The notes beneath the pieces are model-generated. The model ran no database searches. It saw only the letters and a list, made by a program, of their open reading frames with translations, and had not been told where the DNA came from. Positions 1 through 64,000 of a stretch of DNA of 64,000 nucleotides are shown piece after piece. Where the stretch lies: NCBI GenBank assembly GCA_028583605.1, contig CM053327.1, positions 39,204,522 through 39,268,521 of the forward strand, written 5' to 3'. Both the position numbers and the translations under genes were made by a program. Origin of the DNA: Dastarcus helophoroides. Its lineage: Eukaryota; Arthropoda; Insecta; Coleoptera; Bothrideridae. Position 1 is the stretch's first letter. The number at the start of each line of letters is the position of its first letter.

Positions 1-470
1 GGCGCACCCCTGGGGCACCCCACATTAATCGCAAATGTCTCGGATGAGGTGCCATCGACGACGACCTGAAGAGATCTGTCAGCGAGAAGTTGTTACTTAA
101 AATTGTAGTTTTAAATAACTCTTTGTTAGTTCCAGAATGATTTCGAGATCCCGATTAATCATCTGTATCTGCTATTCCCTTACTTGACCTGAAGCGGCGA
201 CGAATAATGTTTTATCGGAGAAAAAAGACAACTCAAGGCTACTATCATCTGCGTAGCGTATATAGCATTGGAAGTAAGAGCTGAGAGATCGTTTATATGT
301 AACAGAAACAGAGTAGGAGACAAGGCGGACCCTTGAGGCACCCCACATTAATCGCAAATGTCTCGGATGTGATGCCATCGACGACGACCTGAAGAGATCT
401 GTCAGCGAGAAGTTGTTATTTAAAATTATAGTTTTAAATAATTCTTTGTTAGTTTTAACTTGTCTACTAA
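1..470 (-). mobile_element. LINE reverse-transcriptase fragment (family Y), internally duplicated
   Basis: On the minus strand 172-378 is open and contains YADDS, the catalytic motif of non-LTR reverse transcriptases. The same coding sequence recurs, also on the minus strand, near 36950-37280, where the upstream AGVPQG-type motif is also readable. The segment at about 14-132 is repeated at about 337-457 (offset 323 bp), so the relic was tandemly duplicated after insertion. It is too short and too broken to be active. The CR1/Jockey-like affinity is inferred from motif style only. Confidence 0.75.
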
Positions 471-479
471 ACGTAGTTA

Positions 480-1390
480 GGAACTCCTAGGGGAAGACAA
501 CAAACTGTAGAAAACCTAGATATTAGGCAAGTTACGAAAAAAAATGGACACACATTTAATGAAGCAAAATAATCAGTGATATGCATGCTATAGTAAAATT
601 AGGATTACAACGAATTTTCCACGCAACTTTTTAATTAGCAGAAATGACTGTTTACCATTCAAACGAGTCCCATTTTTTTTGTTACGTAACAATATGAAAA
701 CTTCTAACCACATTAAATATCGTCGACGCGCGGCCTTTACTTCCTAATGTGACATCCTCTCGGAAAATTATACGGTCGAACCATTCGATTTGTTGGCGTT
801 TAGTTGGCCTTAATAATAGATGGGGTTTTAGCGTTGACAAGAAACCCCTTAAAAGCGCCCCATTGTTGCACTATAATAGAATCCCTAATACGTCGAGGGC
901 GAAATATAAATTTGAATAATTATCCACATTATGCCCACGACGTATTATGTTAAACGCAATTATTGCCGGACAAAAGAAACAATAAAAATTTACATTTGTT
1001 TCGCCTCTTTCAGCGATCGTTTTATTAGAATCAATAGAGGATAATTTCTTTGGAACATGTACCCTTGTTGCTGGTGGAGAGTGAATGAAAACCATTAACT
1101 GGGTGACCCAGTTTCAACTACTTATAAAGTTCAATTGTATAGGGCGATATACAGGGGTTAACTTTAGAGCTCTGATCGAATTGAGTAAATTTTAAATGAA
1201 AAGTGGGCGTCAGGTTTATTTTCCGATTCCTTATTTATTCTTTGTCCTGGATTTCTATCATGTATCGACAGAGTAATCAACAAAGTAAACGTTTATTTGG
1301 AAAATGTGACGACAATTTTATTTTATTTTATTTTTTTAAATATGGTACTGCAATGGACCGTTAAGGTTAATAAAGTGCTGCTTTAGTAAA
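480..1390. other. No recognisable gene
   Basis: A/T-rich sequence without a convincing long reading frame, repeat match elsewhere in the window, or RNA structure that I could find. A 74-codon minus-strand frame at 871-1095 shows no recognisable motif. Confidence 0.4.
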
Positions 1391-3030
1391 TGGTTAATAA
1401 AATCTATTAGGGATATACCTAAAATTAAAAATGAATTTGAGACATTTATCAAATATTTAGAAGCTATTTTAAATTTTGGACAAATTCTACAAAACGAATT
1501 CAAAACTTAAGCAAATTTAGATTTTTGAAGCTGCCATTTTGAAAAGAAGCATTTTTCAAGTTTAAAGTGAACAATTTGAAAAATCAAAATTTAAAAGTAT
1601 AATCGAGAAGTATGTGTGACTATTTTCTCAAAAGCTTGAATTTTTGTAAATTTGACTTTTTTAAAAAGCGACTTTTGAAATTTTCGAATTTCGTAGGAAT
1701 TTGAGATCTTTTTGAAATTTCTTGTTATTAATTTCTGAAAAGTTCGACTTTTGTGAAAACTTCGACATTTTCTCAAAATTTTATTGAAAGTGTTCACCAT
1801 TATCTCAAAATTTCGAATTTTCGTAACTCTGACTTTTTGAAAAATTCGCTTGTTCCTGAAAGTTTTTAACTTTTTCAAAAAGTCTAATTTTCGAAATTAC
1901 CCTTTTTTAAATTTTGAACGAATTCTATAAAACGAATTCAAAACTTTATCAAATTTCGATTTTAAGGTTGTTATTTTGAAAAAAAGCATTTTTCAAGTTT
2001 AAACTGAAAAATATAGAAAAAAGTTCGAAATTCTGAGAAAATGGTCAACGCTTCTCGAAGATACTTCTAATCTTCGTGAGGCGTTAACCATAGAAGAATA
2101 CGCCTGTTCCTAAAAGTTTTTAAATTTTTTAAAAAATCTAATTTTCCAAATTACGCATTTTTAAATTTTGAACGAATTCTATAAAACAAACTTAAAACTT
2201 AACCGAATTTCGATTTTGAAGCTGCTATTTTGAAAAGGAGCGTTTTTCAAGTTTAAACTGAAAAATTTGAAAATAAAATCGAAATTCTAAGAAAATGGTC
2301 AACGCTCCTCGAAGATACTTATAATCTTGGAGAAGCGTTGACCATTTTCTCAGAATCGCGAATTTTTGTAAAGTTGACTTTTTTAAAAGGCGACTTTGAA
2401 ATGTTTGAATTTTTTTCAGAACTTGAGGTTTTTTTGAGATTTCTCGTTTTTTTTTTCAAAAGTTCGACTTTTTGTGAAATTTTTGACATTTTTTTAAAAT
2501 TTTATTAAATATGTTTACCATTTTCTCAAAACTTCGAATTTTCGTAACCCTGACTTTTTGAAAAATTTGCTTGTTCCTGAAAATTAAATTTTTTAAAAAA
2601 GTTAAAACACTTTTTTAAAAAATCTAATTTTTGAAATTATGCATTTTTAAATTTTCTACGAATTCTATAAAACGAATTCAAAACTTAAAAAATTTCGATT
2701 TTAGGGCTGCCATTTTGAAAAGGAGCATTTTTCAAGTTTAAACTGAAAAATTTGAAAAAAAAAAGTCGAAATTTAGCAGTATATTTAAAAAGTGTTGACC
2801 ATTTTCTCAAAGTTTGGAATTTTCGTAAGTTTGTCTTTTTGAAAAACTCACCTGTTCCAAAAAATTTAAAATTTTTTTGAAGAATCTAATTCTTTAAGTT
2901 ACGCATTTTTAAAATTTTGAACAAATTCTATAAAACGAATTCGAAACGTAACTTAATTTCAGTTTGAAACCTGCCGTTTTAAAAATAAGGATTTATCCAA
3001 TTCAACCGAAAAATTTCAAAAAAAAAAAGT
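1391..3030. repeat. A/T-rich degenerate tandem repeat (family alpha)
   Basis: A block built from recurring phrases. The phrase acgaattctataaaacgaa and close variants occurs near 1490, 1919, 2172, 2662 and 2930 and again near 5785, and a ttcaagtttaaactgaaaaa phrase follows each. Spacing is roughly 250 bp or multiples of it. Short open frames inside are by-products of the low-complexity composition. A shorter relative lies at about 16300-16400. Confidence 0.7.
2283..2357. repeat. Imperfect palindrome inside family alpha
   Basis: Left arm 2284-2316 and right arm about 2325-2357 are reverse complements over about 33 bp with three mismatches, separated by a loop under 10 bp. Both arms contain AAAATGGTCAACGCT or its complement. 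A related but less symmetric copy lies near 2030-2095. Confidence 0.75.
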
Positions 3031-3239
3031 AGAAATTTTGAAGAAATTTTGAAAAATAATAAACATAAGGAAACTCTATTTTGAAAAATTTTAAAGTCTC
3101 TTCTCGAAATGTCGATAACACTTTCAAATTTTCTCTTTAGATTAAAAATGTCGAGAAAATTTTGTAGACATTCATAGACATTTGACCTTAGTCCCTGCAT
3201 TACAACTTTAGTCTAGAAATTGTAACCTTAGATATGTTT

Positions 3240-5225
3240 GAAATTGAAAACAAAGACAATTTATAAAAAGACAAAATATGCACTAATCACCTGCACAAAT
3301 TTAAATAAATTTGTGTCGAGACAAATTGATCAACGATATTAAGCCCTCAAGGCTTATTAGAAATCATCAAATGGTCAATTTTACGGTTATAATCCAAATA
3401 TTTTGATTATATCTCTAGTAGTCGCCCAACACTACATATAAGGTTCTCGCTTATGATGAGTTTTTGAATTCAATTTGGGGAATACGCAGGGTATTTTCTG
3501 TTTAAGTGTTAAATTAACCCAGTTATTTAGATATGACGAAATCGTCATCTCCTCTAGTTTTTTTCCAAGTGCGCACAAAGCAGCAAGCAAACGTTGAGAA
3601 AGGCGCAGTTATTTAGAAAAAAAGTCACCGGAAATTGGCTCCTGTACCGGCGCTTAGCCGGGACTGGAACGCGATGGACATTCTGTGTTATCTTCCAAAC
3701 ATGCTCGATGGAATCGTGTCCCATTTTACTTAACCGGATTTGCCCGAAAAGGCACCGGCGGAAAATCATTAGGCATTTGATTGGTTTTTAGTCGAACGAT
3801 TTGAAAGCTCCCCCTCGACTTGGGAAGACTGAAATAAAAATTGAAAACCGAAAACTGAAAGCTACCCTTAGACTTGTCGATCTCTTGAATAATTTGGATT
3901 TTTTTTAGGGTATTCTAAACGTAATTATTGCTCAGATGGAGTTAGCTGTGTAAATTTAATTTTCCATTCAAACTTATTAAGTATTCGTTTTGTAAACGGC
4001 TTGATTTAAAAAGTTCTGATTTCTTTTCCGCTTCTTAAATATTTGGTGTTGTTGAAATATTTACGAGTCGGGGGAAAGCGACCCCACCGTTTGAAATATG
4101 CAACCTTTAAAAAACCTTCAAATTCGGGACAAAAGTTAACTAAAAGTGCAGTTATCTCGCCAACGGTGAAAAATTCAGTTTCAATCGTAATCTTGTAAAA
4201 TCACATTTGAGCACGCTAAACGGAAACTAGCGTCTGTTTTAAAAGGCGCGAGACGTCGACAACTGTCATGTATAATGTATGGTTTTGCAAGTTTTGAGCA
4301 TCAAATTTAAAACGATACCAGCGATCATACTTTTAGATTTCCCGAATAATAAGATAATAAAACGAAAAGTTGATGGAGCAGAAGTTTCCTTATAAGTGTC
4401 TTGAAAGAAATTCGGATTTCATCCACATTCACACCTCGAGTGTATAAAATATGTTAGATCTTCGAATTATCACCTTAAATTTGAAAAACTTTGGCCTCTT
4501 AGATATCTGTCCAATTTTATTTAAACTTGTAAAATACCCTAATTGTTAGCTTTTACATCCAACGTTGCATATGTAGCGTTTTCCGCATTTCTAATTAGCG
4601 AGAGAATTTCGTACGAATATAATATATATGTAAACAACGGATGGATTACACAACCCGATTCTAATTAACCTCTAATTAGAATACATGCGGAGTGAGCGCT
4701 CGCAACAACAGAGCTAAATATTTAATAATTATAGCAGCTAAGTGACCCGACTGCGTTAAAAAGGTAAATTAGGCCGAAATGTCTTTGCAAGCGCGCGATA
4801 AAAATAAAGATTAATTTTTCACAATACTTATCGCCCAAAATCTAATTTTAATTAGGGCGCAAGCTGCACGCTTTTTAATAAACGGAGTAATTAAATCTTG
4901 GTTCACTTGAAACATTCACATTTTTGTTTGCACCCAGCGCTTACAGATAAGTTACGTGTAAGGGGAGGATAAAACATACGAGGACAAATCAAATATAAAC
5001 CGGTAATTCTATCATCTCGTCATGAGGGCGTCGAGAGTGTGCGTATACTCTTAGGCATGTCAAGCGTGACTTCCTGCGCCCAAGCGAATTCCGTTCTCGC
5101 CGTTCGTCAGTTATAAATACAATGAGTGAGCAAGAGGTACATCCGCACGTTGCGCAGCCGTTGAAAGTGTCGAAATTCCTCGTAGATTAGAACCACAGTT
5201 TAGTGATAGTTGTTTAAAGAAGACC
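3240..5225. other. Mostly unique sequence; possible but unproven promoter near 5.1 kb
   Basis: No gene recognised. The stretch 4980-5225 is less A/T-biased than its surroundings and holds TTATAAATAC at 5111-5120, which could be a TATA box, but I found no exon with a good donor behind it. The A/T-rich array restarts immediately afterwards. Confidence 0.25.
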
Positions 5226-5997
5226 CAAGTGTATGAATGGCACCAAAAATTTTTGGCAGGACAAACTTAAGTTGACGGAAAAAATTCAAAAAAACGTTGA
5301 AATTTAGGACTATTTTTGAGAAACAGGGCGAAAAATATTTACTTTGTTTTCGAAAATATTCAAACTTTCTTACTATTTCTCAAAGTTTCAACTTTTATGT
5401 ATACTAAATTTAAAAAATTCGACTTTTCTTCCGAAAATTTTCATTTTCTTTAAAAAATCGATTTTTTTCAAAATTGACGACTTTGAAATTCTCAATTTTT
5501 TTTTAGAATTTCTATCTTTTTTGAAAATCTATACCTTTTACCATCAAATTTGGACCATTTTTTAAAGTAATGGCTTTTTTCAGAATTTGAGGTTTTTTTC
5601 GAAATTTATATCTTTTTTCAAAAGTCTACATTTTGTAAAATATGTTTTTAAAAATTCGACACTTTGTAAAACATTTTTTCAATATTTTTTTGAAGATGTT
5701 GATCGTTTTCTCGAACTTCAAAAGAACGTTTTCAATTTTTTTGATGAATCTAATTTTTAAAATTACGAATTTTTAAATTTTCAACGAATTCTATAAAACG
5801 AATTTAAGACGTGTAAATAAATTTCTATTTTAAACCCGACATTTTGAAATTCAGCATTTTTTAAAATTTAGATTGAAAAATTTTAAAAAAAGTCTAAATT
5901 TAGAAGCGTTTTCTTCGAATTTTTTTAATTTTGACTTCTTGAAAAATTCGCCTGTTTTGAAAATTCTTAACTTTTTTGAAGAATCTAATTCTCAAGA
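5226..5997. repeat. A/T-rich degenerate repeat, T-rich strand up (family alpha)
   Basis: Same low-complexity vocabulary as 1391-3030, including the ctataaaacgaa phrase near 5790, ending where the hammerhead repeat begins at 5998. Confidence 0.6.
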
Positions 5998-6025
5998 TCA
6001 TAGGTAGCTGAACTGAGTTGGATAT

Positions 6026-6068
6026 ACCAAACTGACGAGATCTAACAAGATCGAAACCGGTATTCGGT
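6026..6068 (+). ncRNA. Hammerhead ribozyme A1
   Basis: Stem I 5' strand ACCAAA (6026-6031), catalytic box CTGACGA (6032-6038), stem II GATC-TAACAA-GATC (6039-6052), GAAA (6053-6056), short palindromic stem III completing ACCGGT, cleavage base A at 6062, stem I 3' strand TTCGGT (6063-6068). Only one stem I pair is lost compared with the consensus TTTGGT. All core nucleotides of the known type I hammerhead are in place. Confidence 0.85.
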
Positions 6069-6402
6069 TTCCAAACTTCGAATCTAATAAATGTTCAAAC
6101 CTATTGGTCTGTGCATTATAGAATCCTTGTCTTCTGGGAACTCTCCTAGAGAGCAACCGCTTCGCTAGGTGGCAGTGTTTCAACTGTTGGTAGTTCAGCT
6201 ACCTATGATTCACTATACACGCCTGGAGGGCTGCATGAATTTGTAGTCTAGGTTGCATTCTTCTTGCAAACGACATTGTTGGCGATGGCCATAGTTTCTC
6301 TATGGACCAATAGGTGGTAGTACTAAAGAGTCACTCGCTTGACGCCTGTGATTGTTTTAGTACTTACTTGTCGGAACATTTATTAGCATTCGAGTTGGAT
6401 AT

Positions 6403-6445
6403 ACCAAACTGACGAGATCTAACAGGATCGAAACCGGTATTTGGT
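6403..6445 (+). ncRNA. Hammerhead ribozyme A2
   Basis: Fully consistent fold: ACCAAA (6403-6408) pairs with TTTGGT (6440-6445); CTGACGA 6409-6415; stem II GATC/GATC with loop TAACAG; GAAA 6430-6433; ACCGGT palindrome; cleavage base A at 6439. The two-base-pair stem III with palindromic sequence suggests cleavage as a dimer, as known for hammerheads of Penelope-like elements and newt satellite RNA. Confidence 0.9.
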
Positions 6446-6503
6446 TTCCAAACTTCGAATCTAATAAATGTTCAAACCTATTGGTCTGTGCATTATAGAA
6501 CAG

Positions 6504-9500
6504 TTAAGATTTTTGAAAAAGTAAAAATTTTGAAAAATAGATGAATTAACAGAAAATTTTTAAAAGCATGATTTTTTTTAAAAAATGTCAACATTTTGGG
6601 GGAACACAACAATTTGAGAAAAGTCGAAATATTAAACTCTTAAAAATTCGTAGTTTTTAAAAAGTGACTCGTAAAGAATCGAAATTTTGCCAAAAATTCT
6701 AAAATTTTAAAAAGACTAATTTTCGGAAATCCGATTTTTTAAAGGAAACAAAATTTTCAAGGTATCGAAAATTTAAACAAAAACTTCAGACTTCCAAATT
6801 TTTGAAAAAGCCAACAGTTTTAAAATCCGGAATTTTAAAAAGTTTCAAAAAGACGATAATTTAAAACAAAGTCGAAATTTTAAATGTTAAACTAGGAAAA
6901 AGGGTAATTTTTTGAAAGGAAAAAGTCAAAATTTTCAAAAAAATTCAAGTATTTCAAAAAGTGTAATTTTCGAAAAATTCGAATTCTTTTAAAAAACAAA
7001 ATTTTTAAAATATCAAAAAATTTGAAACATCTTCAAAAAATGTTACTTTTTGAAAAAGTCAAAATTTTATAAAATAGATGAATTTTCGGAGTTTCAACAT
7101 TTAAAAGCCGAGTTTCCAAAAAATAATATCAAAATTTTGGAAATTGACGACAATTTAAAGGAAAGTTGAAATTTTTAAAAAACAAAATTTCCAAAATACC
7201 AGGAGTTTGAAAAATGTTCAGATAATATCAAATTCCTGAAAAAGTCAATATTTTTAAAAACCAAAATCTTCAAAACCTGTCAAAACTTTGGAAAAAGACG
7301 ATAATTTAAAACAAAGTCAAAATTTTAAATTAAAACAGAGCGTATTTTTTTTTTAAAGTAAAAAGCCAAAATTCCCAACAAAATTCAAATATTTCAAAAA
7401 GTTCAATTTTCGATCAATTCAAATTCTTTTAAAAAACATAATTTTCAAAATATAAAAAATTTTGAAACATTTTCAAAAATGTCAGGTATTTGAAAACGTC
7501 AAAACTTTGAAAACTAGATGAATTTTCAGAGAATGTCAATATTTTTAAAAGCCAAATTTTCAAAGTGTCAAAATTTTAGGGAGAGACGACAATTTAAGGC
7601 AAGTCGATATTTTAAATTAAAAAAATAGTAATTTTAGAAAAATGACTCTTGACGAGTTACAATTTTCCAAAAAAATTCGTAAATTTAAAAGACGCACTTT
7701 TCAAAAAATTCGACTCTTTTAAAAACAAAATTTTTAAAATATCTAGAGTTTGAAAAATGTTCAGACAATATAAAATTTTTAAAATAGTTAATATTTTTAA
7801 AAACCAAAATTTTCAAAACCTGTCAAAATTTTGGAAAAAGACAATAATTTGAAACAAAGACGAAATTTTAAATTAACAAAGAACGTATTTTTTTAAAGGC
7901 GAAAAAGTCAAAATTTTGACAAAAACTCAAATATTTCAAAAAGTGCAATTTTCGATCAATTCGAGTTCTTTTAAAAAACAAAATTTTCAAAATATTAAAA
8001 ATATTGAAACATTTTTAAAAATGTCAGGTATTTGAAAACGTCAAAACTTTGAAAACTAGATGAATTTTCAGAGAATGTCAATATTTTTAAAAGCCAAATT
8101 TTCAAAGTGTCAAAATTTTGGGGAGAGACGACAATTTAAGGCAATTCGATATTTTAAATTAAAAAAATAGTAATTTTACAAAAATGACTCTTGACGAGTT
8201 ACAATGTTCCAAAAAAATTCGTAAATTTAAAAGACGCACTTTTCAAAAAATTCGACTTTTTTAAAAACAAAATTTTCAAAATATCTAGAGTTTGAAAAAT
8301 GTTCAGATAATATAAAATTTTTAAGAAAGTTAATATTTTTAAAAACCAAAATTTTCAAAACCTGTCAAAATTTTGGAAAAAGACAATAATTTGAAACAAA
8401 GACGAAATTTTAAATTAACAAAGAGCCTATTTTTTTAAAGGCGAAAAAGTCAAAATTTTGACAAAAACTCAAATATTTCAAAAAGTGCAATTTTCGATCA
8501 ATTCGAGTTCTTTTAAAAAACAAAATTTTCAAAATATTAAAAATATTGAAACATTTTCAACAATTGTCAGGTATTTGAAAAAGTCAAAATTTTGAAAAAT
8601 AGATGAATTTTTAGAGATAGTCAATATTTTTAAAAGCCAAATTCTTATAGAAAATGTCAAAATTTTGGAGAGAGACGAAGATGAATTTTCAGAAAGTGTC
8701 AATATTTTTAAAAGCCGAATTTTCAAAAAAAATATCTAAATTTTGGAGAAAGAACAATTTAAAGGAAAGTCGAAATTTTAAATTAAAAATAAATCATTAT
8801 TTTTCAAAAGTGACTTAACGAGTCACAATTTTCCAAAGAATTCGAAAAGTTAAAAGGCGCAATTTTCAAAAGCTCGACTTTTTTAAAAATCAAAATTTCC
8901 AACAATTAAGAGTGAAAAATGTTTAGACAATATCAAATTTCTGAAAAGGTCAACATTTTTAAAAGCCGACATTTTTAAAAAATGTTAAAATTTGCACAAA
9001 GTCGAAATTTTACATTTTAAGTTTAAAAAAAACGTAATTTTTTTGAAAATAATAAAGTCAGACTTTACGAAAATTTCAACTATTTCGAAAAGTGCGATTG
9101 TCGAAAATTTCGAATTCTTTTAAAAAACAAAATTTTGAAAATATCGAAAATTTTAAGACATTTTCAAAAAATATCAGATTTTTGAAAAAGTTAAAATTTT
9201 GAAAAATAGATGAATTTTCAGGAAATGTCAATATTTTTAAAAGCCGAATTTTCAAAAAAAATATCAAAATTTTGGAGAAAGACAACAATTTAAAGGAAAG
9301 TCGAAATTTTAAATAAAAGTAAATCGTAATTTTTGAAAAGTGACTTAACGAGTCATAATTTTCCAAAGAATTCGAAATTTAAAAGGCGCAATTTTCAAAA
9401 AACTCGACTTTTTTAAAAAACAAAATTTCCAAAAATCGAGAATGAAAAATGTTCAGACAATACCAAATTTCTGAAAAGATCAACATTTTTAAAAGTCGAC

Positions 9501-11425
9501 ATTCTTAAAAAACGTCAAAATTTGAAACAAAGTCGCAATTTTACATTTCAAATTTAAAAAAAAGCGTAATTTTTTAAAAATGAAAAAGTCAAACTTTTTA
9601 AATATTTCGAAAGGTGCGATTTTCGAAAAACTCGAATTCTTTTAAAAAACAAAATTTTCAAAATATCAAAAATTAAGACATTTCCAAAAAATATCAGATT
9701 TTTGAAAAAGTCAAAATTTTGAAGAATAGATGAATTTTTAGTGTCAACATTTTTTTAAAGCCGAATTTGAACAAAAATATCAAAATTTTGGAGAAGGACG
9801 ACAATTTAAAGGAAAGTCGAAATTTTAAATAAAAAAAAATAGTAATTTTTCAAAAGTGACTTAACGAGTCATAATTTTCCAAAGAATTCGAAATTTAAAA
9901 GGCGCAATTTTCAAAAAACTCGACTTTTTTAAAAAACAAAATTTCCAAAAATCAAGAATGAAAAATGTTCGGACAATATCAAGTTTCTAAAAAGGTCAAG
10001 ATTTTTAACAGTCGACATTCCTAGAAAACGTCAGAATTTGAAACAAAGTCGAAATTTTACATTTTAAAGTTTAAAAAAGGCGTAATCTTTTAAAAGCAAA
10101 AAGTCAAACTTTTCAAAAATTTCAAAGATTTCGAAAGGTGCGATTTTCGAAAAACTCAGATTCTTTTAAAAAACAAAATTTTCAAAATATCAAAAATTTT
10201 AAAACATTTTCAAAAAACATCAGATTTTTGAAACAATTAAAATTTTGAAAAATAGATGAATTTTAAGTGTCAACATTTTTTAAAGCCAAATTTGAACAAA
10301 AATATCAGAATTTTGGAGAAGGACGACAATTTAAAGGAAAGTCGAAATTTTAAATAAAAAAAAAATAGTAATTTTTCAAAAGTGCCTCTCAACGAGTGAA
10401 ATACAGAACTTGTCCCCTGAAACCAAGAAAGAATTAAAAACACAACAAAGGTTGCTCTAACGCGTTTCGACAGCCAAGCTGTCATCTTCGAAGAGAAACT
10501 GACAAAAGTTGCTCTAACGCATTTCAACAGCCAAGCTGTCATCTTCAGAGAGAAACTGTTCTGTATTTCAATTTTTGAATATAATCAAGGACCAGTCCGC
10601 TTCACCAAACTCTTAACGAGTCACAATTTTTCAAAAAATTCGTAAATTTAAAAGACACTTTTCAAAAATTTCGATTTTTTTAATAAACAAAATATCCAAA
10701 TCAAGAGTCTAAAAAGTGAACACAAAACTGTCAATATTTTGGAGAAAGACGACAATTTGAAAGAACATCGAAATTTTCCAAAAAATTCAAAACTTAAAAA
10801 AGGCGCCATTTTCGAAAAATTTGACTTTAAAAAAAATATTTCAAAATATCAAGAGTTTGAAAAGTTTTCAAATAATTTCAAATTTATACAAAAGCTAATA
10901 TTTTCAAAAATAAAATTTTCAAAAAGTGGCCAAATTTTGGTAAAGATGACACTTTGAAACAAGGTCAAAATTTTAAACCTAAAAAAGTTAAAATTTCCAA
11001 AAAAATTCTACTATTCGAAAACGTGCAATTTTCAAAAGAATGAAAAATTTTAAAAATTTTCAGGAAATTTCAGATATTTGAAAAATTCAAAATTTTTAAA
11101 AATAGATGTACTTCAGAAAAAGTCAACATTTTTAGACATTTTTAAAAGCAATTTTAAAACTGAAAAAAAATCATAATTTTTAAAAAAGTGACTTTAACGA
11201 GCCAAAATTTTTCAAAATAAATTCGAAAATTAAAAAAAAAAGAAATCTGAAAAATTAGATATTTTTAAAAAGCAAAATTTAAAATATCGAAGGTTTTGAT
11301 TTTGCAAAAATTTTAAATTTTAGAAAAAGTCAATATTTTTGAAAATAAACGAACTTTTAGAAAATAATAACATTTTCGAAGCCAAATAAAAATTTCAAAA
11401 AGGAGACAATTTGATGATTTTTAAG
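6504..11425. repeat. A-rich tandem array, period about 525-545 bp (family beta)
   Basis: The phrase gatgaatttt followed by a gtcaatatttttaaaagcc phrase recurs near 7078, 7516, 8058, 8603, 9209, 9731 and 10255, giving steps of about 440, 542, 545 and then about 525 bp. The units at about 7490-8030 and 8030-8575 are nearly identical, so expansion there is recent. Each unit also carries a cgagt-containing punctuation sequence. No coding content is credible. Confidence 0.8.
10398..10609. mobile_element. Foldback element family C (212 bp) with hammerhead-like motifs
   Basis: Flanked by 12-bp target duplications (10386-10397 and 10610-10621, reading CTCTYAACGAGT) inside the beta array. It is an inverted-repeat element: the left end reads gaaatacagaacttgtcccc, and the right end carries the complementary tctgtatttca. 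On the minus strand two hammerhead-like motifs lie near 10452-10494 and 10511-10555. The second keeps CTGAAGA, a hairpin GACAGC-TTG-GCTGTT and GAAA, with one extra T between box and stem II. Confidence 0.75.
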
Positions 11426-11430
11426 GCTTT

Positions 11431-11520
11431 GGTGGAACGGACTGGTCCTTGGTTATTTTCAAAAATTGAAATACAGAACTTTCATTGTTATTTATTATTA
11501 TTATTATTATTATTTAAAAA
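11431..11520. mobile_element. Family C terminal fragment followed by a (TTA)n microsatellite
   Basis: The family C terminus ggtggaacggactggtcc and the adjoining ttgaaatacagaact are recognisable, then the sequence runs into about nine TTA repeats at 11488-11514. Confidence 0.65.
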
Positions 11521-11989
11521 TTACAACTTTTTTTTAATCGAACGCCTTAAAAAAAATTGAAATACAGAACTGAAACCTGAAAGCAGGGGTCCCCTAAATC
11601 AATTTTTAAAATTTAAGGCTTTCGATTTAAAAAAAAATTGAAATTTTTAAATAATTGAAATATTGAAAATAGTCAAGGATTTCAAAAAAGCGACATTTGG
11701 AAGATTTCCAAGAATAATTAAAATAAATTTAAATATGGTGCACTTTTCAAAAAAATTCAAAATTAAGAAATGATCAAAATAATTCGAAAATTTTTAAAAA
11801 TTTAAACAAAGATTTTGTATTTTCAAAAAAATCAAAATTTAAAAAAACACGAATTTTAAAAAAATGTCAAAAGTTTTTAAAGCCCTAGTTTTCAAAAGAG
11901 TGCGCGCTTTTTACCGAACAACTGAGAAAACATTAATTTCAATACGATTATTTCGATTATGAATGATATTCCATACTCCATATTTCAAA

Positions 11990-14800
11990 GTGTCCAGTGG
12001 CGGCTCGTAGCCAAAACTAATGGGAGTGCTGCGACAATGTTTAGCGTTTTAAAATTTTTAAGATTTCGACTGAAAATTTCGACATTTTTAAGACGTCACC
12101 TTTCGAAAATTTCTTTAAAAACTTGACAATGAAAATTTTTGATAATGTCGCGTTTTTTGAAACGTTGGATTTTTTTCAAATTTAGGCTGAATTGCAAAAT
12201 TTATATTTTTTCTTGTAATTTCAACTTTATTTTATTTTTAAGTATTGACTTTTCTGAAAAACTGTGAATACTCTTTTAAAAATTTCTGTATTTTCGTAAA
12301 TATTTAGACTTTTTGGTATTCTGTTTTTTTTTGTAATTTATATGAAAATTAATTATTAATTTTTTTAAATTTTTACCACTATTTAAATTTTCGACTTTTT
12401 TCTAATTTTCATCTTTGTTCATAATTTTTTTTATAAAATTATAATTTTTTTATTGAAAATTTCGATTCTTAATCATTTTGACTGGTTTTTATTTAAATGT
12501 CAACTATTTTTCAAAATTTTGACTTTTTTGCGAAGTTTCGATTATTGTTTTTTTTTTTGTTGAAAATTTCGCTGCATTTTAGTTTTCGAAATTCTTTCAA
12601 AATCTCGATTTTTTTGAAAATTTTGAAATTTTATGAAATATTTGACATTTTTTCAACATTTTCATTTTTTTGACCTAAAATTTCAACTTTTTAACAAAAT
12701 GTTCCACTCCGATTCAAAATTTTAACTACCAAAAATTTAAACTTCTTCCAAAATTTTAACTTCTCAATACTTCGACTTTTGAAAACCTCGGTCTACCCGA
12801 TAATTTTCACTTGTTTTTAATATTCCAGTTTCTACATTTTGGTTTTTATTGAAAAGTTGAGTGCAAATTTCCCAACAATTAAAAATTTAAACTTTTTTAA
12901 AATTTCAAATTATTTCGTAAATTCGATAAAAGTTCTCAAATCTTTTGCAAATTTTGATAATTTTTTAAGTTCAACCCTTTCTTTTTGAAAATTTCTCCTT
13001 TTGCAAAATTTTGACTTCTTTTCGAAATCTGAAAGATTTTGGAAATTTTTGCCCTGTCAACAAATTTCGACTTTCACCTTTTCTTAAATCCGCATTTTTT
13101 TGAACTTTTCGACTTTTTATTTTAATTCCCACTTTGTTGAAAATTCCGGCCTTTTTCAAATGTTCGAATTTTTCAACATTTTAGTAATTTTCCAAAATTT
13201 AAAATTTTTGGAAATCATAAAAATTTTGCCTATTTTTTTAATTGGAACTATTTTCAAAATTTTGACATTTTTTTGCAAACTGTCGATCCTTTTATTGAAA
13301 TTTTCGACTAATATTTCGTAAAAGTTCGACTCCATTTTAAAAATTCGACTATATTTTCAAAATTTCGACTATTTTTGAAAAATTGAATTTTTGTTAAAAA
13401 GTTGAAACATTTTTTAAAATTTTATTTATACATTATTTAAAAAAATTCCAATTTAATCTTCAACTTAAAAGAGAAGATTCTTTTTAAACTTGAACTATTG
13501 AAAATTTCGAATTTTTTAAAAATTTTACCTTTTCAAAATTTCAACTTTTTGATAATTACGAATTTTTCGATAATTTTGAGTTTTCTCCAATATTTAAAAA
13601 ATTTAGCTTCTTTGAAAATTTAATTAAAAGCTGTGCAATATATTTAAAGTGTCGATATTCTTCCAAAAATTCGTCCTTTATTCACATTCCCAAAATTATT
13701 GAAAATGTCCACCATTTTCAAAATTGAAAATTGTTTTCGAAATCCTTATAATTTTTTGAAAATTTGACTTTCCATGAAAATATCAAATTTTTTTAAGATT
13801 TGACTTTTTAATATGTCTTTTCTAACAACTTTATTTTTTAAAAGTGGTAATATATTTCTTTTTAAATTTCCGAGACAAATTTAAGAGAATTCAAAATTTC
13901 TACAAGAAAAAATATTTTAAAGACAAAATCTCCAGAAAAAATCGAAATTTAAAAAAACAACTCTTTGTATAAAATGTTAAAGAGAAAAACACAAATTTTA
14001 TAGGAAAAAAAAGCAAAATTTCTTACAGAAAAATCGAGATTTGAAAAAAATTTAAAATATCTTTATAAGAGTCGAAATTTTTTGTTTTTACCAAAATGTT
14101 GAAATTTTTATAGAGCTTTCGGAGTTTTTTGCAAACATTTTTTGTCAAAACTACAAAATAAAATGAACTTTAAATTGTCAAAGTGTCGTGAAAAAACTTG
14201 ACATTTTTAAAGCAAATTATAGGAACATAAAAAAAATCTGGAGAAGTTGGAATTTCTAGACGAAATTTTAAGAACAACACTTTCAGGAAAAATGGAAATT
14301 TCGAGTAAATTTCTTTTTATAAAATATTTAGGAAAAATGGGAACTTTACAGAAAAAATTATAATTTCCTAAAAAAATCAAAATATCTGAAAAAAACTTTT
14401 TTTTATATAAAATGAGATTTGAGGTAAAAATTCGAAGATACCGTATTAACTTATATTTTTAGAGAAATAGTAAAATGCGAGATGAGTTGGATTTAGATTT
14501 TTTCTTGAAATTGTAATTATTTTCTCAAAATATTGACATTTTCAAAGAAATTTGAGTTTTTTCTTAACATTTTAATTCCTGCTGAAAATACTGGTTTCTT
14601 CCTCAAAACTTTTACAAAAATTAGTTTTTGAAAATATGATTTTGATCAAAATTAAAAATAAAATAGGTTTTTAAATGTCGCAACTTCGTGAAAGAAACCT
14701 AAAATTTCTATAAGAAGAAATTGGGGAAAATTTAAAATTTCTACAAAAAATTGTGTAATGAAAAGTGTTTAGAAAATTTTGAGAAAAAAAATTTGTAAGC
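11990..14800. repeat. A/T-rich low-complexity block with strand-composition switch
   Basis: From about 12000 to 13850 the + strand is T-rich with phrases such as ttttcgactttttt and aaaatttcgac; from about 13880 it becomes A-rich. The vocabulary is that of family beta, and the T-rich part looks like beta-type sequence in reverse orientation, too degenerate to align by eye. No gene recognised. Confidence 0.55.
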
Positions 14801-15460
14801 GAATTGAGGGTGCTTCAGTTCCACAGTGCCTTATGCCAGCCGCTACTGAAAGTGTCCGGGAATTAATCATTTAACAACTCAAAGCAACTGTCGACTTTTA
14901 CTGAGAGCGATCATTCATTTTAAAGCGACTATGAGTGAAATGGAATATCGAATATGAAATATGAATTATCATGTCTTCGACTTTGAATGAGATATGAGTA
15001 TTCATATTCCACATTTCCAAATATAGCGGCATTCGCTATTTGACTCCCGAGAAACAAAACATCATTCATTTCGACATGATTGTTTATAATCCTAAATATA
15101 GCGTTATGCGACAATTCATTGCTACCAAACAAAATCCTGTAATTAAGCAAAAGAAGCAATTTTGAAAAACCATACAAAAAGTCTTAGGAACTATTTTGGG
15201 TCCCGAAATGAAATTCGAAATAAAATATCAAAGCTGGAATAACATCCTGAATTGTTGTCAAAAATACAGTGGAACGATTCATAATCGATCATTCAATGAT
15301 CATTCGATTATTCCAAGTTATTTATTAGGTCAGAAGAATCTAGTTGCTGTGCCCAATACTACTTGTATACGAAAAAATCTTTATTTGCAATTCTTACGTA
15401 CTTAATTAAGCCTCTCTTTAATTATATTGAATTCAACATCAACAGTAAAAGACGTGGCTG
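14800..15460. other. No recognisable gene
   Basis: Unique A/T-rich sequence between the low-complexity block and the putative first exon. Short frames at 14929-15177 (minus) and 15196-15405 (plus) have no identifiable motif. Confidence 0.35.
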
Positions 15461-15766
15461 CTAATTAAAGTTCCACCTGGTCCGGAACGCGGAATCCGCC
15501 CACTCGTCCCCTCAATTATTGCAATTAAATAATCTTGAAGTGAGGATGCATCAGCCGCCCGCGTAGGCGACAATTAATAAAACCGAATGAGTGCCACCTT
15601 CGACGACTCTTATTTTTCGACTTTAATTCGACATCTTTAATTCGAGGTGGTGGCGTCGCGACATTTACTGGTGCACTTAGCTCTCTTTTGTGCCGAATCC
15701 GATGCGAATTGCATCGCGAAGGGGAAAAACCGTCGACGAGGAAGAAATAGGAAAAAAGCGGTCGCA
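15461..15766 (+). promoter_or_regulatory. Probable promoter and 5' UTR of the neprilysin-like gene
   Basis: This stretch is markedly less A/T-biased than all sequence for many kb around and lies directly upstream of the small start exon at 15767. No clear TATA box is visible, so the transcription start cannot be placed. The assignment rests on composition and on the exon-1 argument. Confidence 0.4.
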
Positions 15767-15777
15767 ATGAAAAATGG
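15767..15777 (+). CDS. Neprilysin-like gene, exon 1 (start exon, inferred)
   Basis: ATGAAAAATGG followed directly by the donor GTGAGT at 15778. It ends with two bases of a codon, exactly what exon 2 needs (it opens with one base), giving MKNG before KLKSEE. G at -3 gives an acceptable start context. No other upstream exon with this phase and a strong donor stood out, but a different or alternative first exon is possible. Confidence 0.5.
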
Positions 15778-18700
15778 GTGAGTCTACACTTTTATTATGT
15801 TATCAGGAATTTCATTTTGGAAGCATTTTAAAGAATCTAGGGTAATTTATTGTCTACCTGGAAATCCCATTTTTGAAATAGAACGATACTTTACCGGCCG
15901 TAATGACGTTTTCTTTGACATGCAAATCAATTCTCACTGAGGTTGCTGTCTCAAAGGGCGCTCGAGTATAAATTAGATCAAAGTGCAGATGCACTTTAAA
16001 GTTTGATTGACCACTAACAGTCGCTGATTGCTATTACTTTCTTATGCAGTAATACTTATTTTTATTACAAAAGAAACCAAATGCTATTTCATAAAAATGA
16101 AATAAAAGTAAACATAAAACAGTCTGTCATTAAAAGTCTTAGTTTTTTAGTTATTCAGCCACTTTTTTTTAAACAAGATAAATTCATAGAAATCGATATT
16201 AATTTCAGAGAGCAGTCACTTTCACTTTAAGTTTAGGCCAGTTTAGGCCAAATAAATAAGTTTGGTCGCGGTTTCAGGGGACCCAAATCAAATTTTGAGA
16301 AAAACTCGAATTTTATACAAGGAATTAACATTTAACTCGAAATTTTGATTTTGAAGTTGTCATTTGATAAAGAAGCATAATTTTTTAGTTTAAGCTAAAA
16401 GCTCGCACTCAAAATTTGAAAAAAAAACTCGAAATTAAGATAAAATTCAAATGTAAAAAGTAGATATTTTAAAAAAAATAAGGCAATGTTGGAGACTGCC
16501 GACAGAAGTGAAAACTTAAAATTAGGAAATAACAGCGTCTATATAGTGTAAATTGAACCGAAACTAGTAAACAAGTCAGAATATTTTAAAATTAATGCTG
16601 TCAACTTGTTTTATTTGTGGTTTGAATGCTTGTAGTCGTGTGGAAATGAATGTAATATTAATTGATAATGAAATCACTTACACATAAACTTTGCACCCTT
16701 TTTATTTATTGCACGAATGTTCAACATTTTATTAGTACTGTTATCTGTCATTTCTGGAGCACCAGAGTACCATATTTTACCTTTTTTTTAATGCTAACAC
16801 ATATTGGGATATAACATAATACATTCTCGAACGATTGAGCACTCAACCTGTTCGTCAGATAGAAACATTATATCCGCTCTTGTTCTAAAAACTATTATTG
16901 TACTGTACAGTGCGTATAATTAAACAATTAAATAATAATTAAACTAAACCACAATTTAACTCAATAGTTTTATTTAAGACACAGGTTAGTTAGCTTAGTT
17001 GTTTATGGGTACATATCACAAGCTTCACATCCTTAACAGGTCACTGGTTCGAACCCCGTTGCCGATCACGCAAGTTTAAAATTCTTAAAAGCGTTGAGAC
17101 ATTTTTGGTACTACTGTTAACATTAGAGCATGTTGGTAACGCGAAAAGATAAGTTTAACCCCTATCCAAAATTAAAAACGCTCTTAAAAAAGTTTTCACT
17201 TCAAAAATTAATTTTAATGGAACGAACTGATCCTTGGTTATCTTCAAAAATTGAAATACAAATCTTGTCTCCTGAAACCAAGAAAGATTAAAAAACCCAA
17301 CAAAGGTTGCTCTAACGCGTTTTGATAGCCAAGCTATCATCTTCATAGAGATACTACGTACTCATAGTATTGATGGAACGGACTGGTCCTTGGTTATCTT
17401 CAAAAATTGAAACACAGAACTTGTCCCCTGAAACCAAGTAAAATTAAAAAACACAACAAAGGTTGCTCTATAGAGATACTCATAGTATCTCTATCTCTGA
17501 TAGCTTGGCTATCGAAAAGCGTTAGAGCCACCGTTGTTGTTTTTTTTAATCTTTCTTGGTTTTAGGGGACAAGATTTGTATTTCAATTTTTGAACAATTT
17601 GGCTTCTGATTTGAATAAATTCCCTTTTCTTTTGAACAAATTTGCCTCCAATTTTGACAAATTTAGCAACGTTGGAAAATTTTGTATCGTTTCGCCATAC
17701 ATCGCGAATTGGACCAGCTATCTCCCTCGCGAGGATGATCGTTGGAGCGTAGATGGCAACGACAGGTCAAATTCAAAATTCCATTTTTATTTTTTTACAT
17801 CATATATAAAAAATGTAAACACAATAGAAATAATTGGAGACGTGTGCTCTCAAAACGTAAATCCACTAAAAATTTATTTTAAAAAAATCGAAATTTTTAA
17901 ATTTTGGGAAACTGGAATTAAATAATATTCTTTTTTCACTGTTGATTGTAAATTAAGAGCAATAATTTTAAAATTAGAGTAAAAATGTTGAGAAAAAAAT
18001 GTAGAAATAAAAAGAAAACATTTTTTTTTTTGTTATAAGTTCGTATTTTTTGTAACTTTGTTTCTTATTAGCGATGGAAACATTCGAAATTACAAATTGC
18101 TAGGAAAACACTCAAGTTCAAACATTTTTTTTTGAAAATTTTATATTTTTTTCTGGAATTTCTAATTTTTTGACTAAATTTAAATTATTCACTTAAAATT
18201 TTAACTTCAAAGTCAAATTTTTTGACTTTATACTCAAATTTTTGATTTTGGTCCATAAATTGCGATAGTATGCAATAAAAATATTATTTTCGAGAAAAAA
18301 TTGAAATAGAAAAATATACAGAAAAATTTGAGATTTCTAAGAAAAATCTCTGAAAAATACGAAATGCTTTAGGAAAATTTAAAAATTTTGAATCAGAAAT
18401 GCTACGTTGTAACCAAGAATTTTAATATTTTGAGAATATTTCGAGTTTTTAAAAAAATTTTTCACCTTTTTTCGGATTCTAAATTTTTTGATTTTAAATA
18501 AGTGTAATGTTTTTACCTAATGTTGAATTCTTTCGACTTGAAACGTAAACATTCAACTTTGTTTCCGAAATTCCCTAACAAATTGCTTTCCAAAATTTAG
18601 AGTTCAAATTCGAAATTTTGAGATCAAAATTCCAAGTTTTAATAATAAATCGAAATTGAGCTAAGGTTAGCTGGGAAAAATTTTCCGATTATACTTAGTG

Positions 18701-21700
18701 TTTATAAAAAATTTCGTCAAAGTCAAAATTTTGCGGTTCAAATACCAATTTCGAGAAAAAATAAATCAAAATATCGAAATGAAAATTGATATTTAGAGAA
18801 TTAAATTAAAAAGTGGAAATATTTAAAATTTCTAAACAAAAAAAAACTATATTTGGGAAAAAATTCTTTTTTTTCAATTTCAAGTACTAAAATAGTGTCA
18901 CTTTCGAAAAAAATTAACATTGAACTATTTCTGCTAATTTTAAAGTTTATTGGAATTTCAGTTCTTTCCAAATTTTAATTTGAAAGGGGCGCTTTGTTGT
19001 TGTATTTAAAAAGGTTTAAAAACATTGTTCTAGAGCTTATTTCAAAGAGCAAGAAGTCTTGCCTCTTGTTACTTTTTTCACAAGAAATCTTGCTCTTGCC
19101 AAAAGCACTTCTTGTCCTGTTCTTGCTCCCAAATTTTTTGTCTTGTTCTTGCAGCATGAACAAGGCAAAAAGAAGGAAAATCAAGACAAGAACAAGAACT
19201 TTTTTGACAAGAAATCTTGCGCTTGCTAAAAGCACTTCTTGTCTTGTTCTTGCTCACAAATTTCTTATCTTGTTCTTGCTCAAAAATTTTTTGTCCAAAT
19301 TAAAAACATTTTTTTGTTATAATTTCGTATTTTTTGTAAATTTCTATCTTACTAGCGATAGAAAAATTCGAAATTACAAATTGCTAGAAGATACTCAACG
19401 TTCAAACATTTTATCTGAACATTTTATATTTTTTGTTCTGGAATTTCTAGTTTTTTGAAATTAGAAGACTAAATTTAAATTTTTTACTTAAAAGTCTTAA
19501 CTTTAAAGTCAAATTTTTTGTCATTATACTCAAATTTTTTATTTTGGTTTAAAATTTGCGATGGTGTGCGATAAAAATATTATTTGGAGAAAAAATTGAA
19601 ATAGAAAAATATACAGAAAAATTTGAGGTTTCTAAGAAAAATCTCTGAAAAGTACGAGATGCTTTAAGAAAATTTAAAAATGTTAAATCAAAAATGATAC
19701 GTTGGAACCAAAACTTTAAATATTGTAGGAAAATTTCGAGTATTTTAACAAAATTTTTAACTTTTTTTCGGATTCCAAATTTTTAATTTTAAATAAGTGT
19801 AACGGTTTTACCTAATGTTCTACTTCAGTCAATTTTTATGACTTAAAATTCAAACATTCGACTTCGTTCTCGAAATTCCCTAAATAAAATGTTTCCAAAA
19901 TTTTCAGTTCAAATTCGAAATTTTGAAATTAAAATTCAAAGTTGCAATAATAAATCGAAATTTACCTGAAGTTAGTAGGGAAAAATTTCGCGATTATAGT
20001 TAAAATATTTATAAAAAATTCTGTCAAGGTTAAAATTTTATGTATCAAATTCTAATTTAGAGAAAAAAAAATCGAAATATCGAAATGAAATTTTGGTGGA
20101 ACGGACTGGTCCTTGGTTATCTTCAATATTGAAATACAGAACGTGTTTTCTGAAACCAAGAAAAATTAAAAAACACATCTTTCATCTTGAGTATATCTCT
20201 GAAGATGACAGCTTAGCTGTCGAAACAAGGTAGAGCAACGTTTGTTTTGTTTTTTAATCTTTCTTGGTTTCAGGGAACAAGTTCTGTATTTCAATTTTAT
20301 CGAAATGCAAGTTGATATTTAGAGAATTAAATTAAAAAGTGGAAACGTTCAAAATTTCTAAACAAAAAAAAACTTAATTTAAGGAAACATTTTTTTTCTT
20401 AAATTTTGAGTACTTAAATAGTGCCACTTTTGAAAAAAAATTATCATTAAACTTTTCCTTTTAATTTTGAAGTTTTCTGGAATTTCAGTTCTTTCCAAAT
20501 TTTAATTTGAAAGGGGCGCTTTGTTGTTGTATTCAAAAAGGTTTAAAAACATTGTTCTAGAGCTTATTTCAAAGAGCAAGAAGTCTTACCTCTTGCTACT
20601 TTTTTCACAAGAAATCTTGCTCTTGCCAAAAGCACTTCTTGTCCTGTTCTTGCTCCCAAATTTTTTGTCTTGTTCTTGCAGCATGAACAAGGCAAAAAGA
20701 AGGAAAATCAAGACAAGAACAAGAACTTTTTTGACAAGAAATCTTGCTCTTGCTAAAAGCACTTCCTGTCTTGTTCTTGCTCACAAATTTCTTATCTTGT
20801 TCTTGCTCAAAAATTTTTAGTCCAAATTAAAAACATTTTTTTGTTATAATTTCGTATTTTTTGTAAATTTCTATCTTACTAGCGATTGAAAAATTCGAAA
20901 TTACAAATTGCTAGAAGATACTCAACGTTCAAACATTTTATCTGAACATTTTATATTTTGTTCTGGAATTTCTAATTTTTTGAAATTTGAGAATTAAATT
21001 TAAATTTTTTACTTAAAATTTTAACTTTAAAGTCAAATTTTTAGTCATTATACTTACATTTTTTATTTTGGTTCAAAGTTTGCGATGGTGTGCGATAAAA
21101 ATATTATTTTGGAGAAAAAATTGAAATAGAAAAATATACAGAAAAATTTGAGGTTTCTAAGAAAAATCTCTGAAAAGTACGAGATGCTTTAAGAAAATTT
21201 AAAAATGTAAAATCAAAAACTGCTATGTTGGAACCAAAACTTTAAATATTTTAGGAAAATTTCGAGTATTTTAACAAAATTTTTAACTTTTTTTCGGATT
21301 CCAAATTTTTAATTTTAAATAAGTGTAATGGTTTTACCTAATTTTCTACTTCAGTCAATTTTTATGACTTAAAATTCAAACATTCGACTTCGTTTTCGAA
21401 ATTCCCTAAATAAAATGTTTCCAAAATTTTCAGTTCAAATTCGAAATTTTGAAATTAAAATTCAAAGTTGCAATAATAAATCGAAATTGGTCTGAAGTTA
21501 GTAGGGAAGAATCTTGCGATTAAAGTTAAAATGTTTATAAAATAATCCGTTAAAGTCAAAATTTTACGGTTCAAATTCTAATTTCGAGAGAAAAAATCTA
21601 AATATAGAAATAAAAATTGAAATTTGGACAATTAAATTAAAAAGTGGAAACGTTCAAAATTTCTAAACAAAGAAAAAACTAAATTTAGGGAAACATTTTT

Positions 21701-24700
21701 TTTTTCTCAAATTTAGAGTATTTAAATGGTGCCATTTTCAAGAAAAACCTAACATTGAACTTCTTTTTTTAGTTTTAAAGTTTTTTGGAATTTCAGTTCT
21801 TCCCAAATTTTAATTTAAAAGGAACGCTTTGTTGTTGTATTCAAAACGATTTAAAAACATTGTTTTAGAGCTTATTTCAAGAAACTATTGAAAAAAGCAA
21901 GAAGTCTTGTTTCTTGCTACTTTTTTATTTTTTAGTAAGAATTCTTGCTCTTGCTAAAAGCACTTCTTGTCTTGTTCTTACTTACAAATTTCTTGTCCTG
22001 TTCTTGCTCACAAATTCCTTGCCTTGTTCTTGCAGCATGAACAAGAAAAAAAGAAGGAAAATCAAGACAAGAACAAGAACTTTTTTGACAAAAAAATCTT
22101 GCTCTTGCTAAAAGCACTTGCCTTGTTCTTGCTTATAAATTTCTTGTCTTGTTCTGGCTTACAAATTTTCTGTCTTGTTCTTGCAGCATGAAAAAGACAA
22201 AAAGAAGGAAAACCAAGACAAGAACGAGAACTTTTTGACAAGAAATCTTGCTCTTGCTAAAAGCACTTCTTGTCTTGTTCTTGCTCACATATTTTTTGTC
22301 TTGTTCTTGCAGCATGAACAAGACAATGAGAAGAAAAATCAAGACAAGAACAAGAAATTTTCTGATAAGAAATCTTGCTTTTGCTAAAAGCACTTCTTGT
22401 CTTGTTCTTGCTTACAAATGTCTTGTCCTCTTCTTGCTCACAAATTTTTTGTCTTGTTCTTGCAGCATGAACAAGACAAAAAGAAGGAAAATTAAGACAA
22501 AAACAAGAACTTTTTTGACAAAAAATCTTGCTTTTGCTAAAAGCACTTGTCTTGTTCTTGCTTATAAATTTCTTGTCCTGTTTTTGCTCACAAATTTTTT
22601 GTCTTGTTCTTGCAGCATTAACAAGACAAAAAGAAGGAAAATCAAGACAAGAGCAAGAACTTTTTGACAAGAAATCTTGCTCTTGCTAAAAGCACTTCTT
22701 GTCTTGTTCTTGCAGCATGAACAAGACAAAAAGAAGGAAAATCAAGACAAGAAAAAGAAATTTTTTGACAGAAAATCTTGCTCTTGCTAAAAGCACTTCT
22801 TGTCTTGTTTTTGCTCACAAATGCCTTGTCCTGTTTTTGCTCACAATTTTTTTGTCTTGTTCTTGCAGCATGAACAAGACAAAAAGAAGGAAAATTAAGA
22901 CAAAAACAAGAACTTTTTTGACAAAAAATCTTGCTTTTGCTAAAAGCACTTGTCTTGTTCTTGCTTATAAATTTCTTGTCCTGTTTTTGCTCACAAATTT
23001 TTTGTCTTGTTCTTGCAGCATGAACAAGACAAAAAGAAGGAAAATCAAGACAAGAACAAGAACTTTTTGACAAGAAATCTTGCTCTTGCTAAAAGCACTT
23101 CTTGTCTTGTTCTTGCAGCATGAACAAGACAAAAAGAAGGAAAATCAAGACAAGAAGAAGAAATTTTTTGACAGGAAATTTTGCTCTTGCTAAAAGCACT
23201 TCTTGTCTTGTTTTTGCTCACAAATGCCTTGTCCTGTTTTTGCTCACAATTTTTTTGTCTTGTTCTTGCAGCATGAACAAGACAAAAAGAAGGAAAATCA
23301 AGACAAGAACAAGAACTTTTTTGACAAGAAATCTCGCTCTTGCTAAAAGCACTTGTCTTGTTCTTGCTTATAAATTTCTTGTCCTGTTCTTGCTCACAAA
23401 TTTTTTGTCTTGTTCTTGCAACATGAACAAGACAAAAAGAAGGAAAATCAAGACAAGAACAAGAACTTTTTTGACAAGTAATCTTGCTCTTGCTAGGAGC
23501 ACTTTTTGTCTTGTTCTTACTCACAAATTTATTGTCTTGTTCTTGCTCACACATTTTTTGTCTTGTTCTTGCAATATGAACAAGACAAAAAGAAGGAAAA
23601 TCAAGACAAGAAAAAGAACTTTTTTGACAAGAAATCTTGCTCTTGCTAAAAGAACTTCTTGCCTTGTTCTTGCTTTTAAATTTATTGTCTTTTTCTTGCT
23701 CACAAATTTTTTGTCTTGTTCTTACAGCATGAACACGACAAAAGAAGGAAAAGCAAGACAAGAACAAGAAATTCGTAAAGCACTAGGGGAAACAGTTTTA
23801 ATTTTTGTAAAAAAATTGAATATGGAAAGTTTAAGAGAGGACAAGGTTTTAAAAAAATTTGTACAAAAAAGTTCCCAATGTTTTAAAATTTCAGAATAAA
23901 AATCAGCCAAGAGCGAGTCAGGCTCGCATAGTTAGGATCCCGTACCAATTATTACAGTAAACAGTCAATAGACCAAATTAAATTATTTTTATTTATATTT
24001 GCATTTAAAATTTTATTCAAATTTGCTTGTGTTTTAATTAAAAAATTGTCTACTTTAAAATGCACACTTTTTTATACAATCAATCACAATGTTTATGGAA
24101 CTGGTGAATATATTGATAATGTTTCAGATAAAAAGTATTCATTCTCAATAAGTCGATGACCAACATGATTCGTGGGATTGCCTCAGATTGCGCTAAAATT
24201 CTTCCAACCGAAATTACTGCTTATCAATTTTATTTAACATTTCTTCGGCCTAGTTTGGAAATATTTAAATTTTTATTGTTTGTTGACAAAATTCTAAAAC
24301 AGTTTTTGAAATATGACTACGTGATATTTAAATTTATTTAAAACGTCACCTCATGACAGTTGACAAAATAAGTTAGTTTATTTTACATTAAAAAAATGAA
24401 AAATAGAAGACCAAAATTAGATATGAAAAAAAAATTGTTTTATTTAATAAATTATGAAAATATAAAAATATAAAAAATACATAAAAAAGGTTGTAGCACT
24501 GGACATCGATGTTTCGCTCTCCTTTGAGCTGGTCAGCATTGCATAACATGAAAAGGGAACAATGAGAAAGAAATTCTTAAAAATAAAAATTTTAAAAAAT
24601 ATAAAAAAAATAATTTAACATGAATAGACGTTTCATCAATAATTTACTGTGGTAAAAATTTAATAATGTTTTTGGTTAATAAAAGTTCACCATAAAGAAT

Positions 24701-27700
24701 AAACGCAATTACTGCGTTGCGTGCAATAAACCTGTACTAACTCCGAAAATATTTATCAAAATAATGTAAAAGACAAATTTTATCTGAATTTTAAATCAAG
24801 TTTTTAATTTAAAACAAATTTATACTATAAGAATCAAAAAGCTGTGGAAAATTGAAATACAAAGCTTGTCCACTGAAACTAAGAAAGATTTTGCTCTAAC
24901 GCGTTTCGCGAGCCAAGCTATCATCTTCAGAGAGATACTGTACTGTAGCTATCATCTTCAGAGAGTTACTGTACTGTATCTCTCTGAAGATGATAGCTTG
25001 GCTGTCGAAACGCGTTGGAGCAAATCTGTCTTGGTTTTAGGGGACGAGCTTTGCGTTTCAATTTTTGAAGATCTCCAAGGAGCAGTCCGTTTTACCAAAA
25101 AAAAAAAGAGCTGGAGGATGCAAGCACCTATTTTTCCATAAAATATCTTTTTTTTCCACAACTAGTAGGACATCTATAATTATTGAACTTATAAACGATC
25201 AAAAAGCAACAGATATTAAAAATTTCACAGTGTTTCGATAAATATTTGCTAAGACCGGACCAGCTTTCGCATTATTGCATCATCAGTGGTTGAAAATGTC
25301 AACTATTACGATATGGAAAAAACCTGCAATTTTCCGATAACCTATAACACAATATCTACTAACTCTGTCAACATTTTATTTTTAGAAGCTAAGGAGATCA
25401 AAAGGGGAAACGGTCCTTTCTTACATGTTTTAAGTTGTATTTTTAAAACCATTAAACCAAAAATAAAAAAAAAATATTTTAGGATCCGTAGTTCGTTCAA
25501 ATAATACCTTACAGGATATACAATATTGTAACAAAATTTAATTGTAGAATTTAGAATCTAAGAAAATTTTCTAGAAAGATCTGGTAAGGGAAAGCGGCCG
25601 CGATAATGAAGCAAACGGCAGATAAGCGTTCCAAAAATTTCGGCAAACGATAAGCCTTTTCTGCTATTTTTCTAGAACCCGGAAGCGAAAACTATATGAG
25701 GCGGTCGCTTTTACCTCGAAAGTGTTAGTCAGTTAAGGAATGTGGTCGATGAGATAGGGGTTAGAAGTTAATTAAACAGTGTCAGTTCCAGTGGTAGTGT
25801 TCCGAATTTGATTTGGGAATAAAGTGGTTTAATTCACACGTGGTAATCAATTTGAACCGATAGCCCGCAACAATATTAATTAAAGCTTGATTTTTCGATG
25901 ACCAAATTAATCCTTCATTTCATTATAAAAACATTTCCTTTTTCGAATTGTTCTCTGGCGGTATTTACGTGAACCTTCGACAACTAATTCTGTGCAAAAT
26001 TTCAAATTTCTACGTTCCATAGTTCTTGGAAAAAACCTCTTTGTAACAGACGGACGAACCTACCTAAGAGTAAAATTAGAAGGATTCCGGGTACGAAACC
26101 CTGAAAAATAAATCCAAAATTTAAGATAAAAGTAAAATTCAAAGCATTTCTGAAAGTCTAAACTTCTGTAAAATAGTAAAAGTGCAATTCGGAGATTTTT
26201 TTCATTCGTTAGATTGTCACATCGAGGCGTCCTCGCAAGTGTGTACGATTCCCAGCCTGTAACAAGAGGAGGCTCTTGCTCTTTCCCCAATGCTAGGGAG
26301 CGATAATAAAAAAAACTGTTCCATGCATTAGTAGTGGCACGTGGAAGATTTTTTTTAATTCTTGAATACTAAGTCACGATTTCTTTATTAGGGAAAAATA
26401 CCGTAACAAAGTTAGTGTTTCAAAATTATACTTTTATTCGAAAAATGGCTGCATTTTAAGTTTTTATAGGAAATCAAAAATTCAGAATAAAAACTTTGAA
26501 AAATAGTGAAAGGCATCAAAAATATGAAACAAATAAAGACGAAAAACTGGTTTAGCATTTAGAACAACTTTTAAAGAGACTAAGATGGAATGCGTAAAAC
26601 CTAAAGTAACCCAACCTGATCTTTATAAAATTTATGAAACGTGAAACCCTTGAGTTAAAAAGAGTAAGCTTATGTTCCAATAAATCAAAGTTTTACCTTT
26701 TTACAAAAGGTAAAGTGCCGTGAAACTTAAACAAGAATCTATTATTAATATTTTAATACAGTTTTTTTAAGGTAAATCCACTTGCGAAGGGTAACCCCAT
26801 TATGCCTTCAAAGCGAGTAGGACGCGGAAACAAGGATAGATGGCGATGAACCACCTTCTTAAACAAGGATAGGGTTGTAATTGTTGGGAAAAATTAATTT
26901 CGGTAACGAATTCCATAGCTTGAAAGTTCTATGGGAAAAAAGAGTCTCCGTAGACAAAAGTCTTCACTGTGTCAAGCTGGACCGCTCAAGAATTTGCTGT
27001 CCCCGACTGTCTTGTATGCCTCAAGAATCTTGCGCTTGGGGGATCAATCCTATTAGTTCCTGCGAGCATCTGCCATGATGGTACTTATAGAAAAATGACA
27101 AGTCACGAACTATCTTCCTGTGATTTAATATGAAAGAAACGGTCAAACTCTCGTCATCAATTAGGGGAACTTAAACAAGAAACCTATTATTAATATTTTA
27201 ATACAGTTTTAATAAATAACTTCCATTAAATCCTTTGGACACCATCAACTGTTTAATGGAAAATTTCCTGAATGAGAAGAAAGTTTTGAACTAATACGAG
27301 ACATTGAAAAATGATCCAAGATCTGCATAATGAATATTGTTGCGGGCTATTGGTTCGAATGATTATTACGCCGTGAATTATAACCACTTTATTTCCAAAC
27401 TAAACTCGGAACACTACAACTGAATAATTTACTGTTAACTACTGACTCACTGACTAACTACACTGACTTCTGACTGACTCACTGAAGGAAAGCCAACCGG
27501 ACCCCCTTTATATAGATCTCTGGTTCGGGTTCTAGAAGTTTTCGGCAGATAAGGCTTATTGTTTGTCGAAATTTCTGTAACGCTTATTTGCTGTTTTTTT
27601 CATTATCGCGGCCGCTTTCCTTTGTCGAATCTTTCTAGAAAATTTCCTTAGATTTTAAATTCCATAATTACATTTCGTTATAATATTTTAATCAGGGCCT

Positions 27701-30700
27701 TCTGAAAAATTTCAATACTTAAAGTTGTTGCTAAATACAGTAAAAATTGTTTGCTTTATCAGCAAGTCCATTTAATTGGTTATCATAAAAATAATTTTCA
27801 TTGGCTTGTTTATCTCTTTGTCTATAGTCCAAGATGTTTTACACTTTCTACTCTTGGTTAAAAATTTCTGAAACTTTTAAGATTGCAAATTGACCAAGAA
27901 TTGAAATACAAATCTTGTCCCCAGAAACCAAGAAAGATTAAAAAACAGAACAAAGGTTGCTCTAACGCGTTTCGATAGCCAAGCTATCATCTACGGTTGT
28001 GTTTTAAATCTTTCTTGGTTTCAGGGAACAAGATTTGTTTTTCAATTTTTAAAGATAACCAAGGACCTGTCCTTTGCACCACAATTGAGCTACAAAAGAC
28101 AAGTTTTTGTATGAAATATATTACAAAAATTTAAATTGGTTCCTAATTTATCCTACAAAATGTCCAAACTTAATTCGTCTACAACAATGATATATGATGT
28201 AAATAAAGTTACAAAGGCCCTAAAATGAGATGATATTTACTGTAGAACTTTTAGCTGACACTATCTGGCTTACATTTCTTTCATAATGGAATTAAAATGT
28301 CTAATCATATTCAAGTGTTTACGTATTATCTTTCTATGTTTAGATTTCATAATTCTTTAATTATTATTTCAGAAAATTGAAGAGCGAGGAACCTGTTTAT
28401 AAAACATGGTGGTATAATAGATCAAAGCTTGAAAGAAGATTAGTGATAACATCATTTGTATCCTTATTGTTATTGATAGGCGTACTGACAGCTTACCTTC
28501 TTATTACGAGTAAGTATTAGCTTTCTTTTAAGAAATTCGATTTTACTTTTTCAATCCGCAGTGACTCTTATTTGCAAAATGTCCAATGTGAAAACGACTC
28601 TTTCAGGAAAGCCCGAAGTGTGCACATCATCAAGCTGCGTCCGGACAGCGATGGATCTCCTCAACCATATCGACGTCAAGGTGAATCCCTGCGATGATTT
28701 CTATCGATTCGCGTGCGGCAGTTTCCTCCGCAACGCGAACCCTCACAATCAACCGTCGAAATCGGCCCAAGACATCGCCGAAGACCGAATACATCTTCGC
28801 ATCGCCAACACGCTGGAAGCCCAGATAGGCATCGACGAGCCGGTGGCGTTCAATTTAGCAAAGAAATTTTATCGAGCTTGCATGAACGAGACCGCCATCG
28901 AGGCGGAAGGATTAAAATGGATAAAACAAATTTTGGGGAAGATGGGCGGGTGGCCCGCCCTCGAGGGGGATAATTGGGCAGAAAGTCGGTTCGATTGGAA
29001 AGACGCCGTGCACAAACTGAGAAGAGCCGGCATTAATTCCGGGTTCTTTATAGTTCTTGCCGTGGAAAAAGATAAAACGGACCCAACCAGGTATATTTTG
29101 AGCGTAAGTAATGATGTTTTAAAAATAAATTATTTTTACGTTTGCGTTAGCCTTATAATTTATTTCCTTTTGCGCGCCTACAAAGGCCCGAGGACCCATT
29201 ATGTATCCGATTTTGAAAGGGAGCTTCTTCCAACTTTCAATTCGAACGCTCGGAAAGGGATTTATTTTGGTATCTTAAATATTTATAAGTATTGCGAATA
29301 ATGTTGCCGCCGGGATTATAATTTTACTTTATTTTTTTTATTTACTGCAGCACGCCCAACAAAACAATAAATATTCCAAATGAAATTCTTTTTTTACCAA
29401 AAAATTATGCGCTTTACTTTTTTCTTTAGTGATTTCCGCTACAGTCATTTACTTTGAATGCAACGCGTGGATATATTATTAAAAGCCCAAGGATTTAAAC
29501 CATTTTATATTTGCCATTTTTCAAATGAATTTCCTACAGAAAAAAAGAGAATGAATAGAACACAGACAACTACCTAAATTAATTAGTAAAACATCTATAA
29601 CAACCTAAGGGAAGTTCGTCTAAAGCATGAAAGTCAAATAAAAGAAAACATTTGTTTCATCATCAGAAAATGAGAATAGAATAAATAATTAAATGTTGGT
29701 ATAAAATAAGATCATAATACTGATAGATACTGAATAGTACAGTTTATGGTAAAACAGTGGAGAATGCATATTAAGTAAGGCCATACTTTTTCGAGCTAAA
29801 CGTAAAACAATGAAAATTACTCAATCACATTAAACGATGACATGAAAATGCCCAAATTATAGCAAAGACGTTTAATGAAAAATTTAATTTACATTAAAAT
29901 GATAGAAGACATGTCGCAACTTGGTCAGTTTATTTCTGAAGTACTAAAATGACAAAAAATAATTAAATGAAATACAAACTATAAATAAACGAATTTCTCA
30001 ATCAATAGTTATCTTCTAGAAGCAAATTAATATATTTTATCAGTTAGAATAAGAAGTGAAAATTTTGAACCGAATTTGCTTTAAAGTGTATTTTAGAACA
30101 AAGTGCAATAAAAATTTAATTATATTTATTACTTTATATAAACATTTGCTAATTTTCTCTGTATCTATATTAAGTCTGATTTTGTTTCCAAAATAATGCA
30201 CGTACAATCTGCACAATATTTGCTTATTAATTTGCGGCATAGTCACTCTAATAAAATTTTAATGAAAAAGATGTTAAAGGTGGAATTCGTAAACGGCGGT
30301 GTCATGTTAATTTGATGTAGTAGCGCCGAGAGCAGCTATGTAAACATTTAATTTTATAAAGCTGCATGCCCTATTTTGCCTCATACACGGAATATTTCAG
30401 TTGTGATAGTTTTAATGGACTAATTTAAAAGTTCGCCGCATTCATTTTATCATCGAGCGACCCACACCCCGGACGCAACGAGCTCAACTAAACTTTGTTA
30501 GCGCGAAATTGTTTTTTCGTTGGCAAAAGTGAATGCATATTTTTTTTTGGAATGACCTGCAGTCGAAGCGCATCCGCACAATAAGTTAGACGAAACCATC
30601 GAATAAGTGGAGTGTAAAAATCAGGCGAGAGTCTCGAAAACTAGAAGCGACAATGTCTAGTTACATCCGTAACGGCTTTCGCCGAAGGTATTACTAACTT

Positions 30701-33700
30701 CATTTCCACAAAGTTGCAAAGAAGCAGTAGTCCTGGACTTCTCCGCCATTATACAAGCGGCAGTTGTGTTAAAGTCCTCCCGCTGCAGCAACAACTTCGC
30801 ATCTTGCAAACACTAATTTTGAAACGGGGTTGAAACTTGGATTCACATCGTCACGCCTTCAAACGTTAACCTTATATGCGTTGAAGTAATTTTAGAGGGA
30901 TTGTTTGACCCGCAGTTCTGAATTCTCTTGTCATAGTTTGTTTTGACCTACATCACAGTACGCGTGTAATTGTGGGGACGAAAGAAATTGGATAGATATT
31001 GCCGAATATTAGGAATTTTTTCATACAAGAAGAGATGATATGACATGCCAAATTAATATTGCACAGACTCTGCTGATAGGCGGTCAAACCAGACCATGAG
31101 TATCAACGTAGTAGCAAGTGGTGGCAGGTTAGGAGAATTTGCATGAAGATTATATGAAAAACCCTGGATTTTTGGTGCGCAGATGACACAGGGTATATGC
31201 TGTGCAAGTTTATTTATTCGATTATTTCTTAATTAGAAAATGTTTTGTAATGAACGAGTATGTCTGAGAAAAATAATATTATGAATTTTTTTTAATAACC
31301 AAACTCTGTCCGCTCTGCACATACGACTACGTTGTAAATATTATAGAAACATGTTGCAGACGTGGTAGTTCTTGACAGATTTTTAGGAATGTTGATTTAA
31401 TCATTTTGTAATTTAACTCTGTCCGCTCTGCATATACTACTATGTTGTAAATATTACAGAAACATGTTACAGACGTGGTGACAGATTTTTGGGAATGTTG
31501 ATTTAATCATTTTGTAATTTAGCAGAATTGATTTTGGTACTTGCACTAAACAATAATCTAGCTTAACACCATGAAATACAATCTGCCTATCCTAAGAGTA
31601 GATTAGATTAGATTATATATGGGTCGTTTCGTGTTTCTCTTAGTTCACCTCGCACCTCAACCTAAGGAGATCTTTTGTGCATACCCTGATCTATGTAGTT
31701 CCCAGGTTCAAACTCTTGTAGAAGTTTATTATGGCCCTGGGGTTGAGTTTTTTTACATCTAAGGGGTCTAAGGACGCCCATCCAAGTTGTACGTGTCTTT
31801 TGCGTGCAATCGCATCGCACTTGCCTAGCACATGTTCTGCAATCTCTGCAGCTTCTGCGCAAAAGCAACATAGGTCTGTTTTAGCTTGACCCATTTTCTT
31901 GAGGTGGTACCTCATAGGGCAATGTTCTGTTAAGTGGCCGTTTAGAATCCTCAATTCGGATTTGCTGAGTTCTAAGTAGACCTTTGCCTTTTCAAGCATT
32001 CCAGATATGAATCTTTTCGCCTGCCCTATTCCTGTATATAATCTCCAGTGGAAGATTCTTGACTTGTTTCCCATTTTTTGATCCTATTGTTGATTTGACT
32101 TTTAGAAAAACCAATAGCCGGCTCAGGTCCAAGAAATGATGATGCAGATCCTTCTCTAGCGGGTTGGTCCGCAGCTTCATTTCCTTGTACCCTGGCACCC
32201 ACTTAAGGCTGATCCTGTTGTGTTTAGCCACTTGCTTTAACGTTTGTTGACAGTCCCAAACTAGTTTGGATTTGATAAGGCAGCTGCTGAAAATCTTTAT
32301 TGCCGCTTGGCTGTCAGAGTTAATGTAGATCTTTGTTCCTTTCAGGCTTCTTCGAAGACACTCGTAGGCGCAGAGTTCTATTGCATGTATTTCAGTTTGA
32401 AGGACAGTTGAATTTTTTTCTCTAAAACCTTGGTGGTCGAAGAAATCACGGAAGTAATTGAGGAGAAAGTAGCAGAAGAAGAAAAACCAACAATTGAGAA
32501 AAAGCCAGAGGTACCGAAGGACAAATCAACGGTGAAAGAAAAACCAGGAAAGAAAAAGAAGAAGCCAAAGGTCAGGCAGTTTGAAAGACAGTTGGGTCTT
32601 TTCTCAAGGCTTTAGAAAACCTATAGTTGGGGCCATAAATTTTTACTCCAGTCCCATGTGCTGATCTTTGATCCATCTATAAACCAGAATGGATAATTTG
32701 TGTATTTCTTCAGGTACTGATTGAGCGTCAGGTGTGGCTATCTGAGTCCACCTCAAAGGAATGATCAAATTCGTACCTGGGATTGCATGTAATCAACCGA
32801 TTTTGCTAAAATCACCGGGCTACATTCCTTGAGGATTCCCAAGTGACCCGCGAAGTCCTCCTTCTTTAAATTGTTTTAATTGTTGTAATCTTGAGGCTTC
32901 TTTGATCGCTTCCCTCTTCACTTAAAAGGTGGAGAGGAGTTAGACCTAGCATTGCCTCCATTGCTGCTGTTGGGCAGATGTTCACTGCGCATGTTATGCC
33001 CAGACATGCATACCTTTGAACTATGTTCAGTTGATTTTGTGCTGTCATTTTCATTATTTTTGGCCGCCATACTAAAGAAGCGTATGTGATCAGAGGTATA
33101 ATTATCATCCCATATGAGCAATAGATCATTTTTGGTCTCAGACCTCAGCTTTTGCTAAACAATCTGCGGCACATCCAGAACGCTGTCGTGGCTCACTTGA
33201 TTATTCTAGGCAAATGAGGATTCCAGATGAGCTTTTGGTCTAAGACTATTACCTAGATATTTAGTCTCACTTGAGAAGTTGAGTTGAACTTCATTCTTAG
33301 CGCAATAATGCAATCACCAACTTTTCTTGATCTTTTTATTTGGACATTGCTGAATCTGCCTCTAAGAAACTGAGTTAAACATTACTCCTATTCTGGTAAA
33401 TTAGATTGATCAAATCAACGATCTCCTGGAAAAAGAGGATTCTGTGAAACCGAACACCGAACAGATCGTAAGCGTGCTCTATGCTATACGCAAAAACATA
33501 TTAACAATCTTTGAACGAGCTTACTTGAACTGGTGAAAGAACTTATCCACCTGCAGGCAAGCAAGACTGAAGATGGGTAAAACGTTGCAACCAAAGGTCT
33601 AAGTACCTATTGCAATGAATAAAAGCAGACTAAGCAAAGCACTTAAGTCTGCTCAGAGGCCACGGGAACCTTTAAAGGACACCCGGTTAAGCTCAACCTA

Positions 33701-36700
33701 GCAGAAAGCTCCGATGTCAACTGCGTGGGACTGAAAAGAAAACAAGTTTACACTTATGCTTGTCCAAAGCTTGCCAGATGCAGATATAATCTGACTAGGG
33801 AAGAAACACTAGGACCAGAAAATCTAAAAGAAATGAATGTAAATCAGATGTTGAGCCTGGCTGTAAAGGATGAAATATATAATGCTGACTGAAGCTCGAA
33901 CAAACTTGTGCAAGTTACAAAGGATTTGGTATCTAAGTGACAGGGCTTATAACGGCCCCCACAAAATTTTTTTTAAAAAATCAGCGATGTAAAGAATTGC
34001 TATCTGTGGAATGTTTCTGTAATACCTACAGAACAGTACATTCTAAGTTTGAGGTTGATACAGGAAAAAAATTGTTTTAAATCGAAGTGGGTTTTTAGTC
34101 TGAAAGTCTATACAATCAACTCCCGCTAAAGTTGCGCCTGTTAAAGTTACACGCTCGTTAAAGTTGATAAGATACGATCGCTAAAGTTGCGCGGATATTC
34201 CCCCTCTCTAATTTGCAAACGACGAATTGGACTTCCGAGTTTTAACGTCACTTTTGAATAACCCACTCAACCGCACAACGAGCAACACAACCTATACATT
34301 TTTCGACGATGGAAGGGACGGTAGGGGAGTAGCAACTTTAACAGTCGATCCAGTCCGGTAAGCGCAACTTTAGCGGGAATCTACTGTACCAAGATTTACA
34401 ACATCGGTAAAACATGGATGATTTCTGTTTCGTCTCAAAGATACTCTGGCAAACCCAAGCACAGAATGGAAATGTCTTCTTTGTCTACTCTTTCAATTTC
34501 CCATTTTGTTAAATGTGTAAAATAATTTTTTTTATTAACCCTTTTGTTACTAGGAACGTAATGTATACGTTTTTGTATGTATGGATCCTGTTTCTAGTCA
34601 AATTACCCAAGTATAATCAGCTTTAGGCTGGTGGTTATTTGATATTAGAGTTGACTTCCGCTAAAGTTGCGCCCGTTAAAGTTGTCAGCTTGTTAAAGTT
34701 GACAAGATACGATCGCTAAAGTTGCGCGGATATTCCCCCTCTCTAATTTTCAAACGACGAATTGGACTTCCGAGTTTTAGCGTCACTTTTGAATAACCCA
34801 CTCAACCGCACAACGAGCAACACAACCTATACATTTTTCGACGATGGCAGGGACGGTAGGGGAGTAGCAACTTTAACAGGTCGATCCAGTCCGGTGAGCG
34901 CAACTTTAGCGGGAATCTACTGTACCAAGAATTACAATATCGGTAAAACATGGATGATTTTTGTTTCGTCTCAAACATACTCTGGCAAACCCAAGCACAG
35001 AATGGAAATGTCTTCTTTGTTTACTCTTTGAAGTTCCCATTTTGTTGAATGTGTAAAATAACTTTTTTTATTAACCCTTTTAGTTACTAGGAACGTAATG
35101 TAGGCGAACTGTGAGAAAAGGCTACGCCTTTTGTGTCTGACTACTAGACTGTTAATTCGTTTGTCCATCGTTTGGCCTTTTATCAGGAAGCGATAGTCAT
35201 TAAGAATCAATTTACCACCCCAACGAAGTTCATTTTTAGAAGAAATGCAGTCATTGTCCTTTGTGCAACTTAATTGCACTTCCATTGAAATGAAATGCAA
35301 TTAGAACTGTTGATGATAAACATCCACTAAACATCCCGGTTGTAATCGACCCAGGGACAAAAGCTTGCAGCAATTATCCGAGGCTCGAACATTACTCACC
35401 CTTTGTACCATCTCTATTGCGCTTTCATGAAAAGAAAAATCAATTAAAATGGTAAACATCCTGTTATTCATCAAAGTATAATTATCATATTAATTTGGTA
35501 AATACTTGAGCTTCTGCCTAGCGATTAGGTCGTTAAGTGTCGTCAAAAAGATGAATATATAAAGGTGCATTGCCTAGAATTTAGCCAGTACTTAGGCCGC
35601 CCTTTCACTATCCCCATGATTGAATTGTGCTTGGTCATTCATTCAGGCACCCAACCTTGTTAAGAAACTAACCAACGTTCTTTGAATGCGTCTCTCTCAA
35701 ATTGGCCGCACTAAGCAAGAAGTCCCCTAGCGAGGATCTTGTGATTGATGCTAGTGACAGGCAGTGACATATTAAGTATTTGATACTCTTATCTTCTTCT
35801 AAACATTCCCTGCAGCTTGAGTGATTTTTTTTTAAATTAAATCCACTCGCAAAGGGTAAACCCATTATGCTTTCAAAGCACTACGAGTAGGATGCGGAAA
35901 CAAGGATAGATGGCGATGAACCGTCTTCTTAAAAAAGTATAGGTTGTAATTTTTGGGGAAAATTCCTTTTGGTAACAAGTTCCATGACTAGGAAGTTCTA
36001 TAGAAAAGGGAGTCTTCGTAGACAGAAGTCCTCACTGTGTTAAGCTGGACCGCACAGGAATTTGCTGTCTCCGTCGCTGTCTAGTACGCCTCAAGAATCT
36101 TGCCCTTGGGGGGATCAATCCTATTAGTTCCTGCGAGCATCTTTCATGATAGTACAGGATATACTTCTTCCGGGATTGAACCGTGTCAGAGAACTACTAA
36201 AAGTAAACACTTTTAGTAGTTCTTTGACACGGTCCAATCCCGGAAGAAGTATATACTGTACTGACTCTGGCCGTGGAAGCCTTCGTTATCATTTCCATGA
36301 TAGTATTTGTAGAAAAGAGACAAGTTACCAACCATACGCCTGTGCTCTAGTGTTTCGAGAGAATCGGTCAGACTCTCGTTATCAATTAGGCGAATCGCTC
36401 TTCTTTGAATTGAATTCAAGAGACCTAAAAGTGAACACTTTAAGTAGTTCTTTGACAGGGTCCAATCCCGGAAGAAGTATATCCTGTACTGACTCTAGCC
36501 GTGGAAGCCTTCGTTATCATTTCCATGATAGTACTTGTAGAAAAGAGACAAGTCACCAACCATATGCCTGCGCTCTAGCTTTTCGAGAAAATCGGTCAGA
36601 CTCTCCTCATCAGTTAGGCGAATCGCTCTTCTTTGAATTGAATCCAAGAGACCTGAAGTGTGTTTTGGGGCTGAACTCCAAACATAACAACAGTATTGGC

Positions 36701-39700
36701 TAGTGTTGGTCTAATTTGAGCTTTGTATAATGTTAATAGCTAATGTGAAGTACATTTTAGCTCTAAAAAGAAAGCCTAGCTTCTGAGAGGCGGATTTGGC
36801 AATGGCGCGCACATGATCGCCCCAAGAGAAGTTAGTGCCCGCATTCACTTCCAAAAATAGATAGATTAGATCCCATCGGAAGGACTTTACGGTCCATTAG
36901 TATATTTGTTGCATGATCCCTTGATGTTTTCTTAGAGAAAACCGCGGCCTGAGTTTCTAAAGCATTGAAGTCGACCAAATTGTTCTTACTCCATTCCAGA
37001 ATAATCTCGAGATCTCAATTAATTGTCTGTATCTGCTGTTTCCTTAGTTGATCTGAAGCAGCGATAGATAATGGTTTGTTGAAGAAAAAAGATGACACAA
37101 GGTTACTATCATCTGCGTAGCTGTATATAGGATTGGAAGTTGAAGCTAAGAGATTCGTTTATGTGTAACAGAAATTAGAGTAGGAGACAGAACAGACCCT
37201 GAGGCACCCCTGCGTTAATCTCAAATGTCTCTGATGGAATGCCATCGACGACCTGAAGAGATCTGTCAGCTAGAAAATTGGATATCAAATGACGGAGTCC
37301 AGGAGGTAAGACCATAAGATGTTAATTTGAACAAGAAGAGATCGGATGCCAGACTCTGTTCATTATTCCATTCTATCAAGATGTTTGTTTAATCGGTCAA
37401 TGACCTGTCCAGGCCTCTACAATGTTTCCTGGGGTTATTTATTGAAAGTTGTAGGCATAACTTTGCCTTTTTCCTATCGAGATTCTAATGAATGCGTGAA
37501 TCTGTCGGCATGTTGTTATTGACATCCATTGGGATTTAGGTTTGCGACAGATTTCCTCGTCAAGTAAGGATTTTACTGGTTGATATAGCCAAAAAAAGGG
37601 TTTGTTTCTGGTCCAACAAATTGTCCCTCTAAGACCCCTCTGTAGCCGGTTTGTCAGTGCGTGCGTTTCTCTCTTTTCCAGAATGTCCTTTGATCCATAT
37701 TAGATCAATTGCATTCTCTTGTGATAGACGTTCTAAAGCTAGGTGCCAGTTCCATACCAGCACTGAGTTTGTTTTCACATTCCTCGCGACCTTAAGGGCT
37801 GCCTGGCTCTCCGTCTTTATTTGGATATATTTTCCTGTAATGTTCAGTTGTGTCATTTGTTCGGCGCTATATAAAATTCCCAACATTTCCGCTTAAAAGA
37901 TTGTTGAGTATTTATCTAACTTAATACTGACATTTAGCACAATGGGCCCGGAAAGGGTGGCCTAAGTGCTGGCCTAAACTTTAAGCAATCCACAACGAAT
38001 CCAGAATCCACTTACATTTAGGTTCAGGTCTTTCGAGAAGATTTCTGTTCCAGGGGTACATGTAATAATCTTACATTCAATCGTTAGGTTGACGGTTGTT
38101 TTCCCCGTTATAATCAGACGTCTAGCGTACTCTTAGAGCTCTCTTACTAACACTTTAGAGGTCTGTATTTTTGTCCTTCTTTGAAATCGACTTCTTGTTA
38201 ATTGCTCATGATTTCTTACTTGGAGATCCTAACATTTTATCATTTTAAAGGTTTGGTGTTGTTTCTTTCTGAGAAAAAGCTAGGTGGCAGCTTCATACCA
38301 GCACTGTTTTTACATTCCTCAGAGCCTTATGGGTTGCCTGGGTGTGCGGCTTAGTTATATTTCCTGTAAGGTTCAGCTGCTTCATTTGCTTGGCGCTGTT
38401 TAAAATTCCCAAAATTTTTGCTTCGAAGATTGTTAAATATTTATCTAATACTTACATTTACCATGAAGAATAAACTTACCTTTAGGTTCAGGTTGTTCGA
38501 AAAGATTTCTGTTCCCGTGCCCGTATTTGTTTTTAAACCATCCGTGTACATACTTACGTCTGGTATCCCTGCCTATAGTTCATCCATTTTTATGGGGTAG
38601 GATTTTGTAAAGTTATGATGGTCCATCAGCTCACCCAGAGTGGGCGCCTTTTGAAGTGCCCCCTCTATTATGCGCTGTTGCCTTCACCATTTTACCTGCT
38701 GTATTCAACATTTCTCCCGCTCGCAAGCTTGTATCGCCCCCTTAAGAAATATATCAAGAGGTGGCAGACACAAGATCGCCGTCCACTAGCTGATGTTGGA
38801 GTAGACTTCATTGCTCCTATCACCACCAGAGCAGTATATATGTAGACTCTTAAAAATACGTCGTGATGTAATTCATGTAGTCTCAGACATACTCGTTTAT
38901 TACAAAACAGTGTTTATCTGGCCAGGAAAAGGGTTGGTTCTGATTCAATGAATTGTCCCTCCGAATTCTTTCAGGCCAGTTTGTCAGCGCGTTTGTTTCC
39001 CTCTTTTTCAGAATGTTTTTTGATCCATATTAGATCAATTGCATTCTCATGGAATCGACGTTCTAAAGCTAGATGGCGGTTCCATCCGTACTGTTATTAT
39101 TTAATTGAATAAGGCTGCTTAAGAGAGCAAAAACAGTTTTTATTGAACAACAATCTACATAAACGTTCACAATATACCTTCGATACGCTACAATTACTAT
39201 CGATTCTGTAATATTAATGAGAATCGTCGTATCTCATCACTTTCTTTTGCTTCCTTTTACTTTAGTACTCATAAGTAGATGTTGCCTTTCAGAAAAACGT
39301 GATGGGCACTTTTAGTTTTAAAAATTTTACATCCTGAAATAATTCTAAGTAAATCGATCGAGCTGATTTACTTGCGGTAGATAAGTGGCAAGAGATAATA
39401 AATAATATAAAGCAGAATCCTCTCTCTATTAATATGTCGATTTTACTCCCACTTTGCTTTCAGCTGAAAGATCCCACGTACAGCCCTTCTAGAGTGAGCG
39501 AAAAAGTAAAACAGATGTACTTGGATTACATGGAGGATATCGCCATCATTTTTGGCGCCACTCCACGCATTGCGAGAAAAGACCAGAAAGAAGTCTTGGA
39601 TTTAATACTGAAATTAGCTAAGGTAATACTATGCACTACTTGCCTACGACATTGTTGGCGATGGCCATAGTTTCTCTATGCACCAATAGGTGGTGGTACT

Positions 39701-42700
39701 AACAGTCACTCGCTTGACGCCTGTGAATGTTTTAGTACTTACTTGTCGGAACATTTATCAGCATTCGAGTTGCATATACCAAACTGACGAGATCTAACAA
39801 GATCGAAACCGGTATTTGGTTTCCAAACTTCGAATCTAATAAATGTTCAAACCTATTGGTCTGTGCATATTAGAAGTTAATACTAGTTAAAATAGATAAC
39901 TCGCTTTTAAAATTAAACTTTACAAGCAAGTTGATTATTTCTGCGAAATTTTTATTATAAAGATTAGTAAAAAGTTACATCAAAAGAGATAACATTGCAT
40001 GAAAAGTTCGAGTTATTTGATCTGATATCAAAGCTTCATTTTCTTTCCTTCTAAATGGCAGCAGAAACGCAAAAGGTTGTAATCTCGAGCTGGCAGACTC
40101 AAAGTTATGCATACACCAAAACAACTTAATTAGAATATTTTATTAGATTTCAGAGGAAGCTCAATCCGCTAATGGATCTTATTTATACAATCCTCTCACT
40201 GTGTCTGAATTGGAGTACAAATTTCACAGCATTGACTGGAAGGAATACATTAACGGTGTACTGGCGCCCTCGGCTTCGATCAATTACGATGACATCATTT
40301 CCGCCAGAGATCCGGTTTACTTGAGAAACTTGGAATACGTCCTACAAAAGACCAGAAAGAGGTGAGACGGTGACAGCGTTTGCGAACGAGGGGTAATCGC
40401 TTGATCCACTTACAGGACCCTGGCTAACTTCATAGCGTGGAATACTTTGCAGCAATTGGTGCATTTCTTACCTTCTGAGATAGTCGAGAAAACCTATGAA
40501 TATTACGAGAAGGTCAATGGGAGGGTAATCAGGGACCCGCGGTGGAAGACATGTGTGAAGGCTGTCGAAGAACGGTAATGATTAGTAGCAGCGTAAGTCG
40601 CTGCTGACGTACTGTTTACGCACTGGAAGACGTACCGGGTTCGCTTCCTATGTCTGACAGGGTGTTATGCTTATAAATTAAAATTAACTACCTACGTCGG
40701 CTTAAAAAAAAAAGAAAAAGGTTCTTGGTACATATTTATAATCTTAGTCTTTGAAAATAAAAATGGAAAGCTAAAGAAAGAAACACGTGGCAACAAATTT
40801 TCCAAATTTCTAACCCTTTAACAATATTTTTTTTTCTTTCTTTAAACTGTGGCTTCTTTTAGAAATTTAGTAGTTAAGCTTATATTTGAATTTATATTTT
40901 AAATTCAAAACCTATAAGCTTAACATTTGAGGATTTCCTAAAATAAAATTCAAATTTCAAATAGACATTTTCATTAACGACGTTCTTACGTCTTACGTCG
41001 ACGCTCTTACGTCTTTGACCTCGTAATGGATTTGTGGGCTTTTATTATCGTCCGTGTAACAGTTATTATTTACATATTTGCTTAATGTTACTGTATTCGA
41101 TTTTGTGTTTTGTATATTGTTGTTCATTTTTTAATAGCAACTCTAAATCCCGTTTTGTTTATTGAGGCCATGTAACAGGGGGACTGGATTCTGGATTCTA
41201 GATTCGTTGTGGGTTGCCTAAAGTTTAGGCCAGCACTTAGGACACCCTTTCCGGGCCCATTGTGCTATCCCCATAATTGAGGTGTTCTTGGTCATTAATT
41301 CAGCTACCCAATCTTGTTGAGAAACTGAAGAACGTCCCTTGGATGCGCCCCTCTCAAACTGGCCACACTAGGCCAGAAGTCCCCCAGCGTGGATCCTCTG
41401 ATTGATGCTAGTGCCGGGCAGTGACACATCACGTGCTCGACACTCTCATCTTCTTCTAAGCACTCTCTGCAGAGGGACTAATTCATCACGTGTAAAATCT
41501 CATTATTTTCACTCCATTAAGAGTTCAATTTCTAAGCGAACACCTACGTCATGTAAGGAAACTAGGTGCCAAATTTTTCAAAGATTTAGTAATGAGTGGG
41601 TTGTATTTGTCTTTTAAATATTACTAATAAAGTTTGTGACTGCAAGAAACTGATATCAAGTAGGCTTATATTAAATAGTTTTATCCATCACACCTCTTTA
41701 AGTACACTCCACTCCCAAAGGGTAGCTCTACAGTAGACTCCGCTAAAGTTGAACTCGCCGTACTGGATCAACCGTTAAAGTTGCTACTCCCCGTAATCTC
41801 TACCATTGTCGAAAAATATATATGTTTTATTGCTCCTTGCGCGCTTGAGTGGGTCATTCAAAAGTGGCGCTAAAACTCGGAAGTCGAATTCGTTGTTCGA
41901 AAGTTAGAGTGGGGGAATATCCGCGCAACTTTAACGATTGTATCGTGACAACCTTAACGAGCGTGTAACTTTAACGAGCGTGTAACTTTAACGGGCGCAA
42001 CTTTAGCGGGAGTCGACTATGCCTTTGGAGCACAGCGACTGGGAGACAAAAATAATGATAGATGGCGATGAAAAGCGTCTTATACGATGATAAGATAAGG
42101 AGGGAGGCGTTGTAGGGTAACAAATTCCAGAGTAAATATTATTTTCTCTTCTAGCATGGGAATGGTAGTCTCTGCTGTATACTTGGAACATAACTTTGAT
42201 GAGGATAAAAGGCATAAAATCATGCAACTAATAAGGAATATCAAAGAACAATTTAACTATAATTTGCAGCATTTTGACTGGTTGGACGAAGAGACTAAAA
42301 AGATAGCGACTGGAAAGTTATTGACAAGCGTGGAGCACGTCGCTACCTACAAAGAGCTTATTGACAGCTTGGAAGAAAACCACATGTACGAAAATGTAAA
42401 CTTCGCCACCTCAATCCCAAAAAAAATTTCAACATACCTATCCCATTGCAGGTAGAAGTCTTCGAAAACGAATTTCTTATGTCGGCATTAAACTTGGAAT
42501 TCGCCAACGTCAACAAAGAATTCGGTAAACTTCGCGATAGAGCAAAAGACGACTGGTATCTGCAACCGAGCTTCCTCTCCGGTATGGAAGTTATATTTGT
42601 TCCGAAAGAAAATACCTTGAGTAAGTAAATTCTCTATTAATTTCCGGCCCGCGACCGGATTAAATTAACTCGAGAAAATATTTACCGACTCCGCTAACCT

Positions 42701-45700
42701 GCATTATAGTGGCTCAGTTTAAAATGGGCGTCGCATAAAGCGATTCATAATGCGGGCGTCCGCTGTCGTGCTTTTATTGAAAAGCTTGGACGTTTATTTC
42801 GTCTAGATTTCTCGTTATTTAAAATTTGGTCTACAATTTTAAAACATCTACGACTTGTTGATTTAAACTCAAAACAATTCCACCACTCAAAATTTGGCTC
42901 CTCAAAATTTAAAATACAACCATTCTTTACTATTCTGTAGTTTCAGTGGGTGACTGAATGACCAAGTCATCTTATAAAAGCTGATAGACATTTGTAGGCA
43001 AAATGAGGCAAATGAGTGATAGATAAATTGAGGAGTTGGTCTCTAAGCAGTTCCCGAACAAACCTCAAATTGGTCTACGAACTTTGTCAGATGTTTACAT
43101 GTGCATAATTCAGCCTAACTAGTTCTTGAGACATCATGGCAAGTGAGACAGCCACCTGTGGAACCGCTGCTTGTTCACAGGAAGTAGTAGAATAAGCAGC
43201 ATTGTCTTCAGACAATGACAGAACTTTGTCTAGATACTAGTTCCGGAGTTTTGTTCTAGGGGTGTACTAGCCATAACAGATATGATAAAATGAACCCATA
43301 ACGGAAGGTTCAAGTAGTAAGCTAATGTTAGGTAATCGACGCCAAATCCAGAACCCAAACAAATTTTTAACTTATTGCATATGAATTTGCTGTAACTTTA
43401 GATTTAAAAAAAGTCTTGATACAATGAAGATATGATGACAAAATGGAGATATTGAAAATTCCCTCATTATTAATGACACTTTTTGTAAAGAAGCGCTAGG
43501 CAGATCTCATTGGTTTGATCAGTCCGTACGCAGTACGTCCAAACCATTAATAGATTAATTTTCCCCATATTAGAGCCATGATAGTGCCGCAGTGCGTTAA
43601 AATATCTCAATCGTTACTCTCCGTAATCATCCATCACTGAATTGTGGCGAACGACATGTACATTTAACGCTACAACCTATCAAACTCTGCTGGAGAAAAT
43701 GTAGAAACCGAATTAAACAGATAATATGCCAATGCTATCATAACTATTTTGAATACTACTGACCTTAAAGTCGAGACCTAACCAGCTGGACTAAGTGGAC
43801 ACATTTGGTATATGACAAACATATTCAGCATTTCAAAAACAATTGTCAATATTCTTAGAAGCATTCCTACTGCAATTTTTAATATTTGTTTGCATTGAAA
43901 ACACATCTTTATTAACAAAGTTATTAGTTTTGATTAAATAAAAGTCCAATCGCCGAGGATCTTTGGCAGTCAACCAGAGACTAAAGTTTTCATTAACAAT
44001 TGGTTTTTGTTTACTCGACAAGTACACATCGTCGACAGTCTTTTTCAAGACTCTTCCAAATTTGACTAAATCACTATCCCAACTTCTTTGTTCGACAAGA
44101 AATTTATCAGTCATCGACTGCTTTCTTGCCCATTTTCTCGTCCTAAATTTTTTATGGCTTCGACGTTAAATTTTCGACCGAAGACCAACACCATTTACAG
44201 CAGCACGTTAGTCATTTTTTGTGTATGTATTTCGTTTCATTGATTGTTTAAGATGCTAAAAATTCCTACTTAAACATTAAAAAAGTTCTCCGATATAAAC
44301 GCAAAAATGCAAGCAGTCACATATTTGATTTATGTTGAAGTATTCAACAATCATTGACATACAAATCTTGTATTCTTAAACCAAGAGAGATTAAAAAACA
44401 TAGCAGAGGTTGCCCTAATACGTTTCGATGGCCAAATTATCATCTGCAGAGAGATACTTCAACAATCGTTTAACAAAATGGTTAAGTCTGGATTCTAGAT
44501 TCGTTGTGGGTTGCCTAAAGCTTAGGCCAGCACTTAGGCCACCCTTTCCGGGCCCATTATGCTATCCCCGTGATTGAGGTGTCCTTGGTCATTCATTCAG
44601 CCACCCAACCTTGTTGAGAAACTGAAAAACGTTCCTTGGATGCACCTCTCTCAAACTGGCCACACTAGGCCAGAAGTTTCCCAGCGTGGATCCTCTGATT
44701 GATGCTGGTGCTGGACAGTGACACATCACGTGCTCGACACCCTCATCTTCTTCTAAACACCCTCTGCAGCTCGGGTCGTTTATAATTCCCATTAAGTCTA
44801 ATTTCTGTAATACAATATTACATTAAACTTATGTTTGTCGTTATAATACATTTAAATACATTATAAAGTTAAGACAAAATTTGACAAGCTAATATGATTT
44901 AATTTATGGAATACAATGTTAGCAACATTCTACAAGTGATTAATCTCCTGCAATTATCGACGTGAACCATTTTAAATCTTTGGAGTTTATGGAAGCTGCT
45001 TAATTCGCTTGAGGCGAAGTTTATCCAAGTTCGAGAAGACTTATAAATTGTGTACAAGATTTCTAACACATCAGTGAAGAGTTTGAACGTGCAAATCAAG
45101 ACAAGACTATGTTTGTTAAGCACCTTGTCGGGAATCAATCAAAGGCTTAGGCAAAGCGGTTTATCGTTGTTTATCATTAGAGCGGCGCCTCATTAGAATG
45201 GACCAGGAAGTTTCAAACAATGTACGATATTTGTAATAGGTTTCCATACTGACATACTAATCAATGTTAACTCATTAGATAAGTTAAGCTCATTTGTTAA
45301 AGAAAATTGCTACGTGTATACTGATACAATGATTATACAGTAAAGTTATATGAAAAAAGTAATAGATAAAAAAAGTTTATAACCAGTTTCTCTTTCTAAA
45401 ATACTTGAAATACTAAGATAATGGTAATAGAAAATACAATTATAATAAATAAATTCATTTTGCTTAAAATCAAATGTAATATTTTTTACTATTGAACAGT
45501 ACAGTTTTTGGGAAACTAGTGGAGAATTTTTATCCGACGTTATTCTGATCAATTTGTTTTTAGGATTCCCAATCGGCGTTATGACCGAATTGTACTTCGA
45601 AAAGGAGCGCCCTCATTACCTAAATTACGGAGCTCTGGGTTCCGTAGTGGCGCACGAAATTTCCCACGTTATAATTGAGGCTGAATATAAAGAACTTGGA

Positions 45701-46218
45701 GGTGATTTAAGGAGCTGGTGGAGCGTGAACAGTCTTATGAAATACGAGGAGAAGCGGCGATGTCTCTCTTCTCGGTATCAACAGCTGACGGCAAACTTGT
45801 TATCGCCGGTAAGTGCTCTTGTTTAACTCACTCGCCTATTCGCAATGTGACAATTGCAGTTTATTTAACGTTTTTTTAGATGAATACTTCTATAACGATA
45901 GAAGAAGATATGGCGGATCTTGCGGGGATGAAAGTGGCTCACGACGCTTATCTGACGTGGATTAGCGAGCACGACAGCGAACCGGTGCTTCCGGGTCTGC
46001 CTTACACGGCGCGACAACTTTTTTGGATATCGGCAGCGATTCATCGATGTTCCGCCCAGTCGACGGAAACTCTGGAAAAATATATCGCTAATTATAGGCA
46101 TTCACCTGAGAAATTCCGCGTTAATGGCCCGTTGCAAAATATCGTCGGTTTTTCTAACGACTTCGGTTGCACGTACGGCGATTATATGAACCCTAAAGAA
46201 AAATGTTTCATTTGGTGA
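15767..46218 (+). CDS. Neprilysin-like M13 zinc metallopeptidase, ten exons
   Basis: Spliced coding exons: 15767-15777, 28373-28509, 28562-29103, 39464-39622, 40156-40361, 40416-40574, 42155-42395, 42452-42620, 45564-45808, 45880-46218. They give 735 residues (human neprilysin has about 750). Layout: short cytosolic tail, signal-anchor about 27-49, extracellular M13 domain. HEISH is at 572-576 and EDMAD at 632-636 (E632 as third zinc ligand), with H697 and R703 equivalent to the C-terminal substrate and transition-state residues, ending CFIW. The family is known as type II ectopeptidases that cleave small peptides. Two usual boxes are changed: NAFY is replaced around 528-531 (SGME), and HGFD after HExxH is replaced by HVII. 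Reduced or altered activity is therefore possible. Phases agree at every junction. Exon 1 is the least certain part. Confidence 0.85.
15784..16980. other. Intron 1, mostly unique sequence
   Basis: No gene seen. About 16300-16480 shows family-alpha phrases such as ttgaagttgtcattt. The rest has no match elsewhere in the window. Confidence 0.4.
16985..17075 (+). tRNA. tRNA-derived sequence (SINE head or tRNA pseudogene)
   Basis: A-box-like TAGCTTAGTTG near 16990 and a perfect B box GGTTCGAACCC near 17046, in order and at a plausible spacing for a pol III promoter. The T stem pairs (ACTGG with CCCGT, one mismatch), but I cannot close a standard D arm or acceptor stem, so a functional tRNA is unlikely. 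Confidence 0.4.
17213..17345. mobile_element. Family C half-element
   Basis: Starts with a variant of the ggaacggactgatccttgg terminus and contains the hammerhead-like motif on the minus strand with mutated core positions (ATGAAGA instead of CTGAAGA, AAAA instead of GAAA). It is followed at about 17371 by a second, longer copy. Confidence 0.65.
17371..17598. mobile_element. Family C foldback element
   Basis: Left terminus ggaacggactggtccttgg and right terminus ending tatttcaatttttgaac are inverted copies. The centre holds a hairpin around tgatagcttggctatcga, with the catalytic CTGAAGA box lost on the + strand. It sits in direct repeat with the preceding copy. Confidence 0.7.
18016..21890 (+). 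repeat. Macrosatellite, three units of about 1.3 kb
   Basis: Unit starts fall near 18016, 19312 and 20831. Shared landmarks include gaaatagaaaaatatacag near 18302, 19597 and 21123, and a ggggcgctttgttgttgta landmark near 18987 and 20515 with a variant near 21822. The second unit is longer by about 220 bp because of the family C insertion at 20088-20298; removing it restores about 1.3 kb. Each unit ends in a palindrome-rich tcttgctcttgc segment that is greatly expanded after the third unit. Confidence 0.85.
20088..20298. mobile_element. Family C foldback element (211 bp) inserted in the macrosatellite
   Basis: Present only in the middle macrosatellite unit, and flanked by a 9-bp duplication ATCGAAATG (20079-20087 and 20299-20307). 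Inverted termini. The + strand holds CTGAAGA, hairpin GACAGC-TTA-GCTGTC and GAAAC near 20198-20226, but the palindromic stem III is lost. Confidence 0.8.
21890..23790. repeat. Palindromic minisatellite array with 403-bp higher-order repeat
   Basis: About thirteen copies of a 100-160-bp unit. Each holds ttcttgcagcatgaacaaga (or a close variant), a reverse-complementary partner and a cttgctaaaagcactt linker. Blocks of subunits repeat at an offset of about 403 bp (landmarks 22463, 22866, 23270). Because unit and complement resemble each other, long frames are open on both strands (for example 23102-23899 plus and 23045-23767 minus); I regard these as repeat artefacts, not genes. Confidence 0.85.
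23900..24490. other. Intron 1, no recognisable feature
   Basis: A/T-rich unique sequence following the minisatellite. A 61-codon frame at 24156-24341 has no identifiable domain. Confidence 0.35.
24496..24542 (-). ncRNA. Hammerhead ribozyme relic D, one core substitution
   Basis: Read on the minus strand: stem I GCAATG with CAGTGC (five of six pairs), box CTGACCA (consensus CTGANGA, so G8 is C), stem II GCTC-AAAGGA-GAGC, GAAA, palindromic stem III within ACATCGATGT, cleavage triplet GTC. All elements sit in hammerhead order and spacing; the G8 change should abolish or strongly reduce cleavage. It is unlike families A and B in sequence. Confidence 0.6.
24848..25110. mobile_element. Family C foldback element with a hammerhead-like motif in each arm
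   Basis: Inverted arms of about 100 bp (left to about 24945, right from about 24973), so the same motif is read on the minus strand in the left arm and the plus strand in the right arm. Right arm: CTGAAGA 24984-24990, one extra T, hairpin GATAGC-TTG-GCTGTC 24992-25006, GAAA 25007-25010, palindrome ACGCGT, then T as cleavage base. Stem I is only about four pairs. The extra T departs from the canonical core, so activity is uncertain. Confidence 0.65.
25527..25872 (+). mobile_element. Solo LTR (346 bp), plus orientation
   Basis: Begins TGTAAC, ends GCAACA, flanked by ATAT on both sides (25523-25526 and 25873-25876), consistent with a 4-bp target duplication of a Gypsy-like element. A TATA-like ctatatgagg lies near 25692 and AATAAA near 25819. 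No internal retroviral genes adjoin, so it is a solo LTR. A diverged copy in opposite orientation lies at 27338-27682. Confidence 0.8.
26030..26105. repeat. Possible 3' tail of a dispersed retroelement
   Basis: The phrases agacggacgaacctacc, aaggattccgg and tacgaaaccctgaaaaa resemble, from memory, a widespread arthropod LINE/SINE tail ending in a ggttccg...tacggaaccct-like sequence. There is no second copy in this window, so this is weak. Confidence 0.35.
26770..27175 (-). mobile_element. LINE family Y 3' fragment
   Basis: Near-identical in order to 35866-36150 (minus strand), where the translation reads ELIGLIPPRARFLRRTR-like residues typical of the C-terminal part of CR1-like reverse transcriptases. 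No open frame of length remains. It supplies an uninterrupted reference for the MITE insertion at 41731-42017. Confidence 0.65.
27338..27682 (-). mobile_element. Solo LTR (345 bp), minus orientation
   Basis: Reverse-complement relative of 25527-25872, flanked by ATAT (27334-27337 and 27683-27686). It begins TGTTGCGGGC on the + strand. The other terminal dinucleotide has mutated from CA to TA. Shared landmarks include gcggccgc and the aagcttgat-side end near the terminus. Confidence 0.75.
27899..28082. mobile_element. Family C foldback element
   Basis: Inverted termini ttgaaatacaaatcttgtcc and its complement near 28035. The minus strand keeps the ATCGAAACGCGTTAGAGC side of the hammerhead-like motif but has lost most of the catalytic box. 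Short similar flanks (about caattga) may be a target duplication. Confidence 0.65.
28373..28509 (+). CDS. Neprilysin-like gene, exon 2 (membrane anchor)
   Basis: Acceptor ttatttcag, donor GTAAGT at 28510. It encodes EEPVYKTWWYNRSKLERRL followed by a hydrophobic stretch (residues about 27-49). A basic-aromatic WW..R..LE+RL segment before the helix is usual for insect neprilysins. The exon starts with the last base of a codon and ends with one base. Confidence 0.85.
28562..29103 (+). CDS. Neprilysin-like gene, exon 3 (M13 N-terminal domain)
   Basis: Residues 50-230. A 52-nt intron precedes it. It includes the CTSSSC, PCDDFYRFACGSF and AKKFYRACMNE motifs characteristic of the start of the M13 ectodomain, plus an NET glycosylation sequon. 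The donor GTAAGT at 29104 is in phase 0; the open frame runs on to 29301, but that tail is intron. Confidence 0.9.
29104..30280. other. Intron 3, 5' part, no recognisable feature
   Basis: A/T-rich unique sequence. A minus-strand frame at 30040-30246 has no recognisable motif. Confidence 0.4.
30281..30960. promoter_or_regulatory. GC-richer intronic block, possible regulatory element
   Basis: Clearly less A/T-biased than the flanking intron, non-repetitive within the window and without an open frame. Such islands in insect introns are often conserved non-coding elements. I have no motif-level proof. Confidence 0.25.
31303..31523. repeat. Two tandem copies of an about 110-bp sequence
   Basis: Both copies begin ctctgtccgctctgca and end with an atttaatcattttgtaattta phrase; offset about 111 bp. 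Confidence 0.8.
31640..33330 (-). mobile_element. LINE with RNase H domain (family Z), broken
   Basis: Reading from about 33330 down to 31640: end of the RT domain (KYLG-like, near 33275), connector ITYASLVWRPK...RYACLGITCA (33121-32866), RNase H with TEIHAIELCAYECLRRS and SDSQAAIK (about 32410-32260) and WVPGYKE, and a C-terminal zinc-knuckle-like CCFC...EHVLGKC (ORF 32074-31691). Frames are interrupted, so it is inactive. An RNase H domain after RT places it in the R1/Jockey-type non-LTR group. A foreign K/E-rich segment sits inside at 32432-32577. Confidence 0.85.
32432..32577 (+). pseudogene. PEVK-like coding fragment inserted in the LINE
   Basis: On the + strand an open frame rich in Lys, Glu, Pro and Val (for example KPEVPKDKSTVKEKPGKKKK) interrupts the LINE RNase H region. 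The LINE sequence on both sides is duplicated (about 32395-32431 and 32578-32622, both starting agtttgaargacagtt). Composition resembles the PEVK spring region of insect titin-like proteins, so it may be a captured exon piece. The source is inferred. Confidence 0.45.
33410..33930 (+). mobile_element. LINE C-terminal fragment (family W)
   Basis: It matches, in opposite orientation, the block at 58095-58575. Readable pieces include YACPKLARCRYNLTREETLG, the cysteine-containing tail typical of RNase-H-type LINE polyproteins. Several frameshifts and stops. Confidence 0.65.
34113..34386. mobile_element. TA-flanked MITE copy 1 (274 bp)
   Basis: Terminal inverted repeats containing CCCGCTAAAGTTGCGC and GCGCAACTTTAGCGGG. 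TA on both sides (34111-34112, 34387-34388). Several subterminal TTAAAGTT-type direct repeats could bind a transposase. The TA target places it with Tc1/mariner/pogo-type elements; no transposase is encoded. Confidence 0.8.
34648..34922. mobile_element. TA-flanked MITE copy 2 (275 bp), part of a segmental tandem duplication
   Basis: Same element as copy 1 in the same orientation. The 180 bp following each copy (34387-34565 and 34923-35102) also match, so copy 2 arose by tandem duplication of element plus flank (offset about 536 bp) rather than by independent insertion. Confidence 0.8.
35590..35860 (-). mobile_element. LINE family X C-terminal fragment
   Basis: Minus-strand frame with SSCRECLEEDKSI...CHCLSLASI, the CxxC...H...C tail of RNase-H-type LINEs. 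Better-preserved copies lie at 41195-41480 and 44490-44800. Confidence 0.75.
35866..36150 (-). mobile_element. LINE family Y 3' fragment
   Basis: Minus-strand translation includes QELIGLIPPRARFLRRTRQ and continues, through one stop, to a region ending ELPSHGTCY-like. Parallel copy at 26770-27175. Confidence 0.7.
36151..36262. repeat. Long hairpin: family F unit joined to its inverted copy
   Basis: Arms 36151-36204 and 36209-36262 are reverse complements over 54 bp with about three mismatches and a 4-base loop. The right arm starts at AAACACTTTTAGTAG, the sequence that immediately follows the hammerhead-like cut site in the minus-strand copy at 46897-46995. Confidence 0.85.
36263..36700 (-). 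mobile_element. LINE family Y fragment in two tandem copies of about 233 bp
   Basis: Minus-strand frames contain NSIQRRAIRLIDNESLTDSL and LEHRRMVGNLSLFYKYYHG, typical of the region after the RT domain in CR1-like LINEs. The segment from the family F start to the ttcaagagacc phrase is repeated in tandem (about 36205-36430 and 36431-36660). Confidence 0.75.
36701..37320 (-). mobile_element. LINE family Y reverse-transcriptase domain fragment
   Basis: Minus strand encodes, with frameshifts, INAGVPQG, LSPTLFLLHIN and YADDSN, i.e. the central RT motifs. It continues into the C-terminal pieces at 35866-36700, so this is one largely collinear, broken LINE interrupted by family F sequence. Confidence 0.75.
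37560..37900 (-). mobile_element. LINE family X RNase H fragment
   Basis: Minus-strand frame 37886-37629 reads TESQAALKVARNVKTNS, then LIWIKGHSGKERNARTDKPA. These are the RNase H acidic and histidine-containing motifs. Shorter relatives of the same segment lie at about 38270-38430 and 38935-39090. Confidence 0.8.
37935..38015 (+). mobile_element. LINE family X 3' end, opposite orientation
   Basis: The gggcccggaaagggtggcc phrase and the following caatccacaacgaatccaga are the reverse complement of the end of the family X copies at 41195 and 44490. Confidence 0.75.
38270..39090 (-). mobile_element. Scattered RNase H fragments of LINE family X with a possible integrase scrap
   Basis: About 38270-38430 and 38935-39090 repeat parts of 37640-37900 (tccatattagatcaattgca is shared). 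Between them, on the + strand at about 38770-38845, the frame RRPLADVGVDFIAPI resembles the start of a BEL/Pao-type integrase domain. This last call is weak. Confidence 0.5.
39464..39622 (+). CDS. Neprilysin-like gene, exon 4
   Basis: Residues 231-283, phase 0 at both ends. Acceptor ttgctttcag, donor GTAATA. It encodes LKDPTYSPSR, which follows ILS of exon 3 as LDQPSLGLPSR-like sequence does in the family, then YLDYMEDIAIIFGA. The preceding intron is 10.4 kb and full of mobile-element relics. Confidence 0.9.
39640..39870 (+). mobile_element. Hammerhead repeat family A, single truncated monomer in a neprilysin intron
   Basis: Begins at tacgacattgttggcgatgg and ends at ggtctgtgcatattagaa, i.e. 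the same right end as the 5998-6503 insertion. It lies entirely in the 533-nt intron between exons 4 and 5, in sense orientation. Confidence 0.85.
39778..39820 (+). ncRNA. Hammerhead ribozyme A3, intronic
   Basis: ACCAAA (39778-39783) pairs perfectly with TTTGGT (39815-39820). CTGACGA 39784-39790, stem II GATC-TAACAA-GATC 39791-39804, GAAA 39805-39808, palindromic ACCGGT, cleavage base A at 39814. No deviation from the hammerhead consensus is visible. Being in the sense strand of an intron, it would be transcribed with the neprilysin pre-mRNA. Confidence 0.9.
40156..40361 (+). CDS. Neprilysin-like gene, exon 5
   Basis: Residues 284-351 plus two bases of 352. To stay in frame the acceptor must be the AG at 40154-40155 (two bases after a CAG that would shift the frame). 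It encodes SANGSYLYNPLTVSELEY and ISARDPVYLRNLEYVL, as in other M13 enzymes. Donor GTGAGA. Confidence 0.85.
40416..40574 (+). CDS. Neprilysin-like gene, exon 6
   Basis: Residues 352-404 with split codons at both ends, after a 54-nt intron. It encodes TLANFIAWNTLQQLVHFLP and DPRWKTCVKAVEER; the W..C motif is usual here. Donor GTAATG at 40575. Confidence 0.9.
40585..40665 (+). repeat. Possible tRNA-related SINE scrap
   Basis: GGGTTCGCTTCC near 40636 resembles a B box, and agcagcgtaagtcgctg upstream could be a D-arm remnant. Only suggestive. Confidence 0.2.
41195..41480 (-). mobile_element. LINE family X 3' fragment
   Basis: Same order of landmarks as 44490-44800: tggattctagattcgttgtg, then gggcccattgtgct, then the minus-strand zinc-knuckle coding region ending near ctctgcaga. 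Confidence 0.75.
41700..42145 (-). mobile_element. LINE family Y fragment interrupted by a MITE
   Basis: Flanking pieces 41706-41730 and 42018-42145 join into the sequence seen uninterrupted at 26770 and 35866 (ccactcgcaaagggta, then ttatgctttcaaag and gatagatggcgatgaa). The insertion lies in the neprilysin intron between exons 6 and 7. Confidence 0.75.
41731..42017. mobile_element. TA-flanked MITE copy 3 (287 bp), inverted relative to copies 1 and 2
   Basis: Starts CAGTAGACTCCGCTAAAGTT and ends with the inverted ACTTTAGCGGGAGTCGAC, with TA at 41729-41730 and 42018-42019. The empty site is visible in the other family Y copies, confirming a TA target duplication. Confidence 0.85.
42155..42395 (+). 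CDS. Neprilysin-like gene, exon 7
   Basis: Residues 405 (split) to 485. Acceptor tctcttctag. MGMVVSAVYLEHNF matches the family's G-x-A-x-x-x-(x)xF segment, and FDWLDEETKKIATGKL is a strong M13 signature (WMDEETR.KA..K in relatives). Donor GTAAAC at 42396; the open frame beyond is intron. Confidence 0.9.
42452..42620 (+). CDS. Neprilysin-like gene, exon 8 (altered NAFY region)
   Basis: Residues 486-541 plus one base, after a 56-nt intron. It encodes KLRDRAKDDWYLQPSFLSGM then EVIFVPKENTL. Alignment by the DDW and the following FP.G places the usual NAFY substrate-binding motif at residues about 528-531, here SGME. Donor GTAAGT. Confidence 0.85.
43520..43930. repeat. Dispersed repeat G, copy 1
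   Basis: Very similar in sequence and order to 46408-46830. Both start gtacgcagtacgtccaaacc and run through cattcctactgcaatttt. Identity looks high along about 400 bp. The two copies are direct repeats flanking the last two neprilysin exons. Confidence 0.85.
43833..44170 (-). pseudogene. Unidentified coding-like fragment
   Basis: A minus-strand frame of 93 codons (44114-43833), extendable upstream with RTRKWARKQS-like residues, contains FLVEQRSWDSDLVKFGRVL and LWLTAKDPRRLDFYLIKT. Codon use and composition look protein-like, and the last third is repeated within repeat G at 46718-46820. I cannot assign a family; a transposable-element protein remnant is likely. Confidence 0.35.
44356..44457. 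mobile_element. Family C half-element with 13-bp target duplication
   Basis: Flanked by TTCAACAATCRTT (44343-44355 and 44458-44470). Minus strand: CTGCAGA box, a weakened hairpin GATAAT-TTG-GCCATC, GAAAC, palindrome-like ACGTAT. Degenerate. Confidence 0.7.
44490..44800 (-). mobile_element. LINE family X 3' fragment
   Basis: Minus-strand frame 44792-44589 reads SCRGCLEEDEGVEHVMCHCP then ASIRGSTLGNF, an intact C-terminal zinc-knuckle region, followed by the family X 3' end. Confidence 0.8.
44801..45563. other. Intron 8, 3' part, no recognisable feature
   Basis: Unique A/T-rich sequence up to the acceptor tgtttttag. Confidence 0.4.
45564..45808 (+). CDS. Neprilysin-like gene, exon 9 (zinc site HExxH)
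   Basis: Residues 542 (split) to 623. FPIGVMTELYF then LNYGALGSVVAHEISH: the catalytic HEISH is intact. In active M13 enzymes the next residues are GFD; here they are VII. It continues to LRSWWSVNSLMKYEEKRRC, matching the WW...S...F..+..C pattern. Donor GTAAGT. Confidence 0.95.
45880..46218 (+). CDS. Neprilysin-like gene, exon 10 (last exon)
   Basis: Residues 624-735 and stop TGA, after a 71-nt intron. EEDMADLAGMKVAHDAY corresponds to the ENxAD zinc-ligand motif (Asn replaced by Asp). RHSPEKFRVNGPLQN carries the conserved His and Arg. The protein ends YMNPKEKCFIW, the CxxW typical of M13 enzymes. Confidence 0.95.
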   Translation: MNTSITIEEDMADLAGMKVAHDAYLTWISEHDSEPVLPGLPYTARQLFWISAAIHRCSAQSTETLEKYIANYRHSPEKFRVNGPLQNIVGFSNDFGCTYGDYMNPKEKCFIW

Positions 46219-46407
46219 CGTTAAAGTAAACTTTCTAACATGTGAGTAGGCTTTGATTGAAAGGGCCCGCAACTCGTTCCCTAAGAGGCTTACTTATCAT
46301 ATATTACTAATGAAGTTTGTCGTTGTAGCGAACAGATTATGTTTACATTGTGCTGAACCTGTAGGCAATCGTTTGTCTTTATTCATTAACACCATTAGCG
46401 GTGATGT

Positions 46408-46830
46408 GACGTACGCAGTACGTCCAAACCATTAATAGATTAATTTTCCCCATATTAGAGCCATGATAGTGCCGCAGTGCGTTAAAATATCTCAATCGTT
46501 ACTCTCCGTAATCATCCATCACTGAATTGTGGCGAACGACATGTACATTTAACGCTACAACCTATCAAACTCTGCTGGAGAAAATGTATAAACTGAGTTA
46601 AACAGATAATATGTCAATGCTATTAGTACTATTTTTAATTCTGCTTACCTTAAAGTCGAGACCTAACCAGCTGGACTAGGTGGACACATTTGGTATATGA
46701 CAAACATATTCAGCATTTCAAAAACAATTATCAATATTCTTAGAAGCATTCCTACTGCAATTTTTAATATTTGTTTGCATTAAAAACACATCTTTATTAA
46801 CAAAGTTATTAGCTTTGACTAAATGAAAGT
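46408..46830. repeat. Dispersed repeat G, copy 2
   Basis: See copy 1 at 43520-43930. This copy begins 190 bp after the neprilysin stop codon and probably lies in or just after the 3' UTR; no clear AATAAA was found in between. Confidence 0.85.
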
Positions 46831-46896
46831 TGTTACAGTAGTTTAATGTTGTTATTAAGTGTTCCAGTGTAGGATACAAATTGGAATATTTATCAG

Positions 46897-46995
46897 TATA
46901 GGATATACTTCTTCCGGGATTGGATCGTGTCAAAGAACTACTAAAAGTGTTTGACGTTTCGACCACCATCGTAGAGGGCTTCTTCAGGAACAAAG
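46897..46995 (-). mobile_element. Family F fragment with hammerhead-like end
   Basis: Minus strand: CTGAAGA (46981-46987 complement), a possible stem II GCC...GGT flanked by an A/C mismatch, GAAAC, minimal palindrome ACGT, cleavage triplet GTC, then AAACACTTTTAGTAG. The unit after this cut site recurs at 36205, 36430 and 47214. Stem II and stem I are weak, so a degenerate hammerhead is the most that can be said. Confidence 0.45.
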
Positions 46996-47089
46996 AAAAG
47001 AAAAATAAATAAAAAGAGAATATGTGGAAATATGCAAAAATGAAAGAATGAAAAGGCCACTCACACGCACGGTAACTCAGTATGTCCAC

Positions 47090-47300
47090 GATACCAAAGG
47101 CGAAACTCTTCTGAATTGAAAATTGGTACAAAGGATAAGAAAGTTTAGACAGAAGAGCACGGTAACTCAGTATGTCCACCATACCAGAGGCGAAACTCTT
47201 TCTTCTTCTTCAGAAGAGATCTTCTTTGAGACGGTTCCAATCTCGGAAGAAGTATATCCTGTACTGACTCCTGGCCCGTGGAAGCCTTCGTTATCATTTT
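47090..47300 (+). repeat. Short duplication and family F fragment
   Basis: cacggtaactcagtatgtcc occurs at about 47069 and 47158 with similar downstream sequence. About 47214-47300 is a family F unit (ggaagaagtatatcctgtac). Confidence 0.6.
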
Positions 47301-48600
47301 GGAATATTAATCACATTTTGAAAATATCTCCTCATATTGCTTCAAAAGCATAACAGAATTAACCTTTTCGAGTGCAGTTAAAAAAACAAGTAAACAAAAT
47401 AACCCCAAAACAACATGATAACTCGGTACATTAATCAAATCAGAGGCAAAACTTTTATGTTTCTAAGGCTGCCTATGGTTAACAAAACATTAAACAATTT
47501 AACGATCTCGTTACCATTCTGTTACCAAATATATCCCCATCTATAATTTTTGGATTAAGGTGAAACCCAGCTGAAGTTCCCCCTTCCTCGTTTTTTTTCA
47601 TATTTTAATATTTCGCTACAAATGTAGCTTACATGTCGAGTAAAGAGTTTAAACCGACCGGTTACTGATTAATCCCTGAACGTCTGGTTGGGCTTGGGAT
47701 ACGGACGGACGTTCTATGAAATTTTTGCGGCAGAGCCTAATTTCCCATGCGAAATGAGAACTCATTCGTTTCTGATAATCTCGCGGTGAAAAAGAGACGT
47801 AGACGTTTTAAACGGTAAGCGGACTTTATAAAATAACAAAGCCGTTGGCGCATTTACAATGAATTAAGCGTTAAATTATACAATTTTCGAAAAGTAATCT
47901 GAAATGCGGCAAATTAGAGAATCGCTGGAGAACCGTTTTATAATCTAACGTATTTTTAGATTTCGTGGCCTTTAGATTCGGGCAAGACATAGTTAAGAGC
48001 TGGTTACTCATTTTACAAACTTGACAATTATAGCTTTAGCAGATTTTTAAAAGTACCGCATTCTTGATCTATACGCTGTAAACTCCGCTTACTCTAGTTA
48101 TAAAAGACAAACACGCAGTATGTCGTAACGTTGGGCACTCTTTCAATGAGAAGTTAATAAATTAATAGCTTATATACGAATTACTTAATTAGCTCATTGC
48201 TGTCCCTATGAAAGCAACATCTGAAACCTCAGTTCTCGTCGAGTCGTCACCTAGTGAGCAGCAGCTCTCTCCAAGTCCCAGTTTAGTGCAATGTCTCTCT
48301 AGTTTAGTAATTTAGCGCAGTGTTTTCTCTGCATCCCAGTCTACTTTCTACTAAAAGTCCAACGTTACCAACACGAAATTTCGAATCTATTTTATGAGCT
48401 ACGACTTCGAAACTCCAACTAAAACGTAAGACTTTGAACATTTACTTTACATTTCTTGCGTATTTTTTTTTGTTTGTGGGTTAGACCATCGTAATTTGGC
48501 TTTTTTGCCCCACCCTGCCAATTTCAAGTTAATAGAAATTCTTCGCCTGTCCGTTGGATGTTAAAACTTTCCTGTGCTTGTCAATGCAAGCAAATTCGAG
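47301..48600. other. No recognisable gene
   Basis: Unique intergenic-looking sequence downstream of the neprilysin gene; no long frame or RNA gene recognised. Confidence 0.4.
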
Positions 48601-48633
48601 GTTAGATTTTAATTTAAATAAAGTTTAACCAAG

Positions 48634-49412
48634 CTGAGATAATAAGCCTTGTATATACGAATATATACAAGTTTATTACGATGCAATTGAATTCTAATTT
48701 CATTGGAATCTAATGAAAATTAGACAGCAATTGCAAAGTTCACGTAGATAAAGCAAAGCTTGTATCACGGGTTGCATCGCAACATCCATAGATACAAACG
48801 TCCTCAGCGTGACTTTACTTTCATCTAGTTTTAACAAATGACCAATTAAATGTTCTGTAATTAAACAGTTAAACGTGCTTAAAATTGAAAATATGTACAA
48901 CCGCAATTTTAAGCACGTTTGACTGTTTAATTACAGAACATTTAATTGGTCATTTGTCAAAACTAGATGAAAATAAAGTCACGCTGAGGACGTTTGTATC
49001 TATGGATGTTGCGATGCAACCCGTGATACAAGCTTTGCCTCATCTACGTGAACTTTGCAATTGCAGTCTAATTTTCATTTGATTCTAATGAAATTAGATT
49101 TCAATTGCATCGTAATAAACTTGTATATATTCGTATATACAAGGCTTATTATCTCAGCAGAGAGCAATGCTTCAATTAGCATGTAGCGAAAATGTTTGCG
49201 TAATAAACAGTTAAAAGTCAGTTACAAGTCACCCAATGGAGGTTTGCTCTCTTGGATACTTATACGACTGACTAACAGCTTTAAATTGGAAGTGTACCAT
49301 GCTGACGAGGCCAAGGAAGGCCGAAACTAGTCTATGGTTGCGGTTGTACGTATTTTCAATTTTAAGCACGTTTAACTGTTTAATTACAGAACATTTAATT
49401 GGTCATTTGTCA
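48634..49412 (+). mobile_element. Hammerhead element family B (779 bp) with inverted 5' copy
   Basis: Flanked by a 13-bp duplication AAGTTTAACCAAG (48621-48633, 49413-49425). The first 260 bp (48634-48893) are the reverse complement of 48905-49157. The plus-oriented unit then continues to a hammerhead at 49296-49338, and after the cut site the start of the unit is repeated (AATTTTAAGCACG at 48905 and again at 49358, period 453 bp). Layout: inverted truncated copy, full unit, ribozyme, partial second unit. Frames on both arms translate alike only because of the palindrome. This layout is known from Penelope-like elements and retrozymes; membership is inferred. Confidence 0.85.
49296..49338 (+). 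ncRNA. Hammerhead ribozyme B
   Basis: Stem I ACCATG (49296-49301) with TATGGT (49333-49338, one G-T wobble), box CTGACGA 49302-49308, stem II GGCC-AAGGAA-GGCC 49309-49322, GAAA 49323-49326, palindromic stem III ACTAGT, cleavage triplet GTC with cut after 49332. Every core position agrees with the consensus. Confidence 0.9.
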
Positions 49413-49439
49413 AAGTTTAACCAAGTATTAATTTCTACT

Positions 49440-50214
49440 TTTTCCAAGCTTCTTGTTTCAATGGAACTCCCATTCTATTGTCCAAAAATATTTTATATTT
49501 CTTGACTGGAATTTTGCCTCTATTTAGATTTTCACCTTTTAAGGTGTCGCACCCATTAGATCCCATTCTTTCGTAGAAATGACCTAACTACTTTCCTTCA
49601 AACTGGCTGCTCCTGCAATTTAGTTCCTTTTTTAAAGATGGTATCGCCACTAACACTTTGATATCAAAGGTGTACACATCATTAAAATATGTATAGTCAA
49701 AGTTTGATTGTCCTCTGTAGTGACCTAAATATAGATAATATTTTTAACCTCTACAATTTTTGCAGGAAGTTGCTTTTTAAAGTTTTTAATGGATATTTCG
49801 GTGGTTTAAAACTGTAAGCAAGCTGCCAATCAACTAGGTACAAAAAGATGACTTAAATTAAGAAACGAAATGTATTTGAAAGCCAATAGCAACAGTTTTG
49901 ACGAGATAAGTAGATTTGAATCAAATTTAATGCTACTAAAGCTAATTATATGAAATTGTGTAATTTATCAATTATACTTGTAGTGTGATCAATGGAATAC
50001 CCTTCGGAAATGTATTAAATGGATTAGCTCGTACATGTGGCTTATGCAATATGTTAATTAGTCCTTTGTTTTCGAAATTTAATCAAGAACGTTCCACTCG
50101 TTGGTGGCGTAGAATCAATTAGAAACTAAATACTACCGGCGGTAACAACTCAAAATAGTATATTTGAATAATTATTTATTGCACCTGAATTACAAAATTT
50201 TAACAAACTAATAA
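49440..50214. other. No recognisable gene
   Basis: Unique A/T-rich sequence between elements B and A. Confidence 0.4.
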
Positions 50215-50835
50215 AGACGGGATCTAACAAGATCGAAACCGGTATTTGGTTTCCAAACTTCGACTCTAATAAATGTTCAAACCTTATTGGTCTGTACATA
50301 TTAGAATCCTTGTCTTCTGGAAACTTTCCTAGAGAGCAACCGCTTCGCTAGGTGGCAGTGTTTCAACTGTTGGTAGTTAAGCTACCTATCATTCACTATA
50401 CACGCCTAAAGGGCTGCATGAATTTGTAGTCTAGGTTGCATTCTACTTGCATACGACATTGTTGGCGATGGCCATAGTTTCTCTATGGACCAACAGGTGG
50501 TAGTACTAAGAATCACTCGCTTGACGCCTGTGAATGTTTAAGTACTTACTTGTTAGAACATTTGTTGGCATTCGAGTTGGAATATACCAAAGTGACGACA
50601 TCTAACAAGATCGAAACCGGTATTTGGTTTCCAAACTTCGAATCTAATAAATGTTCAAACCTATTGGTCTGTGCATATTAGAATCCTTGTCTTCTAGGAA
50701 CTTTCCTAGAGAGCAACTGCTTCGCTAGGTGGCAGTGTTTTAACTGTTCGGCTACCTATGATTCACTATACACGCCTGGAGGGCTGCCTAAATTTGTAGT
50801 CTAGGTTGCATTCTACTTGCATCCAGTATCGATTT
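50215..50835 (+). mobile_element. Hammerhead repeat family A, about 1.7 monomers, ribozymes inactivated
   Basis: The first monomer lacks the catalytic box (starts at about 50215). The second, at 50586-50628, has GTGACGA in place of CTGACGA and a broken stem II pair (CATC/GATC). The rest of the monomer matches 6026-6403. Confidence 0.85.
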
Positions 50836-51030
50836 GAATCTCAATGCAGATGACGTCGATGCATCTTTTGCTAATCTTTTAAGATGAGTGCGCTTGAAAA
50901 TGCCAGTTCTGCTGGCGAAATATGTATCGCGTAATTATTTATTTAATTGCCGATGTGGTAAAGAGGTGAAACCTTCTTTGGACTTAATCACAAGCCACAC
51001 TATTTAGTTCAGTGCTTTAGTTCTACTTGC

Positions 51031-52290
51031 ATAATAAAGAACTCAACAAAATTAAGTCTGAATTTTTGTTTGTGTTAAATTTTCGAAAAATCAGGAATTA
51101 ATGTTGCCAAGTCATTAACGGTTTGTTACAAATTATTTCGCTTTAAAAAAAACCAAATATTTTTAAAAGACCAAAATATTATCAGCATCAAATTTAACAT
51201 AAACCAAACCTTAAAACTAATAATAACAAAAACTTGTTTTTTTTTTTGGTGGAACGGAGTGATCCTTGGTTATCTTCAAAAATTGAAATACAGGAGACAA
51301 GATTTAAATTTCAATAAAATATTTGTTTTATGTTTTGTCGGAGGTAAGGTAAAATGGTACAATTTTTTGTACGAAACATTCTGGGAGATTAAAACTAATT
51401 CCTTCAATACTAATAATTAATACTTAACTGTTAAATAATTCGTAAAAATGCTAATGCACAGAACAGTAGGTCTGAGCATTTATTAGATTCAAAGTTTGGA
51501 AACCAAATACCGGTTTCGATTTTGTTAGGTCTCGTCGTATACCAAACTAACGAGATCTAACAAGATCGAAACCGGTATTTGGTTTCCAAACTTCGAATCT
51601 AATAAATGTTCAAACCTATTGGTCTGTGCATATTAGAATCCTTGTCTTCTGGGAACTTTCCTAGAGAGCAACCGCTTCGCTAGGTGGCAGTGTTTTAACT
51701 GTTGGTAGTTCAGCTACCTATGATTCACTATACACGCCTGGAGGGTTGCCTAAATTTGTAGTCTAGGCTGCATTCTACTTGCATAATAAAGAACTCAACA
51801 AAATTAAGTCTGAATTTTTGTTTGTATTAAATTTTCGAAAAATCAGAACTTAATGTTGCCAAGTCATTAACAATTTGTTACAAATTATTTCGCTTTAAAA
51901 AAAAAACAAATATTTTTAAAAGACCAAAATATTATCAGCATCAAATTTAACATAAACCAAACCTTAAAACTAATAATAACAAAAACTTGTTTTTTTTTGT
52001 GGAACGGAGTGATCCTTGGTTATCTTCAAAAATTGAAATACAGGAGACAAGATTTAAATTTCAATAAAATATTTGTTTTATGTTTTGTCGGAGGTAAGGT
52101 AAAATGGTACAATTTTTTGTACGAAACATTCTGGGAAATTAAAACTAATTCCTTCAATACTAATAATTAATACTTAACTGTTAAATAATTCGTAAAAATT
52201 CTAATGCACAGACCAGTAGGTTTGAGCATTTATTAGATTCGAAGTTTGGAAACCCAATACCAATTTTGATCTTGTTAGATCTCGTCGTAT
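51031..52290. repeat. Tandem duplication with a 752-bp period
   Basis: aaagaactcaacaaaattaa occurs at 51046 and 51788 and the sequence matches along about 500 bp. Each copy contains a family C scrap (ggaacggagtgatccttgg) and an inverted plus direct family A junction (51494-51583 and about 52225-52333). Confidence 0.8.
51494..51583. ncRNA. Family A hammerhead in inverted pair, mutated
   Basis: The plus copy 51541-51583 has all elements but CTAACGA (G5 to A), which should inactivate it. Immediately to its left a reverse-complementary copy of the same ribozyme region forms a hairpin with it. Confidence 0.7.
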
Positions 52291-52333
52291 ACCAAACTGA
52301 CGAGATCTAACAAGATCGAAACCGTTATTTGGT
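52291..52333 (+). ncRNA. Hammerhead ribozyme A7, stem III weakened
   Basis: ACCAAA/TTTGGT stem I, CTGACGA, GATC-TAACAA-GATC and GAAA intact. Stem III reads ACCGTT instead of ACCGGT, losing one pair. An inverted copy of the ribozyme region lies just upstream. Confidence 0.7.
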
Positions 52334-53844
52334 TTCCAAACTTCGAATCTAATAAATGTTCAAACTTATTGGTCTGTGTATTAGAAACCTTGTCTTCTGG
52401 GAACTTTTTCCTAAAGAACAAGCACTTTGCCAGGTGTCAGTGTTTCAACTGTTGATGGTTCAACTGGAGTTGAAGTTAAAGTTCAGCTACCAATGATTCA
52501 CTATACACACCTGGAGGACTGCATGAATTTGTAGTCTAGGTTGCATTCTACTTAGATACGACATTGTTGGCGATGGCCATAGTTTCTCTATAGGATCAAT
52601 AGGTAGCGGTAGCACTGACAAGTCACACTCTTGACATCCGTGAATTCTTTAATATTTACTTGTCGGAACATTTGTTAGCATTCGAGTTGGATATACCAAA
52701 CTGACGAGATCTAACAATTTGGTTTCTAAACTTCGAATCTAATAACTGCTTAAACCTGTTGGTCTGTGCATTAGAATCCTTGTTTTCTGGGAACTTTTTC
52801 CTAAAGAGCAACCGCTTCGCCAGGTGTCAGAATTGTTGATAGTTCAACTGGAGTTGAAGTTGAAGTTCAGCTACCTATGAGTCACTATGCACACCTGGAG
52901 GGCTGCATGAATTTGTAGTCTAGGTTGCATTCTACTTGCATACGACATTGTTGGCGATGGCCATAGTTTCTCTATGAACCAATAGATAGCGGTAGTACTG
53001 AAAAGTCACACGCTTGACGTCCGTGAATTCTTTAGTAATTAGTTGTCGGGACATTTGTTAGCATTCGAGTTGGATATACCAAACTGACGAGATCTAACAA
53101 TTTGGTTTCTAAACTTTGAATCTAATAACTGTTTAAACCTGTTGGTCTGTGCATTAGAATCCTTGTCTTTTGGGAACTTTTTCCTAAAGAGCAAGCACTT
53201 CGCCAGGTGTCAGTGTTTCAAGTGTTGATAGTTCAATTGGAGTTGAAGTTAAAGTTCAGCTACCAATGATTCACTATACACACCTGGAGAGCTGCATGAA
53301 TTTGTAGTCTAGGTTGCATTTTACTCAGATACGACATTGTTGGCGATGGCCACAGTTTCTCTATGGACCAATAGATAGCGGTAGTACTGACAAGTCACAC
53401 GCTTGACGTCCGTGAATTCTTAAGTACTTCCTTGTCGGAACATTTGTTAGCATTCGAGTTGGATATACCAAACTGACGAGATCTAACAATTTGGTTTCTA
53501 AACTTCGAATCTAATAACTGTTCAAACCTGTTGATCTGTGCATTAGAACCCTTGTCTTCTGGGAACTTTTTTCCCAAAGAACAACCGCTTCGCCAGGTGT
53601 CAGAATTGTTGATAGTTCAACTAAAATTGAAGTTCAGTTACCTATGATTCACTATGCACACCTGGAGGGCTGCATGAATTTGTAGTCTAGGTTGCATTCT
53701 ACTTACATACGACATTGTTGGCGATGGCCACAGTTTCTCTATGGACCAATAGATAGTGGTAGTACTGAGAAGTCACACGCTTGACGTCCGTGAATTCTTT
53801 AGTACTTACTTGTCGGAACATTTGCTAGCATTCGAGTTGGATAT

Positions 53845-53888
53845 ACCAAAACTGACGAGATCTAACAAGATCGAAACTGGTATTTGGT
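53845..53888 (+). ncRNA. Hammerhead ribozyme A11
   Basis: CTGACGA 53852-53858, stem II GATC-TAACAA-GATC, GAAA 53873-53876, stem III region ACTGGT, cleavage base A 53882. One extra A in the 5' strand of stem I (ACCAAAA) must bulge. Probably foldable. Confidence 0.75.
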
Positions 53889-54111
53889 TTCTAAACTTCG
53901 AATCTAATAAATGTTCAAACCTGTTGGTCTGTGCATTAGAATCCTTGTCTTCTAGGAACTTTTTCCTAAAGAGTAACCGCTTCGCCAGGTGGCAGTGTTT
54001 CAACTTTTGGTAGTTCAGCTACCTATGATTCACTTTAAACGCCTGGAGGGCTGCATGCATTTGTAGTCTAGGTTGCATTCTACTTGCATACGTAAATATG
54101 CTACTAAATCA

Positions 54112-55089
54112 CAGTGGCGTGCAGTGCCATTTGCGAATAGGGTAGGCAAATAGATATCCGATGATTCCAATACAGACAAAAGTAAACGTTGGAGTAAATG
54201 TAATGTAGCAAAAATTATCGTGTACTTATAGAGCAGAGAGTTGTTGCAAGAATCCTATTCGCACGTTTGAAAGTGGAACTATATTTTATGAATTATTAAA
54301 CCACGTATTTTTTACTTTAGAAAATAATAATCTATTTGCAATTGTCATACATTTTTTTTACCAAAATATCCAAACACAAGTTTAAGTAGAGGAATAAGAC
54401 GCCCTGTCGCGCTAATTTCGTGTTTATGAACACCACTGTAAGCAGTTTTCACCATGATCGCATTTTCACTGCATTTTCGTCACTAACAGTCCAATAAACT
54501 AACAGCAACAGTAACAGAACAGTTCAACATTATCTATACTATATTAAATGTCTCGAATAAGGCTTCTTATAAAATAAAACGAATGGATTCGGTTTGTACT
54601 AAAAAAATTACAAAACACACACGGAACGTAGACGTTGACAACAAGGCAAATTGCATCATAAGTTAATATCTAGGGGCTTTGCCGAAATGGAAAGTTCTAA
54701 GATAATGTACGTCTACTGCAACCAAGATGTCGCTGCAATATACACATTAGCAAATAAAAGGTGTTGCCTTTACATCTCCATATAAGCGCTATGGTATTGT
54801 TGTTATATGCCTATGCCTTTGGCTTATGGGCCACCTACAAGGGAATATTATGATGGAGTGTGACTGTTCACTGGAATATAACCGTATTCGTGTTAACTTT
54901 GCAATAACCTTAAATTAATTTTAAAAGTTTGTACCTTTTTTTAATGATCGAAAAGGGAAACAAAGTATTAATAAAGCCAAATACTGAATCTGCTGAAAAA
55001 TTAATTTTATTTAGGAGTAATTATATTTTCTTTTCTGATTTTGCTAGGGTAGGCAATGCCTTTTTGCCTTCATTGTATGCACGCCACTG
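54112..55089. mobile_element. Non-autonomous hAT-type DNA transposon (978 bp)
   Basis: Terminal inverted repeats CAGTGGCGTGCA and TGCACGCCACTG, with 8-bp flanks CTAAATCA (54104-54111) and CTAAATCT (55090-55097), i.e. an 8-bp target duplication with one change, as expected for hAT. GGGTAGGCAA is repeated in inverse subterminal context. No transposase frame. Confidence 0.85.
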
Positions 55090-55099
55090 CTAAATCTTT

Positions 55100-57990
55100 A
55101 AAAATACCCCATGTTACCGAAAAATTAAAGAATGTTTTTTGCTCTTTGAACAATCTCTTTTAAATTTTTCGATCCAATAAAATATAAAACCAGATAATTT
55201 TGTATCGTCAACTTACTAACTATAATTTGTTTGAAACTTAAATAAAATCGAAAAACCAAAAGACCGACTGATGTTAACGTAGCATTGTGCCAGAAACGCT
55301 CTGTCGATATAAAATCCTCGGATTCGTTACGAAATGCGGTTTTCTTTGACACGTCCGGGTTTTTCTTCGACGTTTCGACGTGTGTATTGTTTCAGTCAAG
55401 TGCACCAGCGTTTTTATTTGCCATCCGCTTCCGCGATAGAAACGTCTCTTTAACTTTTAGATTGATTTTGTGCGGCGAACACAGATAGATTTTACGACGG
55501 GGCTGTTTTATTAAATCTCGCTTAGAATCGCACTTTAATTGATTCCGGGAGTTTTCAGACCACATCCTATAGCTCACTTGAACCCAAGTTTTGTTATAGA
55601 AGAGAGTTATTGAAGATAAAACTAATAAAATTTATTAATGCCTGTCACATTGTCTTCTATTTTTTTTATTTATTAAGAAGCCACAAATTGAAGTCGAACG
55701 AAAACAGTTCAAGGGTACGTAAGGGTAGATGAACAGTCGCGTGCCGTGTAATAATTCTGTATTCGATTTGGACAGGTGGCGACTTATAACACATCGATTT
55801 AGTGTTGTTTTCTGAACTGTTACACTACTTACACAGAAATTAGAGCATTTTCGTGAATGTGCTTTGTACTTACTTTGAGTATAAGTTCTCAATGGTTGTT
55901 TATCGTATTCGGGGATATAATTTCAGTATCTGAATACTCCAGTTGAATGACTACCTTAAAGATTTTGTTTTTTTTATGTTCATTATTTTAAATAACTTCA
56001 TAAAACTCTTTTATCTGTATTTAACTGGGAGACGAGTTCTATATTGTGCAACAGATGCCCAATCATTAAAACGATCTAAAGCATCTCTAATTTTCCATTT
56101 CCTGTCTCCTTCAAACACACTTTAAGTTAACCAAGATACGCCAATTAACCTCATTTAAAACAAAATGACCCAAAATCAGAGATAGTAAACAAAGGGAGTC
56201 AGTAGACATACCCACGTTTATAAGTAAATGTTACATAGGTCAGACAATACATAACATTTCAAGTAGCTACAAGGAACACTTTAATTGCATAAATAATTTT
56301 CTCATCGCAGTTAATTTTTTTAATAAAGTGAAGCATAACAGTCGACATTTTTAGTGAAACGGTGCGCCCTTTTATGCTTTTCACGTTCAATTGCTCCGAC
56401 GCGGCGACGTCGCTGAGCATTCCGCAATTTGCATGTTTAATATCAATAAACCAAAAATTGCAAATCCATTAAATACGGCGCTTAAGGCGTTTATGTTTCA
56501 AATCTCAATTTCCCGGCTATCGCTTTTCTCGTCCCGAAGGGCCCCACCGCCTTCCAGTCAATTTTCTCGTTTCCACCGTCGAAGCATCAAGACGGGCCGA
56601 GGGTGCGAGCGGCGCGCTAAATCATATTAAAAGATAATTGCGTTAAGGTCTCTCTTGATCTTGGAAATATACACAGATATATCCTGTGCCCCCCGGGGAA
56701 TGCTCGACTTCAAATCGTCAGATTTAATATGAAAATTCGATAAATATTCCCCAAGTTTCGGAAGCTGATACTTTCTAATTGTTGGCGGTTCATTTTGTTT
56801 TTGTTTTTCTGATGCGAGTTACATTAATCAACTCGGTGACTTTATTGCGCATTGTGGTTGATTTATTTGGATGTTTTAAGAAGCTGTAAGACAGGAGGGC
56901 GAAATTAAGCCGATTCGTTTAAATCACTGCCAACGGTGAGAAGGGAAACGGTGGGTATTTTTTAATTTTATAAATTTTTCATCAGAAAGTTGCAAGCCTA
57001 ACCTAAACATTTAGCTCCTTGTCGTTGATACGTTTTATCACACAATAGAACCTAAAGAGTGCAAATTACAAACTTTAAAATAAATTTTATTCTGGCTTCT
57101 AAAGTATTCACCTTTTTGTTACCAAAATTTAAACTTAGTTTACAAAAACACTTAGAAAAAGTTGAAAAAACAAGCTGGCATTGGGTTTGTTTTAAACTAG
57201 CTTAAATGGAATATGTCCAGTTTTCTTGGAAACTTTCAAAATACGAATTGCTCAAAACACATTTAGATTTAAGTAGAAATTGGGAAAATATGTAGGCCTG
57301 AGGCGGTAGGTTTAACTTCATAGGTTTAACTTCCTTTTAACAAAAAATAAGGTTTAATGAAATCTTAAAAAAGTTAGGCTTCCTGACGAAAAACAGAGCA
57401 GATTACAATAATAACAAAAACAAAACTGTTTTGTTGTCTATTATACAAGTTCGTTCTTCTTGAAGACTTGAGATGAAACTTGGCCTCATCAGTACGATAC
57501 GGTCGCTGAAAATATGTCAAACTCATACTAATTAATGAGCCACGTAAGTACTCATGAGATTTCAACCCCAACGAGTAACTTGTAAATGACTTTGAGTGTA
57601 TCTCACGAGAAACGTTTTTGAAGCAACTAGTGCTAAGGATGTACGAGGGTGGATTAATTAAAGCAATTGTTGCCGAGAATTATAATCAAGTGATGTACGA
57701 TGTAACTAAGGTTACAAAGGTCGCTAGTAAATTTACATCCAGACCCAAGTCACGTGAAGGACGCCCTTTTATTTGATACCTTACATGTCCGAGAGGTGCG
57801 TAGTTGGTCGTTTTATTTACATTTTTTTGAAATAAGGCCCTATCGACAAACTTTGTTGCCGCCACCTTGTTCTACACTCCATGCCCTTTCATTTGATACC
57901 CAACATGACCACCTCTCTACTTCTTTGGTAACATACCATCCGAAGCGTGACGTCACATCTGGTGGTCTAGAACTCTCATGATATATCTAC
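55100..57990. other. Mostly unique non-coding sequence
   Basis: No gene or repeat recognised. A less A/T-biased block at about 56340-56720, with an octamer-like ATTTGCAT near 56427, could be a conserved regulatory element; no supporting motif cluster was identified. Confidence 0.35.
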
Positions 57991-57994
57991 TCTT

Positions 57995-58065
57995 CTACTT
58001 ATAAGATGTTGCTATGCAACCCATAATGCAAGGATGAACCTTGCCCCACTACTAGTAACCTTCGT
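57995..58065. repeat. Short relative of hammerhead element B
   Basis: gatgttgctatgcaacccat resembles the gatgttgcgatgcaacccgt segment of family B (about 49007), and similarity continues weakly for about 60 bp. Confidence 0.4.
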
Positions 58066-58094
58066 AAACCAAATTACATCGTACATTATCCAGT

Positions 58095-58575
58095 TTTTTT
58101 TTTCTTTTCTGGCAGCCCGCAGATTCAAAATTTTTTGTAACTTCCACAAAATTGTTCGAGTCTCAGTTAGCATTATATATCCCAGCCTTCACAGCCAAGC
58201 TCAACACCTAACCTACCCACATTCTTTCCAGATCTTCTGGCCTTAGTGTTTTTTTGCCAGCCAGGTTATATCTGTATCTGGCAAGGTTTGGACATGCACA
58301 CACAATATGTGTAAACTTGTTTTGTTTTTCATCCCACACAGTCCATATCGGTGGTTTTCTGCTCGGTTTGGTTAAACCAGGTGCCCAGTGAGCAAACCTA
58401 GTGCTTTGTTTAGTCTGGTGTTATCCATTGCAGTAAGTACTTCAGCCCTTGATTGCCAAGGCTTTATCCATCCACAGTTTTGCTTGCCTGCAAGTAGTTA
58501 TGTTCCTTCCACCGGTTCAAATAAGCCCGTTCAAGGTTTGTTAGTATGTTTTTTACCTAATCTAGTTATGTAAAA
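58095..58575 (-). mobile_element. LINE C-terminal fragment (family W)
   Basis: Minus strand reads, with frameshifts, TLNKALG-like residues, then HIVCACPNLARYRYNLAGKK and TLRPEDLERMWVG: the RNase-H-type LINE tail. Same family as 33410-33930, here on the opposite strand. Confidence 0.7.
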
Positions 58576-58599
58576 AGAAATTGAAGAAGGATCAAAATT

Positions 58600-59435
58600 G
58601 TTAACGACTTGTAACCAAAAATGTAACTAGACATGACAATCGAATCAATAACGTAGTTGGAATTAAAATGACGAATGACGTAAATACATCTAGAGGAATG
58701 ACATTTAAAACGCGTGAAATTGGTTGTAGACGTCGATGCTTCCTCGGATGTGTTATCCTTTAGGGACGTCCCTTAAATCCGATCAGTCGTGAGATGCAAT
58801 CAGACGGAAGCTCTAATCGCCATCCCGCTCTATGCTCTTACCGCATATTCGGAATTAGATATTCGATACAACGCGATTGCTTTAAGCTTGAATGCGAAAA
58901 TTGTTTTACTACAACAACTCCAAAGTAAACTAAGAAACGAAACAATTTGAGGACAATTTGGCTCATCGGTTTTAAAACTCAAATACCAATTAATAATGAG
59001 TAGTTGTAGACGTTGAGATCTTCTGTAAACTAGTTAAATTAATGCTATCACCATCTTCCTAATTGAGCTTTAGACACTTTGAGTTTCTTTACGATAGGGT
59101 TAGATGGAACGGAAAGTCTGCTTAGTATCGGTTTTAGTAGATATTTATGCTCGAAGCTTAGAAGCCCGCATCCGCTTTAGTGTTCCATCTTTATATTCAA
59201 ATTTAATCCCAGTGCCCAAGACATAGTTCATAACCAGAAAGTTTCATAATGGAATTTTCTTCTTCAAACAAGTATCTAAAGAGGGACCATTAGAAACTAA
59301 TATATAGACTGTATTGCGGCAAAAGACCAACTTATTAATTAAGCCACATGAAAAATAACAGCGCTTTAAGAATAGAGCAGATTCGATTTGCTATGACTTA
59401 CGTTTAAAACTTCCCCTACCTACGGCAAACTTTTG
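58600..59435. other. No recognisable gene
   Basis: Unique sequence; no credible frame, repeat or RNA. Confidence 0.35.
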
Positions 59436-59799
59436 TAGTTTGTGGACATATAAGGTTGATTATAACAAGTAACCACTACAAATTAGAATCAACTTATAAT
59501 CTTTTGTCATCAACGTAAGAGTCTTGATACTCAAATTGAACTTTGTTCAAGTAGTGGATAATTCAGTAACCAATATATTACCAACCTCGGCCTATATCAC
59601 CAATCTAAAGAATTGGTAGTTTGTGGACATATAAGGTTAATTATAAAAAGTAACCACTACAAATTAGAATCAACTTATAATCTTTTGTCATCAACGTAAA
59701 AGTCTACATTACTCAAATTGAACTTTGTTTAAGTAGTCAGTAATTCAGTAACTAATATATTACCAACCTCAGTATATAACACTCATCTAAAGAATTGGT
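59436..59799. repeat. Two tandem copies of a 181-bp sequence
   Basis: Copies 59436-59616 and 59617-59799 both start tagtttgtggacatataagg and end aaagaattgg, with about a dozen differences. Confidence 0.9.
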
Positions 59800-60269
59800 C
59801 AGAGTAACATTTCGAACAAAAAATTGCACAACAACAATCACAAAAACAGTATCAATGAAAACGTCAACAAACTTTTTCTCCCTCGACTGGCTGACTTTAT
59901 CTACATGAGGTGGGGACAACGCCTTTTGTCGCATACTCAATCTTTATATCTCGTTTGCGGAATCCGAGGAGGTTGGACGGCCCGAGGCGCGCTCACCTCT
60001 TCGACAAAAACCCCGATAAAAGTCCGTAGGAGTCATTAGAGCGTCCCCAATACGTTATCTAACTTAGTGGCGGTTTTCTTTAAAAACATGGCAAGTTGCC
60101 TGCAGATGATTTCGCTACCGCCTCGTCATAATAATCCGCTATATTCGATATATCGCTGCTTGATGGAGTTGTGTTTATAAAGAATTGTCGCAGGGTGGGT
60201 GGCTTTGGAATTGACTACGTATTGTACGTATTGTTTGGTCAAATATCTCATTAAGAACATAAAATTTCG
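59800..60269. other. No recognisable gene; GC-richer stretch at 59870-60050
   Basis: No feature recognised. The locally lower A/T bias is the only notable property. Confidence 0.3.
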
Positions 60270-63200
60270 TTATATTTACAACATTCACAAATCAGTAGTA
60301 CTTTTGATGGTGGGATGAAATTGGTATAGCGCAAACTTACGTACAAAAACCTAAACAGGATTAATAACCTATTATTTTCTGATATGATTTATCAACTTTT
60401 GTTTTAGCATCTAACATAATTCCCTTTTATTCTTTTTTCTATGTTGCATCTTCTTTTGGAGGTGTGCTATTATCACAGTTAGTTTAATCTTGTTAACTGC
60501 AGCTTGAAATAGTTGACTGTTGCTACAGTTATACCAGTATCTTAGGTTTTTGAGCCATGACGCACGTCTTCTGCCAACATTCACCAAATAATAGTAATTT
60601 TGATGGTGGGATGAAATTAGTATAGCGCAAACTTAGGTAGAAAACCCTAAACAGGATTAATAACCTATTTTTTTCTGATACAGTTTATCAACGTTTTAGC
60701 ATCTAATATAATTCCCTTTTATTCTTCTTCTTCTTATGTTTCATCTTCTTTCGGAGGTTCGCTATCATCACAGCTAGTTTAATCTTATTAACTGCAGCTT
60801 TAAATAGTTGATTGTTGCTGCAGTTATACCAGTCTCTTGAGTTTTTGAGCCATGACGCACGTCTTTTGCCAACATTCACAAATTAGTGGTAAGTTTAATG
60901 GTAGGATAAAATTGGTATAGGGCAAACTTACGTAGAAAAACCTAAACAGGATTAATAACCTATTAATTTCTGATATAATTTATTAACTTTAGTTTTAGCG
61001 TTCCTTTTATTCTTCTTTTAATGTTTCATCTCCTATCAAAGGTTTGCTATTATCACAGCTAGCTAATCTTGTTAACTGCAGCTTGGAGCAGTTGATTGTT
61101 GCTACAGTTATACCAGTCTCTTAGGTTTTTAAGCCATGACTCACGTCTTCTGCCAACATTCACAAATTAGTAGTAAATATAATGGTAGGATGAAATTAGT
61201 ATAGCGCAAACTTACGTAGAAAAACCTAAACAGGCTCATGTTTCATCTCCCATTAAAGGTTTGCTATTATCACAGCTAGTTAATCTTGTTAACTGCAGTT
61301 TGAAATAGTTGATTGTTGTTGGCAGTTATACCAGTCTCTTAGGTTTTTGAGCCATGACGCACGTCTTCTGAACTATTTTTAATTAACCACATTTTTTCTA
61401 GGTCACTTTTGTAGAAACTAGGATGGTTCGTTATTCCTAGTTATTGTGTTTGTGAAATTCTTGACCTTTTTTGATGTTTCGTTTTAGCTTTTAATAATGG
61501 ATTTCCTTTTTCATTCTTTTTTTAATGTTTTCATCTCTCTATCAAAGGTTTGCTATTAGCACAGCTAGTTAATCTTGTTAACTGCAGCTTAAAATAGGTG
61601 ATTGTTGCTGCAGTTTACCAGTCTCTTAGGTTGTTTAAGCCATGACGCACGTCTTCTGCCAACATTCACAAATTAGTAGTAATTATAATGGTAGGATGAA
61701 ATTAGTATAGCGCATACTTACGTAGAAAAACCTAAACAGGCTCCTGTTTCATCTCCTATTAAAGGTTTGCTATTATCACAGCTAGTTAATCTTGTTAACT
61801 GCAGCTTGAAATAGTTGATTGTTGTTGCAGTTATACCAGTCTCTTAGGTTTTTGAGCCATGACGCACGTCTTCTGTCAACACTCACAAATTAGTCGTAAT
61901 TTTAATGATGGAATCAAATTGGTATAGTACAAACTTACGTAGAAAAACCTAAACAGAATTAATAACTTATTATTTTCTGATATAATTTATTAAGTTCTGT
62001 TTAAGCGTCTAATATGATTCCCTTTTATTTTTCTTCTTATGTTTCATCTCCTATTAAAGGTTTGCTATTATCGCAGCTAATTAATCTTGTTAAGTGCAGC
62101 TTGGAATAGTTGATTGTTGCTGCAGTTATACCAGTCTATTAGATTTTTGAGCCAAGACGCAAGTCTTCTGCCAACATTCACAAATTAGTAGTAATTCTAA
62201 TAGTAGGATGAAATTGGTATAGCGCAAACTCACGTGGGAAAACCTAAACAGGATTAATAACCTATTATTTTCTGATATAATTTATCAACTTCTGTTTAAG
62301 CGTCTAATATGATTTTCTTTTATTTTTCTTCTAATGTTGCATCTTTTTTGCAAGTTTGCTATCATAACAGCTAGTTTAATCTTGTTAACTGCAGCTTGAA
62401 ATAGTTTACTGTTGCTGCAGTTATACCAGTCTCTTAGGTTTATGAGCCACGTTTTCTGCCAACATTCACAAATTAGTAGTAATTTTGATAGTGGGATGAA
62501 ATAAGTATAGCGCAAATTTACGTATAAAAACCCAAACAGGATTAATAACCTATTTTTTTGATACAGTTTACAACGTTCTAGCATCTAATATGATTCCCTT
62601 TTATTGTTTTTCCTATGTTTCATCTTCTATCGAAGGTTTGCTATCATCACAGCTAGTTTAATCTTGTTAACTGCACCTTGGAATAGTTGGTTGTTTCTGG
62701 AGTTATACCAGTCTCCTAGGTTTTTGAGCCATGACGCACGTCTTCTGCCAACATTCACAAATTAGTAGTAATTTAAATGGTGGGATGAAATTGGTGTAGC
62801 GCAAACTTACGTAGAAAAACCTAAACAGGGTTAATTACATATTATTTTCTGATATAATTTATCAACTTCTGTTTAAGCGTCTAATATGATTCCCTTTTAT
62901 TCTTTTTCTCATGTTTTATCTCCTATCAAAGGTTTGCTATTATCACAGCTAGTTAATCTTGTTAACTGCAGCTTGGAATAGCTGATTGTTGCTGCAGTTA
63001 TACCAGTCTGTTAGGTTTTTGAACCATGACGCACGTCTTCTGCCAATATTCACAAATTAGTACTAATTTTAATGGTGAGATGAAATTCGTATAGCGCAAA
63101 CTTACGTACAAAAACCTAAGCAGGATTAATAACTTATTATTTTCTGATATAATTTATTAACTTCTGTTTTAGCGTCTAATATGATTTACATTTATTCTTT

Positions 63201-64000
63201 TTCTTATGTTGCATCTTTTTTGGGGGTTTGCTATCATCACTATCATCAGCTAGTTTAATCTTGTTAACTGCGGCTTGGAATAGTTGATTGTTGCTGCAGG
63301 TATATTAGTCTCTTTTAAGCCATGATGCACGTCTTCTGCGAGCATTCACAAATTAGTAGCAATTTTGATGGTGGGATGAAATTAGTATAGCGCAAACTTA
63401 CGTAGAAAAACCTAAACAGGATTAATAACCTATTATTTTCTGATACAGTTTATCAACGTTTTAGCGTCCAATATGAATCTCTTTTATACTTTTTTCTATG
63501 TTTCATCTTCTATCGAAGGTTTGCTATCATCACAGCTAGTTTCATCTTGTTAACTACAGTTTGAAATAGTCGGTTGTTGCTGAAGTTATACCAGTCTCTA
63601 AGGTTTTTGAACCATGACGCACATCTTCTGCCAATATTTACAAATTATTACTAATTTTAGTGGGGGATGAAATTTGTATAGCGCAAACTTACGTACAAAA
63701 ACCTAAGCAGGATTAATAACTTATTATTTTCTGATATAATTTATCCACTTCTGTTTTAGCGTCTAATATGATTTTCTTTTTTTCTTTTTCTTATGTTGCA
63801 TCTTTTTTGAAGGTTTGCTATGATCACAGCTAGTTTAATCTTGTTAACTGCAGCTTGAAATAGTTGATTGTTGCTGCACTTATGCCAGTCTCTTTTAAGC
63901 CATGATGCATGTCTTCTGCGAGCATTCACAAATTAGTAGTAATTTTGATGGTGGGATGAAATTAGTATAGCGCAAACTTACGTAGAAAAACCTAAACAGG
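60270..64000. repeat. Satellite array, monomer about 290 bp, continuing beyond the window
   Basis: About thirteen monomers. Shared phrases are gccatgacgcacgtcttctg, gtatagcgcaaacttacgta and aacctaaacagg, with the cttc landmark near 60565, 60856, 61147, 61359, 61643, 61867, 62160, 62450, 62738, 63027, 63326, 63617 and 63905. Most steps are 284-299 bp; two are short (about 212 and 224 bp) because a segment after aacctaaacagg is missing. A non-repeat insert sits at about 61380-61510. No ribozyme core was found. Confidence 0.9.

Follow-up and report, generated by a model that had tools for sequence, protein, structure and literature searches.

The window analysed here, a 64,000-nt stretch of Dastarcus helophoroides DNA, contains tandem repeats that carry hammerhead ribozymes. 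What kind of element are these repeats, and which enzyme inserts them? As movers of animal retrozymes, Penelope-like elements have been proposed as a strong candidate on the grounds of co-occurrence and common ribozymes (PMC7229834). For the head-to-head copies of Penelope elements themselves, PMC3846280 favours self-priming and PMC11167929 describes in vitro extension of both target strands, with no difference in start site between them. Thousands of copies that record two start sites, as described below, provide a direct test of both the mobiliser and the origin of head-to-head copies.

Hammerhead ribozymes and insertions in the window

The original prediction placed hammerhead motifs at six positions of a repeat. 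Using a full descriptor, composed after the motif had been seen, we found four intact type I hammerhead cores in the window (CTGACGA at 6032, 6409, 39784 and 49302) and no match across 200 dinucleotide shuffles. The pattern CTGACGAN{6,30}GAAA occurred six times against 0.84 expected, one occurrence being that of a second family (family 2). The proposed Rfam check gave a divided answer. At gathering thresholds, the window had no match. In a relaxed scan, Hammerhead_HH9 (RF02275) appeared at all six predicted places, bearing out hammerhead-like motifs there, with 31.5, 31.5, 31.0, 24.5, 23.0 and 22.3 bits (best E 5.8e-4), below its gathering score of 52. RF00163 and RF00008 are absent from this listing, which keeps the best clan member only, and the family 2 hammerhead is absent as well.

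The core of the first family (family 1) is matched exactly at least 3000 times in the host genome (at least 1495 plus at least 1505), so that intact cores are frequent genome-wide, and a reversed control pattern had no match in the same genome. Chance matches to a short consensus, an explanation favoured by the empty Rfam result at curated thresholds, are scarcely credible given these controls and the paired changes in family 2 described below; the shuffles and the reversed control led us to reject it. A third candidate at 24479..24551 (minus strand), listed as a possible decayed hammerhead by relaxed Rfam (28.5 bits, E 0.0056), has a CTGACCA core, fails the descriptor and folds no better than shuffles, and was not accepted. 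MicroRNA matches in the relaxed scan were under their gathering scores and were disregarded.

The sites belong to the insertions listed here, all on the plus strand. S1 and S2 denote the positions +61 and +206 from the ribozyme cut, 145 nt apart.

5997..6500, +: insertion i1; two hammerheads in 1.3 monomers that follow an 18-nt inverted piece (5997-6014, which matches 6192-6209 on the opposite strand); right end at S1
6026-6068, +: hammerhead with a single mismatch in stem I, owing to TTCGGT; cut predicted after 6062
6063..6439, +: full monomer, cut to cut; 377 nt, 43% GC
6403-6445, +: hammerhead with a perfect type I core; predicted cut after 6439
39632..39877, +: insertion i2, near S2 to S1, with one hammerhead, in the sense strand
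39778-39820, +: hammerhead with the exact arrangement
48634..49411, +: insertion of family 2 (monomer length 453 nt); a 507-nt forward part and an inverted arm, joined head-to-head
49296-49338, +: intact hammerhead of family 2, with ACTAGT as stem III; cut predicted after 49332; overlooked in the original prediction
50216..50822, +: insertion i3; starts within a ribozyme; right end at S2
50216, +: site that begins within the ribozyme; overlooked
50586, +: second ribozyme of i3, GTGACGA; overlooked
51021..52270, +: 750-bp tandem duplication comprising flank, inverted arm and the start of i4/i5; repeat families D5, D7 and D9, 92-97%
51447..51784, +: insertion i4; forward part and inverted arm, joined head-to-head
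51541, +: ribozyme of i4, CTAACGA, altered core
52197..54092, +: insertion i5; inverted arm from S1, then about 4.5 monomers to S2 (54089-54092)
52291, +: doubtful hammerhead of i5; stem III ACCGTT, outer stem I swapped for the inverted arm
52695, 53078 and 53467, +: sites of i5 in which a common 14-nt deletion takes out GAAA and stem III; overlooked
53845, +: doubtful hammerhead of i5; additional A ahead of CTGACGA, and ACTGGT

Monomers measure 377-393 nt, in line with the 380 or so predicted. The arrangement described as identical at six sites is exact at 6403 and 39778, and 6026, 51541, 52291 and 53845 deviate from it. The claim of a hammerhead in each full monomer was wrong in the window: the 11 sense-strand family 1 sites comprise two perfect ones, one with one stem mismatch, two doubtful and six broken.

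At the three array junctions in i5, the 14-nt deletion ends exactly at the ribozyme cut (with 1-nt ambiguity); it could be a DNA fossil of RNA that was cut, trimmed and religated.

Insertion i2 lies on the sense strand of an M13 peptidase gene, whose exon ends at 39622, within the intron that runs from 39623 to about 40146, and is flanked by AAGGTAATACTA and AAGTTAATACTA at 39620-39631 and 39874-39885, respectively; its right end lies at 39873-39877, depending on the reading of the duplication. By hand count, five of six outer ends of four insertions in the window (contig C3) are at S1 or S2. Target-site duplications in the window are weak, those of i2 and i5 being matched by 68 and 168 of 3000 random pairs, respectively, and comparison of the flanks of i1 and i3 gave none. 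We replaced this test with a genome-wide one.

Family 2 is unrelated to family 1 and has 36% GC. Its inverted and forward arms are 96% identical over 255 nt, and the insertion is flanked by a 14-bp repeat, AAAGTTTAACCAAG, at 48620-48633 and 49412-49425, a length equalled in 9 of 3000 random pairs. This copy ends at +79 and at position 278 of the 453-nt monomer. Between the hammerheads of the two families, four pairs are altered on both sides.

The RNAs are predicted to be strongly self-paired. The family 1 monomer 6063..6439 folded as a circle with an MFE of −130.5, compared with −91.9 (sd 5.2) for 100 shuffles, with 69% of positions paired (z −7.5); a second circular fold had a z of −7.8. Other monomers in the window gave −2.7 to −5.7, and 60 random windows a median of −0.5. 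In the MFE structure of 6391-6457, stems I and II form (z −2.6). In the circular fold, S1 (58-62) pairs with 195-199, next to S2, with a probability of about 0.45. Comparison of monomer copies gave no covariation support for this fold: paired cells made up 92.3%, equal to the shuffled mean, and there were 3 double changes against 3.4 in shuffles. Folding energy alone was therefore retained as evidence for the fold.

Ends, orientation and duplications of genomic copies

We characterized 71 non-overlapping loci that had been picked for an intact ribozyme core; all of them lie on a single contig, C1, between 0.46 and 5.83 Mb. A first set of 60 loci, less 4 that overlapped, provided 89 blocks, 85 of which were counted after excluding 4 cut by a locus end; a held-out set comprised 15 loci and 19 blocks. 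The end windows, 54-72 and 198-219, were chosen after inspecting the ends in the first set, and the held-out loci came later. Ends, orientation and duplications, like the ribozyme anatomy, were read directly from the DNA.

Among the 104 copies, 48 were head-to-head, 56 were not, and none was tail-to-tail. In the first set, 41 of 85 were head-to-head, 22 plus and 22 minus, with no tail-to-tail copy; in the held-out set, 7 of 19 blocks were head-to-head. Outer 3′ ends fell at S1 or S2 in 128 of 152 cases, whereas inner ends did so in 8 of 96. Of 126 outer ends in the first set, 59 lay within 54-72 and 47 within 198-219 (13.7 expected), as did 7 of 82 inner ends (8.9 expected); in the held-out set, the two windows held 22 of 26 outer and 1 of 14 inner ends. 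Both outer ends could be assigned in 36 head-to-head copies, of which 33 had one S1 and one S2 end (28 of 31 in the first set, 5 of 5 held out; binomial 1.1e-7 against one half); in the other 12 of the 48, an end was unassigned. Flanks repeated exactly over at least 8 bp bordered 36 of the 104 copies, compared with 0.9 expected from mismatched flanks, and 25 of the 48 head-to-head copies; 68 of the 104 were without an exact duplication of 8 bp.

Spread as a satellite, by DNA recombination only, fits just the later history of the 52291-54092 array, in which three junctions carry the same 14-nt deletion and which the 750-bp flank duplication adjoins. As a general account it is very improbable, being refuted by the genome-wide duplications and fixed ends.

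Another conceivable origin of head-to-head copies is self-priming (snap-back), either of a single cDNA or of an antisense template, as suggested for Penelope in PMC3846280. The inner ends of paired arms came within 20 nt of symmetry in 14 of 48 copies, compared with a shuffled mean of 6.5 (9 of 2000 shuffles were as high), and self-priming may therefore make a minority of the head-to-head copies. However, the junctions differed by more than 40 nt in 29 of 48, and snap-back does not predict the differing outer ends of the 33 copies above. It is disfavoured, and we consider it quite unlikely as the main route.

For the enzyme alone, a rival candidate is a conventional LINE that uses twin priming. 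LINEs also show 5′ inversions and duplications of such length. The window contains a remnant of non-LTR type at 31691-32525, minus strand (zf-RVT, E 2.3e-4, below cut-off), and 15-bp duplications in Nematostella have been likened to those of LINEs (PMC4918200). Under twin priming, however, one would not expect the inverted arm to have its outer end at the two sites where the 3′ ends lie, S1 and S2 to alternate, or 41 of 85 copies to be inverted; inspection by eye revealed no poly-A tail at the window copies. The genome-wide ends thus raise the Penelope-type reading and lower that of a LINE, which appears rather improbable.

Same-strand arms exceeded one monomer in 45 of 152 cases, with monomer-painted arms reaching 1449 nt, so that a tandem RNA or a circle is needed. 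Tandem copies inside an arm shared 97 derived letters and had 360 unshared; these counts do not choose circle over tandem RNA. Since the insertions end at +61 and +206 and not at the cut, the template of reverse transcription would not simply be the cut linear monomer.

A model for insertion

Overall, both families are very probably animal-type (non-LTR) retrozymes mobilised by the reverse transcriptase of another element, likely of Penelope type, with two internal start sites and priming by both target strands in family 1. What we say of priming, the enzyme, cutting, circles and dimer action is inferred. The retrozyme would be transcribed as an RNA exceeding one monomer, with type I hammerheads aboard. 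The foreign reverse transcriptase would start inside this RNA at S1 (+61) and S2 (about +206). Once the target had been broken with a stagger of about 8-14 bp, either of its strands could prime, usually yielding one cDNA from S1 and the other from S2, each running 5′-ward to a variable stop. Joining of the two cDNAs would generate a head-to-head insertion, and a missing or short second cDNA would leave a one-strand copy. Because the insertion resembles that of Penelope-like elements, a Penelope-type enzyme is the likely mobiliser of family 1.

A more specific version, whose chances we judge to be evenly balanced, is that insertion consists of two cDNAs from two fixed sites. A Penelope-type enzyme, perhaps a dimer, would hold the folded domain (about 62-194), the base helix would bring S1 opposite S2, and each broken strand would be extended from one of these sites. 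The head-to-head copy would then be the normal product, and the one-sided Penelope tail the same thing.

The loop-less palindromic stem III, together with published cases, points to ribozymes that work in pairs, which would cleave tandem transcripts but leave single circles intact. This would offer a simple explanation for circles that persist when tandem transcripts do not. Two-copy folding predicted different intermolecular pairings and not the expected paired hammerhead. Family 1 is a small RNA substrate for biochemistry.

Comparison with Penelope-like elements and retrozymes

Penelope elements have been described as forming head-to-head inverted repeats with 8-10 bp duplications and partial tandems, with an optional extension (tail) on one of two inverted pLTRs and a hammerhead in the repeat (PMC3846280, PMC11167929). 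Family 1 resembles them in its two putative internal start sites (one of each in nearly all assigned head-to-head copies), the proposed both-strand extension, head-to-head copies with short duplications, and a hammerhead within the repeat. By contrast, its duplications are often 10-14 bp, and its two outer ends nearly always differ, whereas no strand difference in start site is described for Penelope in PMC11167929. The S1-S2 spacing of 145 nt also departs from the Penelope tail of 30-40 bp, and we therefore did not file family 1 as a Penelope element. The same likenesses favour another view, in which an autonomous Penelope-like element has the 377-nt repeat as its terminal repeat (pLTR), and the copies are solo or orphan ones. 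We regard this as unlikely: full monomers succeed each other without an ORF between them, arms of up to 1449 nt are painted with monomer sequence, the longest stop-free sense stretch in a tripled family 1 monomer is 45 aa, and stem I, which is long and interrupted by an internal loop, does not resemble the minimal variants ascribed to Penelope in PMC7229834. No Penelope ORF (telomerase-like RT, usually with a GIY-YIG endonuclease) was found among the 19 scanned of the 53 window ORFs of at least 85 aa.

The original prediction of a retrozyme-like non-coding retroelement is well supported by dispersed insertions with target-site duplications, a type I hammerhead, 43% GC, no long ORF and strong self-pairing. 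The predicted insect origin is supported too, and one exon narrows it to a beetle-like host: of its 11 matches, the three that are named come from Coleoptera. Animal retrozymes, with insects among their hosts in general terms, are described as tandem copies of 150-450 bp monomers with a type I hammerhead, GC under 50%, duplications above 4 bp and strongly self-paired RNA (PMC7229834). The beetle families agree with this in hammerhead type (complete cores at four window sites and in the genome-wide matches, with 6 of 11 window family 1 sites broken), tandems, GC, size (family 1 at 377-393 nt; family 2, at 453 nt, just over the range), duplications (8 bp or more in 36 of 104 copies) and predicted self-pairing. 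They differ from the retrozymes of PMC7229834 in their loop-less palindromic stem III and, for family 1, in a share of head-to-head copies close to one half, with outer ends fixed at two sites. Such retrozymes are also expected to be non-coding, to lack an LTR, PBS and PPT, and to cleave themselves, giving linear and circular RNA in tissue; in tripled monomers, the longest open sense stretch is 45 aa for family 1 and 87 aa for family 2. The top-scoring Rfam hammerhead model for the beetle motif is Hammerhead_HH9, under its gathering score. Exact patterns had no match in viral or prokaryotic contig collections, zeros that say little of an animal element since these collections hold viruses and prokaryotes.

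Among insect hammerheads, those of Aedes aegypti (PMC3088659) likewise have a palindromic stem III, for which a dimer was proposed; they possess a loop III that the beetle ones lack. The pDo500 repeat of Dolichopoda cave crickets (PMC2837043) is, as here, an insect tandem repeat with intact and broken hammerhead copies. It is described as satellite DNA, whereas the beetle families are dispersed insertions with duplications. Animal retrozymes themselves have already been reported (PMC7229834); what is new here is the insertion anatomy in 71 loci.

Copy ends and orientation in family 1

The exact core pattern of family 1 (the ~380-nt retrozyme-like repeat) had at least 1495 forward and at least 1505 reverse matches in the genome (538,885,228 bases, 50 contigs), in which the reversed control pattern had none. 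The window itself is on contig C3 (39204522–39268521). The core matches with listed places were the first ones, all on contig C1, and the loci analyzed, picked for an intact ribozyme core, span 5.4 Mb of this single contig. For the first set, 60 loci were painted with a tripled monomer, four overlapping loci being excluded; of the 89 blocks found, four cut by the locus end were excluded and 85 counted. Another 15 loci, kept apart as a held-out set, yielded 19 blocks. Family 1 has probably been active recently because arms in three loci (L004, L046 and L049) are 99–100% identical to the window monomer.

In the first set, 41/85 blocks were head-to-head (minus arm, then plus arm), 22/85 were plus and 22/85 minus; plus-then-minus blocks numbered 0/85. 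Seven of the 19 held-out blocks were head-to-head. The outer ends, which lie toward the 3′ end of the sense RNA, clustered at two sites, S1 (+61 from the predicted ribozyme cut) and S2 (about +206): 59/126 first-set ends fell in 54–72 and 47/126 in 198–219, versus 13.7 expected by length, the windows having been chosen after these ends were seen. By contrast, inner ends at the head-to-head junction fell inside these windows in 7/82 cases (8.9 expected). In the held-out set, the windows held 22/26 outer and 1/14 inner ends, giving pooled values of 128/152 and 8/96. The 5′ ends of one-strand copies showed a weaker excess in the first set (12/44 versus ~4.8 expected by length) and fell inside the windows in 1/12 held-out cases. 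Seven one-strand copies (L017, L022, L055, L007, L025, L027 and L054) span S2 to S1, with the 5′ end on the other putative start site.

Where both outer ends of a head-to-head copy could be assigned, S1 was paired with S2 in 28/31 first-set and 5/5 held-out copies. The same site occurred at both ends in 3/36 copies, and 12/48 had an unassigned end. The probability of 33/36 alternations against one half is 1.1e-7. From this alternation we infer that each strand of the break would usually be extended from a site of its own. S1 (58–62) pairs with 195–199, adjoining S2, in the predicted circular fold (probability about 0.45), which may bring the two sites opposite one another.

Target sites, junctions and template

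Exact left–right flank repeats of at least 8 bp were present in 36/104 copies, including 25/48 head-to-head copies, and repeats of at least 10 bp in 30/104; mismatched flanks predicted 0.9 and 0.1, respectively. Self-priming (snap-back), suggested for Penelope elements in PMC3846280, may be the source of a minority only of head-to-head copies: where the arms meet, their inner ends lay within 20 nt of each other at 14/48 junctions (shuffled mean 6.5; 9/2000 shuffles as high) but were more than 40 nt apart at 29/48, which argues against it as the main route.

Same-strand arms exceeded 377 nt in 45/152 cases (longest 1449), and the same-strand arms of two window insertions, i1 (within 5997–6500; 486 nt) and i3 (50216–50822; 607 nt), are longer than one monomer, implying that the template was a tandem RNA or a circle. 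The derived letters of tandem copies (97 shared and 360 unshared over 7055 sites) are compatible with both alike.

Ribozymes and monomer folds

The hammerhead descriptor, composed after the motif had been seen, required CTGANGA, a stem II of 4–6 bp with a loop of 4–12, GAA, a stem III of 6–20 nt (A...T, at least three pairs), H17 and 5/6 stem I pairs. Across the whole window it matched at 6032, 6409, 39784 and 49302; 200 dinucleotide shuffles of the window gave zero matches. Rfam gave zero matches in the window at gathering thresholds; in relaxed mode, HH9 matched the hammerheads of the original prediction with up to 31.5 bits. Predicted cut positions were placed by the NUH rule. Searching the window with the 6026–6402 monomer identified 11 sense-strand family 1 sites and two partial inverted ones; the sites were also read and aligned.

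Family 1 hammerheads in the window, by alignment
6403 and 39778, sense strand: perfect
6026, sense strand: one stem mismatch
52291 and 53845, sense strand: doubtful
50216, sense strand: broken
50586, sense strand: broken, GTGACGA
51541, sense strand: broken, CTAACGA
52695, 53078 and 53467, sense strand: broken, 14-nt deletion

The proposal that each full monomer carries a canonical hammerhead thus fails for this window: only 2/11 sense-strand sites are perfect and one has a single mismatch. According to PMC11167929, C3G abolishes cleavage in the ribozyme studied there. The 14-nt deletion common to three array junctions (52695–52725, 53078–53108 and 53467–53497) ends exactly at the predicted cut, with 1-nt ambiguity, and may represent chance, recombination or a religation scar. 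A hammerhead-like sequence at 24479–24551 (minus strand) has a damaged core (CTGACCA) and is perhaps a decayed third family.

The hammerhead of family 2 (a 453-nt repeat), at 49296–49338, is unlike that of family 1 in all three stems. Among the four descriptor matches, both-side changes occurred in 4/13 pairs with 98.1% of cells paired, equalled by 2/500 shuffles; with family 1 supplying three of the four sequences, this amounts to a single comparison. In the family 2 element at 48634–49411, a forward part is preceded by an inverted arm that matches it with 96% identity over 255 nt, and the whole is flanked by 14-bp repeats, a length reached by 9/3000 random place pairs. Its outer ends are at +79 and 278 of the monomer; like family 1 copies, it ends at two different places.

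The predicted circular fold had an energy of −130.5 kcal/mol for family 1 versus −91.9 (sd 5.2) in 100 shuffles, and −140.2 versus −95.3 (sd 5.7) for family 2. Random 377-nt windows (n = 60, 20 shuffles each) had a median z of −0.5, the three lowest beginning at 48788 (family 2), 6069 (family 1 monomer) and 22643 (the satellite near 22 kb). The remaining family 1 monomers of the window had z of −4.9, −5.7, −3.1, −3.8 and −2.7. No covariation in the predicted monomer fold was detected among the copies. The strong fold at 22643 lies in a satellite-like array (21943–23782) of CTTGTCTTGTTCTTGC units and inverted complements, open on both strands. A second satellite (60279–61234 and 61745–64000; 295-bp unit) runs off the window end. 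Hairpins at 36172–36241, 24912–25002 and 27916–28030, weakly matching unrelated microRNA models, are perhaps fold-back or MITE-like repeats.

Host gene and relation to Penelope-like elements

Insertion i2 (39632–39877) lies on the sense strand, ~10 nt past an M13 peptidase 5′ splice site, between an exon at 39464–39622, which reads open, and the next exon from 40147 (splice sites by eye). Its duplicated target (39620–39631 and 39874–39885) takes in the exon–intron junction with the donor sequence. Exon 39464–39622 on its own had no Pfam match.

ORFs with M13 peptidase domain matches
28489–29301
42099–42455
45449–45826
45880–46218

Exon 45880–46215 had 11 matches (best 63%); the three from named species were Rhamnusium bicolor (58%), Molorchus minor (56%) and Callosobruchus analis (54%), all Coleoptera, Chrysomeloidea. 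A non-LTR type retroelement remnant (31691–32525, minus strand) is RNase H-like by eye, with a weak zf-RVT match below cut-off.

In the literature searched, which covered few subscription papers, no listed title described hammerhead repeats of this kind in beetles or two-site, two-strand retrozyme insertion. We do not class the repeats as Penelope elements because their tail is of another length and none of the window ORFs scanned (19/53 of those of at least 85 aa) was a Penelope ORF. Penelope-like elements are proposed as mobilisers in PMC7229834, on grounds other than copy ends. The enzyme studied in PMC11167929 initiates at two neighbouring internal positions of its RNA and extends each of the two strands of the target; cleavage by the hammerhead is dispensable for this. 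The present copies agree with this two-site, two-strand picture, with a tail of 145 nt.
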